From positions 1-39,774 of IMG/VR virus record IMGVR_UViG_3300030385_001667: a stretch of DNA of 39,774 nt; one strand, 5' to 3'. Positions within the stretch are counted from its first letter, which is position 1. Each line of letters starts with the position of its first letter. Made by a program: the position numbers and the translations under genes. Source of the stretch: a virus. This document shows positions 1 through 39,774 of this stretch, piece by piece. The notes below the pieces were generated by a model that saw only the letters and a list, made by a program, of their open reading frames with translations, was not told the DNA's origin and did no database searches.

Positions 1-116
1 GACCAACCAGAGATCAGGTCAAGAGAGTATACTTGACGACCATCGAGCCACACTTGCAATTCTGGAACGTCGTATAGAGCTTTGAGCTTATTGTTTGCAT
101 CACTGAATTGTAGCAT
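1..116 (-). CDS. Hypothetical protein, 3' end outside window
   Basis: The reading frame is open from the ATG at 116 to the window edge, giving 38 residues beginning MLQFSDANNKLKALYDVPEL. An AGGGAGAAAA ribosome-binding sequence sits just upstream, as for other genes of this arm, and a TTGACA/TAGACT promoter lies at 143-170. I do not recognise the family. It is the first gene downstream of hairpin copy 1. Confidence 0.6.
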   Translation of the reverse strand, partial: MLQFSDANNKLKALYDVPELQVWLDGRQVYSLDLISGW

Positions 117-142
117 CTGTTTTCTCCCTAATCGAACACTGT

Positions 143-170
143 AGTCTACCGTATATATCGGCGTTGTCAA
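143..170 (-). promoter_or_regulatory. Early promoter P1 (TTGACA-N16-TAGACT)
   Basis: On the minus strand TTGACA (165-170) is separated by 16 bases from TAGACT (143-148). The same arrangement recurs at 1211-1238 and 2654-2681, which supports it. It lies between hairpin copy 1 and the gene starting at 116. A T-rich tract is upstream of the -35. Confidence 0.75.
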
Positions 171-226
171 TCCATTTTCTTGAAAAAAAGACGGATATTT
201 TCGCTAGTTCATTCGCTGTCCTGACC

Positions 227-288
227 AAGCGGCATGGTACGCCTGAGACGGAACGAAGGCGCATCATGCCGCTCGTCTTACCCGATGC
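227..288 (-). repeat. Hairpin repeat, copy 1
   Basis: Inverted repeat with about 17-bp arms (one A.C mismatch) around a 12-base loop that starts GAGACG on the plus strand. It is followed directly by the conserved flank CGTCTTACCCGATGC. The loop GAGACG can pair with CGTCTT in the flank. It lies between a terminator (291-346) and promoter P1. Confidence 0.9.
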
Positions 289-290
289 AT

Positions 291-346
291 AAAAAACCCC
301 ACCAGAGACTAACGGTGATCAATTCCGCTGTTCGACTCTGGTGGGG
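291..346 (-). terminator. Rho-independent terminator
   Basis: The 11-bp perfect arms (297-307 with 336-346, CCCCACCAGAG on the plus strand) are followed on the minus strand by six T residues. The loop is long, 28 bases. It lies just after the lipoprotein gene stop and ends the 1182-359 operon. Confidence 0.8.
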
Positions 347-358
347 CAGGGGGGAACA

Positions 359-553
359 TCATTTGGATTCGTATACTTTTTCAACCTCGCCCATCGTTAC
401 GACTGGCGGTTGTAGTACGGTATACACCGCTTCGATTGGCGATTGAATTCCAATCACATGCTGTCTGTTAGCGCATCCGCTGGTGGCAACCAACAGACCA
501 AACAGGAAAGCCAGCACGCAAAACAAAGCAGCCTTTTTTTGTGAATCTCTCAT
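359..553 (-). CDS. Small lipoprotein
   Basis: This 64-residue protein starts MRDSQKKAALF. A basic N-terminus and hydrophobic core (about residues 9-24) end in the lipobox-like LVATSGC, so signal peptidase II processing and anchoring at Cys25 or so are expected. An in-frame ATG further upstream was rejected because GAGGT precedes the ATG at 553. Its ATG overlaps the stop of the upstream 31-residue membrane peptide (TAATG), suggesting translational coupling. The membrane peptide and lipoprotein pair recalls lysis gene layouts, but nothing specific identifies a spanin. Function unknown. Confidence 0.7.
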   Translation of the reverse strand: MRDSQKKAALFCVLAFLFGLLVATSGCANRQHVIGIQSPIEAVYTVLQPPVVTMGEVEKVYESK

Positions 554-648
554 TATCCAAAGTACCTCATGTAAACTTGAAACACGTATCCCAAAACATA
601 AACCCACAAAGCTGAAACCAGCATGAAATCTCGTTGTTCTTTATTCAT
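553..648 (-). CDS. Small membrane peptide, 31 residues
   Basis: The ORF starts MNKEQRDFMLVSALWVYVLG and has one hydrophobic segment over residues 8-24. The start overlaps the end of the upstream gene by 8 bases and the stop overlaps the lipoprotein start (TAATG), so the operon is tightly packed. Tight overlap at both ends is the main evidence that it is real. A role in lysis or membrane modification is possible but unproven. Confidence 0.5.
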   Translation of the reverse strand: MNKEQRDFMLVSALWVYVLGYVFQVYMRYFG

Positions 649-970
649 GGTCATCTTCCTCGAAAAGGTCGTTTAATTGTTCTCCCTCAACAGCGGCCTT
701 AATTAACCCGTAGGTCATAAGCGTAATGTACAAGGCATGACCCGCTGCTGAATCCCCCCTAATTTTATCGTGGGTTTCGTGTTCCTCGTAGCAATCCTCG
801 GTAGCAAAACATTCTTTGATGTTTTCTAGGATGGTGAAAAGCAGAACGGGCTGCTCTTTTGAGAAGTCGAGAACTGATTGGGCTGTCCACTGTCCCGGCC
901 CGTCTGCATCCATGTGCTGCTTCTGGATAAAGGCTAATGCACACTTTTCGCTAACTGTTGCAATACTCAT
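641..970 (-). CDS. Hypothetical acidic protein, 109 residues
   Basis: The full-length ORF starts MSIATVSEKCALAFIQ and ends EEDDHE. It is acidic in the C-terminal third and largely predicted helical. The start ATGA overlaps the stop of the zinc-knuckle-like gene (967-1182), and GGGGGTGGAG just upstream can act as ribosome-binding site. It is the second gene of the operon driven from 1211-1238. I do not recognise the family. Confidence 0.7.
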   Translation of the reverse strand: MSIATVSEKCALAFIQKQHMDADGPGQWTAQSVLDFSKEQPVLLFTILENIKECFATEDCYEEHETHDKIRGDSAAGHALYITLMTYGLIKAAVEGEQLNDLFEEDDHE

Positions 971-1182
971 TCTCCACCCCCAAACATTTTATCAAAACAG
1001 GTTCCACAAGTCCCACTAATCAGAAGCTCACGTTGATCGGAAGACAGGTAAGGCATAGCGTCCTGAATATACTTGCCACCCTTCCAGTCAACAACGTCCC
1101 GCCTGTTGACGGGCATCTCTACCGACACCTTACATTGTCGACAGGTCGCCTGAATCATATCGCTTCGGTCTAATGCTACCAT
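967..1182 (-). CDS. Small protein with two CxxC pairs
   Basis: A 71-residue protein with CRQC near residues 14-17 and CGTC near 59-62, a spacing compatible with a structural zinc site. It starts MVALDRSDMIQATC with AGGGAGAAAACA immediately upstream. It is the first gene after promoter P2 and hairpin copy 2. Nucleic-acid binding is a reasonable guess for a phage protein of this sort, not a demonstrated function. Confidence 0.7.
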   Translation of the reverse strand: MVALDRSDMIQATCRQCKVSVEMPVNRRDVVDWKGGKYIQDAMPYLSSDQRELLISGTCGTCFDKMFGGGE

Positions 1183-1210
1183 TGTTTTCTCCCTACTTCT
1201 TATATCGACC

Positions 1211-1238
1211 AGTCTAACCTATATCTTTAATAGGTCAA
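1211..1238 (-). promoter_or_regulatory. Early promoter P2 (TTGACC-N16-TAGACT)
   Basis: On the minus strand TTGACC (1233-1238) and TAGACT (1211-1216) are spaced by 16 bases. It shares the unusual TAGACT -10 and the GG-TTGAC context with P1 and P3, and drives the four-gene operon down to the terminator at 291-346. Confidence 0.75.
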
Positions 1239-1290
1239 CCCTTTTTCTTAAAAAATCCAATTATTGCTAGTTCGCTTGCTGTTGTGGGCC

Positions 1291-1352
1291 AAGCGGTTTA
1301 GTACGCCTGAGACGTAGTGAAGGCGCACTAGACCGCTCGTCTTACCCGATGC
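1291..1352 (-). repeat. Hairpin repeat, copy 2
   Basis: Seventeen-bp arms with one A.C mismatch and one T.G pair, 12-base loop beginning GAGACG, and the flank CGTCTTACCCGATGC. About 40 bases to its left resemble the left side of copy 1 (GCTAGTTC...CGCTTGCTG). It is placed between a terminator and promoter P2, exactly as copy 1. Confidence 0.9.
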
Positions 1353-1353
1353 A

Positions 1354-1389
1354 TAAAAATGCCCCCACCGTTGATAAGACGATGAGGGC
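1354..1389 (-). terminator. Rho-independent terminator
   Basis: Eleven paired bases (1361-1371 with 1379-1389, including G.T pairs) are followed by CATTTTTAT on the minus strand. It would end transcripts from the 2611-1892 operon and from the gene-free stretch 1400-1880. Confidence 0.7.
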
Positions 1390-1399
1390 GGGAGAAAAC

Positions 1400-1885
1400 A
1401 AGAGCCGAGAGATGAGGCTCGGTCTTGAATCGGCGTTTTGAATTGCGCCACCAATGTGTAATAGTGGAAGGGGTGGACTTATGTGTTACCACCAACGTTT
1501 CGGGGACTGATATGTCACACCCTTGCGGGCGGTTCCCTACTTTGTACCACGCACTAAGCCCTCAGTCAGTTGACCCTTGATCCTAGTGTCGTGTGCCTTA
1601 CTCCCTCAGTCTTGCCTGAGTATTCGGCCACCTTCCTACTGGCAGGAGCTACCTAACCAGTATGTACTTCTATATAAAATCTGGCTTATCCAACTTACGC
1701 AACTCCCATCGGGATGGCATATTAAGTTACTCGGTTATGGTTTTGGACTACACCGGAACCTGTAGTCTCGCCAGTGTGTATTAAAAAACAGTTGTGGGGC
1801 AAGCCATTTCCCCATAAATCCTAAAACGTCCTACCGTTCCTGTCACCGAAGTGCAAAGGAGGCTTTAACTGAACAACTGAATTCG
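1400..1885 (-). ncRNA. Gene-free stretch, possible structured RNA
   Basis: Nearly 500 bases without a credible gene lie between the stop at 1892 and the terminator at 1354-1389. On the minus strand several local helices can be drawn, for example GACTACA with TGTAGTC, CTCAG with CTGAG, and GGTGG with CCACC. An ORF of 62 codons on the plus strand has no ribosome-binding site and opposes all neighbours. No known family was recognised and no promoter specific to it was found. Strand and ends are inferred from neighbours. Confidence 0.35.
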
Positions 1886-1891
1886 GTTAGA

Positions 1892-2245
1892 CTAGCTAAC
1901 CGTTTGGGTTTTGTCTCCGAAAATTGCCGAAGCAATAGTCTGAAACAATTCCCGTTTGGCTTCTGGTAAAACTTCCGTTCCAACCATACGCCCATCGTAG
2001 AATGTCTTAACATCGCCGCCAGCCAATTCCACCGTGTATAGTATCTCAGACCTACGGCCTTTGATATTGTCACGCCGGATAGTCTCTTGCGAAACAGGCT
2101 TGTCGATAATGTTGCGAACTTCTACAATTTCTCCGAAGTAAACTTCGGACTGGTCGGTGTAATCCGTGAGGGCTACACCGGCCTTGAGTTCATCCTTGAA
2201 CTGCTTTAGATACGTGAACTTTACTTTTTGTCCGTTTTTCAACAT
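1892..2245 (-). CDS. Hypothetical protein, 117 residues
   Basis: The ORF starts MLKNGQKVKFTYLKQFKDEL behind GAAAGGGAGAAAAG, a good ribosome-binding site. Alternating hydrophobic and charged residues (VYFGEIVEVRNII, ILYTVELAGGDVKTFYDGRM) suggest a small beta-rich fold like SH3-type or KOW-like phage proteins; no catalytic motif is visible. It follows the gene at 2294-2611 in the P3 operon. Function unknown. Confidence 0.75.
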   Translation of the reverse strand: MLKNGQKVKFTYLKQFKDELKAGVALTDYTDQSEVYFGEIVEVRNIIDKPVSQETIRRDNIKGRRSEILYTVELAGGDVKTFYDGRMVGTEVLPEAKRELFQTIASAIFGDKTQTVS

Positions 2246-2293
2246 CTTTTCTCCCTTTCAATATGTGGATTTTACCAAGACGGGCGGCGTGAG

Positions 2294-2611
2294 TCAAGCG
2301 TCTGTTTCCTCATCGCCCAATAAATCCTCGACACCCTGCTCGGCGGCAATCTTTTCGGCTTCCTCGGCTTCGGCCTCGGCCTTTTTCTCCGCTTGAGACT
2401 TGTCGTAAGCGGCAATATCGCTGACCAATTCATCGGCCAAAATTCGAGCCAACTCCAAAGGCATTTTGATCTCGACATTGTGCTGAAGATCCCCGATACC
2501 GAGGTCAGTAAAATCAAAGTCAACCATCTCGCCCCAGCCATGCACGTATATGCCAGCGTTAGCATTTTTGCTCAACGTAACATTCAGGTTTTCGGTTTTC
2601 TTAATTTCCAT
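2294..2611 (-). CDS. Hypothetical protein with acidic helical tail, 105 residues
   Basis: It starts MEIKKTENLNVTLSKNANAG after AGGGAGAAGCAAG. The first 65 residues look beta-rich; residues 70-105 form a highly charged Ala/Glu/Lys helix ending LLGDEETDA. It is the first gene after promoter P3 (2654-2681). I do not recognise it; a structural or adaptor role would be a guess. Confidence 0.75.
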   Translation of the reverse strand: MEIKKTENLNVTLSKNANAGIYVHGWGEMVDFDFTDLGIGDLQHNVEIKMPLELARILADELVSDIAAYDKSQAEKKAEAEAEEAEKIAAEQGVEDLLGDEETDA

Positions 2612-2653
2612 CTTGCTTCTCCCTAATCAAAAACTAGTAACTAACAATACTTG

Positions 2654-2681
2654 AGTCTACCATAGTTATCGGCATGGTCAA
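2654..2681 (-). promoter_or_regulatory. Early promoter P3 (TTGACC-N16-TAGACT)
   Basis: TTGACC (2676-2681) and TAGACT (2654-2659) with a 16-base spacer on the minus strand, overlapping the end region of the upstream gene (2686-2946). Its spacer shares GCCGATA with P1 and P4, further evidence of duplication from one ancestor. Confidence 0.75.
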
Positions 2682-2685
2682 CCGT

Positions 2686-2946
2686 CTAGATCCACCTTTT
2701 CTCAAAGTTTCCTGACCCCGGCGGCAGATTCTCAAAACGAACCGGCCCGTTGTCAAGCTGTCCCATAACGTCTCCAACTAGCTCAATCTCAATCTCGGTT
2801 GAGTCGTTGGTGGTCTGGTCGCCAAGAGAATCTTCATCACTATCTTCCCCTTCGGGAGCCGTCAGTTGAAATGGCTCATTCTCTTTTCTGCGCGCGTCCT
2901 CAATCGTGTTTTCCCAATCATTCATATAAGGATCTCGATACATCAT
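2686..2946 (-). CDS. Small acidic protein, paralogue of 4696-4854
   Basis: An 86-residue, strongly acidic protein starting MMYRDPYMNDWENTIEDARR. The segment TTNDSTEIEIELVGDVMGQLD (split here as TTNDSTEIEIE and LVGDVMGQLD) matches TTNDGSSIEIEIVDEWDGQPD of the gene at 4696-4854, so the two are paralogues. The start at 2946 has AGGGAGAAAATGAG before it. It lies immediately downstream of hairpin copy 3, as its paralogue lies downstream of copy 5. Function unknown. Confidence 0.7.
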   Translation of the reverse strand: MMYRDPYMNDWENTIEDARRKENEPFQLTAPEGEDSDEDSLGDQTTNDSTEIEIELVGDVMGQLDNGPVRFENLPPGSGNFEKRWI

Positions 2947-2981
2947 CTCATTTTCTCCCTAGTTCACAGTGTTCGCCGTTC

Positions 2982-3036
2982 AAGCGGCTTAGTGTTCGTG
3001 AGACAGGCGAACGAACACTAAGCCGCTCGTCTTACC
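2982..3036 (-). repeat. Hairpin repeat, copy 3 (perfect arms)
   Basis: The 17-bp arms are perfectly complementary, the loop is GAGACAGGCGA (11 bases), and the flank is CGTCTTACCC. It lies between the stop of 3041-3307 and the start at 2946 with no promoter or terminator recognised in the gap, so here it should be inside a transcript. Confidence 0.9.
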
Positions 3037-3040
3037 CTAT

Positions 3041-3307
3041 TTACTTGGCAGGGGTCGCCCTGTCTCCCATTGGGAGATCGAATATAATATCGTTGACACA
3101 CTCGGCGGCAGCGGTCAGGGTTTTGCAAAGGTAAATGTAATCATCCTCACCAACCTTATGGTCAACCTGATATCCCTTTACGGCCACTTGACCAAGCAGG
3201 TAACGATCTCCGGGTTCATCGTCACTACACTTTCGGACAGTAAGCACGTCCTGCTTATCATACATCTCGATAAACGTGCGCATTCTTTTTAGACTTGTCT
3301 TTGCCAT
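3041..3307 (-). CDS. Hypothetical protein, 88 residues
   Basis: It starts MAKTSLKRMRTFIEMYDKQD, with a basic N-terminus and a mixed body ending MGDRATPAK. Its ATG overlaps the stop of the preceding 35-residue ORF (TAATG), pointing to coupled translation, and there is only a weak purine tract. It contains two Cys (C27, C62 or so) without a clear metal motif. Family not recognised. Confidence 0.7.
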   Translation of the reverse strand: MAKTSLKRMRTFIEMYDKQDVLTVRKCSDDEPGDRYLLGQVAVKGYQVDHKVGEDDYIYLCKTLTAAAECVNDIIFDLPMGDRATPAK

Positions 3308-3414
3308 TATTCTTCATCCTCATCAATAGGCATGTCGCACATTGTCTGAGCTTCTTCAAATTCATCCAGCGGTTCAAGTTCAACGTCGTAATGTCCAAAT
3401 GAGTAAACTATCAT
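3307..3414 (-). CDS. Small acidic protein, 35 residues
   Basis: The ORF starts MIVYSFGHYDVELEPLDEFE and ends in a run of acidic residues. Its ATG overlaps the stop of the 54-residue gene upstream (ATGA) and its stop overlaps the next start (TAATG). The chain of overlaps is the evidence that it is translated. No family is recognised. Confidence 0.55.
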   Translation of the reverse strand: MIVYSFGHYDVELEPLDEFEEAQTMCDMPIDEDEE

Positions 3415-3575
3415 TCAACATTTCCTTTAGTGGGGACAAGCGAATACTCGCGTTGTCGGTTCAACAATTTCCAGTCTTTCAAATCCTTGCCCGTAAGAGG
3501 CTCGCCCGTATATACGTTCTGAGCATTAGCGTGACGTTTTACCATTTTCTCAACTGTCTCTTGATTCGGCATCAT
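3411..3575 (-). CDS. Small basic protein, 54 residues
   Basis: It starts MMPNQETVEKMVKRHANAQN, with TTAGGGAGAAAGA directly before the first ATG, and promoter P4 lies just upstream at 3598-3625. The second Met is an alternative start. It is Lys/Arg rich and ends VPTKGNVE. It opens the three-gene overlapping run to 3041. Function unknown. Confidence 0.65.
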   Translation of the reverse strand: MMPNQETVEKMVKRHANAQNVYTGEPLTGKDLKDWKLLNRQREYSLVPTKGNVE

Positions 3576-3597
3576 TCTTTCTCCCTAATAAAACCCC

Positions 3598-3625
3598 AAT
3601 ATAATCTATATCGGCAAACAGTCAA
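3598..3625 (-). promoter_or_regulatory. Early promoter P4 (TTGACT-N16-TATATT)
   Basis: TTGACT (3620-3625) and TATATT (3598-3603), 16-base spacer, minus strand. It is preceded by the same A/T-rich block (TTTTTCTTAAAAAAAGGG-like) as P1 and P2. It lies between the stop at 3634 and the start at 3575. Confidence 0.7.
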
Positions 3626-3633
3626 CCCTTTTT

Positions 3634-3795
3634 TTAAGAAAAATCCTTGATTGCCTTATTTTTCTGTGCTGTTCTGGTTCGCAGCTTGCGAGGTCGGTTA
3701 TCGTGCTTACCACTACCTCCACGGTAGTCAGCATGTCCACGGCTGGCTTTCCATGATGGTTTGGTATTGAGTTCAAGTGTAAATTTCTTAGCCAT
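3634..3795 (-). CDS. Small basic protein, 53 residues
   Basis: The ORF starts MAKKFTLELNTKPSWKASRG and has a very basic middle and end (GGSGKHDNRPRKLRTRTAQK). TAGGGAGAAAATGAG precedes the ATG. A Gly-Ser-Gly loop followed by Arg/Lys-rich residues suggests RNA or DNA binding. It sits downstream of hairpin copy 4 and the tRNA pair. The antisense and alternative-frame ORFs over the same stretch lack ribosome-binding sites. Confidence 0.65.
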   Translation of the reverse strand: MAKKFTLELNTKPSWKASRGHADYRGGSGKHDNRPRKLRTRTAQKNKAIKDFS

Positions 3796-3830
3796 CTCAT
3801 TTTCTCCCTAGTTCTGACTCGTTCGCAACC

Positions 3831-3885
3831 AAGCTGCTTAGTAGTGCTGATACTGTGAAGCACTACAAAGCCGCTCGTTTTACCC
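3831..3885 (-). repeat. Hairpin repeat, copy 4
   Basis: Seventeen-bp arms with two mismatches and the alternative loop GATACTGTGA; the flank is CGTTTTACCC, the only copy with T in that position. It lies between tRNA-His and the 53-residue gene, so it is probably co-transcribed with the tRNAs. Confidence 0.85.
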
Positions 3886-3900
3886 CATCCCTTCCGCGAG

Positions 3901-3974
3901 GGTGATTGAAGGGACTTGAACCCTCGACCCTTGGAACCACAATCCAATGCTCTACCAACTGAGCTACAACCACC
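3901..3974 (-). tRNA. tRNA-His (GTG)
   Basis: Cloverleaf with a 7-bp acceptor (GTGGTTG with CAATCAC), D-arm GCTC/GAGC, anticodon loop TTGTGGT giving GTG, and T-loop TTCAAGT. Base 73 is C and the extra base G-1 is encoded at 3974, the histidine identity pair. CCA is not encoded. It lies 5 bases downstream of tRNA-Asp and follows the large gene-free RNA region under promoter P5. Confidence 0.95.
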
Positions 3975-3979
3975 ACAAG

Positions 3980-4053
<74 letters not shown>

Positions 4054-4059
4054 TTGTTG

Positions 4060-4654
4060 TATTAAGTGGGGATTTTTGTTTGTAGTGTAGGAAGAACCCC
4101 CGAAACTCCCTGCCGATTTGTTACTGCACATGGCCAAAAATCGACAAACGATGCCACGCACGCACCAGAGTATAACGCCAAACGGTACGGCGCCTATTTG
4201 CTAGCGTCACAATTCGGGCGGGTTGCTATCCCTTGCCCATAGCAGAAAGGGCTGCTATCTTGCTAAAGCAATTTCTAATGAAGGCTCGCCCAACCTACCG
4301 CTGCTTGTTTTAAGTCGTCAGCGGCTTAACCGTGTTTATACTCACTCGACTATAATTGTACGTGGTGGAGCTTGCGAGAGCGTCCTCTCGCCATCGTACC
4401 CCAGTTTAGTAGCTTGCTCCACGTGGGGAATGTAGGGCGACGTGACTGGGATTTTCACCCAGCGAGACTGGCAACTGATTGTCACGGCTAGTCAACCGCT
4501 CCAGAAACTTAATCCCGGCCTTCAAATGCCACGAATCCAAGTTTCAGACATTCAACTGGACTATCCAGTTCCTCCTATTTCACGCCATGTTGTTTTGTTC
4601 CGGCAGCTTTCCTGAGATCGGGTAGCTCTAGGACGCCTCCAGTCCCACCGGTTA
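4060..4654 (-). ncRNA. Large candidate structured RNA upstream of tRNAs
   Basis: About 590 bases without a credible gene, beginning at the predicted start site of promoter P5 and running into tRNA-Asp. The 5' end (4594-4653) carries a motif shared with 6927-6989 and 8885-8946, with compensatory changes in its helices. Further helices are visible, for example CTGGG with CCCAG around GTGAAAAT, and GGCGAGAG with CTCTCGC. Size, phage origin and tRNA linkage resemble the ROOL and GOLLD RNA classes, but I cannot match their consensus from memory, so the family is unassigned. Confidence 0.6.
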
Positions 4655-4660
4655 TATTAT

Positions 4661-4688
4661 ATTATATCATTTGTTGGAAAAAAGTCAA
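4661..4688 (-). promoter_or_regulatory. Strong promoter P5 (TTGACT-N16-TATAAT)
   Basis: TTGACT (4683-4688) and a consensus TATAAT (4661-4666) spaced by 16 bases on the minus strand. The predicted start near 4654 falls at the beginning of the structured motif, with no ribosome-binding site or gene behind it, so it drives a non-coding RNA and the two tRNAs. Confidence 0.85.
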
Positions 4689-4695
4689 CCCCCCT

Positions 4696-4854
4696 TTAAC
4701 AATCGGGATCGAAATCGTGCCACTCTTGAGCCTCATCAGGCTGACCGTCCCACTCATCTACAATTTCAATTTCAATAGACGATCCGTCGTTAGTGGTGGC
4801 CTCGTCAAGGTCGTCCGGTACATAGCTGGGCTTCTGTAAATCAAAATTCGTCAT
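4696..4854 (-). CDS. Small acidic protein, paralogue of 2686-2946
   Basis: A 52-residue, very acidic protein starting MTNFDLQKPSYVPDDLDEAT and ending HDFDPDC. It shares TTND-x-IEIE-x-DxxGQ with the gene at 2686-2946. An upstream in-frame ATG (4890) was rejected because it falls inside hairpin copy 5, while AGGAGAAAATGAG precedes the ATG at 4854. Function unknown. Confidence 0.65.
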   Translation of the reverse strand: MTNFDLQKPSYVPDDLDEATTNDGSSIEIEIVDEWDGQPDEAQEWHDFDPDC

Positions 4855-4888
4855 CTCATTTTCTCCTGTTTCACTTGGTTCCGCGCTC

Positions 4889-4945
4889 AAGCGGTTTTGA
4901 TGCGCTGAGACGGGCGAAGCGCATCAAGACCGCTCGTCTTACCCG
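4889..4945 (-). repeat. Hairpin repeat, copy 5
   Basis: Seventeen-bp arms (AGCGGTTTTGATGCGCT with AGCGCATCAAGACCGCT), loop GAGACGGGCGA, flank CGTCTTACCCG. It sits 35 bases upstream of the start at 4854 and after the stop at 4960, with no promoter in between. Confidence 0.9.
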
Positions 4946-4959
4946 TTCCCTACCCTTGG

Positions 4960-5286
4960 CTAGTATGGAACCCAGTACACTACCCTACCCGTTGGCGTGT
5001 TGACATATACAGGTCGCGTGCGGTAGTAGTTGGGGCGGTAGTAATAGCTTTGGTATCGCTGTTGTTGCTGAAAATAGTTCAACCTTTGCTTACGAATAGC
5101 AGCCGCCGCCATTGCGTCCCGCATTCTTTTTTCCTTAGCCCAATTTTTGCGGGCTACCTCTCTGGCTGCACGTTGCACCACTGTGTTGGTTGGCATCCGT
5201 AGCCAAACGGGTTCGTTACCCGCTGGCTGCTGGATGTTCGCCAACTGTGGCAAAAATAGAAAAAGGTTTATTAGTAAAGTATTCAT
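4960..5286 (-). CDS. Secreted or membrane-tethered Tyr/Arg-rich protein, 108 residues
   Basis: It starts MNTLLINLFLFLPQLANIQ, a probable signal peptide of about 17 residues without a lipobox. A basic helical segment (residues 35-70) is followed by a Gln/Tyr/Arg-rich tail (QQQQRYQSYYYRPNYYRTRP). TAAGGAATGATT precedes the ATG at 5286, so the extra Met-Ile at 5292 was not used. The composition suggests an exported, possibly surface-binding protein. Family not recognised. Confidence 0.7.
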   Translation of the reverse strand: MNTLLINLFLFLPQLANIQQPAGNEPVWLRMPTNTVVQRAAREVARKNWAKEKRMRDAMAAAAIRKQRLNYFQQQQRYQSYYYRPNYYRTRPVYVNTPTGRVVYWVPY

Positions 5287-5295
5287 AATCATTCC

Positions 5296-5475
5296 TTAAA
5301 CTACTGCCAATTCGCCAATGGTCATCTGTATCATCTTGGGTATGACCTTGAGGGCGGTTTTCTTAACATACAGTTCACCAACCACCGGCGTACCGTCATC
5401 TGCTACCACTTCAGAAAACCTAACCGTGGTCTTGGTTTCCTTGTGAAACTTAAAAGTCAATTCATGCGTTTCCAT
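5296..5475 (-). CDS. Hypothetical protein, 59 residues
   Basis: It starts METHELTFKFHKETKTTVRF behind TGGAGAGTGAT. Predicted all-beta: several alternating stretches (TVRFSEVVADDG, VVGELYVKKTALKVI). It is the fifth gene of the tightly overlapping operon starting at P6. This beta-rich type of small protein is common in phage early regions, but no specific function can be given. Confidence 0.7.
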   Translation of the reverse strand: METHELTFKFHKETKTTVRFSEVVADDGTPVVGELYVKKTALKVIPKMIQMTIGELAVV

Positions 5476-5476
5476 A

Positions 5477-5542
5477 TCACTCTCCATTAGTTAAAATCCA
5501 CAAACATAAAAGGCCAACAGGCCACAAAAATCCTAAACTCAT
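5477..5542 (-). CDS. Tiny membrane peptide, 21 residues
   Basis: The ORF MSLGFLWPVGLLCLWILTNG plus Glu is almost entirely one hydrophobic segment. Its ATG overlaps the TGA of the 30-residue peptide upstream (ATGA) and its TGA is 1 base from the next ATG. The shared WPVG motif with the upstream peptide suggests the two arose by duplication. Its small size keeps confidence modest. Confidence 0.4.
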   Translation of the reverse strand: MSLGFLWPVGLLCLWILTNGE

Positions 5543-5631
5543 TTTCTTGCCTTCACGATCTCACTTGTAATCCAGCCAACCGGCCACACTAAACACAGGG
5601 CCAGCATATACATCAGGGTGTCGTTATCCAT
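5539..5631 (-). CDS. Small membrane peptide, 30 residues
   Basis: The ORF starts MDNDTLMYMLALCLVWPVGW and has one transmembrane segment (about residues 6-24) followed by a basic tail KARK. The start lies inside the end of the preceding gene (8-base overlap) and the stop overlaps the next start. Orientation would be N-out/C-in by the positive-inside rule. Function unknown. Confidence 0.5.
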   Translation of the reverse strand: MDNDTLMYMLALCLVWPVGWITSEIVKARK

Positions 5632-5842
5632 TGTTATGCCTCTCTACTAGTTCAAGGTAATCTCGATCCGACATACTTAGATTATCACGCAGCCGCACGA
5701 TAACCGCTTGCAGTTCCTCGATCTCTTTAGCCTGAGCGTTGATGGTAACAATCGCTTCGTTTCGGCCTCCCACGGTTAGCGATGTACCGAAGTCTATGCT
5801 TGCCTGTATTCTTTGAATAATATCTTTAGTTGGGATTTCCAT
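5624..5842 (-). CDS. Hypothetical coiled-coil protein, 72 residues
   Basis: It starts MEIPTKDIIQRIQASIDFGT. Residues 35-65 form a heptad-like helix (EIEELQAVIVRLRDNLSMSD). CTAGGAAATGAAA precedes the ATG at 5842; an in-frame Met-Lys-Met start 6 bases earlier was rejected because the Shine-Dalgarno would be too close. It lies 9 bases after the first gene of the operon. Confidence 0.7.
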   Translation of the reverse strand: MEIPTKDIIQRIQASIDFGTSLTVGGRNEAIVTINAQAKEIEELQAVIVRLRDNLSMSDRDYLELVERHNNG

Positions 5843-5851
5843 TTTCATTTC

Positions 5852-6025
5852 CTAGCTTACTGCGTTTTTTTCGGTTGCATCTTCGACCGTATAGCCGAAT
5901 TTCTCTACTGTGACCAGCGTGCTACTTCCAGAGATTGAGACATAAGAAATAGCCTTGCCATCTCTGTCCCTAATAACCAGCAGCGTGATAGACTTGCTGT
6001 CGGGGGTGTGTGTTCTGATTTCCAT
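5852..6025 (-). CDS. Hypothetical protein, 57 residues
   Basis: It starts MEIRTHTPDSKSITLLVIRD with AGAGGAAAAGAAA before the ATG. Predicted beta-rich (TLLVIRDRDGKAISYVSISG). It is the first gene behind promoter P6 (6044-6071) and shares the MEI start and leader sequence with the next gene. Not recognised. Confidence 0.7.
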   Translation of the reverse strand: MEIRTHTPDSKSITLLVIRDRDGKAISYVSISGSSTLVTVEKFGYTVEDATEKNAVS

Positions 6026-6043
6026 TTTCTTTTCCTCTAAAAA

Positions 6044-6071
6044 ATTATACCACAAATTGACTCGGTGTCAA
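6044..6071 (-). promoter_or_regulatory. Early promoter P6 (TTGACA-N16-TATAAT)
   Basis: Perfect consensus hexamers TTGACA (6066-6071) and TATAAT (6044-6049) with a 16-base spacer, minus strand. It lies between hairpin copy 6 and the gene starting at 6025, the same order as copies 1 and 2. Confidence 0.85.
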
Positions 6072-6153
6072 GTTTTTTACCAAAAGGTAAGCGGTCGAGG
6101 CCAGCCCCAGTAGTCGGGTCGCGGTCGCCTCGGTTGCTTGTGTTGTCGCCCCC

Positions 6154-6214
6154 AAGCGGTGTTGATACGCTGAGACGGGCGAAGCGCATCAACACCGCTC
6201 GTCTTACCCGATGC
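6154..6214 (-). repeat. Hairpin repeat, copy 6
   Basis: Arms of 12 and 4 bp separated by one A.C mismatch, loop GAGACGGGCGA, flank CGTCTTACCCGATGC. It comes right after the stop of the gene at 6218-6403 and is followed by promoter P6. Confidence 0.9.
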
Positions 6215-6217
6215 GGT

Positions 6218-6403
6218 CTAGTCCTCTCCCATGTGATGCTCACACCACGAATCAGTCCAGTATGCAAAACCACAATCCGGGCAAAGCTCAGACATGGATT
6301 CTAGATTGTCCACCCTTCGATCAAGCGTGCCTACTCTTTCGACGTGATACGAAATCCCAACAAGCACAATGATGACCACCAACAATATAAAGCTACTTTT
6401 CAT
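6218..6403 (-). CDS. Membrane-anchored protein with Cys/His cluster, 61 residues
   Basis: It starts MKSSFILLVVIIVLVGISYH, a single N-terminal transmembrane helix, followed by a short linker and CPDCGFAYWTDSWCEHH, which can form a zinc site (C-x2-C-x9-C-x-HH). TGGGAGGACGCAAA precedes the ATG at 6403, which overlaps the stop of the upstream gene (ATGA). A membrane-tethered zinc-binding peptide; partner unknown. Confidence 0.7.
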   Translation of the reverse strand: MKSSFILLVVIIVLVGISYHVERVGTLDRRVDNLESMSELCPDCGFAYWTDSWCEHHMGED

Positions 6404-6660
6404 TTTGCGTCCTCCCACTGATAGCCACTCGCCGGAAGTATCTCGTCGAGGTTGCTAGTGCGGCTGATGACGTGCGGCTTAATCTCCGACATGGACACGG
6501 TGCCGATCTCATCATTGAAGCCCATCACCAGAGCGTACTTAATATCGGAATCAGGTTCGTCACCTGCTTCGTCGGCCAGTACGAAATATTCCCACATGTT
6601 ACGCAAGATGATATGCTCAACCACGTTCAACTTCAAATTGCCTTTGACCATTTTTCTCAT
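6400..6660 (-). CDS. Hypothetical protein, 86 residues
   Basis: It starts MRKMVKGNLKLNVVEHIILR, with AAAGGAAATGAAA immediately before. Acidic in the middle (DEAGDEPDSD) and probably mixed alpha/beta. It ends in GACGCAAAATGA, overlapping the next start. The longer in-frame start at 6720 runs through the previous gene and was rejected. Not recognised. Confidence 0.7.
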   Translation of the reverse strand: MRKMVKGNLKLNVVEHIILRNMWEYFVLADEAGDEPDSDIKYALVMGFNDEIGTVSMSEIKPHVISRTSNLDEILPASGYQWEDAK

Positions 6661-6674
6661 TTTCATTTCCTTTT

Positions 6675-6818
6675 CTAAATATAGCCTCTGTTGGTTGCCC
6701 AAGTGAGCATTGCAGCCCATCGGAGAGGATTAATCCTGTCGGGGCAAGCTGTCCCTGCGACTTGCAGCCGAAGCAGGAATTGCTCTTGATTCATTCTGTC
6801 AGTTCTAGTGTTTAACAT
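6675..6818 (-). CDS. Hypothetical protein, 47 residues
   Basis: The ORF starts MLNTRTDRMNQEQFLLRLQV, with CAAAGGAAATGAAA upstream, the same start sequence as the next gene. It contains PDRINPLRWAAMLTWATNRG; probably helical. It is the first gene downstream of the RNA-like stretch 6840-7189. Not recognised. Confidence 0.6.
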   Translation of the reverse strand: MLNTRTDRMNQEQFLLRLQVAGTACPDRINPLRWAAMLTWATNRGYI

Positions 6819-6839
6819 TTTCATTTCCTTTGTGTGGTT

Positions 6840-7189
6840 GCGGGCTATTCAGTGACTCTTAATCCTAACCGGCAGCCTGCGTACATCGTTGAGAGGTGGC
6901 TTATACGGTTCCAGTCAGCCCGACTTGTTTTATAACCGGCGGCTTTCCTGAGTATGGGTAGCCTAAAATCAGCCTCCAGATTCACCGGTGTGCCAGAAGC
7001 CGCCTCTGCGCCCTAAGCTAACAGATTCGCACGGCCTAGTCTGGCTCTTGTGTTGCCGCCACTGGCTCGTATGGTCACGCCTGTCAGAGTAGTTCCGCTG
7101 TGCGGCTTGCTTGAATGTGACGCCCACAGCATTGCTGTTACGTGGCGGCTTGTGTTCGTTGGCCCCAGTGTGTCGGGGCCGTTGTCGTT
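6840..7189 (-). ncRNA. Candidate structured RNA, copy 2
   Basis: A gene-free stretch of 350 bases between hairpin copy 7 and the gene at 6818. It contains the covarying motif at 6927-6989 and, upstream of it on the minus strand, GGGCGTCACATTCAAGC ... CTGACAGGCGTGACCAT, also found in the 8770-9114 copy. ORFs across it lack ribosome-binding sites. No dedicated promoter is clear, though TTGACA is present at 7249-7254. Confidence 0.5.
6927..6989 (-). ncRNA. Covarying RNA motif, copy 2
   Basis: On the minus strand: outer helix ACCGG with CCGGT, inner GGCT with AGCC and CC with GG, invariant TGGAGGC, then ATAAAAC. Copy 3 (8885-8946) keeps the pairs with changed bases: ACCAG with CTGGT, AGCT with AGCT, GC with GC. 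Copy 1 is at 4594-4653. Compensatory changes support a real RNA structure. Confidence 0.65.
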
Positions 7190-7250
7190 GAGCGGCGTAG
7201 TGGTCGTGAGACAGGGCGAACGACCACTACACCGCTCGTCTTACCCGATG
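7190..7250 (-). repeat. Hairpin repeat, copy 7
   Basis: Seventeen-bp arms with one mismatch, loop GAGACAGGGCGA, flank CGTCTTACCCGATG. Beyond the flank it continues as TCAACCCCTAATC..ATTTTTCC, which is duplicated next to copy 9. It lies between the 53-residue gene and the RNA-like stretch. Confidence 0.9.
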
Positions 7251-7288
7251 TCAACCCCTAATCCAGTATTTTTCCAAAAAAAAGGCAA

Positions 7289-7450
7289 TTATTCTGTCGG
7301 TCGGCACGCGGCTATGAACCTACCACGGTCGAAACGTGGGTACTGTTCAAAAGTGTTCGCCAGCAGATTGGCAATCATCCATCGGCTACTACGCGGGTGA
7401 ATGTTCGCCACGGCCTCGGCCACAATTTCAAAATGCTTTTTAGTCATCAT
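7289..7450 (-). CDS. Small conserved-type phage protein, 53 residues
   Basis: It starts MMTKKHFEIVAEAVANIHPR and ends with PRFDRGRFIAACRPTE. The pattern (MTKKHFE...A-x-I ... ANxLAxxFxxxxPRFDRxRFxxAC) is one I recall from many short phage early proteins of unknown function. GAGAGGTGAAAA precedes the tandem ATGs. The stop of the upstream membrane peptide overlaps its first codons. Function unknown. Confidence 0.75.
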   Translation of the reverse strand: MMTKKHFEIVAEAVANIHPRSSRWMIANLLANTFEQYPRFDRGRFIAACRPTE

Positions 7451-7538
7451 TTTTCACCTCTCGCTTTGCTAGTAAATATAATCCAATCGTTGTACCAGTA
7501 CCCAAGAACCAACCCAAAACAAACATTATGCTACACAT
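7440..7538 (-). CDS. Small membrane peptide, 32 residues
   Basis: The ORF starts MCSIMFVLGWFLGTGTTIGL and has one transmembrane helix followed by a charged tail (AKREVKNDD). TAAGGAAAATAAAA lies before the ATG. Its last 11 bases overlap the start of the next gene (ATGATGACTAA). Function unknown. Confidence 0.6.
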   Translation of the reverse strand: MCSIMFVLGWFLGTGTTIGLYLLAKREVKNDD

Positions 7539-7549
7539 TTTTATTTTCC

Positions 7550-7843
7550 TTATTCGCAACCATAGCGGCTACTAGCGAGAACGGCAGCTTTACCTTTGAT
7601 GTAGCTATCACGCTCTACTTTAAAAGCGGGTACATGATAGACATTGAACTGCTTATCGTACCCAACCTCTACGTCACCGAACTGCTCAACATAACTGTTG
7701 AAGTCATCCTGTGAATGAACTACTCGATGAGCATCGGTCATAGTCTCAACACGCATGCCGACTTTCCAAGGATCACCGGCAGGATCAGTCTGCTCGACGT
7801 GAGCCTTAAAAATTTCTGATAGTTTCTTTAGTTCGTTTTTCAT
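7550..7843 (-). CDS. Hypothetical protein, 97 residues
   Basis: It starts MKNELKKLSEIFKAHVEQTD, with TAAGGAAAATGAAA upstream. Mixed alpha/beta with Tyr/Phe-rich second half (YDKQFNVYHVPAFKVERDSY). The longer frame to 7885 overlaps the upstream gene's end region without a ribosome-binding site. Not recognised. Confidence 0.7.
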   Translation of the reverse strand: MKNELKKLSEIFKAHVEQTDPAGDPWKVGMRVETMTDAHRVVHSQDDFNSYVEQFGDVEVGYDKQFNVYHVPAFKVERDSYIKGKAAVLASSRYGCE

Positions 7844-7889
7844 TTTCATTTTCCTTAATTCACTCGGTCTAATTATTCTTGCCAAAATC

Positions 7890-8066
7890 CTACTCGCAAC
7901 GGCGAGCTTCTGTCAAATCTCTACACTCAAAACGCCGTACCACTTCACCATCGCGGAGGATTTCACAAAGCCAACCGAATTCGAGTTTGGTTACACGCTT
8001 GGGGTGTCCACCCGCTTCACGGGTTAGCTTGCAAGGTTTCAGCATTGTTGATTGTCCAACTTTCAT
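7890..8066 (-). CDS. Hypothetical protein, 58 residues
   Basis: The ORF starts MKVGQSTMLKPCKLTREAGG, after AAAAGAGAGAATT. It is basic, contains four Cys (near 12, 34, 48 and 57), and ends DLTEARRCE. It is the first gene downstream of hairpin copy 8 and the palindrome at 8181. No convincing promoter was found in 8067-8180. Not recognised. Confidence 0.65.
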   Translation of the reverse strand: MKVGQSTMLKPCKLTREAGGHPKRVTKLEFGWLCEILRDGEVVRRFECRDLTEARRCE

Positions 8067-8180
8067 AATTCTCTCTTTTCTAAAAAACTCTTAACTTCTC
8101 AACTATTACTATTATCGACTAGGGGTGTGACACGTTAGGTCACTGGCTCAGATTTTTTTTCATTTTTTTCATGTTTTTTT

Positions 8181-8198
8181 ATTGAGACTAGTCTCATT
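8181..8198. promoter_or_regulatory. Palindrome TTGAGACTAGTCTCA, copy 1
   Basis: Near-perfect 18-bp palindrome (ATTGAGACTAGTCTCATT), the same as at 9223-9240 and close to 10091-10108. To its right lies a GC hairpin (ACCCCC/GGGGGT) and then hairpin copy 8; the same three-part order occurs at copy 10. Could be a protein operator or an RNA stem. Confidence 0.55.
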
Positions 8199-8234
8199 AA
8201 GCCGTACCCCCTCGGTGGGGGGTTGCTGCCGTCC

Positions 8235-8294
8235 GAGCAGCCTAGTACGCCTGATACTGTGAAGGCGCACTAGGATGCTTGTCTTACCCGAAGC
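8235..8294 (-). repeat. Hairpin repeat, copy 8
   Basis: Arms of 17 bp with two mismatches, alternative loop GATACTGTGA, flank TGTCTTACCCGAAGC. The TAA within the flank (minus strand GGGTAAGAC) serves as the stop of the 33-codon GTG ORF at 8284-8385. Confidence 0.85.
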
Positions 8295-8385
8295 GTCTAG
8301 CGAACCGCCGTGACCTATGCGTGGCGTACCATTCTCGTTTGGCCTTGTTCGCTGAGTGTCGGCGTTTTCGTTTTCCGTCTGGCAC
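8284..8385 (-). CDS. Possible very basic 33-residue peptide (GTG start)
   Basis: The frame reads (M)PDGKRKRRHSANKAKREWYA and ends RRFARRFG. GGAGG lies 5 bases before the GTG, and the GTG is 1 base after the preceding stop. About 40% Arg/Lys would suit nucleic-acid binding. The equivalent GGAGG after the paralogue at 10380 serves a different small ORF. Only the ribosome-binding site and spacing support it. Confidence 0.35.
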   Translation of the reverse strand: MPDGKRKRRHSANKAKREWYATHRSRRFARRFG

Positions 8386-8386
8386 G

Positions 8387-8731
8387 TCAACCTCCGTTGC
8401 TCGTTGTCCAGACCGGTCGGCCATCGACAGCAAGTCGAACGTGACTTCGATTGCTGATATGGGGCGCTCGCTTCATGATGCCATGAGCGAAGCATGCCTC
8501 TTGCAGTTCACGAATCAATGAACCAACACCACCAGTGTTGAGCCTTGATCGCCACTTGTTGGCTGGCGACCACGGTGCGTTGATAGGATTGTCAACCCAT
8601 CGCCACTGGCAATTGCTAATGTCGTTCACGTCGAGACTACACCATACGCTAACACCATTGTCGTTAAGCCTTCGTGCAAGCACAAGAACTCGGTTTCTAT
8701 CATTGTCGTTTAGTTTGAATTTCGTTTTCAT
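8387..8731 (-). CDS. Hypothetical protein, paralogue of 10380-10709
   Basis: A 114-residue protein starting MKTKFKLNDNDRNRVLVLAR and ending in VDGRPVWTTSNGG. It shares KxNDNDxxRV, LxxDVND-type, EACFxHGIMKR, RSHVR and WTTSNGG with the gene at 10380-10709, an unmistakable paralogue. AGAAAGATGAGATT precedes the ATG. The conserved C-terminal motif suggests a functional site, but I do not recognise the family. Confidence 0.8.
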   Translation of the reverse strand: MKTKFKLNDNDRNRVLVLARRLNDNGVSVWCSLDVNDISNCQWRWVDNPINAPWSPANKWRSRLNTGGVGSLIRELQEACFAHGIMKRAPHISNRSHVRLAVDGRPVWTTSNGG

Positions 8732-8769
8732 AATCTCATCTTTCTAAAAAATAGTTGTTTCAAAATCGG

Positions 8770-9114
8770 TTTTGAATAGACCGGACTATGCTTGCGACTT
8801 GGGCAAGGCTTGCGGGTTAAACCCTTTGCCGTTGTTTACTTGTTCAGCTTCAAGTGCCGTTGTTTACGTGTTCAGCTTCACGATGTTTTATACCAGCAGC
8901 TTGCTTGAGATCGAGCAGCTTAAAGACGCCTCCAGTCCCACTGGTTACCTAGCTTGCACTTGCTTCCACGATGGTCATGCCTGTCAGACTCAGTCACTTG
9001 AAAAGCGATCTGGTTGAATGTGACACCCACGGCGGGGGTTACCTTGCTAGGTGGTGTTCGTTGACTCAGTGTATCGAGTTCGTTGTGTTGGCTTTGTGTC
9101 GTCCTGTTGTCCTC
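8770..9114 (-). ncRNA. Candidate structured RNA, copy 3
   Basis: Gene-free stretch between hairpin copy 9 and the gene at 8731. It shares with the 6840-7189 copy CCAACGAACAC, GTCACATTCAA, TCTGACAGGC-TGACCAT and the covarying motif (8885-8946). Its downstream part holds two tandem 28-base repeats and a segment duplicated near 9712-9775. The 81-codon and 90-codon plus-strand ORFs oppose the operons and lack ribosome-binding sites. Confidence 0.5.
8825..8880. repeat. Two tandem ~28-bp repeats
   Basis: The unit GCCGTTGTTTACTTGTTCAG plus CTTCAAGT occurs twice in tandem with few changes. Three further units lie at 9628-9712. Flanking sequence at 8765-8825 (GAATAGACCG..CTATGCT) is also duplicated near 9712-9775. 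Confidence 0.7.
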
Positions 9115-9176
9115 AAGCTGCTTAGTAGTGCTGAGACTGGTGTGAAGCACTACAAAGCCGCTCGTCTTACCCGATG
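9115..9176 (-). repeat. Hairpin repeat, copy 9
   Basis: Arms of 17 bp with two mismatches, loop GAGACTGGTGTGA (13 bases), flank CGTCTTACCCGATG. The arm is closest to copy 4. The sequence beyond the flank is duplicated at copy 7. Confidence 0.9.
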
Positions 9177-9222
9177 TCAACCCCTAATCTTGAATTTTTC
9201 CAAAATAAATGGGATTATTCTT

Positions 9223-9240
9223 ATTGAGACTAGTCTCAAT
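9223..9240. promoter_or_regulatory. Palindrome TTGAGACTAGTCTCAA, copy 2
   Basis: Perfect 18-bp palindrome ATTGAGACTAGTCTCAAT, 6 bases after the stop of the gene at 9247-9588. No T-run follows on either strand, so it is not a terminator. Operator or RNA stem. Confidence 0.6.
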
Positions 9241-9246
9241 TAGGGT

Positions 9247-9588
9247 TTAGCTCTCGCCGTTTTTTCGGATATCGCCATTAGGCCATCGCTTGGGTTTCGG
9301 CGTCCAGCAGTATTCCAAAATAAACATTTCAGTCTTGTCAAACGGTTCGCATACAAGTTCCATATCGTCAAGGGTACGCTCAAACCATTTGAGACAACCA
9401 TCGAACGTCTGGAAGGGCCAGCTTGTCGTTGTATCTAGACTTCCATCAGACTTGAGGGTGTCAACCGTAGCCATGAAAGATCCGTTGCAATCGTCGATAT
9501 GCAGAGCAAACGAGTCATTGGTTCGCTTCCAGATTATGTTAGCTTTGACTACTCGCTTGCCATTGATCTTGATTAAGTGGTTGTTCAT
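9247..9588 (-). CDS. Hypothetical protein, 113 residues
   Basis: It starts MNNHLIKINGKRVVKANIIW, after TAGAAAGAAAATGAAA. Beta-rich first half (NDSFALHIDDCNGSFMATVD), then a helix (FDGCLKWFERTLDDMELVCE) and a Trp/Pro-rich end. The general pattern resembles small phage early proteins. The longer frame to 9630 has no ribosome-binding site. Not recognised. Confidence 0.75.
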   Translation of the reverse strand: MNNHLIKINGKRVVKANIIWKRTNDSFALHIDDCNGSFMATVDTLKSDGSLDTTTSWPFQTFDGCLKWFERTLDDMELVCEPFDKTEMFILEYCWTPKPKRWPNGDIRKNGES

Positions 9589-9627
9589 TTTCATTTTCTT
9601 TCTAAAAAACAGGCTATTCTGGCCCGC

Positions 9628-9712
9628 CATTGTTTACTTGTTAGGCGTTCAAGTGTCGTTGTTAACCTGTTCAACTTCAGGTGTCGTTGTTTACTTGTTC
9701 AACTTCAAGAAC
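9628..9712. repeat. Three tandem ~28-bp repeats
   Basis: Three units of the form TGTCGTTGTTTACTTGTTCA plus ACTTCAAG, the first degenerate, directly upstream of the gene at 9588. They match the two units at 8825-8880. No spacers separate them, so this is not a CRISPR array. They may be protein-binding iterons or duplicated leader sequence. Confidence 0.7.
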
Positions 9713-9764
9713 GGTTTTGAATAGACCGTAAACTATGCTAGCGACTAGGGCTAGGCTTTCGGGT

Positions 9765-9977
9765 TTAACCCTTGTAACAATTCACAACGTTAGTGATGAA
9801 CTCCTCGTTGTTCATGAGGAAGTTGACTTGAGTATGGCTTTTACCCATCTCTTGCAAGATGTTTCCAACCTTGCAGATAATCTTAATCTCATTTGTCAAA
9901 CCAAACGGGATTCGACTTGCAACCATTTCGTGGGTTGTGAGATCATTTACTCTTGTATTGTATTTTGTGAATGTCAT
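9765..9977 (-). CDS. Hypothetical protein, 70 residues
   Basis: It starts MTFTKYNTRVNDLTTHEMVA and ends NNEEFITNVVNCYKG. The start was chosen because GAAAG lies 7 bases upstream and the paralogous leader of 10380-10709 also begins coding at MTF. An in-frame ATG at 10013 coincides with the predicted transcription start. Driven by the promoter at 10020-10048. Not recognised. Confidence 0.65.
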   Translation of the reverse strand: MTFTKYNTRVNDLTTHEMVASRIPFGLTNEIKIICKVGNILQEMGKSHTQVNFLMNNEEFITNVVNCYKG

Positions 9978-10019
9978 TTTATTACTTTCGTTAGTGTTAT
10001 TGTTTTTTATCATGCTCTT

Positions 10020-10048
10020 AGTATAACATGCTTGTTGCAATTTGTCAA
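10020..10048 (-). promoter_or_regulatory. Promoter P7 (TTGACA-N17-TATACT), leader class 2
   Basis: TTGACA (10043-10048) and TATACT (10020-10025), spacer 17. Exactly 6 bases after the -10 comes ATG (10013), so the RNA should begin at or near AUG. Shared with the promoters at 10752, 11446 and 11712. Confidence 0.8.
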
Positions 10049-10090
10049 TAGCAATTTCAGTTTTTTTCAAAGTTTTTTTCATTATTTCTT

Positions 10091-10108
10091 ATTGAGATCA
10101 GTCTCAAT
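10091..10108. promoter_or_regulatory. Palindrome TTGAGATCAGTCTCAA, copy 3
   Basis: ATTGAGATCAGTCTCAAT, with one asymmetric central pair compared with the other copies. It sits between hairpin copy 10 and promoter P7, with a GC hairpin (ACCCCC/GGGGGT) to its right, the same layout as at 8181. Confidence 0.55.
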
Positions 10109-10144
10109 AGGCTCTACCCCCTTGGTGGGGGGTCTTTCACGTCC

Positions 10145-10198
10145 TAGCGGCTTAGTAGTGCTGATACTGTGAAGCACTACTAACCCGCTGGTCTTACC
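10145..10198 (-). repeat. Hairpin repeat, copy 10
   Basis: Arms of about 17 bp with internal mismatches, loop GATACTGTGA, flank GGTCTTACCT. The flank core GTCTTACC is kept although the outer bases have drifted. Confidence 0.8.
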
Positions 10199-10264
10199 TG
10201 ACCTGCCCACCTATTAGGCAGTGTGCCTATAGGGTAGGCATGTGGTGGTGGTGGTGTGCCTAGC

Positions 10265-10375
10265 CTACAGCGTGTGCAGTAGTAGACATGCACCACCAGC
10301 AGCAGCAGCCATGACCATGCTAACCAGAGCGAACATGATAGCCATCTCTTTGATACAGTAGAGTACATTGCTCAT
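10265..10375 (-). CDS. Small membrane peptide, 36 residues
   Basis: The ORF starts MSNVLYCIKEMAIMFALVSM and continues with an Ala/Gly/Leu-rich transmembrane segment. GGAGGTTAAGCAC lies before the ATG, with GGAGG overlapping the end of the preceding gene. One of several single-pass peptides in the arm. Function unknown. Confidence 0.55.
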   Translation of the reverse strand: MSNVLYCIKEMAIMFALVSMVMAAAAGGACLLLHTL

Positions 10376-10379
10376 GTGC

Positions 10380-10709
10380 TTAACCTCCATTGCTTGTTGT
10401 CCAGATAGGTACACCATTGATAGCTGCACGTACATGGCTACGTGTACCCATGCGTGCGGGACGCTTCATGATACCATGATTGAAGCAAGCCTCTTTCATG
10501 TCATTGATCAATGCACCGATACCGCCATTGTGCAATGGCTGATCCATTGTGCCAAAGGTATTAGGTGATGGGCTACTAAGGAATCTCCATTCACATCTGC
10601 TCATGTCATTCATATCCATCTTAATCCAGATGTCTATGCCATTGTCATGAAGCATCATGTTGAGGTTACTCACTCTTGTCTTATCGTTATCGTTAATCTT
10701 AAAAGTCAT
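10380..10709 (-). CDS. Hypothetical protein, paralogue of 8387-8731
   Basis: A 109-residue protein starting MTFKINDNDKTRVSNLNMML. It shares NDND, EACFNHGIMKR, RSHVR and WTTSNGG with the gene at 8387-8731. Similarity begins at this Met, which, with AAGGA 7 bases upstream, decides the start over the ATG at 10745. The leader contains a CAA repeat. Promoter at 10752-10779. Confidence 0.8.
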   Translation of the reverse strand: MTFKINDNDKTRVSNLNMMLHDNGIDIWIKMDMNDMSRCEWRFLSSPSPNTFGTMDQPLHNGGIGALINDMKEACFNHGIMKRPARMGTRSHVRAAINGVPIWTTSNGG

Positions 10710-10751
10710 TTTGTTTTCCTTGTTGTTGTTGTTGTTGTTTGTCATGTTCTT

Positions 10752-10779
10752 ATTATACTATACTTATTGTAATTGTCAA
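10752..10779 (-). promoter_or_regulatory. Promoter P8 (TTGACA-N16-TATAAT), leader class 2
   Basis: Two consensus hexamers, TTGACA 10774-10779 and TATAAT 10752-10757, spacer 16. ATG follows the -10 after 6 bases (AAGAAC), as at the other three class-2 promoters. The 36-base leader is A/C-rich with CAA repeats. Confidence 0.85.
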
Positions 10780-10839
10780 TAGCATTATGGAATTATTTTG
10801 TTATTCATTGTGTCACTCGGTGTATCTGTTTGAACGTCC

Positions 10840-10894
10840 AAGCAGTATAGTTAAGCTGATAGTGTGAAGCTTAACTAGACTGCTAGTCTTACCT
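10840..10894 (-). repeat. Hairpin repeat, copy 11
   Basis: Seventeen-bp arms with one mismatch (AGCAGTATAGTTAAGCT with AGCTTAACTAGACTGCT), loop GATAGTGTGA, flank AGTCTTACCT. The arm sequence is the most diverged in the set, while length, loop and flank are kept. Confidence 0.85.
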
Positions 10895-10905
10895 CACCCG
10901 CTCGA

Positions 10906-11013
10906 CTAGGCGATTGCCATGCTAGCCATTAGCCATGCGCCCCAGATGGCGAGCGTGCCGATGGCTGTGAGTGCGGTTGCGATAATCAGGGTTGACTCGA
11001 TCTTGTTTCTCAT
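10906..11013 (-). CDS. Small membrane peptide, 35 residues
   Basis: The ORF starts MRNKIESTLIIATALTAIGT and is one long hydrophobic helix from residue 8 on. TAGGAAAATGAAA precedes the ATG. It follows the 30-residue membrane peptide after 10 bases. Function unknown. Confidence 0.6.
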   Translation of the reverse strand: MRNKIESTLIIATALTAIGTLAIWGAWLMASMAIA

Positions 11014-11023
11014 TTTCATTTTC

Positions 11024-11116
11024 CTAACAGTGGTCAATAATCAGTTGTACGTGAAGGTGAACCCAAGCCATGATAGCAGGAGTAAAGAGGGCGAGTGCTG
11101 TGATTGTTTCGATCAT
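11024..11116 (-). CDS. Small membrane peptide, 30 residues
   Basis: The ORF starts MIETITALALFTPAIMAWVH and ends HVQLIIDHC. CTAGGAAAATTGAA precedes the ATG. It is hydrophobic through residues 4-18 and lies in a run with the next membrane peptide. Function unknown. Confidence 0.5.
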   Translation of the reverse strand: MIETITALALFTPAIMAWVHLHVQLIIDHC

Positions 11117-11166
11117 TTCAATTTTCCTAGATAGTAAAGTGGTAAAGCTTTGTGGAAGGGGTGAGA

Positions 11167-11418
11167 CTAGATAGTTTTCTTTAGTGTTGCGGTAGCTGTT
11201 ACTTCATTCTTGCGAAGCATCCAAGTACCCATTGTGTAACCCATCTTGGAAGCGAGTACGCGATAGGTTGATAACTTGTCTTTATCTTCAAGAGTGGCGA
11301 ACGTCCAAATACGTCCAGCCGATGCACACTTTTTGATCGTGTTGAACATTTGATCTTTGGTATGCTTGGAAGCATTCTTCCAGTATTCATTTGCAAGTGT
11401 TATGTCTTTGTTTTTCAT
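11167..11418 (-). CDS. Hypothetical basic protein, 83 residues
   Basis: It starts MKNKDITLANEYWKNASKHT, with AAGGAAACAACA before the ATG. Helical, Lys-rich, ending ATATLKKTI. The gene is driven by the class-2 promoter at 11446-11473; an in-frame ATG at 11439 marks the predicted transcript start. Not recognised. Confidence 0.7.
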   Translation of the reverse strand: MKNKDITLANEYWKNASKHTKDQMFNTIKKCASAGRIWTFATLEDKDKLSTYRVLASKMGYTMGTWMLRKNEVTATATLKKTI

Positions 11419-11445
11419 TGTTGTTTCCTTGTTTCTCATGCCCTT

Positions 11446-11473
11446 ATTATATATACTTATCGACTCATGTCAA
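11446..11473 (-). promoter_or_regulatory. Promoter P9 (TTGACA-N16-TATAAT), leader class 2
   Basis: TTGACA 11468-11473 and TATAAT 11446-11451, spacer 16, followed after 6 bases (AAGGGC) by ATG. The promoter lies inside the end of the upstream gene (11457-11672), so the two transcripts overlap. Confidence 0.85.
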
Positions 11474-11672
11474 CAGTATCAGTAACCTTTTTTTCAATTA
11501 TATCAAGATTGTCTACTGGTATACCAAGCTCATTAATACCGGTAGTAATCATAAGCGAGATACCGAACGACGTTGTATCTTTGTCGATACACTTTACAAT
11601 CAACTCAACCAATTCGGTAATCGTATCATTGAGTTGACCGGCCTTGACTTTGTTATTGCTCATGGTAATCAT
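11457..11672 (-). CDS. Hypothetical protein, 71 residues
   Basis: It starts MITMSNNKVKAGQLNDTITE, after AAGGAAAGCAAC; the Met at 11663 is an alternative. Largely helical with regular hydrophobic spacing (ELVELIVKCIDKD). Its 3' end contains the promoter of the next gene. Not recognised. Confidence 0.7.
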   Translation of the reverse strand: MITMSNNKVKAGQLNDTITELVELIVKCIDKDTTSFGISLMITTGINELGIPVDNLDIIEKKVTDTVDMSR

Positions 11673-11711
11673 GTTGCTTTCCTTATTGCTCTTGTTGTTT
11701 CTCATGCCCTT

Positions 11712-11740
11712 ATTCTATTATAAGTATCGTCATATGTCAA
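11712..11740 (-). promoter_or_regulatory. Promoter P10 (TTGACA-N17-TAGAAT), leader class 2
   Basis: TTGACA 11735-11740 and TAGAAT 11712-11717, spacer 17, followed after 6 bases (AAGGGC) by ATGAGAAAC, identical to the start of the P9 transcript. Confidence 0.8.
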
Positions 11741-11808
11741 TAGCATGAACAACCTTTTTTTCAAAATAAGCAAAATAGAATGCATGCATGTGGATACCAC
11801 CTACCACT

Positions 11809-11843
11809 ACCCCTACCCCCCTATAGGTAGGGGGTGGGGTTTT
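11809..11843 (+). terminator. C/G-run hairpin followed by TTTT
   Basis: On the plus strand, C-rich arm (CCCCTACCCCCC) and G-rich arm (GGTAGGGGGTGGGG) can pair with small bulges and are followed by TTTTAT. No plus-strand gene ends here, so it would stop antisense or run-on transcription. It could instead be only a strand-biased C/G tract. Confidence 0.35.
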
Positions 11844-11857
11844 ATCTTTGCTATTGG

Positions 11858-11880
11858 TTATTGATACTTAGTATCAATAA
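11858..11880. promoter_or_regulatory. Palindrome with arms TTATTGATAC
   Basis: Perfect 10-base inverted repeats around a 3-base centre. Similar in outline to the TTGAGAC/GTCTCAA palindromes (ATTGANAC..GTNTCAAT), possibly a diverged member of the same operator set. It lies in the 240-base gene-free gap between the HNH operon terminator and promoter P10. Confidence 0.5.
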
Positions 11881-11951
11881 GCGGGGGTGGTTCAGGCAAA
11901 AAAAGCGGAAACTTCTTGCTGTGTCTTAGCTAAACTCCCCCCATAAGCAAC

Positions 11952-11985
11952 AAAAAAACCCGAACCAGTTACTAACTGATCCGGG
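11952..11985 (-). terminator. Rho-independent terminator of HNH operon
   Basis: Twelve pairs (11959-11970 with 11974-11985, two G.T) with a 3-base loop, then seven T residues on the minus strand. It ends the 12671-12008 operon. Confidence 0.9.
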
Positions 11986-12007
11986 CTAGAAAGACGCTGC
12001 GTTCGGT

Positions 12008-12460
12008 TTATGTTTCCAAGGCTCGCTTGTTGCCATTTTTCTGCATGGCATCTTCTGGGTCGATACCCTTGTTTAGCCTGTTATAAAAAGCAGCGTAGGA
12101 AACTTCACATCTCTCATCGTCTACCCACTCTGCTATATTCTTTTCTTCCCCAAATGCTTCAATCTTCACGTTCGATTTCATATTGTTAGCATTTTCTTTC
12201 GGCGTCATTTCACGCAGATTGTCACGGGTATTGTTTAACCTGTCATTATCTACGTGGTCAACGAATACATAGGGGTTCTGCGTCCCCAGAACCATCCTGT
12301 GCATCGCTCTGTGCCGCCCCTTGACCTTTGTTACGGCGTAGCCCGCCTTGTTTAGATGCCAACTGTGCTGGCTCATAAGGGGGTAGTCTTCTGCGCTCAC
12401 TTTGGCAAATTGCCCCGCTCCTAAAACCCCGCCCAAGTATACCTCGAAATAGTTACTCAT
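12008..12460 (-). CDS. HNH endonuclease (homing type)
   Basis: A 150-residue protein. N-terminal LSADDYPLVS-like region (KVSAEDYPLMSQHSWHLNKA), then MHRMVLG and the HNH core FVDHVDNDRLNNTRDNLREM (His and Asn metal ligands). The C-terminal half contains a small DNA-binding repeat (IAEWVDDERCEVSYAAFYNRL). Phage HNH proteins of this build are usually free-standing homing endonucleases that nick DNA and spread themselves. The start overlaps the upstream gene by 8 bases. Terminator at 11952-11985. Confidence 0.88.
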   Translation of the reverse strand: MSNYFEVYLGGVLGAGQFAKVSAEDYPLMSQHSWHLNKAGYAVTKVKGRHRAMHRMVLGTQNPYVFVDHVDNDRLNNTRDNLREMTPKENANNMKSNVKIEAFGEEKNIAEWVDDERCEVSYAAFYNRLNKGIDPEDAMQKNGNKRALET

Positions 12461-12671
12461 TATTATTGTTCCTTTTTATGTGACACCTTCCACGACCGCG
12501 CACTTTTTCTATGCCCATACTGTAACGGGCTTTTCGCACTTGGTCTATAGTTACTCTGTCTCTAATTCCAAATTCAAACCGGATTCTAGTCAGTTCGCTA
12601 GCTAGGTCTGCGTCCTTAACCATATTAGCCATTCGCTTAATAAATTCCTTTTCGTTATTATCTAGCTTCAT
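12453..12671 (-). CDS. Small predicted helical protein, 72 residues
   Basis: It starts MKLDNNEKEFIKRMANMVKD and ends GRCHIKRNNNNE. Helical and basic at the C-terminus, with a segment (RVTIDQVRKARYSMGIEKVR) that could be a helix-turn-helix. GGACACAGC is the only purine stretch before the ATG; the longer frame to 12719 reads through the divergent promoter. It is co-transcribed with the HNH gene. A regulator at the divergent junction is possible. Confidence 0.65.
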   Translation of the reverse strand: MKLDNNEKEFIKRMANMVKDADLASELTRIRFEFGIRDRVTIDQVRKARYSMGIEKVRGRGRCHIKRNNNNE

Positions 12672-12703
12672 GCTGTGTCCAAAAATGTGTACTGTAAACA
12701 GTT

Positions 12704-12715
12704 TGTGTGTATAAT
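12704..12715 (+). promoter_or_regulatory. Late promoter L1 (TGTGTGTATAAT)
   Basis: TGTGTATAAT matches the motif TGGTGTATAAT found before the portal, protease and post-capsid genes. No -35 hexamer is visible at the right distance. It sits 48 bases before the first rightward gene. TGTATAATACA is nearly palindromic, so leftward use is conceivable. Confidence 0.6.
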
Positions 12716-12763
12716 ACATAATAATGGCAACTTTTATTTTTAGCTCACATAAAGGGATAATAC

Positions 12764-12997
12764 ATGACCAATATTTATGACGTGATATCTAAAATGCACG
12801 TAAAGGCAACCGCGAGCGCCAAAAAAGCGGTTGAAGAAGATCTTGAAAAGGAAGACCCGCCCACCGAACAGGCAAAATCGGTATTAGAAAGCGGAGAAAC
12901 CACCCTAGATGCTGAACTAACGACAGAGAAGGCTAATGAAAGTACCAAAGGGAATGAAAGAAAGCGAAGTTCTCGAAGTAATAAACAAAATCTGTGA
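12764..12997 (+). CDS. Hypothetical charged protein, 77 residues
   Basis: It starts MTNIYDVISKMHVKATASAK, after AAAGGGATAATAC. The rest is Glu/Lys/Thr-rich and probably disordered or helical (EEDLEKEDPPTEQAKSVLES). Its last 62 bases overlap the sigma factor in another frame. It is the first gene of the late-strand operon. Not recognised. Confidence 0.7.
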   Translation: MTNIYDVISKMHVKATASAKKAVEEDLEKEDPPTEQAKSVLESGETTLDAELTTEKANESTKGNERKRSSRSNKQNL

Positions 12998-13481
12998 TAG
13001 ATATGCCTACAAATTTCAGTTTGGCTACTTTGAGCCTGACGATATAAGACAAGAGGCATTTATAATCGCCTTAGACGCTCTTGAAAGGTACGACGAAAGT
13101 CGTCCTTTGGAAAACTTTCTTGCTGTACATGTAAAAAATCGCTTGAATAATTTCAAACGAGACAAATATTATCGTCAAAACAAAAAAAAGAACGATGATA
13201 AACAACAACAATTGAACAACAGCAAGAAACACCTCATGGAACCTCTCGATATTACCAATATCAGAGATGAAAGTGAGAAAAATATGCGCCTAACTGACGA
13301 TTTCATAGAAGATGTGGCCGACAAAGAGATACTAAATATTATAGATGAGCATTTAGATGTCATCTTTAGGGCTGACTACTTACGGATTAGAGACGGAACA
13401 TACGTCCCTAAACCACGAAGAGAACAAATTATCAAAGAAATCAACGAAATACTGCGAGGCTATGGCCATGAAGAAGGGTAG
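12936..13481 (+). CDS. Phage sigma factor, T4 gp55-like
   Basis: A 181-residue protein with a sigma-70 region 2 pattern at residues 28-80: FEPDDIRQEAFIIALDALER then YDESRPLENFLAVHVKNRL and NFKRDKYYR. Region 2 binds the -10 element and the RNA polymerase clamp. There is no recognisable region 4, as in T4 gp55, the late sigma that uses a -10-like late promoter without a -35. That fits the TGGTGTATAAT motifs downstream. GAGAAGG lies before the ATG; a second ATG six codons in is possible. Likely role: directing late transcription of the right arm. Confidence 0.85.
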   Translation: MKVPKGMKESEVLEVINKICDRYAYKFQFGYFEPDDIRQEAFIIALDALERYDESRPLENFLAVHVKNRLNNFKRDKYYRQNKKKNDDKQQQLNNSKKHLMEPLDITNIRDESEKNMRLTDDFIEDVADKEILNIIDEHLDVIFRADYLRIRDGTYVPKPRREQIIKEINEILRGYGHEEG

Positions 13482-14262
13482 ATTTTCTAAGACAGAGCAA
13501 GAATTTATCAAAGAGAATCACAAAGAGATGTCAATTCACGAAATTGCCACTCATTTGGACAGGGATTCTGTATCCGTTGAGTCTTACGTGAACTCAAAAC
13601 TGGGTAGCACGCTTTTGGAAGAGCGAGAAATCGAAGCCTTACGTGATTTACGGGGTCGCCCCTTCTGGAAAGACCTTCAAAAGCAATTTTCTGAAGAAGA
13701 ATTAGAGTCTCTACTCTATCACTGGGGCAGAATCATCACCCAATTCCGCGATGACGTACTTCCAACAGAGGAATTGCAAATAATTGACGCTATCAAACTC
13801 GAAATTTTGATGAACCGCGCCTTAATAAGCCAACAAACCAACATGAAAGACATTCAAAACTACGAAGAATTGGTAACAGTCGAGAAAGCCAAAGCCTTAG
13901 AGATACAAGATAGGGACTATATTTTTAATTTAGAGCGCCAAGTTGCTGTTTGTAGAGCCGCTCAAGAGTCTTTAACCCGCGACTACAAAGATTTGCAAAC
14001 AAAAAAGGCTTCCATGCTTAAAGATTTGAAGGCTACCCGTGAACAACGCATTAAAAGACTGGAAGATTCCAAGCAAACCTTTATTGGGTGGGTAAGAAAT
14101 CTCATGTCTAACCCCGAAGCTAGGCGTTCAATTGGTGTTCAAATGGAAAAAATGCGTCTAGCAACCGACAAGGAGGTCGAAAGACTGTCTGAATATCACA
14201 AATACGAAGATGGAACAATAGATCAACCATTTTTAACGCCCGATAGCGTTAAGGAAGACTAA
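13468..14262 (+). CDS. HTH/coiled-coil protein, possible small terminase
   Basis: A 264-residue protein. Residues 7-45 (FSKTEQEFIKENHKEMSIHE..) look like a helix-turn-helix or Myb-like DNA-binding domain, residues 55-110 contain a Trp/Phe-rich globular part, and about 150-230 is a long charged coiled coil. GAGG is 8 bases before the ATG at 13468. DNA binding plus a coiled coil and position ahead of the large terminase suit a small terminase subunit, but the large subunit is 5 kb away and the identification is by outline only. It overlaps the sigma gene by 14 bases. Confidence 0.6.
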   Translation: MKKGRFSKTEQEFIKENHKEMSIHEIATHLDRDSVSVESYVNSKLGSTLLEEREIEALRDLRGRPFWKDLQKQFSEEELESLLYHWGRIITQFRDDVLPTEELQIIDAIKLEILMNRALISQQTNMKDIQNYEELVTVEKAKALEIQDRDYIFNLERQVAVCRAAQESLTRDYKDLQTKKASMLKDLKATREQRIKRLEDSKQTFIGWVRNLMSNPEARRSIGVQMEKMRLATDKEVERLSEYHKYEDGTIDQPFLTPDSVKED

Positions 14263-15020
14263 TGAAAACTGATTTGATTGTCAGTATGCATCGTACTGGA
14301 CATCACGCAGTCGCGGTATGGTTACTACACCAAAGAGAAGGCATAACAGATTTTTCAATCTCAACCATAACTCGCTGGCTGTTTGTTGTTGGTGATGATA
14401 GCAATCTCTATATGATGGCCAATAACCCTCTTAAAACTGGCCCCAATGAACATTCCGACAAAGAAAAGCTCCCCTCAATAATTTCCGAAGTTAAACCTTC
14501 TGGTTTAATTATTACTCACGAACAAGATAAGATTAACGATACGCTTTTTAAAGCATACAAATCCCCCTTTTCTTTTAATGAACCAATAGTGGTGGTGATT
14601 CGTGACTTTAGAAACTGGGTCGCAAGTTGTATCAAGATGGCCGAACGTGATAACCCCATTGATTCCATTGGGTACATGTCTGATTATATTGATGATGAAA
14701 AAGTTTCTGTATACAAAGACCACCTTCTAAATTATGATAAACCTGATTGTTATTATATAATATTTAACGATTGGGCCACTAGCAGGCTCTATAGGAAGGC
14801 CATCTGTAATGATCTAGGATATACATTCACCGACGCGGCAAAAGACCAACTGTCTATATTTGGAGGTGGAAGCTCTTTTACCGGCATGGACTACTTAAAA
14901 AGTGCCTCCCAAATGGATGTAAACAATCGCTATAAAGAAATGGAAACACATCCATACTATAAAATGGTTATAAATAAATACGAAGAAGCATTAAACCTAA
15001 GTGATAATATATTCAAATGA
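14262..15020 (+). CDS. Sulfotransferase-like P-loop protein
   Basis: A 252-residue protein. The N-terminal IVSMHRTGHHAVAVWLL (residues 6-22) resembles the PAPS 5'-phosphosulfate loop of sulfotransferases, and VVVIRDFRNWVASC (about 109-122) fits the 3'-phosphate binding block (R-D-x-R-N-x-x-x-S). Expected activity: transfer of sulfate from PAPS to a sugar or other acceptor. ATG overlaps the preceding stop (TAATG) with AAGGA upstream. It precedes GDP-mannose dehydratase, suggesting surface polysaccharide modification. Acceptor unknown. Confidence 0.75.
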   Translation: MKTDLIVSMHRTGHHAVAVWLLHQREGITDFSISTITRWLFVVGDDSNLYMMANNPLKTGPNEHSDKEKLPSIISEVKPSGLIITHEQDKINDTLFKAYKSPFSFNEPIVVVIRDFRNWVASCIKMAERDNPIDSIGYMSDYIDDEKVSVYKDHLLNYDKPDCYYIIFNDWATSRLYRKAICNDLGYTFTDAAKDQLSIFGGGSSFTGMDYLKSASQMDVNNRYKEMETHPYYKMVINKYEEALNLSDNIFK

Positions 15021-16057
15021 AAAAAGCTGTCATATACGGCGTAACAGGACAAGACGGATCATACCTATCTGAATTACTACTTTCCAAAGACTACATAGTA
15101 TATGGAATAGCCCGTAGAACTTCGGTAAGCAACACTCTCAGAGTAAACCACTTATTAACACAAAAACAGTTTCGCCTGACTCAGGGTGACGTAACTGACT
15201 CTGGAAGCATCTATCGACTCCTGAACGAAGTTCAGCCCGACGAGATTTACAACCTCGCGGCTCAGTCTCATGTGGGGACATCCTTTGACCAGCCGAAATT
15301 AACTTGGGACGTGACAGCACAAGGCTGCATGAATATTCTCGAAGTAATTCGTTCAATGGGGAACCGTCCACGGTTCTACCAAGCAAGTAGCAGCGAAATG
15401 TTTGGAGATCAATACAATCTCCACCATAAAGAAAAATACCAAGACGAACATACCAAATTTAATCCCCAGTCTCCGTATGGAATAGCAAAGCTGGCCGCTC
15501 ATCACTCTGTGAGGCTCTATAGGGACTCCTACGGCCTCTTCGCCTGCGGAGGTATATTGTTCAATCATGAGAGCGAAAGGCGCGGAGAGCGCTTCGTGAC
15601 GCGCAAGATAAGCCGCCACGTTGCAAATCTGCATTGGGCGACCCAAGGGGGTCGTAGTATTCCCAACCTTCAACTTGGGAATCTATCTGCCAAACGCGAT
15701 TGGGGTCATGCGGAAGACTATGTAAAAGCCATGTGGTTAATGCTACAACAAGAAGAACCAATGGATTTTGTCGTAGCTACAGGCAAGACCTATTCAGTAG
15801 AAGATTATGTAAAACTAGCCTTTCAGTGTATAAATATTAATGAGTACAAAGATTATATAGAAATAGATGAAAAATTGAAACGACCTTCTGAAGTTCCATA
15901 TTTAAGGGGCTTTGCGCACAAAGCAAAAAGAAGATTAGACTGGGAGCCTAGAATAGATTTCGAGGGTCTAGTTATAAGAATGGTTCAACATGATATACAA
16001 AGTTTCAATGGAAATAAACAAGACGGCACTTCAAGCCCTCAAAAAGATGGGTATTAA
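15017..16057 (+). CDS. gmd: GDP-mannose 4,6-dehydratase
   Basis: A 346-residue short-chain dehydrogenase/reductase family enzyme. NADP-binding GVTGQDGSYLSELL (8-21), RRTSVSNTLRVNHL region (33-46), catalytic SSSEMFG (124-130) with Glu127, and YGIAK (154-158). LFNHESERRGERFVTRKI (181-198) is diagnostic for Gmd. It converts GDP-D-mannose to GDP-4-keto-6-deoxy-mannose, precursor of GDP-fucose, rhamnose or perosamine. Length matches the family. The C-terminus overlaps the next gene by about 50 bases. With the sulfotransferase- and glycosyltransferase-like neighbours it points to glycan synthesis or modification. Confidence 0.95.
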   Translation: MKKAVIYGVTGQDGSYLSELLLSKDYIVYGIARRTSVSNTLRVNHLLTQKQFRLTQGDVTDSGSIYRLLNEVQPDEIYNLAAQSHVGTSFDQPKLTWDVTAQGCMNILEVIRSMGNRPRFYQASSSEMFGDQYNLHHKEKYQDEHTKFNPQSPYGIAKLAAHHSVRLYRDSYGLFACGGILFNHESERRGERFVTRKISRHVANLHWATQGGRSIPNLQLGNLSAKRDWGHAEDYVKAMWLMLQQEEPMDFVVATGKTYSVEDYVKLAFQCININEYKDYIEIDEKLKRPSEVPYLRGFAHKAKRRLDWEPRIDFEGLVIRMVQHDIQSFNGNKQDGTSSPQKDGY

Positions 16058-16253
16058 AAAAAGCGTTACTGCTAAAAATATGTATTTTGTAGACGGTAAC
16101 GATCCTGATTCTGTTTGTTTTGAGGCTTACAACAAATTAAAAGATGCAATTATAAACGAAAGAATAAGCGAAGAGATTGTTGAATATCTCGAAGAAGACC
16201 TGCGCAACGAAGTAAAAGTTACAAAGTTATTGAAAGTTAGACCTTATGCCTAA
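16008..16253 (+). CDS. Hypothetical protein, 81 residues
   Basis: It starts MEINKTALQALKKMGIKKSV within the end of gmd; an ATG at 15990 in the same frame would add six residues. Helical with a charged C-terminal half (EEIVEYLEEDLRNEVKVTKL). No strong Shine-Dalgarno for either start, so the exact start is uncertain. Not recognised. Confidence 0.6.
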   Translation: MEINKTALQALKKMGIKKSVTAKNMYFVDGNDPDSVCFEAYNKLKDAIINERISEEIVEYLEEDLRNEVKVTKLLKVRPYA

Positions 16254-16314
16254 CGGCAAAAGACTTAAGGAGGAAAATTTAAACGACATTTATAAATTAG
16301 AAAAGAGGCAGTAA
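16246..16314 (+). CDS. Possible 22-residue peptide
   Basis: MPNGKRLKEENLNDIYKLEK then Arg-Gln-stop. It starts inside the previous gene's end and its TAA overlaps the next ATG (TAATG), typical of translational coupling. It contains AAGGAGG internally but has none before its ATG; that AAGGAGG is about 40 bases from the next gene. Weak evidence. Confidence 0.3.
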   Translation: MPNGKRLKEENLNDIYKLEKRQ

Positions 16315-16664
16315 TGAAAAAAGTGATTATATTCCTCTTGTTGTTAAATTTTACTGCAACCATAGCGGTTGGGTATACCATTTATAAAAACAACTCGAAA
16401 AAGCCATATGAAATAAATATCGAAAGCCCCAGTAAAATAGAAGATGAACAGTTTAAGACCAAAGTCTATGAAGGCATGAGCCGACTAATGATGGGCCAAA
16501 ACATGATCAATCTCAGAATGTTAAGTCTTCACCATTTTGCAAAGCCCCACGGAGAAGATTTTTATGATCATTGTCCAGAGTGTCAATTAGAGCGACAAAA
16601 AATTCTAGAAGAGCAAAAAAACAATATCACCTTTAGTGCGGGGGTGGATGAATGGACTTTTTGA
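16314..16664 (+). CDS. Membrane-anchored protein with CPEC motif, 116 residues
   Basis: It starts MKKVIIFLLLLNFTATIAVG, one transmembrane helix, then a charged stalk. HHFAKPHGEDFYDHCPECQ (about 78-96) could bind zinc. GAAAAGAGGCAGTA precedes the ATG. Similar to the membrane-anchored Cys/His protein at 6218-6403 in overall plan. It overlaps the next gene by 13 bases. Function unknown. Confidence 0.7.
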   Translation: MKKVIIFLLLLNFTATIAVGYTIYKNNSKKPYEINIESPSKIEDEQFKTKVYEGMSRLMMGQNMINLRMLSLHHFAKPHGEDFYDHCPECQLERQKILEEQKNNITFSAGVDEWTF

Positions 16665-16855
16665 ACGTAACTAAATTTTTAATTATTCTTGTATTCTGCA
16701 CCATCTTTATTTGGGATGTTGCCGTTATGTTTTTTGCCAAAGATCTAAACGCCACAATTAGTTATGCAGTATATACAATATCTTGTGAACACCCTATAAT
16801 ATCCTTTGCAATTGGTGTTTTATGTGGTCATGTTTTCTGGCCTCTTAAATCGTGA
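16652..16855 (+). CDS. Small two-helix membrane protein, 67 residues
   Basis: Hydrophobic segments lie at residues 7-27 (KFLIILVFCTIFIWDVAVMF) and 47-64 (HPIISFAIGVLCGHVFWP). The pattern ATISY..Y..S..HPII.F..GVLCGHVFWP resembles a small phage membrane protein I have seen often near structural genes, with no assigned function. Holin activity is possible for a two-helix protein of this size but unproven. Confidence 0.7.
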   Translation: MDFLNVTKFLIILVFCTIFIWDVAVMFFAKDLNATISYAVYTISCEHPIISFAIGVLCGHVFWPLKS

Positions 16856-16862
16856 GAGATAT

Positions 16863-17810
16863 ATGATTAAAGTCGGAGTAGTTGGATATGGAACAATAGG
16901 CAAGCGTGTGGCAGACGCTGTATTATTGCAAGATGACATGGAGCTTGTTGGTATTACTGCAAATACTTATAATTATAGAATTGAGACGGCATGCAAAAAG
17001 GGAATAAAAATATTTTCTGTAGAATCTTTTCTTCTAATGTCATGGCATGATATACCAATAGCAGGAGTCTTTGATGATTTAATTGCGCAGTGTGATGTGA
17101 TTGTAGACTGCGCACCAAAAGGCATTGGTCGTAAAAACAAAGATCGGTACAAATACTGGGGAACTAAAGCGATCTTTCAGGGGGGAGAAAAATCAGACGT
17201 AGGAAAGAGCTTTGTTTCTCAATGCAACTACGATGAGGCTCTTGGTTCTGATTTTATAAGAGTGGTTAGCTGTAATACCACCGGCCTTTGCAGAACCCTA
17301 CATGCTATAGATAAAAGGTATGGTGTCGAAAGTGTTCACGCAACAATAGTAAGAAGGGCCGCTGACCCTTGGGATATATATCACGGCCCTATTAATGCTA
17401 TTGTTCCAACCTTAGAACTTCCTTCACATCACGGGCCTGATGTCCAAACTGTTCTTCCTCACATAGAGATATTTACCACGTCTATGACCGTTCCCACAAC
17501 CGTTATGCACATGCATAGTGTTACAATAGACTTAGTAGAAGAAGCCGCTTTATGTGATGTGATAGAATTGTTTGATAATACCGAGAGAGTTCGGATTGTA
17601 AAAAACACCGAAGGGATACGATCCACAGCAGAAATAATAGAATACGCAAAAGACTTAGGTCATTCTAGAGGAGACATGCCAGATATTTGCATCTGGGAAG
17701 AAACAGTTGGTGTAGCAAAAAACAAACTGTTTTATTTGCAGGCTATTCATCAGGAAAGCAATGTTATTCCAGAAAATATAGACGCTATTAGAGCAGCTAT
17801 GGGAAAATAA
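16863..17810 (+). CDS. Archaeal-type (type II) glyceraldehyde-3-phosphate dehydrogenase
   Basis: A 315-residue protein. N-terminal Rossmann VGVVGYGTIGKRVADAV (4-20), VDCAPKGIG (81-89), AIFQGGEK (103-110), and SCNTTGLCRTL (136-146) with the catalytic Cys137. Downstream RRAADPWDIYHGPINAIVP and SHHGPDVQTVLP are typical of the archaeal GAPDH family and not of the common bacterial GapA (which has SCTTN). The enzyme oxidises glyceraldehyde-3-phosphate to 1,3-bisphosphoglycerate with NAD(P)+. All key residues appear intact. The frame also opens at 16806, but GAGAGATAT precedes the ATG at 16863. It lies in the accessory block between the possible small terminase and the large terminase. Very unusual in a phage. 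Confidence 0.92.
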   Translation: MIKVGVVGYGTIGKRVADAVLLQDDMELVGITANTYNYRIETACKKGIKIFSVESFLLMSWHDIPIAGVFDDLIAQCDVIVDCAPKGIGRKNKDRYKYWGTKAIFQGGEKSDVGKSFVSQCNYDEALGSDFIRVVSCNTTGLCRTLHAIDKRYGVESVHATIVRRAADPWDIYHGPINAIVPTLELPSHHGPDVQTVLPHIEIFTTSMTVPTTVMHMHSVTIDLVEEAALCDVIELFDNTERVRIVKNTEGIRSTAEIIEYAKDLGHSRGDMPDICIWEETVGVAKNKLFYLQAIHQESNVIPENIDAIRAAMGK

Positions 17811-17815
17811 GTTTA

Positions 17816-18103
17816 ATGAGACGAGATTACAGCGACCCCGTTTACGCCGAATGGAGAAAGAGGGTTTTCTCTAGAGACAAGCGTAAATGTCAAATGCCCG
17901 GATGTGGATATAAGAAAGCATTAAACGCCCATCACATAAAAAGGTGGGCAGATGCTCCGTATCTAAGATATGATGTTGATAATGGAATTACCCTATGCTG
18001 GAGATGCCACAAGCAAATAACGGGGTCTGAGGCTCAATACGAACCTTTGTTTATGGATTTAGTTAGAAACAACAATGACAATACCAACACTGATAGTAAG
18101 TAA
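17816..18103 (+). CDS. HNH endonuclease
   Basis: A 95-residue protein. Zinc-type HNH core: CQMPGCGYKKALNAHHIKRW (two Cys, His-His), then NGITLCWRCHKQITGSE (Asn and two Cys). Short HNH proteins close to terminase genes are common and in several phages are needed for DNA packaging cleavage; being four genes from the large terminase fits that. It starts 5 bases after the dehydrogenase stop. The last 29 bases overlap the glycosyltransferase gene. Confidence 0.9.
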   Translation: MRRDYSDPVYAEWRKRVFSRDKRKCQMPGCGYKKALNAHHIKRWADAPYLRYDVDNGITLCWRCHKQITGSEAQYEPLFMDLVRNNNDNTNTDSK

Positions 18104-18893
18104 AAATAGAGCTTGTCAATTAAGGCTTCTTCTAGAAAGTCTTTATTTTAATGCCACTGGCATTTTTAAGCCTCATGTTGTATGGGTTGCAACCACGCTA
18201 GAGTTTGAAACTGGGTACGAAAAAGTAAAGGCAGAATTTCCTCAAGCCACCTTCACAAGAGAAACGTATCTCTTATTTGATTTCTATCATTTTTTAAAAA
18301 AACATCAAGATGGCCATTTTGCTTTGTTTATGGATGATTGTATTTTCTACAAGCCCCTAAGAGTTTCTCCTGAAGAGTTGATATCCAAGATGGATAGTGA
18401 TACTTGGTGCTTAAGCCTGCGTCTAGGAAACAACACCACGGAGAATACAGAAAAGCCAATAGCTTCAGTTTCTGAAGATGGAGATTTTATAAAGTATAAA
18501 TTCAAGGAATATAGCCCACACGATAACTATGGTTTTTGTTTTAGTTGGGATGGCGTCATATACAAAACCCAAGATGTTTTGGATTTATTTGACAATAATG
18601 ATTTTACCAAAACAACGAACCAGTGGGCGATATTGCCACAGAAGATAGAAAACTTTACACAAAATAATAGAGATAAAATATCTAAAAATCTTATATGTTG
18701 CCCAAAACAAAGCCATGTTGTTTCTATGAATTACAACACAACGCATTCTGCCGGTGTTGATTATCATCCAGTTGATGAATTAAATCGTAGGTATATCTAT
18801 GGCCAAATTATTGACTTTAATAGTATAGAATTTGAGGACATTGGTGGCACTCATGCCTACAGGGGCTTTTCTATGCGGAAGCAAGAAGTATGA
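18075..18893 (+). CDS. Glycosyltransferase-like protein
   Basis: A 272-residue protein. It starts MTIPTLIVSKNRACQLRLLL, like the nucleotide-sugar binding start of GT-A fold enzymes, with FALFMDDCIFY (about 82-92) as the DxD metal motif. No membrane segment. Expected to transfer a sugar from a nucleotide-sugar, maybe one derived from the Gmd product. Substrate not predictable. There is no clear ribosome-binding site; translation may be coupled to the HNH gene. Confidence 0.75.
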   Translation: MTIPTLIVSKNRACQLRLLLESLYFNATGIFKPHVVWVATTLEFETGYEKVKAEFPQATFTRETYLLFDFYHFLKKHQDGHFALFMDDCIFYKPLRVSPEELISKMDSDTWCLSLRLGNNTTENTEKPIASVSEDGDFIKYKFKEYSPHDNYGFCFSWDGVIYKTQDVLDLFDNNDFTKTTNQWAILPQKIENFTQNNRDKISKNLICCPKQSHVVSMNYNTTHSAGVDYHPVDELNRRYIYGQIIDFNSIEFEDIGGTHAYRGFSMRKQEV

Positions 18894-19378
18894 CACAAAA
18901 ATATATAGTCCTAAAAGACACTAGAGAAAAAAACGGTTGGAATTTTGAATCTTTTGATAGATGTCAAGCCGTTGCTAGGTGGGGCTTAAAGACCGGTGAT
19001 TATACAGCCAGAGGCTTAGAAAAAGAGCTTGTTATTGAGCGAAAGGCTTCCACGAGCGAATTAGCTATTAACCTCGGAAAAAAAAGAAAAGCATTCGATG
19101 CCGAAATTGAACGCATGGCTAACTTTCGTTGGAAGTATATTATTTGTGAATTTTCCATAGACGATCTAATGAACTTCCCTAAGAACTCAGGGATTCCCAA
19201 AAAGCAAATCCAATATGTAAGAATGAATGGTAAATTTATGTGGAAGAAGCTTTGCGAATATCAAGAGAACCACGGAGTTCAAGTTATCTTTTGTGAAAAC
19301 AAAGAACATGCAGAAGAAAGAGCAATTATGATATTTGACGAAGTATCGGAGATACTCCTACGTGAGCAATCAAACTGA
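18890..19378 (+). CDS. ERCC4-type nuclease
   Basis: A 162-residue protein. Motif DTREKNGW (10-17), LKTGDYTARG (33-42) with Asp37, and VIERKASTSEL (48-58) match the ERCC4/XPF nuclease core (D..GD...ERK). This core cuts branched or flapped DNA; phage versions are little studied and may act in recombination or in processing DNA before packaging. The start overlaps the previous stop (ATGA) and the end overlaps the terminase start. It is a single-domain protein, without the helicase or HhH domains of XPF. Confidence 0.88.
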   Translation: MTQKYIVLKDTREKNGWNFESFDRCQAVARWGLKTGDYTARGLEKELVIERKASTSELAINLGKKRKAFDAEIERMANFRWKYIICEFSIDDLMNFPKNSGIPKKQIQYVRMNGKFMWKKLCEYQENHGVQVIFCENKEHAEERAIMIFDEVSEILLREQSN

Positions 19379-21338
19379 AAATATAAAAGCGATTAATGAC
19401 GCTTGGCTTAATCTTAAAGTAGATGAGTCAAAAATAATCAATCCATTCAGTGTTCAAACTGAGGAAGAATTTACAACCAAGCTAACGTGGTTGATGACCA
19501 CTCCAGAATATTTCTCATTCATTTGCAAGGAGATGTTCAATATAGATCTTCTTCCCACTCAATCTTTAATGCTTAGAGAAATGTGGAATAGAAAGTTTCC
19601 AATGCTTATAGCCAGTCGTGGTTTTGGAAAGTCTTTTATATTATCTGTCTATGCGATTCTTCGTGCTTTATTAATGCCGGGAAGAAAAATTATTATTGTT
19701 GGTGCCGCTTTTAGACAGTCTAAGATTCTTTTTGAATACATGGATGGAATATGGAGAAATTCTCCAATCTTGAGAGATGTTGTTGGTAGTGATGGCGGGC
19801 CTAGACGTGGTGTTGATATGTGTAGGTTGACGATAGGTGAAAGCACAGTAACATGCCTCCCCCTTGGCGACGGTACTAAAATTCGTGGTCAACGTGCCAA
19901 CGATATCATTGCAGATGAATTTGCATCTATTCCACGCGAAATATTTGAAAATGTTGTGGCTGGTTTTGCTGCCGTTACCGCCTCTCCAGTAGAAAATGTA
20001 AGAAGACTAGCATCACAAAAAAAGGCCATAGAGCTTGGAGAAGTAGAAAATAACGAGCAGACAATTTATGAGGGGCTTGGAAACCAAATCATACTTTCTG
20101 GTACTGCTTATTACGACTTTAATCACTTTGCTGAATATTGGAAAAAGTGGAAACAAATTATCCAAAGCAAGGGGCATCCTAAAAAGCTAGCCGAAATATT
20201 TGGAGGAGATGAAGTTCCAAAAGACTTTGATTGGCGGCAGTATTCTATCATTCGTGTTCCTTTCGAGCTTCTGCCAGAAGGATTCATGGACGCCGCTCAG
20301 GTGGCTAGATCTAAAGCCACTGTTCATTCTGGCATTTATCAGATGGAATTTGGAGCATGTTTTGCTACGGACAGTCATGGGTTTTTCAAACGTTCTTTAA
20401 TAGAAAGCTGTGTTGTTTCTCCTGAAAACCCGATTAGTTTGCCAAGCGGAGAAGTCAACTTTCAATCCGCAATTACTGGCAATCCAAATTGTAGATATGT
20501 GTATGGAATTGACCCAGCCTCTGAAGTAGATAATTTTTCTATAGTGGTTATGGAAGTCCACGAAGACCATAGCAGGATTGTTTATTGCTGGACAACAAAC
20601 AGGGGTAGACACAGGGAACAAATAAAAGCAGGGATCGCTGACGAAACAGACTTTTATTCTTACTGCTCTAGAAAAATTAGAGACTTAATGAAGGTGTTCC
20701 CGTGTGAAGAAATTGCATTAGATGCACAAGGGGGCGGTATTGCTATTATTGAAGCGCTACATGATAAAGACAAAATTCAAGAAGGCGAACTGGCTATTTG
20801 GCCTACTATCGACGAAAAGAAAGAAAAAGACACCGATGGTGAACCGGGACTACATATTGTAGAAATGGTTCAATTTGCAAAAGCTGACTGGGTTGGTGAA
20901 GCTAATCATGGATTGAGAAAAGACTTTGAGGATAAAACGGTTTTGTTTCCATACTTTGATTCAGCAACATTGGGCCTTGCCATATCTGACGATAAATTAA
21001 AAAGCAGAATATACGACACGCTGGAAGACTGTGTTATGGAGATCGAGGAGCTTAAAGACGAGCTTTCTATGATAATTATGATGCAAACCGTAAGTGGTAG
21101 GGATAAATGGGATACGCCAGAAGTTAAACTTCCCGGTGGAAGAAAAGACCGCCTAAGAAAAGATAGATATTCTTCTTTGATTATGGCGAACATGTCTGCA
21201 AGAAAGATATTGCGCGTACCGCCTCCCCCTGTTTATGATACTATTGGTGGTTTTGCAGGAGGAATAAAAGGCAAAACAGACGGCCCAGAATATGTGGGGC
21301 CAGCTTGGTTTACAGAGGGAATGAGGGATGTTTATTAA
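19362..21338 (+). CDS. terL: Terminase large subunit
   Basis: A 658-residue packaging motor. Walker A ASRGFGKS (84-91), Walker B IIADEF (182-187), C-terminal RNase H-like nuclease with YGIDPASE (about 384-391) and ALDAQGGG (about 459-466) supplying acidic ligands. It couples ATP hydrolysis to DNA translocation into proheads and cuts concatemers. The GTG at 19362 has GGAG 10 bases upstream; a TTG at 19335 in frame is less likely. It overlaps the ERCC4 gene. The late promoter for the portal follows 3 bases after the stop. Confidence 0.95.
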   Translation: MSNQTENIKAINDAWLNLKVDESKIINPFSVQTEEEFTTKLTWLMTTPEYFSFICKEMFNIDLLPTQSLMLREMWNRKFPMLIASRGFGKSFILSVYAILRALLMPGRKIIIVGAAFRQSKILFEYMDGIWRNSPILRDVVGSDGGPRRGVDMCRLTIGESTVTCLPLGDGTKIRGQRANDIIADEFASIPREIFENVVAGFAAVTASPVENVRRLASQKKAIELGEVENNEQTIYEGLGNQIILSGTAYYDFNHFAEYWKKWKQIIQSKGHPKKLAEIFGGDEVPKDFDWRQYSIIRVPFELLPEGFMDAAQVARSKATVHSGIYQMEFGACFATDSHGFFKRSLIESCVVSPENPISLPSGEVNFQSAITGNPNCRYVYGIDPASEVDNFSIVVMEVHEDHSRIVYCWTTNRGRHREQIKAGIADETDFYSYCSRKIRDLMKVFPCEEIALDAQGGGIAIIEALHDKDKIQEGELAIWPTIDEKKEKDTDGEPGLHIVEMVQFAKADWVGEANHGLRKDFEDKTVLFPYFDSATLGLAISDDKLKSRIYDTLEDCVMEIEELKDELSMIIMMQTVSGRDKWDTPEVKLPGGRKDRLRKDRYSSLIMANMSARKILRVPPPPVYDTIGGFAGGIKGKTDGPEYVGPAWFTEGMRDVY

Positions 21339-21340
21339 TT

Positions 21341-21351
21341 TGGTGTATAAT
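21341..21351 (+). promoter_or_regulatory. Late promoter L2 (TGGTGTATAAT)
   Basis: TGGTGTATAAT lies 3 bases after the terminase stop and 50 bases before the portal start. No TTGACA-like hexamer is at -35. Identical to the motif at 26894-26904. Confidence 0.7.
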
Positions 21352-21401
21352 CATTTAGATTAATTTGCCATCATTCCAATTACAATTCAATAGGTAGAAT
21401 A

Positions 21402-23639
21402 ATGCCCGACGACAACCCAATAAAAGATCAAGAAAAAGTACAATCTTTTGTTACTTGGTCTGATGAATCTGGTAAGCAGCAAGCTCTTTCTGATATAGCA
21501 GACAATATTGATGCTTATGATGGTATCCAAAAGTCCGTGGCTTATAACCGCAGGTCTTTTCTTGATATAGAACCCAATCGCTCGGTAAGAACAAGCTTTA
21601 CCAGACATGATTATAACCGATTTCGTTCAGAAGAATCTGTACCTAAGCAGCAAAAAGAAGCAATAAAGCTGTGCATGGCTGCATATGACAAGGTTGGAAT
21701 AATTCGGAATGTTATTGATCTTATGGCTGATTTTGCGGGGCAGGGCATCACTATAGTCCATCCAAACAAGAGAATTGAAAAGTTTTTCCGCGCGTGGTTT
21801 AAAAAGGTTGGTGGTAGAGAGCGAACGGAAAGATTTCTAAATACGCTGTACAGATGTGGAAACGTGGTAGTAAAAAGAAGAACCGCAAAGATAAATAAGA
21901 AAACAGAAAAACAGCTTCGTTCGGTGGGCGATGTTGATATGAAAATAATTGATCTGAAAGTTAACAGAAGAGAAATCCCTTGGAAGTTTGATTTCTTAAA
22001 TCCTATGTCTATTGAGGTTATTGGCAATGAGCTTGCTACTTTTGTTGGGCAACCACGGTATGCCTTAAAAGTGTCTAAACTTGTTCGGGGTTTAACTAAT
22101 AAGGGAATTAATGGAGGCTCTCCTCAGCACAGAAATCTAACAGCCATGCTTCCTCCAGACATATTGCAGGCCATTAAAGATGGTCGAACTACCATACCAT
22201 TAGATCCAGAAAAGGTATCAGTACATTTTTACAAGAAAGACGATTGGCTAGTTTGGGCTAATCCCATGATTTATGCCATACTTGACGACATTATCATGCT
22301 GGAGAAGATGAAGCTAGCTGATATATCCGCTCTTGATGGAGCCATTTCTAACATAAGGCTTTGGAGCCTTGGAGATTTAGACAATAAGATATTGCCAACC
22401 AAAGCCGCCATTAATAAGCTAAGAGACATACTAGCGAGCAATGTCGGCGGTGGCACTATGGATCTTGTGTGGGGGCCGGAATTAAAGTTTACAGAATCCA
22501 GCACTCAAGTTTTTAGATTCTTGGGAAAGGAGAAATATGAGCCGGTACTTACAAATATATATGCTGGTCTTGGTATTCCTCCTACCCTCACCGGCATGGC
22601 CAGCACTGGCGGCGGCTTTACTAATAATTTTATTAGTCTTAAAACTCTTGTCGAAAGGTTGGAATATGGTCGTCAAATACTGGTCAACTGGTGGGATCAC
22701 GAATTAGAGATAGTTCAAAAAGCTATGGGGTTCAGGCTACCGGCCAAAATTCATTTTGACCAGATGGTTCTTGCTGACGAAGCCTCTGAAAAGAACCTGC
22801 TTATTCAACTCTCGGATAGAAACATTATTAGTTCTGAAACGCTCGTTGAGAGGTTTGGGGAAATTCCTGAAATTGAAAAGATTAGAATTCGTCGAGAAGT
22901 AAAAGACAGGAAGAAGGAATCTTTGCCGCAAAAAGCTAGTCCTTATCATAATCCACAACATCGCAATGATCTTGAAAAGATTGCTTTGACTAAGGATATG
23001 ATTTCTCCAGAAGATGTTGGTATTGTTCCTTGCGACGACACGGGAGATCACCCCCTTACCGACCCCCAAGATAGAAGAAGTGATGATGAAATTCAGGATA
23101 GCAAGGATGAAATAAGAGACAAGCAGGATGAACGAGATCAAAAGAAGTTTGATAAACAGCAAGAGAAGCAAAAGGAGTTTGATCCCACCGGAAGGCCAGA
23201 AGATGGAAGGCCAAAAAACGCAAAAGATAAAGAAAAAAGAAAGCAAAGAGAAGTGACCCCTAGAAAAACCGTTAAATCTTTTGATCTAGTTAACACTACT
23301 ATTTGGGCAACCGAAGCACAGTCAAAAGTGTCCGAATTTGTTAATCCAGCGATGTTGGCGCATTATGGAAAAGCTAGCCTCCGCTCTTTAACCAAAAGCG
23401 AGATGGATCAACTTGAACATTTAAAACTGTGCATTCTGTGTAATATAGAACCCTTTGTTGAGATTACCCCAGAGATTCTCAACAGCCTACTTAAACAACC
23501 CTTAAGGCTTGAGTCTAGTTTAGCAAAGATGCTTGCAAACCTTAAAGAAGACTTTCTTAATAGAAACGAAAGACAGCCAACCATTGATGAAGCAAGACAA
23601 ATCAATGTGTCGGGTTATGCTTTAAGTAAAACAGCTTAA
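21402..23639 (+). CDS. Portal protein
   Basis: A 745-residue protein, long for a portal. Core features: RNVIDLMADFAGQGITIVHP, FLNTLYRCGNVVVKRR (about 148-163), and LTGMASTGGGFTNNFISLKT (about 402-421), then the stem/wing helix with WWDHELEIVQKAMG. The C-terminal 190 residues include a highly charged disordered tract (DEIQDSKDEIRDKQDERDQK). Forms the dodecameric ring at the capsid vertex through which DNA passes. Position after the terminase and before the protease is classical. GGTAGAATA precedes the ATG. Confidence 0.92.
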   Translation: MPDDNPIKDQEKVQSFVTWSDESGKQQALSDIADNIDAYDGIQKSVAYNRRSFLDIEPNRSVRTSFTRHDYNRFRSEESVPKQQKEAIKLCMAAYDKVGIIRNVIDLMADFAGQGITIVHPNKRIEKFFRAWFKKVGGRERTERFLNTLYRCGNVVVKRRTAKINKKTEKQLRSVGDVDMKIIDLKVNRREIPWKFDFLNPMSIEVIGNELATFVGQPRYALKVSKLVRGLTNKGINGGSPQHRNLTAMLPPDILQAIKDGRTTIPLDPEKVSVHFYKKDDWLVWANPMIYAILDDIIMLEKMKLADISALDGAISNIRLWSLGDLDNKILPTKAAINKLRDILASNVGGGTMDLVWGPELKFTESSTQVFRFLGKEKYEPVLTNIYAGLGIPPTLTGMASTGGGFTNNFISLKTLVERLEYGRQILVNWWDHELEIVQKAMGFRLPAKIHFDQMVLADEASEKNLLIQLSDRNIISSETLVERFGEIPEIEKIRIRREVKDRKKESLPQKASPYHNPQHRNDLEKIALTKDMISPEDVGIVPCDDTGDHPLTDPQDRRSDDEIQDSKDEIRDKQDERDQKKFDKQQEKQKEFDPTGRPEDGRPKNAKDKEKRKQREVTPRKTVKSFDLVNTTIWATEAQSKVSEFVNPAMLAHYGKASLRSLTKSEMDQLEHLKLCILCNIEPFVEITPEILNSLLKQPLRLESSLAKMLANLKEDFLNRNERQPTIDEARQINVSGYALSKTA

Positions 23640-23664
23640 CGTTTCCAACAATAATTTTTCTTTA

Positions 23665-23675
23665 TGGTGTATATT
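23665..23675 (+). promoter_or_regulatory. Late promoter L3 (TGGTGTATATT)
   Basis: TGGTGTATATT is 15 bases before the protease ATG, with GAGGT between as the ribosome-binding site, so the leader would be under 15 bases. Differs from L2 by one base. It could boost head protein expression over portal. Confidence 0.65.
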
Positions 23676-23690
23676 ATTTTGAGGTAATAA

Positions 23691-25262
23691 ATGAAAATAT
23701 ATCAAAGCGAACTAGATTCGGGACTAGAAGAAGCTATTAAAGCAAGCGGCAGCGTGGCATACGCTTCCCCGGTGACCATATATATACCGAGCAAGAAACA
23801 AAAAGAAGACATTAGACAAATTATTTTTGCTCAAGAAGAAACGTTAGCGGAAGATAAAGACCAACTTGATCTTTATTATTTGAATTCTATTCTGGTTTCT
23901 ACCGGTTGGAATAAAAACGATGACGTTTTTGACACAAAAGAAACTTGGTCTGCTAAAGATACTCCGGTTGACAAGCAGTTCAACTTTATGCATGACGAAT
24001 CAGATATTATTGGCCATATAACAAGTAGTATTGTTATTGACGAAAATGGGCAAGAAGTAGAAAATATTGATACTATTAATAGGTTCGATATTGCAACAAG
24101 CGCGGTTCTTTACAATAGCTGGACAACGTCAGAGCTAAAAGAAAGAATGGAGAAAATAATTTCGGAAATTGAAGAGGGCAAATGGTTTGTTTCTATGGAA
24201 TGCCTCTTTAAGAATTTTGATTACGCCGTTATTACTCCCAAGGGAGAAAAGAAGGTTATATCAAGAGACGAAGCGTCCGCATTTTTAACTAAACATTTAA
24301 GAGCATATGGAGGAACGGGGGAATATGAAGGATATACCGTAGGAAGACTTTTAAGGAATATTGCATTTTCTGGGAAAGGACTTGTTAACAATCCTGCCAA
24401 TCCGCGCAGCGTGATTCTTAACGACGTTGACCCCTTTGAAGGTTCGCAAGCAGAACAAATAATTAACTCTAGTTTTAACATGGAGAATAAAGATATGTCT
24501 GAGGTTCTCAAAGAACAAGTAGACGAGCTTAAGGCTGAATTGGCTCAGGCTAAAAAGGCGCACGACGCCCTTAAAGCCGAAATCACTCAGCAAAAAGACG
24601 AAGAATTTCAATCGAAGATTGAAGCTTTTGAAGCTACTGTTTCCGAAAAAGACACGGCTGTTGCCGACGCTCAAGTTGCTGTAGAAGCTGCTGAAGCTAA
24701 GGTTGCCGAACTTGAAGAAGCAATCGCTAAGAAGGATGAAGAGTTGGCTACTGCCAACGAAAAGATCGAAGCCCACGAAGCTGAAAAGAGATTGTTTGCT
24801 CGTAAGAGCTTGCTTCTTGAGGCTGGTTTGGACAGCGAAGAAGCTGACGCAGCTATTGAAAGGTTTGCCGAAGCGAGCGACGAAATGTTTGAAGAGGTTG
24901 TTATCCTTATTTCTGCAAAGAAAAAGGGCGCGCTTCCTCCGTGGCTGAAAAAGGACGAAGACGACGAAGACGAAGACAAGAAGAAGAAGAAGGACGGCAT
25001 GTCATACCCCAAGAAGAAGGGTAGTGGCGAAGAAGCAGAAGTAGAAGCTGAAGAAGTAGAAGCTACCGAGGCTGACGAAGCCACGGAAGAAGAAACTGAC
25101 GAAGCTGAAACTGAAGCTGAAGCTGAAATTCTTGAGGATGTAGAAGAAGAAGTTGAAGCTGCCCTAGCTGATGCTGGCGACAATTCTGAAGAATTGCAAG
25201 CAAGCGTTAGTGAGTGGCTTGAAACTAACGTACTTCGTTCCACGGCAACTCTTAATAAGTAA
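23691..25262 (+). CDS. Prohead protease fused to scaffold domain
   Basis: A 523-residue protein. Residues 1-240 resemble phage prohead maturation proteases: FNFMHDES with His101, FVSMECLF with Ser168, then LRAYGGTGEYEGYTVGRLLR and FSGKGLVNNPANPRSVI. Residues 270-370 are a long coiled coil rich in Ala, Glu and Lys, followed by a very acidic tail, the usual composition of scaffolding proteins. The fusion lets protease be built into the prohead core and removed after assembly. An internal ATG with ribosome-binding site begins the scaffold part (24495). Confidence 0.88.
   Translation: MKIYQSELDSGLEEAIKASGSVAYASPVTIYIPSKKQKEDIRQIIFAQEETLAEDKDQLDLYYLNSILVSTGWNKNDDVFDTKETWSAKDTPVDKQFNFMHDESDIIGHITSSIVIDENGQEVENIDTINRFDIATSAVLYNSWTTSELKERMEKIISEIEEGKWFVSMECLFKNFDYAVITPKGEKKVISRDEASAFLTKHLRAYGGTGEYEGYTVGRLLRNIAFSGKGLVNNPANPRSVILNDVDPFEGSQAEQIINSSFNMENKDMSEVLKEQVDELKAELAQAKKAHDALKAEITQQKDEEFQSKIEAFEATVSEKDTAVADAQVAVEAAEAKVAELEEAIAKKDEELATANEKIEAHEAEKRLFARKSLLLEAGLDSEEADAAIERFAEASDEMFEEVVILISAKKKGALPPWLKKDEDDEDEDKKKKKDGMSYPKKKGSGEEAEVEAEEVEATEADEATEEETDEAETEAEAEILEDVEEEVEAALADAGDNSEELQASVSEWLETNVLRSTATLNK
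24495..25262 (+). CDS. Possible nested scaffolding protein (internal start)
   Basis: The ATG at 24495, in frame with the protease-scaffold gene, has GGAG 9 bases before it (in GGAGAATAAAGAT). The product, 255 residues starting MSEVLKEQVDELKAELAQAK, would be the scaffold coiled coil and acidic tail only. The arrangement matches lambda C/Nu3, where an internal start supplies extra scaffold. Supported by the Shine-Dalgarno and domain boundary, not proven. Confidence 0.5.
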   Translation: MSEVLKEQVDELKAELAQAKKAHDALKAEITQQKDEEFQSKIEAFEATVSEKDTAVADAQVAVEAAEAKVAELEEAIAKKDEELATANEKIEAHEAEKRLFARKSLLLEAGLDSEEADAAIERFAEASDEMFEEVVILISAKKKGALPPWLKKDEDDEDEDKKKKKDGMSYPKKKGSGEEAEVEAEEVEATEADEATEEETDEAETEAEAEILEDVEEEVEAALADAGDNSEELQASVSEWLETNVLRSTATLNK

Positions 25263-25286
25263 TATGTTTTTTAAGGAGACATTAAA

Positions 25287-25793
25287 ATGGCTTTAAAAGC
25301 AGATAGACATGAACTCGATGTCGACATTAGCTATTTCATGAATGAAACGGCTGAAAGAGGCCAGATCGTTGTTCTCAGTACCGTTGGTTCTGGGGCTGCA
25401 ATGGATCAGGCTGGAGCGTTGGTAACTGTTGCCGCTGCAACAACTACTAATATCCCAGTCGGAGTCCTGCTCAATGATGTGGTTAACCTCGACCTCACCC
25501 GCCAGCATATCAACTGGCACAAAGACGAAGTCCAGAAGGGCGGCAAAGTTAGCCTCCTGAAGAAGGGTTATATCGTCACTGATCAGATTGAAGGCGTGCC
25601 TACGGCTGGCGTTCTTGCATATCTTGATGATGCCGATACTGGTAAGTTTGCTGTAGCAGCTTCCGTAGCAGATACTAAGTACAGTGTTGTTGGTCGTTTT
25701 ATGTCCTCCAAGGACGAAGATGGCTACGCAAAAGTAGAAGTTAATCTGCCGCAAGCAATGAATAAGGCCGCTGCTGCTGCCGCCGACGTATAA
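25287..25793 (+). CDS. Probable head decoration protein
   Basis: A 168-residue protein starting MALKADRHELDVDISYFMNE, beta-rich with an Ala-rich end. Situated between scaffold and major capsid genes, behind AAGGAGACATTAAA, the usual site of a capsid decoration or stabilisation protein. The motif GVLLNDVVNLDLTRQHINWH and GKVSLLKKGYIVTD are typical of virion head proteins I associate with this position. It would bind the outside of the capsid lattice; assignment rests on position and composition. Confidence 0.7.
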   Translation: MALKADRHELDVDISYFMNETAERGQIVVLSTVGSGAAMDQAGALVTVAAATTTNIPVGVLLNDVVNLDLTRQHINWHKDEVQKGGKVSLLKKGYIVTDQIEGVPTAGVLAYLDDADTGKFAVAASVADTKYSVVGRFMSSKDEDGYAKVEVNLPQAMNKAAAAAADV

Positions 25794-25821
25794 AATTAAC
25801 CCTTAAATGGAGACTATAAAA

Positions 25822-26829
25822 ATGAGTAGAATGACTAAACCCGATGATCATTTTATCGAACTCATTCAGCGCTCCGGTAGCGCCGATAAGAATGAGGCTC
25901 TTGCTGCACAGCGAGAACTGGCGGTTGCTCTGGAAAGCCCCCTTCGTAAGGGTGTTTTAGTAGGCGACGTTCTTGATGGTATCTTTGAAAAGATCCAAAT
26001 GGCTCCCGGTTCTGCTGCTGAATTTCCACTTGATCTCTTGGCCCCCGGCACAGAGAACGATCATGTGGCTTACACTAATCCCGGTCACGGTCGTATTCCC
26101 GAACGTGCTGTTGAAGGCGATTACGTCATGGTTCCAACCTATACGGTTGCTTCCTCGATTGATTACCTTCTTCGGTATGCCCGCGAAGCCCGTTGGGATG
26201 TTGTGGGTCGCGCAATGCAAGTTCTCGAAGCTGGCTTTGTCAAGAAAATGAATGATGACGGATGGCACACACTGTTGGCCGCTGGCGTTGACCGAAATGT
26301 TTTGGTCTATGACGCTGACGCAGCCGATGGTCAGTTCACCAAGCGTTTGATTTCTCTGATGAAGACTGTTATGCGACGTAATGCTGGTGGTAACACTGGT
26401 TCGTTGAATCGCGGTCGTCTGACTGACATTTACCTCTCGCCGGAAGCCCTTGAGGACATCCGCAACTGGGGTATGGATCAGGTTGACGAGATTACTCGTC
26501 GAGAAATTTATCAGGCTGGTGACGATGCCTCTGCAATCACTCGCGTTTTTGGCGTGAACCTCCACGACATGGACGAAATGGGTGAATCTCAGGAATATCA
26601 GTTGTTCTTTGCTAACCAGCTTTCTGGTAGCCTGAACGGTACTGATCCTGAACTCGTAGTAGGTCTTGACCGATCTGCAAATGACAGCTTTATCATGCCT
26701 GTCAAGCAAGATGTTCAGATCTTTGAAGATGATGCCCTGCATCGTCAGCAACGCGCTGGATTCTATGGTTGGGCTGAAATTGGCTTTGCCGTTCTGGATA
26801 ACAGACGTATCCTGCTTGGTTCTTTCTAA
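25822..26829 (+). CDS. Major capsid protein
   Basis: A 335-residue protein, likely HK97 fold: an N-terminal helical arm, a region around NRGRLTDIYLSPEALEDIRN, and a C-terminal LHRQQRAGFYGWAEIGFAVL plus DNRRILLGSF. Between the decoration gene and the strong terminator at 26861-26890. GGAGACTATAAAA precedes the ATG at 25822, so the in-frame ATG at 25807 was rejected because it overlaps the ribosome-binding site. More even codon use and high GC compared with neighbours fit a highly expressed gene. Confidence 0.9.
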   Translation: MSRMTKPDDHFIELIQRSGSADKNEALAAQRELAVALESPLRKGVLVGDVLDGIFEKIQMAPGSAAEFPLDLLAPGTENDHVAYTNPGHGRIPERAVEGDYVMVPTYTVASSIDYLLRYAREARWDVVGRAMQVLEAGFVKKMNDDGWHTLLAAGVDRNVLVYDADAADGQFTKRLISLMKTVMRRNAGGNTGSLNRGRLTDIYLSPEALEDIRNWGMDQVDEITRREIYQAGDDASAITRVFGVNLHDMDEMGESQEYQLFFANQLSGSLNGTDPELVVGLDRSANDSFIMPVKQDVQIFEDDALHRQQRAGFYGWAEIGFAVLDNRRILLGSF

Positions 26830-26860
26830 GAATCGTAGGTTATACAGTCAACGAGAGAAG

Positions 26861-26890
26861 ACCGCCTCTATTTATAGGGGCGGTTTTTTT
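26861..26890 (+). terminator. Rho-independent terminator after capsid gene
   Basis: ACCGCCTCTA pairs with TAGGGGCGGT (one T.G), loop TTTA, followed by seven T. Late promoter L4 begins 4 bases later, so capsid and tail transcription units are separated here. Confidence 0.95.
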
Positions 26891-26893
26891 ATA

Positions 26894-26904
26894 TGGTGTA
26901 TAAT
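26894..26904 (+). promoter_or_regulatory. Late promoter L4 (TGGTGTATAAT)
   Basis: Identical in 11 bases to L2, directly after the capsid terminator and 38 bases before the next ATG. No -35 match (the expected position falls inside the terminator stem and T-run). Confidence 0.75.
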
Positions 26905-26942
26905 ACTATGGAATAATAGAAATGTAATTGGATTACTTTTAT

Positions 26943-27215
26943 ATGACCAAAAGAACTAAAACAGAGCTAACATCGCAAGTTAGCGGCCTATTGCCAGATA
27001 ATAATATTGGGGAAATTAGCCCATCAGACATTAGAAGTGTTTTTACAGACGTTGGTGACTCTTTGCTTTTTTGGGATAGCACAATACCAGCTAGCGCAAC
27101 TGAGGCTTGTGTTAAGGGTGAGGCAAAGTTTGCCAAAAACGCCGATGATATATACCACCTTTATGTTTGTGTAGAAACCAATATTTGGAAAAGAACAGAA
27201 TTAATATCTTTCTAG
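26943..27215 (+). CDS. Small virion-associated protein, 90 residues
   Basis: It starts MTKRTKTELTSQVSGLLPDN. The pattern LLPDNNIGEISPSDIRSVFTDVGDS resembles a segment also present at the N-terminus of the S74 fibre in this window (ITAKTIRNSMLHIVDS), a known N-terminal attachment-type motif of phage head or tail fibres. There is only a weak ribosome-binding site (GGAT). First gene after L4. Exact role unknown. Confidence 0.65.
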   Translation: MTKRTKTELTSQVSGLLPDNNIGEISPSDIRSVFTDVGDSLLFWDSTIPASATEACVKGEAKFAKNADDIYHLYVCVETNIWKRTELISF

Positions 27216-27233
27216 AAAGAGGAGACATAAAAT

Positions 27234-27638
27234 ATGTCAGCTATGTCAACATATCTCGAAAACAAGATCGCTAATCATGTTTTGAGAAATACAGCCTATA
27301 CGACCCCCGGAACTACCGTTTATGTGGGTCTTATTGAGTATTACGACGCCGCCGTTGTGGAAGCCGGTACTCTTACTCAAGAACCTAGTAGTGGTGCGTA
27401 TGCAAGAGTTCAAGTAACTACATGGGATGCTCCAAGCGATGGAGCAACACAAAATACTGGCGCTATTACTTTTCCAACAGCTACTGCTAATTGGGGAAAT
27501 GTGTCTGGTGTAATTGTTTCAGACCACGCTTCCGCTGGTAATGTTTTACTTCATGGGTCTTTGACTACAGCGAGAGACGTTAAAAATGGCGACGTTTTTA
27601 AGTTTAACGCTGGTGATCTAGATATCACATTTGCTTAA
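27234..27638 (+). CDS. Small structural protein of tail-fibre type, 134 residues
   Basis: It starts MSAMSTYLENKIANHVLRNT, then YVGLIEYYDAAVVEAGT, AYARVQVTTWDAPSDG, AITFPTATANWGNVSGVIVS and ends FNAGDLDITFA. This build (YLENK..HVLR..AYT.P.TVYVGL...ITFP.AT.NWG) is widely found in phage structural clusters next to fibres. GGAGACATAAAAT precedes the ATG. Presumed virion protein of the head or tail tip. Confidence 0.75.
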   Translation: MSAMSTYLENKIANHVLRNTAYTTPGTTVYVGLIEYYDAAVVEAGTLTQEPSSGAYARVQVTTWDAPSDGATQNTGAITFPTATANWGNVSGVIVSDHASAGNVLLHGSLTTARDVKNGDVFKFNAGDLDITFA

Positions 27639-27674
27639 AATCTCCGAACTCAGTTTTTAGTTAGGGGGATCGTT

Positions 27675-30600
27675 ATGGCTCTAGTAGTAAAAGATAGAGT
27701 AAAAGAGACTACTACCACTACCGGTACGGGTACAGTTAGCCTTGCTGGTGCTGTAGGTGGTTTTCAAACTTTTGTAGCTGGTATAGGTACTACTAATACT
27801 ACATACTACGCTATTGAAGACGCTAATGGTACTGCGTGGGAAGTTGGTATTGGTACTATTACCGACGCTTCCCCAGACACTCTTGCCCGCACCACACTTC
27901 TTGCTAGCAGCACTGGTTCTAAAATAGTGCTTACTAGCGGCACGCATACTGTGTTTGGCACTTATCCTGCGGGTAAAGCTGTCCATCTTGACGCTTCGGG
28001 TAATCTTTCGCATACTGTTGATATTAGCGCGGATACTAACTTAGCTGCCGGTACTGGTATTACTCTCACCGGAGACAGCCTTAGTATAGACGCTTCTCAG
28101 ACTCAAGTTACTTCCGTAGGAACTATTGCCACAGGAGTATGGAATGGTACTGCGATTGCCACCGCATACATTGCTGACGATGCAATTACAGGTGCTAAAA
28201 TTGCGCTATTTGATGATAGCTTGGCAGCAACGACAACTCACTTCTTGATTGCAGACGGAACAGATTATAGTTCTTTCGCTTTGAGCGGTGACGTGACTTG
28301 CACTAATGCTGGAGTAGTAACAGTAGCTGCCGACGCAATAACCTATGCTAAAATACAAAATGTTTCTGCTGATGAAAGAATATTAGGAAGAGTATCTGGT
28401 GCTGATGGAGTCATTGAAGAATTAACTAAAGCACAAGTATTGACATTTGCTAATGTAGAAGATGGTGCAGATGTAACTGATACTACCAATGTAACCGCAG
28501 CGGGCGCATTGATGGACAGCGAATTAGCTGGTATTGCAGCAGTTAAAGCGACTACAGGTACTTTTCTATCGGCAGATGAAAGTAAACTAGACGGTATAGC
28601 CGCAAACGCTAACAATTACACTCTACCAAGCGCCTCCGTTACAGTGGTTGGTGGTGTCGAGTTAGCTACAACCGGAGAAACAACTACAGGAACTGACACA
28701 GCTAGGGCCGTTACACCAGCAGGTGTACAGGCAGCTATAGATGCATTGATTGGTGGTGCGCCGGGAGCATTAGACACCCTAAATGAATTGGCAGCAGCAA
28801 TAAATGATGATGCAAGTTATGCAGGCACAATAACAACTGCATTAGGAACCAAGGCACCAATTGCTAGCCCAACGTTTACAGGTACAGTTGCAATTCCGAA
28901 CGTAGCTAACTTAGAAACGGCTGTTGTAGCTAACACAGCTAAAGTAACAAACGTATCTACAAATCTTTCTGCTACAGCTAATGGGACTTCCCTAACTGTA
29001 GAGTCTAGTGATGGCACCAACGTCGCTCTTCCCGCTGCTACAACATCAGCTTGGGGAATAATGAGTGATGACCAAGCAACTAAACTAGATGCCATTGAAG
29101 CAAGTGCAGATGTAACTGATACCACCAATGTAACTGCGGCAGGTGCATTGATGGATAGCGAGTTGGCTGGAATTGCAGCAGTCAAAGCAACTACTGGTAC
29201 TTTTTTAACTGCTGACCAAACTAAGTTAGATGGTATAGAAGCTAGTGCTACAGCAGACCAGACTGCTGGAGAAGTATTAACCCTCTTAGAAGATGGTATT
29301 GATAGTGTTCACTACAAAGATGGAAGCATCGACAATGCTCATATTGCAGATGACGCAATTGATTCAGAACATTACGCTGCTGGGTCGATTGACACGGCAC
29401 ATATTGCTGATAATCAAGTAACCCTTGGTAAGATGGCGGGTATTACTAGAGGTGGTATAATTATCGGAGATGCTAGTGGCGACCCTGCCGCTTTAGGCAT
29501 TGGAAGTGATACTTATGTTTTAACATCTGACGGTACTGATATTGCTTGGGCTTCTGGTGGTAGTGGTGACATTACGGCAGTGGTAGCTGGTGCTGGTTTA
29601 ACAGGTGGGGCTACATCTGGTAGCGCAACATTAGACATAGGTGCGGGAACGGGCATTGATGTAGCAGCAGATGCGATATCGGTTGATGTTTCAGACTTTA
29701 TGACCAATGGTGCCAATAATTACATTTTAACAGCCACCGGCACAGACGCAATGAACGCCGAAGCCAACTTTACCTTCGACGGAAATGATGCACTCATAAC
29801 ATCCTCTTCTGATGGCAAGCCCATACTAACCCTTAAAACTACCCACACGACCAAAACGTCTTCAGGTGAATTACAATTCTTGAAGGATGCCGCTGACACA
29901 GAAGATGGCGAAGTATTGGGTCAGATTACATTTTACGGCGAAGATGAAGGAAATAATAATACAGCCTTTGCTAAGATCGTGGCGTCCATTAGCGAATCTG
30001 ATGAGACTGACGAAGCTGGTAAATTAGAATTTTATGTTGCTGAGAGCGATGGAACTAATACAGCGCTAACAGCCGGATTGATATTAGAAGGAGAACACGC
30101 GACTGACGGCGAGATAGATGTAACAATCGGGGCCGGGGCCGCGTCAATCGTAACAATTCCCGGTCATGTTGACATAGCTGGCGATCTTACGGTTGGTGGT
30201 GATGATTTGTTTATGGGAACTAACACCAGTGGCTATGTTCTTGTGGCTGATGGCACAAATTATAATCCCGTTGCTATTTCTGGCGATGTAACAATTAGTT
30301 CTGCTGGTGCAATTACTATTGCTAATAGCGCTGTTGAAACAGCAATGCTTAATGCAAACGTAATAAGTGGTCTTGTTGATGTAACTAGTGAAGATGCTGA
30401 TTATCTTCTCTTGTGGGACAATACTGACTCTGCATTAAAAAAGGTTGATGCTGGTGAGTTTAGGACAGGCACTACATACAGTGCTGGTGATCTATTAGAT
30501 TTATCTGGCACCACATTTAATGTTGATCTGCAAGAAGCTGCCGAGGCCGCAATAGCTAATGGCGATTACATTCTTTTCTTAGATGGTGGCGCAACCGGAA

Positions 30601-33600
30601 CGGCGAAAAAAGAAGCACTTTCTGATTTAGCAACACTATTTGCTGGCGATGGTCTAGCGGCTTCTTCCTCTGTATTAGCTGTCAATGTTGATGGTTCCAC
30701 AATCGAAACCGATTCGGACGCTTTACGAGTAAAAGATAATGGAATTACTCTTGCTAAGATGGCAGGCATAACAAGAGGTAGTATTATCTATGGCGATGCA
30801 AGTGGAGATCCCGCATACTTAGCTGTTGGTTCAGCCAACACCGTACTCCAGTCTGACGGAACGGATGCGACGTGGAACACAGTAGCCACCGCTATGATAG
30901 CGGATAATGCCGTTACGCTTGCTAAGATGGCGGGCCTGACAAGAGGGAGCATTATCTATGGTGACGCAAGCGGAGACCCCGCATACTTAGCTAAAGGGGC
31001 GGCTGATACGTTTCTTGCGAGTGACGGAACTGATGCTTCTTGGGGAACAGTAAGCATCGGTCAGATGACAGGTTTGGCAAGAGGCAGTCTTATCTATGGC
31101 GGCTCATCTGCTGGTTCGTGTAGTAACGGGGCGTATATAAATCAAACAACCTGCGAGGCCGCTGAAGAGACGTGGACTGCCACCCTCGCTGAATTAACTA
31201 TTGGGGCGGCTAATACGGCTCTTACAAGTAATGGAACCGACGCTGCTTGGGCAAAAATTTCCAACGACATGCTAGCCAATGACTCCGTGAGTTATGGAGG
31301 GATTGAACTCGATTTGGGCGAAAGTGATGCTACTCCAGCATTCAATTTAGTTGACGCAACTGGACTACCAATAGTGGCTGGAACAACTGGAACTTTGTCG
31401 ATAGCTCGCGGTGGAACAGGGGCCACTACTTTAAATAACCTTATAACTCTCGGAACTCATACAACTGGTAATTATGTAGCAACCCTTACTGGTGGAACTG
31501 GTATTACGTCAACCGGAGCAACTACCGGAGAGACTATTGCTCATTCAATAAGCACAGATGCTTCTCAAACTCACGTTACGGGGTTAGGCACTATTGGTAC
31601 TGGAGTTTGGCAAGGAACGACTGTTGCTGTTGCATATGGTGGTACTGGAGCTACATCTCTTACTAATGGTGGGGTTTTATTGGGTTCTGGCACAGGCGCT
31701 ATTACAGCGATGGCCGTGTTAGCAGACGGAGAGATAATTGTAGGTGATGGAAGTACAGACCCCGTTGCTTTAGCCGCTTTTAGTTCATCGACAGGTACTT
31801 TAAAAGTGTCAGCCGGTGGAACCAACGCATCATCTTTTGCTAATAAAGCAGTTATTATCACTCAAGATTCTGGTGATGACACTTTAGCCGCCGTAGCTAT
31901 GTCTGCTAGTGGGCAATTATTAATAGGTGGATCTAGCGGCCCAGCGGTTGCCACGTTGACAGAAGGCGACAATATAACGATTACAAATGCGGATGGGGCA
32001 ATTACCATAGCTTCTCAGCCTGCGGCAGATGAATACATTGAAGATATTGCCGGGGGATTGTGTGGGACTGGTGGAACTAAAACTCGTATTACAGTTTCAT
32101 ATCAAGACGGCTCTGGCACTATGGACTTTGTAGTCGATCCTGATTTAGACAATTACGATAATTCAATTTCTACTTTTGTTAAACGAGCAGATATTTCAGG
32201 TGGATCAAACGTTGACGCTTCTTTTGACGGTAGCTCATTAACAATCTCCTCTCCCGACACTAGAGAGAATGTTCAAACAATTGATAAGGAAAGCACTACA
32301 ACCAATGCTGTTACAGATGTCTTACTTCTTAAATCTAAGTCTAGTGGTACTCCTGCTGCTGGAATTGGTTGTGGTATGGGCTTTGGCGTAGAAACCTCTG
32401 CGGGCAACGTTGAAACAGGAGCTAGAGTCGAAGCGGTAGTCACCGATGGAGACGCAACAAATGAAGATGTAGATATGGTTTTTTATACCATGTTAAGTGG
32501 GGATACTGCCACAGAATCTCTTCGTATACATGACGATGGAGACTTGACAGTGGCTGGGGGTTTAACTCTAGGTGACTCCTTGAGTGCTAGTAATGGTGGA
32601 ACAGGATTATCTAGCATTTCAACGCTGCTTAATTCTAACGTCCCTGCCACCACGTTTTCGGGAGATTCTGGCTCTGTTGACATGACCCCCGGAGGAAATC
32701 TTATCTATGCCGGTGGAGCAAACGTTACCACAGCGTTGACCACGTCGTCACCGAGTACCTTAACTATTAATGCGGTCGATACTACATATAGTTCTGGTGA
32801 TGGATTAGATTTATCAAGTACCACCTTTGCTTTAGACTTAAAGGCTAATAGTGGCTGCGTAATTTCTGGTGGTGAGCTTTCCATAGACTTGAGTGCTAGC
32901 TCTATAAGCGGAACCCTTGGCACGGGTAATATTGGTGATAATCAAGTAACCACTGGTAAGATGGCGGGAATTGCTCGCGGTGGATGTATTGTTGGAGATG
33001 CTAGTGGAGATCCAGTTGTACTAGGAGCCGGTGATGAAGATCAAGTTCTCACAATAGATGAGAATGGAGATGTTGGTTGGGAAGATCCTACTTCTGGAAG
33101 CGCCCATCACGATCATTACACGGCTGGCGATGGGTTAGATCTTGTTGGCGCTGAATTTTCTACAGACTTAAAAGCTAACGGTGGGTTGGTAATAGAAAGT
33201 ACAGAAGTTGCCGTAGATTTAGGCGCAAGTTCCATAACCGGCACTCTTCTTGTTAAGGATGGTGGGACTGGAGCCGTGACTCTTACCGATGGTGGGGTTT
33301 TGTTGGGTTCTGGCACAGGCGCTGTTACTGCGACCGCTGTGTTAGCAGATGGAGAAATTCTTATAGGTGATGGAAGCGGCGACCCCGCCGTTCTTGATAT
33401 TGGTGGAAGTAGTGGAATTACAATACTTGGAACTATTGCCACTGGAGTTTGGCAAGGTACTAAAATAGCTGGTGCATATATTGCTGATGACGCCATAGAC
33501 TCACAACATTACGCCGATGGCAGTATTGATAACGCCCACATTGCTGATGATGCTATCGACAGCGAACACTATGCAGACGGAAGTATCGACAATGCCCACA

Positions 33601-35327
33601 TAGCTGACGATGCAATTGATAGTGAACACTACGCAGACGGCTCTATTGATACTGCTCACATAGGTAATCTACAGGTCACAACTGGTAAGATAGCAGCAGA
33701 CGCTATTGACGGAACAAAACTAGCTGATAATGCTGTAGACAGTGAACATTATACGGATGGAAGTATCGACAACGCACATATTGCAGATGATGCAATTGAT
33801 AGCGAGCATTATGCTGATGGATCAATAGACACGGCACATATAGGAAACTTGCAAGTAACTACTGCTAAAATTGCGGCTGATGCTATTGATGGCACTAAAC
33901 TCGCTGATAACGCCGTTGATTCAGAACACTATACAGACGCATCAATAGATTTTGTTCACATTCAAGACATTGCTGCTAATTCTATATTAGGAAGAGATGC
34001 GAATAGCTCAGGCGTGCTATCAGAAATAGCCTTAGCAACCACCCAACTTCTTATTGGTGATGGCACAGGGTTTACGGCGGCGGCTTTGTCGGGCGACGTT
34101 ACAATGACAAACGCTGGCGTGGTAACAATTGGTGATGACAAAATAGACTCGCAACATTATGTAGACGGCTCTATTGATTTTGTTCACATTCAGGACGTAG
34201 CCGCCAATTCTATATTGGGAAGAAATGCAAACAGTTCAGGTGTACTATCAGAAATAGCTTTAACAACTACTCAAATTCTTATTGGTGACGGAACAGGATT
34301 TACAGCAGCAGCCTTGTCAGGCGATGTCACAATGACAAATGCTGGCGTAGTAGCAATTGGTAACGATAAAATAGATTCGCAGCATATTGTAGACGACGCA
34401 ATTGATAGTGAACACTACGCCGCTGGGTCGATTGATACGGCACATATAGCCGACAATCAAGTAACCCTTGCTAAGATGGCGGGTATCACTAGAGGTAGCA
34501 TAATTATCGGAGATGCCAGTGGAGATCCAGCAGCTTTAGCTATTGGAAGTGATACTTATGTATTAACCTCTGATGGTACTGATATTGCTTGGGCTGCTGC
34601 TTCTGGTGGCGGCGGTAGTGGTGATATTACAGGAGTAACTGCTGGAACTGGACTTAACGGAGGTGGAGCCTCTGGTGGTGTGACTCTGAATGTAGACGCC
34701 GCACAAACTGTCATCACCTCTCTCTTAGCTACCGACATCAAGATTGGCGAAGATGATCAAACAAAGATTGATTTTGAGACAGCCGATGAGATTCATTTCT
34801 ATGCTGCTAATGTAGAACAGGTTTACCTTGCGGATAATATTTTCGGCCCACAATCTGACAGCGACGTTGATTTAGGAACTACCGGAGTTCGGTGGAAAGA
34901 CGCCTATATAGACACGATAACTACTACTGGCAAGATAACTATCGGTGGTTCTATTAATCAGGCCATCACAAGTGCTACCGAAGATGCCACAGTAGTTATA
35001 GACTTAAGTGCCAGTAATTACTTTGAGATAACTTTAGGGGCAAACGTAACAGATATAGATTTTACTAACGGTTCAGTTGGTCAAAGGTTTGTAATTAGAT
35101 TTGAACAGCCATCAGGCGCAAATTATAGCATCGTTTATAGCGCCGTAACACACGACGCTGATGGCGGTGGAAGCCCAGCGGCTGTTACGGTTAGTTGGCC
35201 CGGAGGAACGGCCCCCACAATGACAGCTACAAATGATAAAGCAGATACTTATGGATTTATAGTGCGAGCAGAAGGTCATTTTGATGGTTATGTAATAGGT
35301 CAAAATATTGCGGAAACTACTAACTAG
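27675..35327 (+). CDS. Giant repeat tail fibre, 2550 residues
   Basis: The largest gene. The N-terminal 110 residues (RVKETTTTTGTGTVSLAGAV..) form a typical fibre head-binding start. The rest is repeats: ITRGxIIxGDASGDPAxLxx with SDGTDxxW about every 50-150 residues, VTAAGALMDSELAGIAAVKA twice, and a run of 20-residue units of the type DDAIDSEHYADGSIDNAHIA from about residue 1935 to 2260. The C-terminal region (IDFTNGSVGQRFVIRFEQPS) is globular. Probably trimeric, beta-rich receptor-binding fibre. A Cys pair occurs in an inserted loop near residues 1149-1160. No protease or lyase motif seen. Confidence 0.88.
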   Translation: MALVVKDRVKETTTTTGTGTVSLAGAVGGFQTFVAGIGTTNTTYYAIEDANGTAWEVGIGTITDASPDTLARTTLLASSTGSKIVLTSGTHTVFGTYPAGKAVHLDASGNLSHTVDISADTNLAAGTGITLTGDSLSIDASQTQVTSVGTIATGVWNGTAIATAYIADDAITGAKIALFDDSLAATTTHFLIADGTDYSSFALSGDVTCTNAGVVTVAADAITYAKIQNVSADERILGRVSGADGVIEELTKAQVLTFANVEDGADVTDTTNVTAAGALMDSELAGIAAVKATTGTFLSADESKLDGIAANANNYTLPSASVTVVGGVELATTGETTTGTDTARAVTPAGVQAAIDALIGGAPGALDTLNELAAAINDDASYAGTITTALGTKAPIASPTFTGTVAIPNVANLETAVVANTAKVTNVSTNLSATANGTSLTVESSDGTNVALPAATTSAWGIMSDDQATKLDAIEASADVTDTTNVTAAGALMDSELAGIAAVKATTGTFLTADQTKLDGIEASATADQTAGEVLTLLEDGIDSVHYKDGSIDNAHIADDAIDSEHYAAGSIDTAHIADNQVTLGKMAGITRGGIIIGDASGDPAALGIGSDTYVLTSDGTDIAWASGGSGDITAVVAGAGLTGGATSGSATLDIGAGTGIDVAADAISVDVSDFMTNGANNYILTATGTDAMNAEANFTFDGNDALITSSSDGKPILTLKTTHTTKTSSGELQFLKDAADTEDGEVLGQITFYGEDEGNNNTAFAKIVASISESDETDEAGKLEFYVAESDGTNTALTAGLILEGEHATDGEIDVTIGAGAASIVTIPGHVDIAGDLTVGGDDLFMGTNTSGYVLVADGTNYNPVAISGDVTISSAGAITIANSAVETAMLNANVISGLVDVTSEDADYLLLWDNTDSALKKVDAGEFRTGTTYSAGDLLDLSGTTFNVDLQEAAEAAIANGDYILFLDGGATGTAKKEALSDLATLFAGDGLAASSSVLAVNVDGSTIETDSDALRVKDNGITLAKMAGITRGSIIYGDASGDPAYLAVGSANTVLQSDGTDATWNTVATAMIADNAVTLAKMAGLTRGSIIYGDASGDPAYLAKGAADTFLASDGTDASWGTVSIGQMTGLARGSLIYGGSSAGSCSNGAYINQTTCEAAEETWTATLAELTIGAANTALTSNGTDAAWAKISNDMLANDSVSYGGIELDLGESDATPAFNLVDATGLPIVAGTTGTLSIARGGTGATTLNNLITLGTHTTGNYVATLTGGTGITSTGATTGETIAHSISTDASQTHVTGLGTIGTGVWQGTTVAVAYGGTGATSLTNGGVLLGSGTGAITAMAVLADGEIIVGDGSTDPVALAAFSSSTGTLKVSAGGTNASSFANKAVIITQDSGDDTLAAVAMSASGQLLIGGSSGPAVATLTEGDNITITNADGAITIASQPAADEYIEDIAGGLCGTGGTKTRITVSYQDGSGTMDFVVDPDLDNYDNSISTFVKRADISGGSNVDASFDGSSLTISSPDTRENVQTIDKESTTTNAVTDVLLLKSKSSGTPAAGIGCGMGFGVETSAGNVETGARVEAVVTDGDATNEDVDMVFYTMLSGDTATESLRIHDDGDLTVAGGLTLGDSLSASNGGTGLSSISTLLNSNVPATTFSGDSGSVDMTPGGNLIYAGGANVTTALTTSSPSTLTINAVDTTYSSGDGLDLSSTTFALDLKANSGCVISGGELSIDLSASSISGTLGTGNIGDNQVTTGKMAGIARGGCIVGDASGDPVVLGAGDEDQVLTIDENGDVGWEDPTSGSAHHDHYTAGDGLDLVGAEFSTDLKANGGLVIESTEVAVDLGASSITGTLLVKDGGTGAVTLTDGGVLLGSGTGAVTATAVLADGEILIGDGSGDPAVLDIGGSSGITILGTIATGVWQGTKIAGAYIADDAIDSQHYADGSIDNAHIADDAIDSEHYADGSIDNAHIADDAIDSEHYADGSIDTAHIGNLQVTTGKIAADAIDGTKLADNAVDSEHYTDGSIDNAHIADDAIDSEHYADGSIDTAHIGNLQVTTAKIAADAIDGTKLADNAVDSEHYTDASIDFVHIQDIAANSILGRDANSSGVLSEIALATTQLLIGDGTGFTAAALSGDVTMTNAGVVTIGDDKIDSQHYVDGSIDFVHIQDVAANSILGRNANSSGVLSEIALTTTQILIGDGTGFTAAALSGDVTMTNAGVVAIGNDKIDSQHIVDDAIDSEHYAAGSIDTAHIADNQVTLAKMAGITRGSIIIGDASGDPAALAIGSDTYVLTSDGTDIAWAAASGGGGSGDITGVTAGTGLNGGGASGGVTLNVDAAQTVITSLLATDIKIGEDDQTKIDFETADEIHFYAANVEQVYLADNIFGPQSDSDVDLGTTGVRWKDAYIDTITTTGKITIGGSINQAITSATEDATVVIDLSASNYFEITLGANVTDIDFTNGSVGQRFVIRFEQPSGANYSIVYSAVTHDADGGGSPAAVTVSWPGGTAPTMTATNDKADTYGFIVRAEGHFDGYVIGQNIAETTN
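33480..34460 (+). repeat. Protein-level repeats in the fibre gene
   Basis: At least seven units coding DDAIDSEHYADGSIDNAHIA-like residues and two units of FVHIQDIAANSILGRDANSS. Although the amino acids are nearly identical, many third codon positions differ between units. Confidence 0.8.
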
Positions 35328-35338
35328 GAAAATATATA

Positions 35339-35842
35339 ATGACACAATACGCAAGACCAGACGCAGATACAAGCGTGGGAAATTGGGCCGCTAGTAGCGG
35401 CAGCAGTCGCTACGCAATGATTGATGAGTCATCTGCTGATGATAACGATTATATCAGCGTAACCAGCTATGGCAGTGCTGAAACTATTGTTCTTGGGTTA
35501 AGTGATGTTAGCGCTCCAGATTCTGGCACTCGCACGGTTGTGATTCGTGCGTCTGAAGACAGTGGATTTGATGGGGTTTACTTGGCAGTAACTTTAAAAG
35601 AAGGGTCTACTTCCAAGGGAACTCAGACCTTTAGCACCGGGTTTGGAAGCACTACAAATCTTTCATTTAATATTACCAGTAGTATTAGTGATTATTCAAA
35701 TTTGAATTTAACGATAGCGGCTACTGATAGTATGGGCATGGGTGCTACCGCAAAGGTATATCAGGCTTATTTGTCAGTTCCAGACGCTGCCGCTGCTGAA
35801 GAGGCTGACGCTTCACCAGCATTTTTATTGTTCGTTGACTAA
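35339..35842 (+). CDS. Structural protein, beta-sandwich type, 167 residues
   Basis: It starts MTQYARPDADTSVGNWAASS and continues SRYAMIDESSADDNDYISVT. The R-P-x-x-D-x-x-x-x-x-W ... IDE...D.DYI pattern is one I know from phage virion proteins near fibres with jelly-roll-like domains, possibly sugar binding. It ends FLLFVD. GGAAAATATATA lies before the ATG. Function inferred from context. Confidence 0.7.
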   Translation: MTQYARPDADTSVGNWAASSGSSRYAMIDESSADDNDYISVTSYGSAETIVLGLSDVSAPDSGTRTVVIRASEDSGFDGVYLAVTLKEGSTSKGTQTFSTGFGSTTNLSFNITSSISDYSNLNLTIAATDSMGMGATAKVYQAYLSVPDAAAAEEADASPAFLLFVD

Positions 35843-35852
35843 GGGGTAGGCC

Positions 35853-36548
35853 ATGTTTGGTTTTGGCGCAATAAGTGAAGCACCCTTTTCTGCCCAGATG
35901 GTTACAACCCATCCAGCAGGCGCAAGTCTTAACGCAAGTGCGTCTATAACTTCTACAGCCGTAATGTCCGTAACGGCTGCTAGTCTAGCATCTGGCCCAG
36001 CTACGGTTTCTGCTGTTGGTGTTCTTAGCCACGCAGCTAAGGCTGTTATTACAAGCGATATTGCGTTTACTAATGGCTTTACTAATGCCTTCCAGAGAGG
36101 CTCCACGCTTTCTGGTAACGGAACCGTAACACAAACCGGCCTATCAACTTTCGCCACCCTTATTGCTAATGGAACAATAGAAAGATCAGGCTCTTCCTCG
36201 CTCTTGGCGGGCGTTACTTTAAGCCCGATTTTATCGTTTCAGTACGCTATTATAGCTGATTTACAAAGTGTAGCATCTTTGTCTGGAAATAGTGTATTAT
36301 TACATAGTGGGAGCATTAATTTAAATGCCCTTGCAACATTAATAGATGACGCTAATAGACCGGACGTTGTATCATTTACATCTTATATAGACAAGGGAAG
36401 AAGCATAGACGGAAATATATGTAGAACGCAAGATCTTATTGCATATATTGATAAGCAACTTAGCATAACCTCTAGCATCGACAAAACAAGTGGAATAACT
36501 GGATACATAGACAAGGTTGTAGAAAAAACACTTGTTAAAGAAAGATAG
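35853..36548 (+). CDS. Virion-associated repeat protein, 231 residues
   Basis: It starts MFGFGAISEAPFSAQ, a start (MFGxGAxxExPFxA) common in phage structural clusters. Residues 15-160 are a low-complexity Ser/Thr/Ala beta repeat. The end contains repeated YIDKxxxI units (TSYIDKGRSI, AYIDKQLSIT, SSIDKTSGIT, GYIDKVVEKT). Role unknown; likely part of the tail or base-plate. AAGGGGTAGGCC precedes the ATG. Confidence 0.65.
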   Translation: MFGFGAISEAPFSAQMVTTHPAGASLNASASITSTAVMSVTAASLASGPATVSAVGVLSHAAKAVITSDIAFTNGFTNAFQRGSTLSGNGTVTQTGLSTFATLIANGTIERSGSSSLLAGVTLSPILSFQYAIIADLQSVASLSGNSVLLHSGSINLNALATLIDDANRPDVVSFTSYIDKGRSIDGNICRTQDLIAYIDKQLSITSSIDKTSGITGYIDKVVEKTLVKER

Positions 36549-36550
36549 CC

Positions 36551-36859
36551 ATGCCAGCAAACGAAATACATTTAAGTGATATAGGAACAAAGTTCTTAGT
36601 GACTATTACAGATGGCTCTAGTGCCGTAGATGTTTCTACCGCCAGCGCAAAGCAAATAATTATAAAAAAGCCATCTGGATCTAAGTTGACAGCAACCGCG
36701 TCTTTTAACAGCGATGGCACTGACGGAAAAATATACTACACCACTGTAGCTGATGATCTAGACGAAGCAGGTTCATATAAATTACAGGGCAAAGTAATTA
36801 TAGCAGACGGAACTTTTTATACGGATATAACCAGTTTTAAAGTTCATAGAAATTTATAG
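36551..36859 (+). CDS. Small structural protein, Ig-like, 102 residues
   Basis: It starts MPANEIHLSDIGTKFLVTIT and contains KQIIIKKPSGSKLTATASFN and SYKLQGKVIIADGTFYTDIT, alternating strands as in BppU-like N-terminal or Ig-like domains used to attach fibres to base-plates. It starts 2 bases after the previous stop. Family assignment tentative. Confidence 0.65.
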   Translation: MPANEIHLSDIGTKFLVTITDGSSAVDVSTASAKQIIIKKPSGSKLTATASFNSDGTDGKIYYTTVADDLDEAGSYKLQGKVIIADGTFYTDITSFKVHRNL

Positions 36860-36868
36860 GAGACGAAA

Positions 36869-37378
36869 ATGCCTTGGCAAAATGAAATGACACTTATAGT
36901 TCGTCACCTAGTGAACGATTTAGATTCAAGCAGCTATATCTTCACCGACTCTCGACTAGAAGAGGCCGTTTTGGTTTCTGCACAGTTAGCGTCTTTAGAA
37001 ATTGATTTCGAGAACACATACACAATTGATGTGGATTCTGTTTCTCTTACCCCAGACCCAACAGACTCGTCAAATAAAGACGACTCTTTTATTAATTTAG
37101 TTTCTTTGAAAACTTCGCAAATGCTTCTGGGTAGTGAACTTAAAACACATTCGCTTAATGCTATTTCTTTAAGGGACGGGCCGTCTGCTCTTGACTTAAG
37201 AGGCATTGTTGCCGGTCTTAAAATTTTGTTTGATGATATTAATAAAAGATACGAAGAGGCCGTAATGCAGTACAAGCTCAATGGTGTTGTTGGCCAAGCT
37301 ATACTTGGGCCTTACTCACCGGGAAGTGATAGTGTAGCAAGAACACATTTATCTAATAGGGCAGGATGGTTTGAATAA
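36869..37378 (+). CDS. Probable neck / head-tail connector protein
   Basis: A 169-residue protein starting MPWQNEMTLIVRHLVNDLDS. Helices with YIFTDSRLEEAVLVSAQLAS and DPTDSSNKDDSFINLVSLKT, ending VVGQAILGPYSPGSDSVART. The outline (short N-terminal binding helix, YTDSRLEE..., FINL..LK) resembles head completion or connector proteins such as those that plug on the portal. AGGAGACGAAA precedes the ATG; the stop overlaps the next start (ATAATG). Assignment by outline only. Confidence 0.6.
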   Translation: MPWQNEMTLIVRHLVNDLDSSSYIFTDSRLEEAVLVSAQLASLEIDFENTYTIDVDSVSLTPDPTDSSNKDDSFINLVSLKTSQMLLGSELKTHSLNAISLRDGPSALDLRGIVAGLKILFDDINKRYEEAVMQYKLNGVVGQAILGPYSPGSDSVARTHLSNRAGWFE

Positions 37379-39594
37379 TGGCCGAATATAAAAAGGCAGA
37401 TTTAAAAAGTAAGCTAGAAATTGATCTAGCTGATAATGATACTGGTGCTATTACAGCTAAAACTATTAGAAACAGTATGTTACATATTGTTGATTCCGTT
37501 ACTCCTATTATTGCTAGCGGAAGTGACAATTACTACAAGTATTCTCTTGACATTAGAGATAGTGGAGTAACGACCGCAAATAGCGCCCTCAATATGATCC
37601 ATTCTCAGTGGGATGGCAATAGTGTTTCCAGTATTGAATTTGTTTCTGGGAATGACACCACAAACAAACAAGACGGTGGTATCAATTTTTACACTTCTAA
37701 TTCTGGGGTGGCAATTGGCGGGGTGGGAAAACAAAAAAGAGTTTCCATTAAGCCAGATGGTCAAGTTCATATCTATGGCAGCGGAGTAAACCCGCCAATT
37801 AGAATAGACCGTTCTCATCCAGAATCTGGGGTAGCTATTTATGTTCGTACTAGCCCCAACCTTTTGGCTGCTGGTAGCGGAACCAATATGAATTTTGGCC
37901 ACTTTGATGCCAGAACAAACACCCTAGCAAAAAGATTTACTGTTGATACTGACGGCAAATTCGGAATAGGTCACGAATATCCTTCCGAACCACTACACGT
38001 TAGGGCGTCTGGTAATGCTTTGAGACTTGATTTTCAAAGCTCTTTAACTAATACCGCAGATGTAATCATATCTAAATACAAAGGCGGCGAAGCCGTCACT
38101 CAAGATAATTTGTTAGCCACCTTTGGGTTGGGCGTAGACACAAACGCCAGCGGGACTGCTAGGTTCTTTATCGGGTATGACGATGATAGAAAACACAGGG
38201 TTAATTTCGGAGAGGCACTGTTTGTTGTTACTAGCGGAGGCAAAGCCTCAGTGGGTTCGCTTTATCCAAAAGAACAATTTGTAGTTGGAGACGACATTGG
38301 TAAGCACACCGTGGCGAGCGGTGATCGAGCTTTGGTTGTTGGCGCACAATATGGAAATGCGGAGTTGTTTATTGGTTCTGGAAACACAAATACTAACATC
38401 TCTAATTTTACTCGCTTTAGATGGAACAGTTCCACAAAACAACAAATCGTAGAGACAAGATCCGCTGGAGTAACAAGACACAACCAACTCATACTAGATT
38501 CCACAAACAATAACATAGGGTTCGCAAGTTCTGGGGTTCGACGAACAGACTGGCGACCTTTATTTAACACACATGTGTACGCTAGCGGAGCAACCACCAC
38601 CGCCTTGGAGACACCAATAGGTAGCCAATCTGCAATCTATATCGGCTCAAATACTTCTGGGAGTGGAGATCCTTTGATTGGAAATTGGTCTACCATTGGC
38701 TATAAGGCATATATTGGTGATGATACAGAAGATGTATTAAAGATAAATAACTCTGGGTCGTTTGTTCCTAGCCACTTGACTATTGATCGTGAAGGTCGCG
38801 TTGGTATTAATACCGATGCACCTTACGATAATTTCGTTGCTGGAACAAATTATTTCCACGTTAAAGGCAACGATGCCTCAATGATGGTGGGTGATAATGC
38901 CACGTATTCAGCGCTCAGGCTGCTTGGTTCTAGAAGTACAACTGACGCGGCTTATATACAAGCTGGAACTAGCGCTGCTGATACTGGCGCTAAATTAGTG
39001 ATTAGTAGATTTGATAGCGACACTTCTAATATTTCAGAGCTTCTTGTTAGATCTGATAAAACAACCTACTATGGCAACATAGCCCTCAACGATAAATACC
39101 TTAGTAATGATGGTGGAGATGAAGGTATCAGGGTTACAGATGCTGGAAAGGTTGGTATTAATGTAGCAGTCCCAGCATATGAACTACAGTTAAGTAGTAA
39201 TTCTGCTGCTAAACCGATAAGTTCTGTTTGGGCTGTTGTTTCTGATGAAAGAGTTAAAACTGATATCTTGGACGTTGCCGGGGGCTTAGACAAGATTGAT
39301 GCCTTAAGGCCCGTTAAGTTTAAGTACATAGATGACTACTGCGATTGTCATGATGGCGTAGAGTCGGACACGTACTATTACAACTTTATTGCTCAAGAAG
39401 TAGCAATAGAATTCCCTGAAGCCGTGACGGAAAGCGATCAAGATATATTGGATCATGAAACTGGCGAACTTTTAGTTGAGAACGTCAAGGTTTTGGATTC
39501 TCATATGATTAATGTTTACCTAGTTTCCGCAATCAAAGAGCTTAAAGCTGAACTTGATACGGCTAAAGCAAGAATAACCGAATTAGAATCCTAA
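37378..39594 (+). CDS. Tail fibre with C-terminal S74 chaperone domain
   Basis: A 738-residue protein. N-terminal MAEYKKADLKSKLEIDLADN with ITAKTIRNSMLHIVDS (attachment-like motif), a beta-rich body with repeats (FGIGHEYPSEPLHVRASGNA, RVGINTDAP), and a C-terminal peptidase S74 intramolecular chaperone: VSDERVKTDI (Ser near 622, cleavage site), then FIAQEVAIEFPEAV and a final coiled coil (IKELKAELDTAKARITELES). S74 domains trimerise the fibre and cut themselves off. Binds host surface. Confidence 0.92.
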   Translation: MAEYKKADLKSKLEIDLADNDTGAITAKTIRNSMLHIVDSVTPIIASGSDNYYKYSLDIRDSGVTTANSALNMIHSQWDGNSVSSIEFVSGNDTTNKQDGGINFYTSNSGVAIGGVGKQKRVSIKPDGQVHIYGSGVNPPIRIDRSHPESGVAIYVRTSPNLLAAGSGTNMNFGHFDARTNTLAKRFTVDTDGKFGIGHEYPSEPLHVRASGNALRLDFQSSLTNTADVIISKYKGGEAVTQDNLLATFGLGVDTNASGTARFFIGYDDDRKHRVNFGEALFVVTSGGKASVGSLYPKEQFVVGDDIGKHTVASGDRALVVGAQYGNAELFIGSGNTNTNISNFTRFRWNSSTKQQIVETRSAGVTRHNQLILDSTNNNIGFASSGVRRTDWRPLFNTHVYASGATTTALETPIGSQSAIYIGSNTSGSGDPLIGNWSTIGYKAYIGDDTEDVLKINNSGSFVPSHLTIDREGRVGINTDAPYDNFVAGTNYFHVKGNDASMMVGDNATYSALRLLGSRSTTDAAYIQAGTSAADTGAKLVISRFDSDTSNISELLVRSDKTTYYGNIALNDKYLSNDGGDEGIRVTDAGKVGINVAVPAYELQLSSNSAAKPISSVWAVVSDERVKTDILDVAGGLDKIDALRPVKFKYIDDYCDCHDGVESDTYYYNFIAQEVAIEFPEAVTESDQDILDHETGELLVENVKVLDSHMINVYLVSAIKELKAELDTAKARITELES

Positions 39595-39608
39595 TAAGGA
39601 GATAAAAA

Positions 39609-39774
39609 ATGGCTGATGTAACTACAAACGTAAGAGTAACCGCAGATGCTGCCTCAAGAAATGGTAGTGTTATTGTCGGCGCACCAAAGGGCGCTAAAAC
39701 CGACGCAATTGGAACTAACTATAGAATAAGGGCTGGCGGAGAAGCCGCCACAGCAACAATTACTTTTTCTGGGG
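39609..39774 (+). CDS. Hypothetical structural protein, 3' end outside window
   Basis: Starts MADVTTNVRVTADAASRNGS after TAAGGAGATAAAAA and is open to the window edge (55 residues). Ala/Thr/Gly-rich, probably another virion protein in the fibre operon. Not recognised. Confidence 0.65.
   Translation, partial: MADVTTNVRVTADAASRNGSVIVGAPKGAKTDAIGTNYRIRAGGEAATATITFSG

Follow-up and report, generated by a model that had tools for sequence, protein, structure and literature searches.

In the early mRNA of phage T7, RNase III sites are repeated intergenic hairpins, all in one orientation, that divide a polycistronic message; they are not known to have a constant loop and foot sequence. In PeSL (promoter early stem-loop), the stem-loop is the terminator itself, and the put RNA of phage HK022 is present in few copies. 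The ESAS of cluster K mycobacteriophages are inverted repeats of ~17 bp with a 4-13 bp spacer, present in many copies, mostly in one orientation, in the non-structural half of the genome and upstream of translation starts; their arms hold a consensus, and RNA pairing is unsupported according to their authors (PMC3203893). Later work revealed SigA-like -35 and -10 hexamers inside ESAS (PMC11373665). In T4-like phages, PeSL units, which combine a stem-loop with an early promoter, are repeated in a variable region and are reportedly linked to module shuffling (PMC4503421). HK022 put is a structured RNA of the phage early region that acts in cis (PMC9378689), and the gene 43 RNA operator of T4 and RB69 is a hairpin with a conserved loop that precedes the start codon by ~40 bases and is read by a phage protein (PMC3014915).

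Here we analyse a hairpin element present in 11 copies in the window, i.e., the whole 39,774-nt stretch of viral DNA under study (IMG/VR record IMGVR_UViG_3300030385_001667). All copies listed in the preliminary description were located at their places; the model E-values (1e-16 to 1e-21) are a check of placement only, because the model was built from these 11 copies. As had been claimed, all 11 lie the same way round, none occurs in the right arm, and, according to our gene calls, each falls in noncoding DNA (chance ~0.30 per copy; 1.5e-6 for all 11). The copies are confined to the early arm, which is transcribed leftward from the minus strand, and the element is absent from the late and replication regions of the IMG/VR records searched. 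Because the early genes lie on the minus strand, the hairpin as first described has to be reverse-complemented to give the RNA-sense form; upstream, downstream, 5' and 3' are used below with respect to that strand.

In its sense form, the element consists of 5'-GGUANNACGAG, a 16-bp stem closed by a U-A cap, the loop UUCRC-n-GUMUCA and the 3' stem arm. The arms, previously put at about 17 bp, form a stem of exactly 16 bp, to which a U-A pair is added that hardly varies, and in regular copies the 16-bp stem and a loop of 12-15 are kept with no exception. The reported flank, GTCTTACC, is exact in 10 of the 11 window copies, with GTTTTACC in copy 4, and its sense counterpart in relatives is GGUANNACGAG. 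The claim that the arms differ widely between copies needs qualification, as copies 4 and 9 are identical, copy 10 is near both, and copies 1, 2 and 8 share the inner part. The data establish a hairpin whose stem is fixed in length, at 16 bp, but free in sequence, and in which the U-A cap, the loop and a 5' single strand, GGUANNACGAG, are all conserved. We rejected a pseudoknot in which loop GUCU would pair with the flank (AGAC): the flank sits ~1 nt away from the base of the stem whereas the loop is 16 bp distant, and 11 of 26 copies lack the pair at columns 7/38, where double changes are almost absent.

Pairing was further analysed in 35 copies from eight IMG/VR contigs of uncultured phages, the window included; seven of these contigs represent one phage clade by terminase (73-85% identity), and 2 to 11 copies were recovered per contig. 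In the covariation alignment (26 copies), 94.6% of stem cells are paired, and compensatory double changes occur at 11 of the 17 stem pairs. Double-change cells numbered 104, compared with 31.8 in shuffles, and the covariation score reached 0.626 vs 0.134 in shuffles and 0.016-0.153 in slid controls. At one orthologous locus in two phages (G5_8074 and G6_19711), the flanks are 95% and 93% identical and 8 of 16 bases differ in each arm, with pairing retained. Pairing is therefore conserved in independent relatives, which strongly supports the earlier proposal that the structure is kept while the sequence drifts; a lack of conserved pairing in homologues had been named as what would speak against it. 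A distant relative, G015, carries another dyad (GACGTAAG..CTTACGTC pairs) in comparable places; judged by eye, it is without compensation and was treated as non-homologous. Stems that vary freely in sequence yet remain paired suggest that structured RNA elements of a new family mark gene boundaries in these phages.

In 29 of 35 copies, folding is more favourable (lower MFE) for the sense than for the antisense strand (p = 9e-5, in a test that ignores relatedness). The ratio of G-U to A-C appositions over all copies (23 vs 5) likewise favours the sense strand and drops to 12 vs 5 (p = 0.07) once identical arms are collapsed. Single-stranded sense DNA would produce these same signals.

The general arrangement is gene, (terminator), element, (promoter), Shine-Dalgarno sequence, gene. 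A terminator lies directly 5' of the element in nine copies compared with 1.65 in shuffles, its U-tract abutting the element at 0 nt in six, while a single downstream terminator was found (1.2 in shuffles). Copy 1 (221..283) follows an intrinsic terminator with an inverted repeat (297..346) and precedes a sigma-70-type promoter, TTGACA-16-TAGACT (approximately 142..171); copy 2 (1285..1347) is likewise flanked by a terminator 5' and a promoter 3', as the preliminary description had it. Its placement of copy 6 (6148..6209) just before a promoter also proved correct (TTGACA-16-TATAAT), and promoters lie just downstream of copy 10 (10139..10199; TTGACA-17-TATACT, together with the palindrome TGAGACTAGTCTCA) and copy 11 (10834..10894; TTGACA-16-TATAAT). 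Past copies 3 (2976..3037, without a terminator), 4 (3825..3885, located 3' of a tRNA-Asp/tRNA-His pair) and 5 (4883..4944), a Shine-Dalgarno sequence and ATG follow at 29, 24 and 28 nt, respectively. Copy 7 (7184..7246) has TTGACA 2 nt 5' of it and copy 9 (9109..9172) has TTGACA and TGAGACTAGTCTCA upstream, both with a noncoding stretch 3', and TGAGACTAGTCTCA lies 32 nt downstream of copy 8 (8229..8289). The 3' foot of the element merges into Shine-Dalgarno sequences such as GCUUGAGGAGGACAUUUAUG. Both a terminator and a promoter flank window copies 1 and 2 as well as G3_21875 and G1_1949, a terminator and a weaker promoter flank G5_2940 and G1_575, and most of the 35 copies are without flanking terminator and promoter. 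No U-tract was found 3' of the element, where the stem is followed by a YRAGG-like sequence; hence, the element itself is not an intrinsic terminator. A promoter within the element was also rejected: TTGACA lies ahead of 12 copies, at distances that vary, and inspection by eye revealed no -10 spaced 16-18 nt from it.

ESAS and put had been named as comparators by outline; the resemblances stand but go no further, ESAS being without RNA-pairing support (PMC3203893). Like ESAS, the element is found upstream of translation starts in a non-structural region; unlike ESAS, its arms vary yet pair, with 11 of 17 pairs covarying, and no -10 is seen inside it. The ESAS-linked 13-bp SAS GGGATAGGAGCCC has one 2-mismatch match in the window (4220-4232), at chance level (0.39) and not at an element. 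HK022 put differs in structure from the element, which is a single hairpin in many copies positioned 3' of the adjacent terminator. Compared with PeSL, the hairpin is a separate one that sits between the terminator and the promoter at the loci with both, while the majority of copies have neither one; synteny breaks are not enriched at the element, though single chimeras exist. The T4/RB69 gene 43 operator occupies one site per genome, whereas 2-11 copies of the element were recovered per contig. The likeness to T7 RNase III sites lies in the repeated intergenic hairpin in one orientation, cleavage here being only proposed. Rfam covariance models gave no match at gathering score (the only hit at E up to 5, mir-1298 at 2980-3030, scored 24.7 bits against a cutoff of 70 and was set aside as chance), and blastn against the GenBank phage collection returned partial matches only (E of 2 to 5) and no relative. 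A 14-base exact search hit 67 viral stretches, most judged to be chance, as were matches in bacterial and archaeal genomes, judging from titles and scatter.

Among the roles proposed earlier, RNA processing or an RNA-protein site would be the best fit. Tentatively, we favour a hairpin formed in sense-strand RNA, to which a dedicated protein would bind and which would punctuate early (read-through) transcripts. The element would then act in cis, as a structured RNA made from the minus (sense) strand of the early arm. One protein, phage-encoded or host, may recognise the loop and the foot, both of them constant, together with the fixed distance between the two, and may bind all copies present in early or read-through RNA. 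Most probably, this would bring about separation of the upstream unit, whose 3' end would be the terminator hairpin if present, from the downstream unit, whose RNA would then start at a stable hairpin just 5' of the ribosome-binding site. Possibly this involves cleavage at or near GGUANNAC; otherwise, binding without cleavage may protect or regulate the downstream message. A more specific version, which we regard as rather doubtful, is a dedicated phage system in which one protein would read the 16-bp-ruler hairpin at many gene junctions and, by cutting or capping, divide early read-through RNA into units that each gain a defined 5' hairpin. That protein, probably encoded by the phage, would be an endoribonuclease or a binding protein with specificity for both sequence and structure. 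Read-through is the only route by which copies flanked by both a terminator and a promoter would be transcribed, and the contigs of the clade yielded no RNase III gene; both points count against punctuation. The search for a single-subunit RNA polymerase gave no match, but its controls gave none either.

Compensated arms, a conserved foot and loop, and a single orientation are also compatible with a folded single-stranded DNA substrate. The sense strand could fold as single-stranded DNA or a cruciform that serves a recombinase or a replication protein, and early-gene modules would be joined in the manner of integron cassettes at attC. A RecA-like gene is present in contig G002, and at some loci chimeras have their junction exactly at the element, such as G3_18777, whose upstream flank corresponds to G6_18111 (96%) and whose downstream flank corresponds to G2_464 (93%). 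However, three tests of the suggested role as a recombination boundary revealed no enrichment at elements over other boundaries: 10 of 72 were collinear at elements vs 64 of 288 at other gene boundaries (p = 0.14), the neighbour was kept in 3 of 13 cases vs 24 of 95 elsewhere, and 27 HSP ends fell at elements (20.8 expected). Unlike for integron attC, no integrase or other tyrosine recombinase (PF00589; 14 of 14 controls positive) was found in 10 contigs, which are fragments, and no Y1 transposase (PF01797) was found in the same set; we consider a DNA-level site unlikely. The lack of a Y1 transposase in these contigs also counts against a selfish mobile hairpin (MITE/REP-like) inserting behind terminators, which would explain a dispersed repeat, arms common to several loci and the six copies directly at a terminator U-tract. 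Yet the orientation relative to transcription is the same in 35 of 35 copies, the other record regions are free of the element, and, unlike REP/RAYT or MITE, there is no empty-site polymorphism, as no conserved gene pair is occupied by the element in one phage but empty in a second one; this origin seems the least probable.

An RNA hairpin adjoining terminators, restricted to the early region and present in many copies, could also be a put-/nut-like antiterminator or attenuator acting in cis on RNA polymerase leaving each unit. Polymerase from the promoters downstream of copies 1, 2, 6, 10 and 11 would, however, miss the adjacent copy; the element lies 3' of, not 5' of, the adjacent terminator; and, with no U-tract 3' of it, the element is not itself an intrinsic terminator. 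In HK022 put and lambda nut, the site sits between the promoter and those terminators that it suppresses. Here, the adjacent signals, which are the ones mapped, run in the order terminator, element, promoter, and on this basis antitermination, another of the proposed roles, seems unlikely. Overall, we give such cis control a low probability. Many near-equivalent copies with free arm sequence, clear of reading frames in the early region, would also suit a decoy, i.e., untranslated hairpins titrating a host RNA-binding factor or defence nuclease. A decoy needs no such strict position after terminators and directly 5' of Shine-Dalgarno sites, and transcripts from the nearest promoters do not include several of the copies, which makes this quite improbable.

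Base pairing maintains the element across many loci of a single genome, while stem length is fixed and loop and foot are constant, whereas the known repeated regulatory elements at phage gene junctions compared here keep a DNA consensus (ESAS) or are terminators and promoters (PeSL). Searches for a putative reader protein can now start from a covariance model and from a small set of phages. If the element does act in RNA processing, it would represent a new phage way of dividing early transcripts.

The left arm of the 39.8-kb IMG/VR virus record analyzed here (the window) carries small leftward genes up to about 12.7 kb, and rightward genes begin at 12.9 kb. The rightward arm contains genes for a protein with sigma-70 region 2, an epimerase, an ERCC4-type nuclease, the terminase large subunit (19335-21338) and a head protein (25807-26829); nine leftward early-arm proteins were scanned, and a single one, an HNH endonuclease, passed its Pfam cutoff. 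We confirmed the position of each of the eleven hairpin copies that the preliminary description had placed in the window. With the early genes encoded on the minus strand, the element in its sense form reads as the reverse complement of the version described earlier. According to the gene calls used here, all 11 copies fall in noncoding DNA; a random 62-nt segment would do so with a probability of 0.30, and all 11 by chance with a probability of 1.5e-6.

An IMG/VR search with a 14-base flank and a gapped loop-plus-flank pattern found other contigs carrying the element, and a covariance model built from 26 copies, run against whole records, matched G001, G002, G003, G005, G006, G007 and the window. 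G013 was added by a terminase-guided search, and a weak match in G004 (E 0.001) was left out of the count. Thirty-five copies across eight contigs, window included, were thus analyzed (11 in the window, eight in G005, six in G003 and two each in G001, G002, G006, G007 and G013). Relative to the query, the terminase is 84-85% identical in G001, G003 and G013, 78% in G007 and 73-74% in G002 and G005; G006 is absent from the terminase matches. The element was not matched in the more distant G014 and G015 (terminase identity 58-61%), the early arm of G014 perhaps lying outside the contig, nor was a match found in Rfam. The seven pattern matches in the genome collection belonged to unrelated organisms and were taken as chance. 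Among G001, G002, G003, G007 and G013, several contigs stop inside an element or about 1 kb or less away from one, the pattern that repeats interrupting the assembly would leave; hence, the copy number per genome is a lower bound. In G015, another paired dyad, GACGTAAG...CTTACGTC, occurs five times (L125:11256-18437) upstream of early promoters and may form an array of DNA operators that plays the element's role.

In all regular copies the stem is 16 bp long and capped by a U-A pair, and the loop, cap included, measures 12-15 nt; G5_1055, G3_21875 and G1_1949 (named by contig and position) have an irregular inner stem or loop and retain the constant foot of the hairpin. The earlier proposal that the structure is kept while the sequence drifts is borne out in the relatives: in the 26-copy alignment, standard pairs occupy 94.6% of stem cells (68.1% when shuffled), both sides have changed at 11 of 17 stem pairs, and double-change cells number 104, compared with 31.8 after shuffling. 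The covariation score of 0.626 compares with 0.134 for shuffled alignments, which do not correct for relatedness, and with 0.016-0.153 for versions slid by 1-3 columns, which retain it. At the third base pair, many relatives have a G.G mismatch where most window copies have C-G. A loop-flank pseudoknot was tested and rejected.

At a locus common to G005 and G006, with 60-nt flanks of 95% and 93% identity, 8 of 16 bases have changed in each arm with pairing retained. G5_9487 and G2_750 share an identical downstream flank; the differences between their arms are an A-U/G-C exchange, which is compensated, and G.G versus C-G near the foot. The same arms recur at different loci within one genome, a spread to which gene conversion between copies probably contributes. 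Single loci appear chimeric at the element, and mosaicism spans the entire early arm. Nevertheless, the suggestion that the element marks recombination boundaries was not supported, as in three tests elements did not exceed other boundaries in synteny breaks: at elements, alignment ends numbered 27 against 20.8 at random, collinearity was 10/72 at elements and 64/288 elsewhere (p = 0.14), and neighbors were conserved at 3/13 elements and 24/95 other boundaries. No conserved gene pair was found with the element in one phage and without it in another. Genes for a Y1 transposase, a tyrosine recombinase or RNase III were likewise not found, which is weak evidence since the records are fragments. 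PeSL cassettes of T4-like phages, which comprise stem-loops and early promoters, are credited with module shuffling (PMC4503421).

The order around the element is gene stop, terminator (where present), element, promoter (where present), Shine-Dalgarno site and gene. An intrinsic terminator lies immediately upstream of 9 of 35 copies (1.65 in shuffles), its U-tract, judged by eye, directly abutting the element in six; downstream there is one terminator-like site, compared with 1.2 in shuffles. Ten copies have a promoter match of 9/12 or better after them, against 6.0 in shuffles, which leaves the weak matches with little meaning; a score of at least 10/12 is reached after window copies 1, 6, 10 and 11, G3_21875 and G1_1949. 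Other copies are directly continued by the Shine-Dalgarno site of the next gene, e.g., GCUUGAGGAGGACAUUUAUG. A TTGACA hexamer occurs 2-10 nt upstream of 12 copies, with a matching -10 seen by eye in none of the 12, and the perfect palindrome TGAGACTAGTCTCA or a near variant is close to seven. The operator-like palindrome ATTGAGACTAGTCTCAAT lies near elements 8, 9 and 10 (8181-8201, 9222-9243 and 10088-10109) and is also close to elements at G5, G6, G7 and G13 loci; its half-site TGAGAC recurs on the plus strand within the loop of the element.

Further sequences were noticed in these regions. A second repeated, structured-looking sequence (minus strand; 4590-4654, 6925-6989 and 8884-8947; about 76-83% identical) occupies noncoding stretches adjoining elements 4/5, 7 and 9 and had no counterpart in the relatives used for comparison. 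Upstream of early genes, at 8827-8911 and 9626-9710, there are tandem 28-bp repeats (TGCCGTTGTTTACTTGTTCAGCTTCAAG-like). On the minus strand, positions 1462-1662 resemble manA RNA (RF01745), an RNA described from marine sequences and cyanophages (PMC2864571), with a score of 31.1 bits (E 6.5e-5) that falls below the 55.2-bit cutoff. In G005, a sigma-70 region 4-like protein (GVSRERVRQIVAKAERRLEKAM), recognized by eye only, is encoded between elements (L088:1525-2100, minus strand).

Among known systems, the ESAS of cluster K phages is alike in size, number and placement; its authors, who favored DNA binding, reported that departures in its repeats give no support to RNA pairing (PMC3203893), and later work found SigA-like hexamers in it (PMC11373665). 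The element lacks at least one tested feature of each of ESAS, attC, REP/RAYT and the intrinsic terminator. On the sense strand, G-U pairs exceed A-C mismatches by 23 to 5 in all 35 copies and by 12 to 5 (p = 0.07) in the 23 unique arm pairs, and the sense RNA fold is more stable than the antisense one in 29 of 35 copies (Wilcoxon p = 9e-5, relatedness uncorrected). These two signals favor the sense strand as the active one, most simply in the form of RNA, with single-stranded sense DNA as a possible alternative. An RNA could act in antitermination, as the preliminary description suggested, and HK022 put provides a case of an early RNA that acts in cis (PMC9378689); however, this role fits the element poorly, because a polymerase from an internal promoter would reach the next terminator before any element.

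A protein that contacts both ends of the hairpin would call for just such a design, in which the foot and the loop are constant and the stem between them is fixed in length and free in sequence. We tentatively propose, giving the idea somewhat less than an even chance, that the element punctuates RNA by way of a dedicated protein that binds or cleaves it. Its position between units, downstream of the terminator where one is present and upstream of the promoter or Shine-Dalgarno site, is one at which read-through RNA would be divided or the downstream message would gain a stable 5' end.
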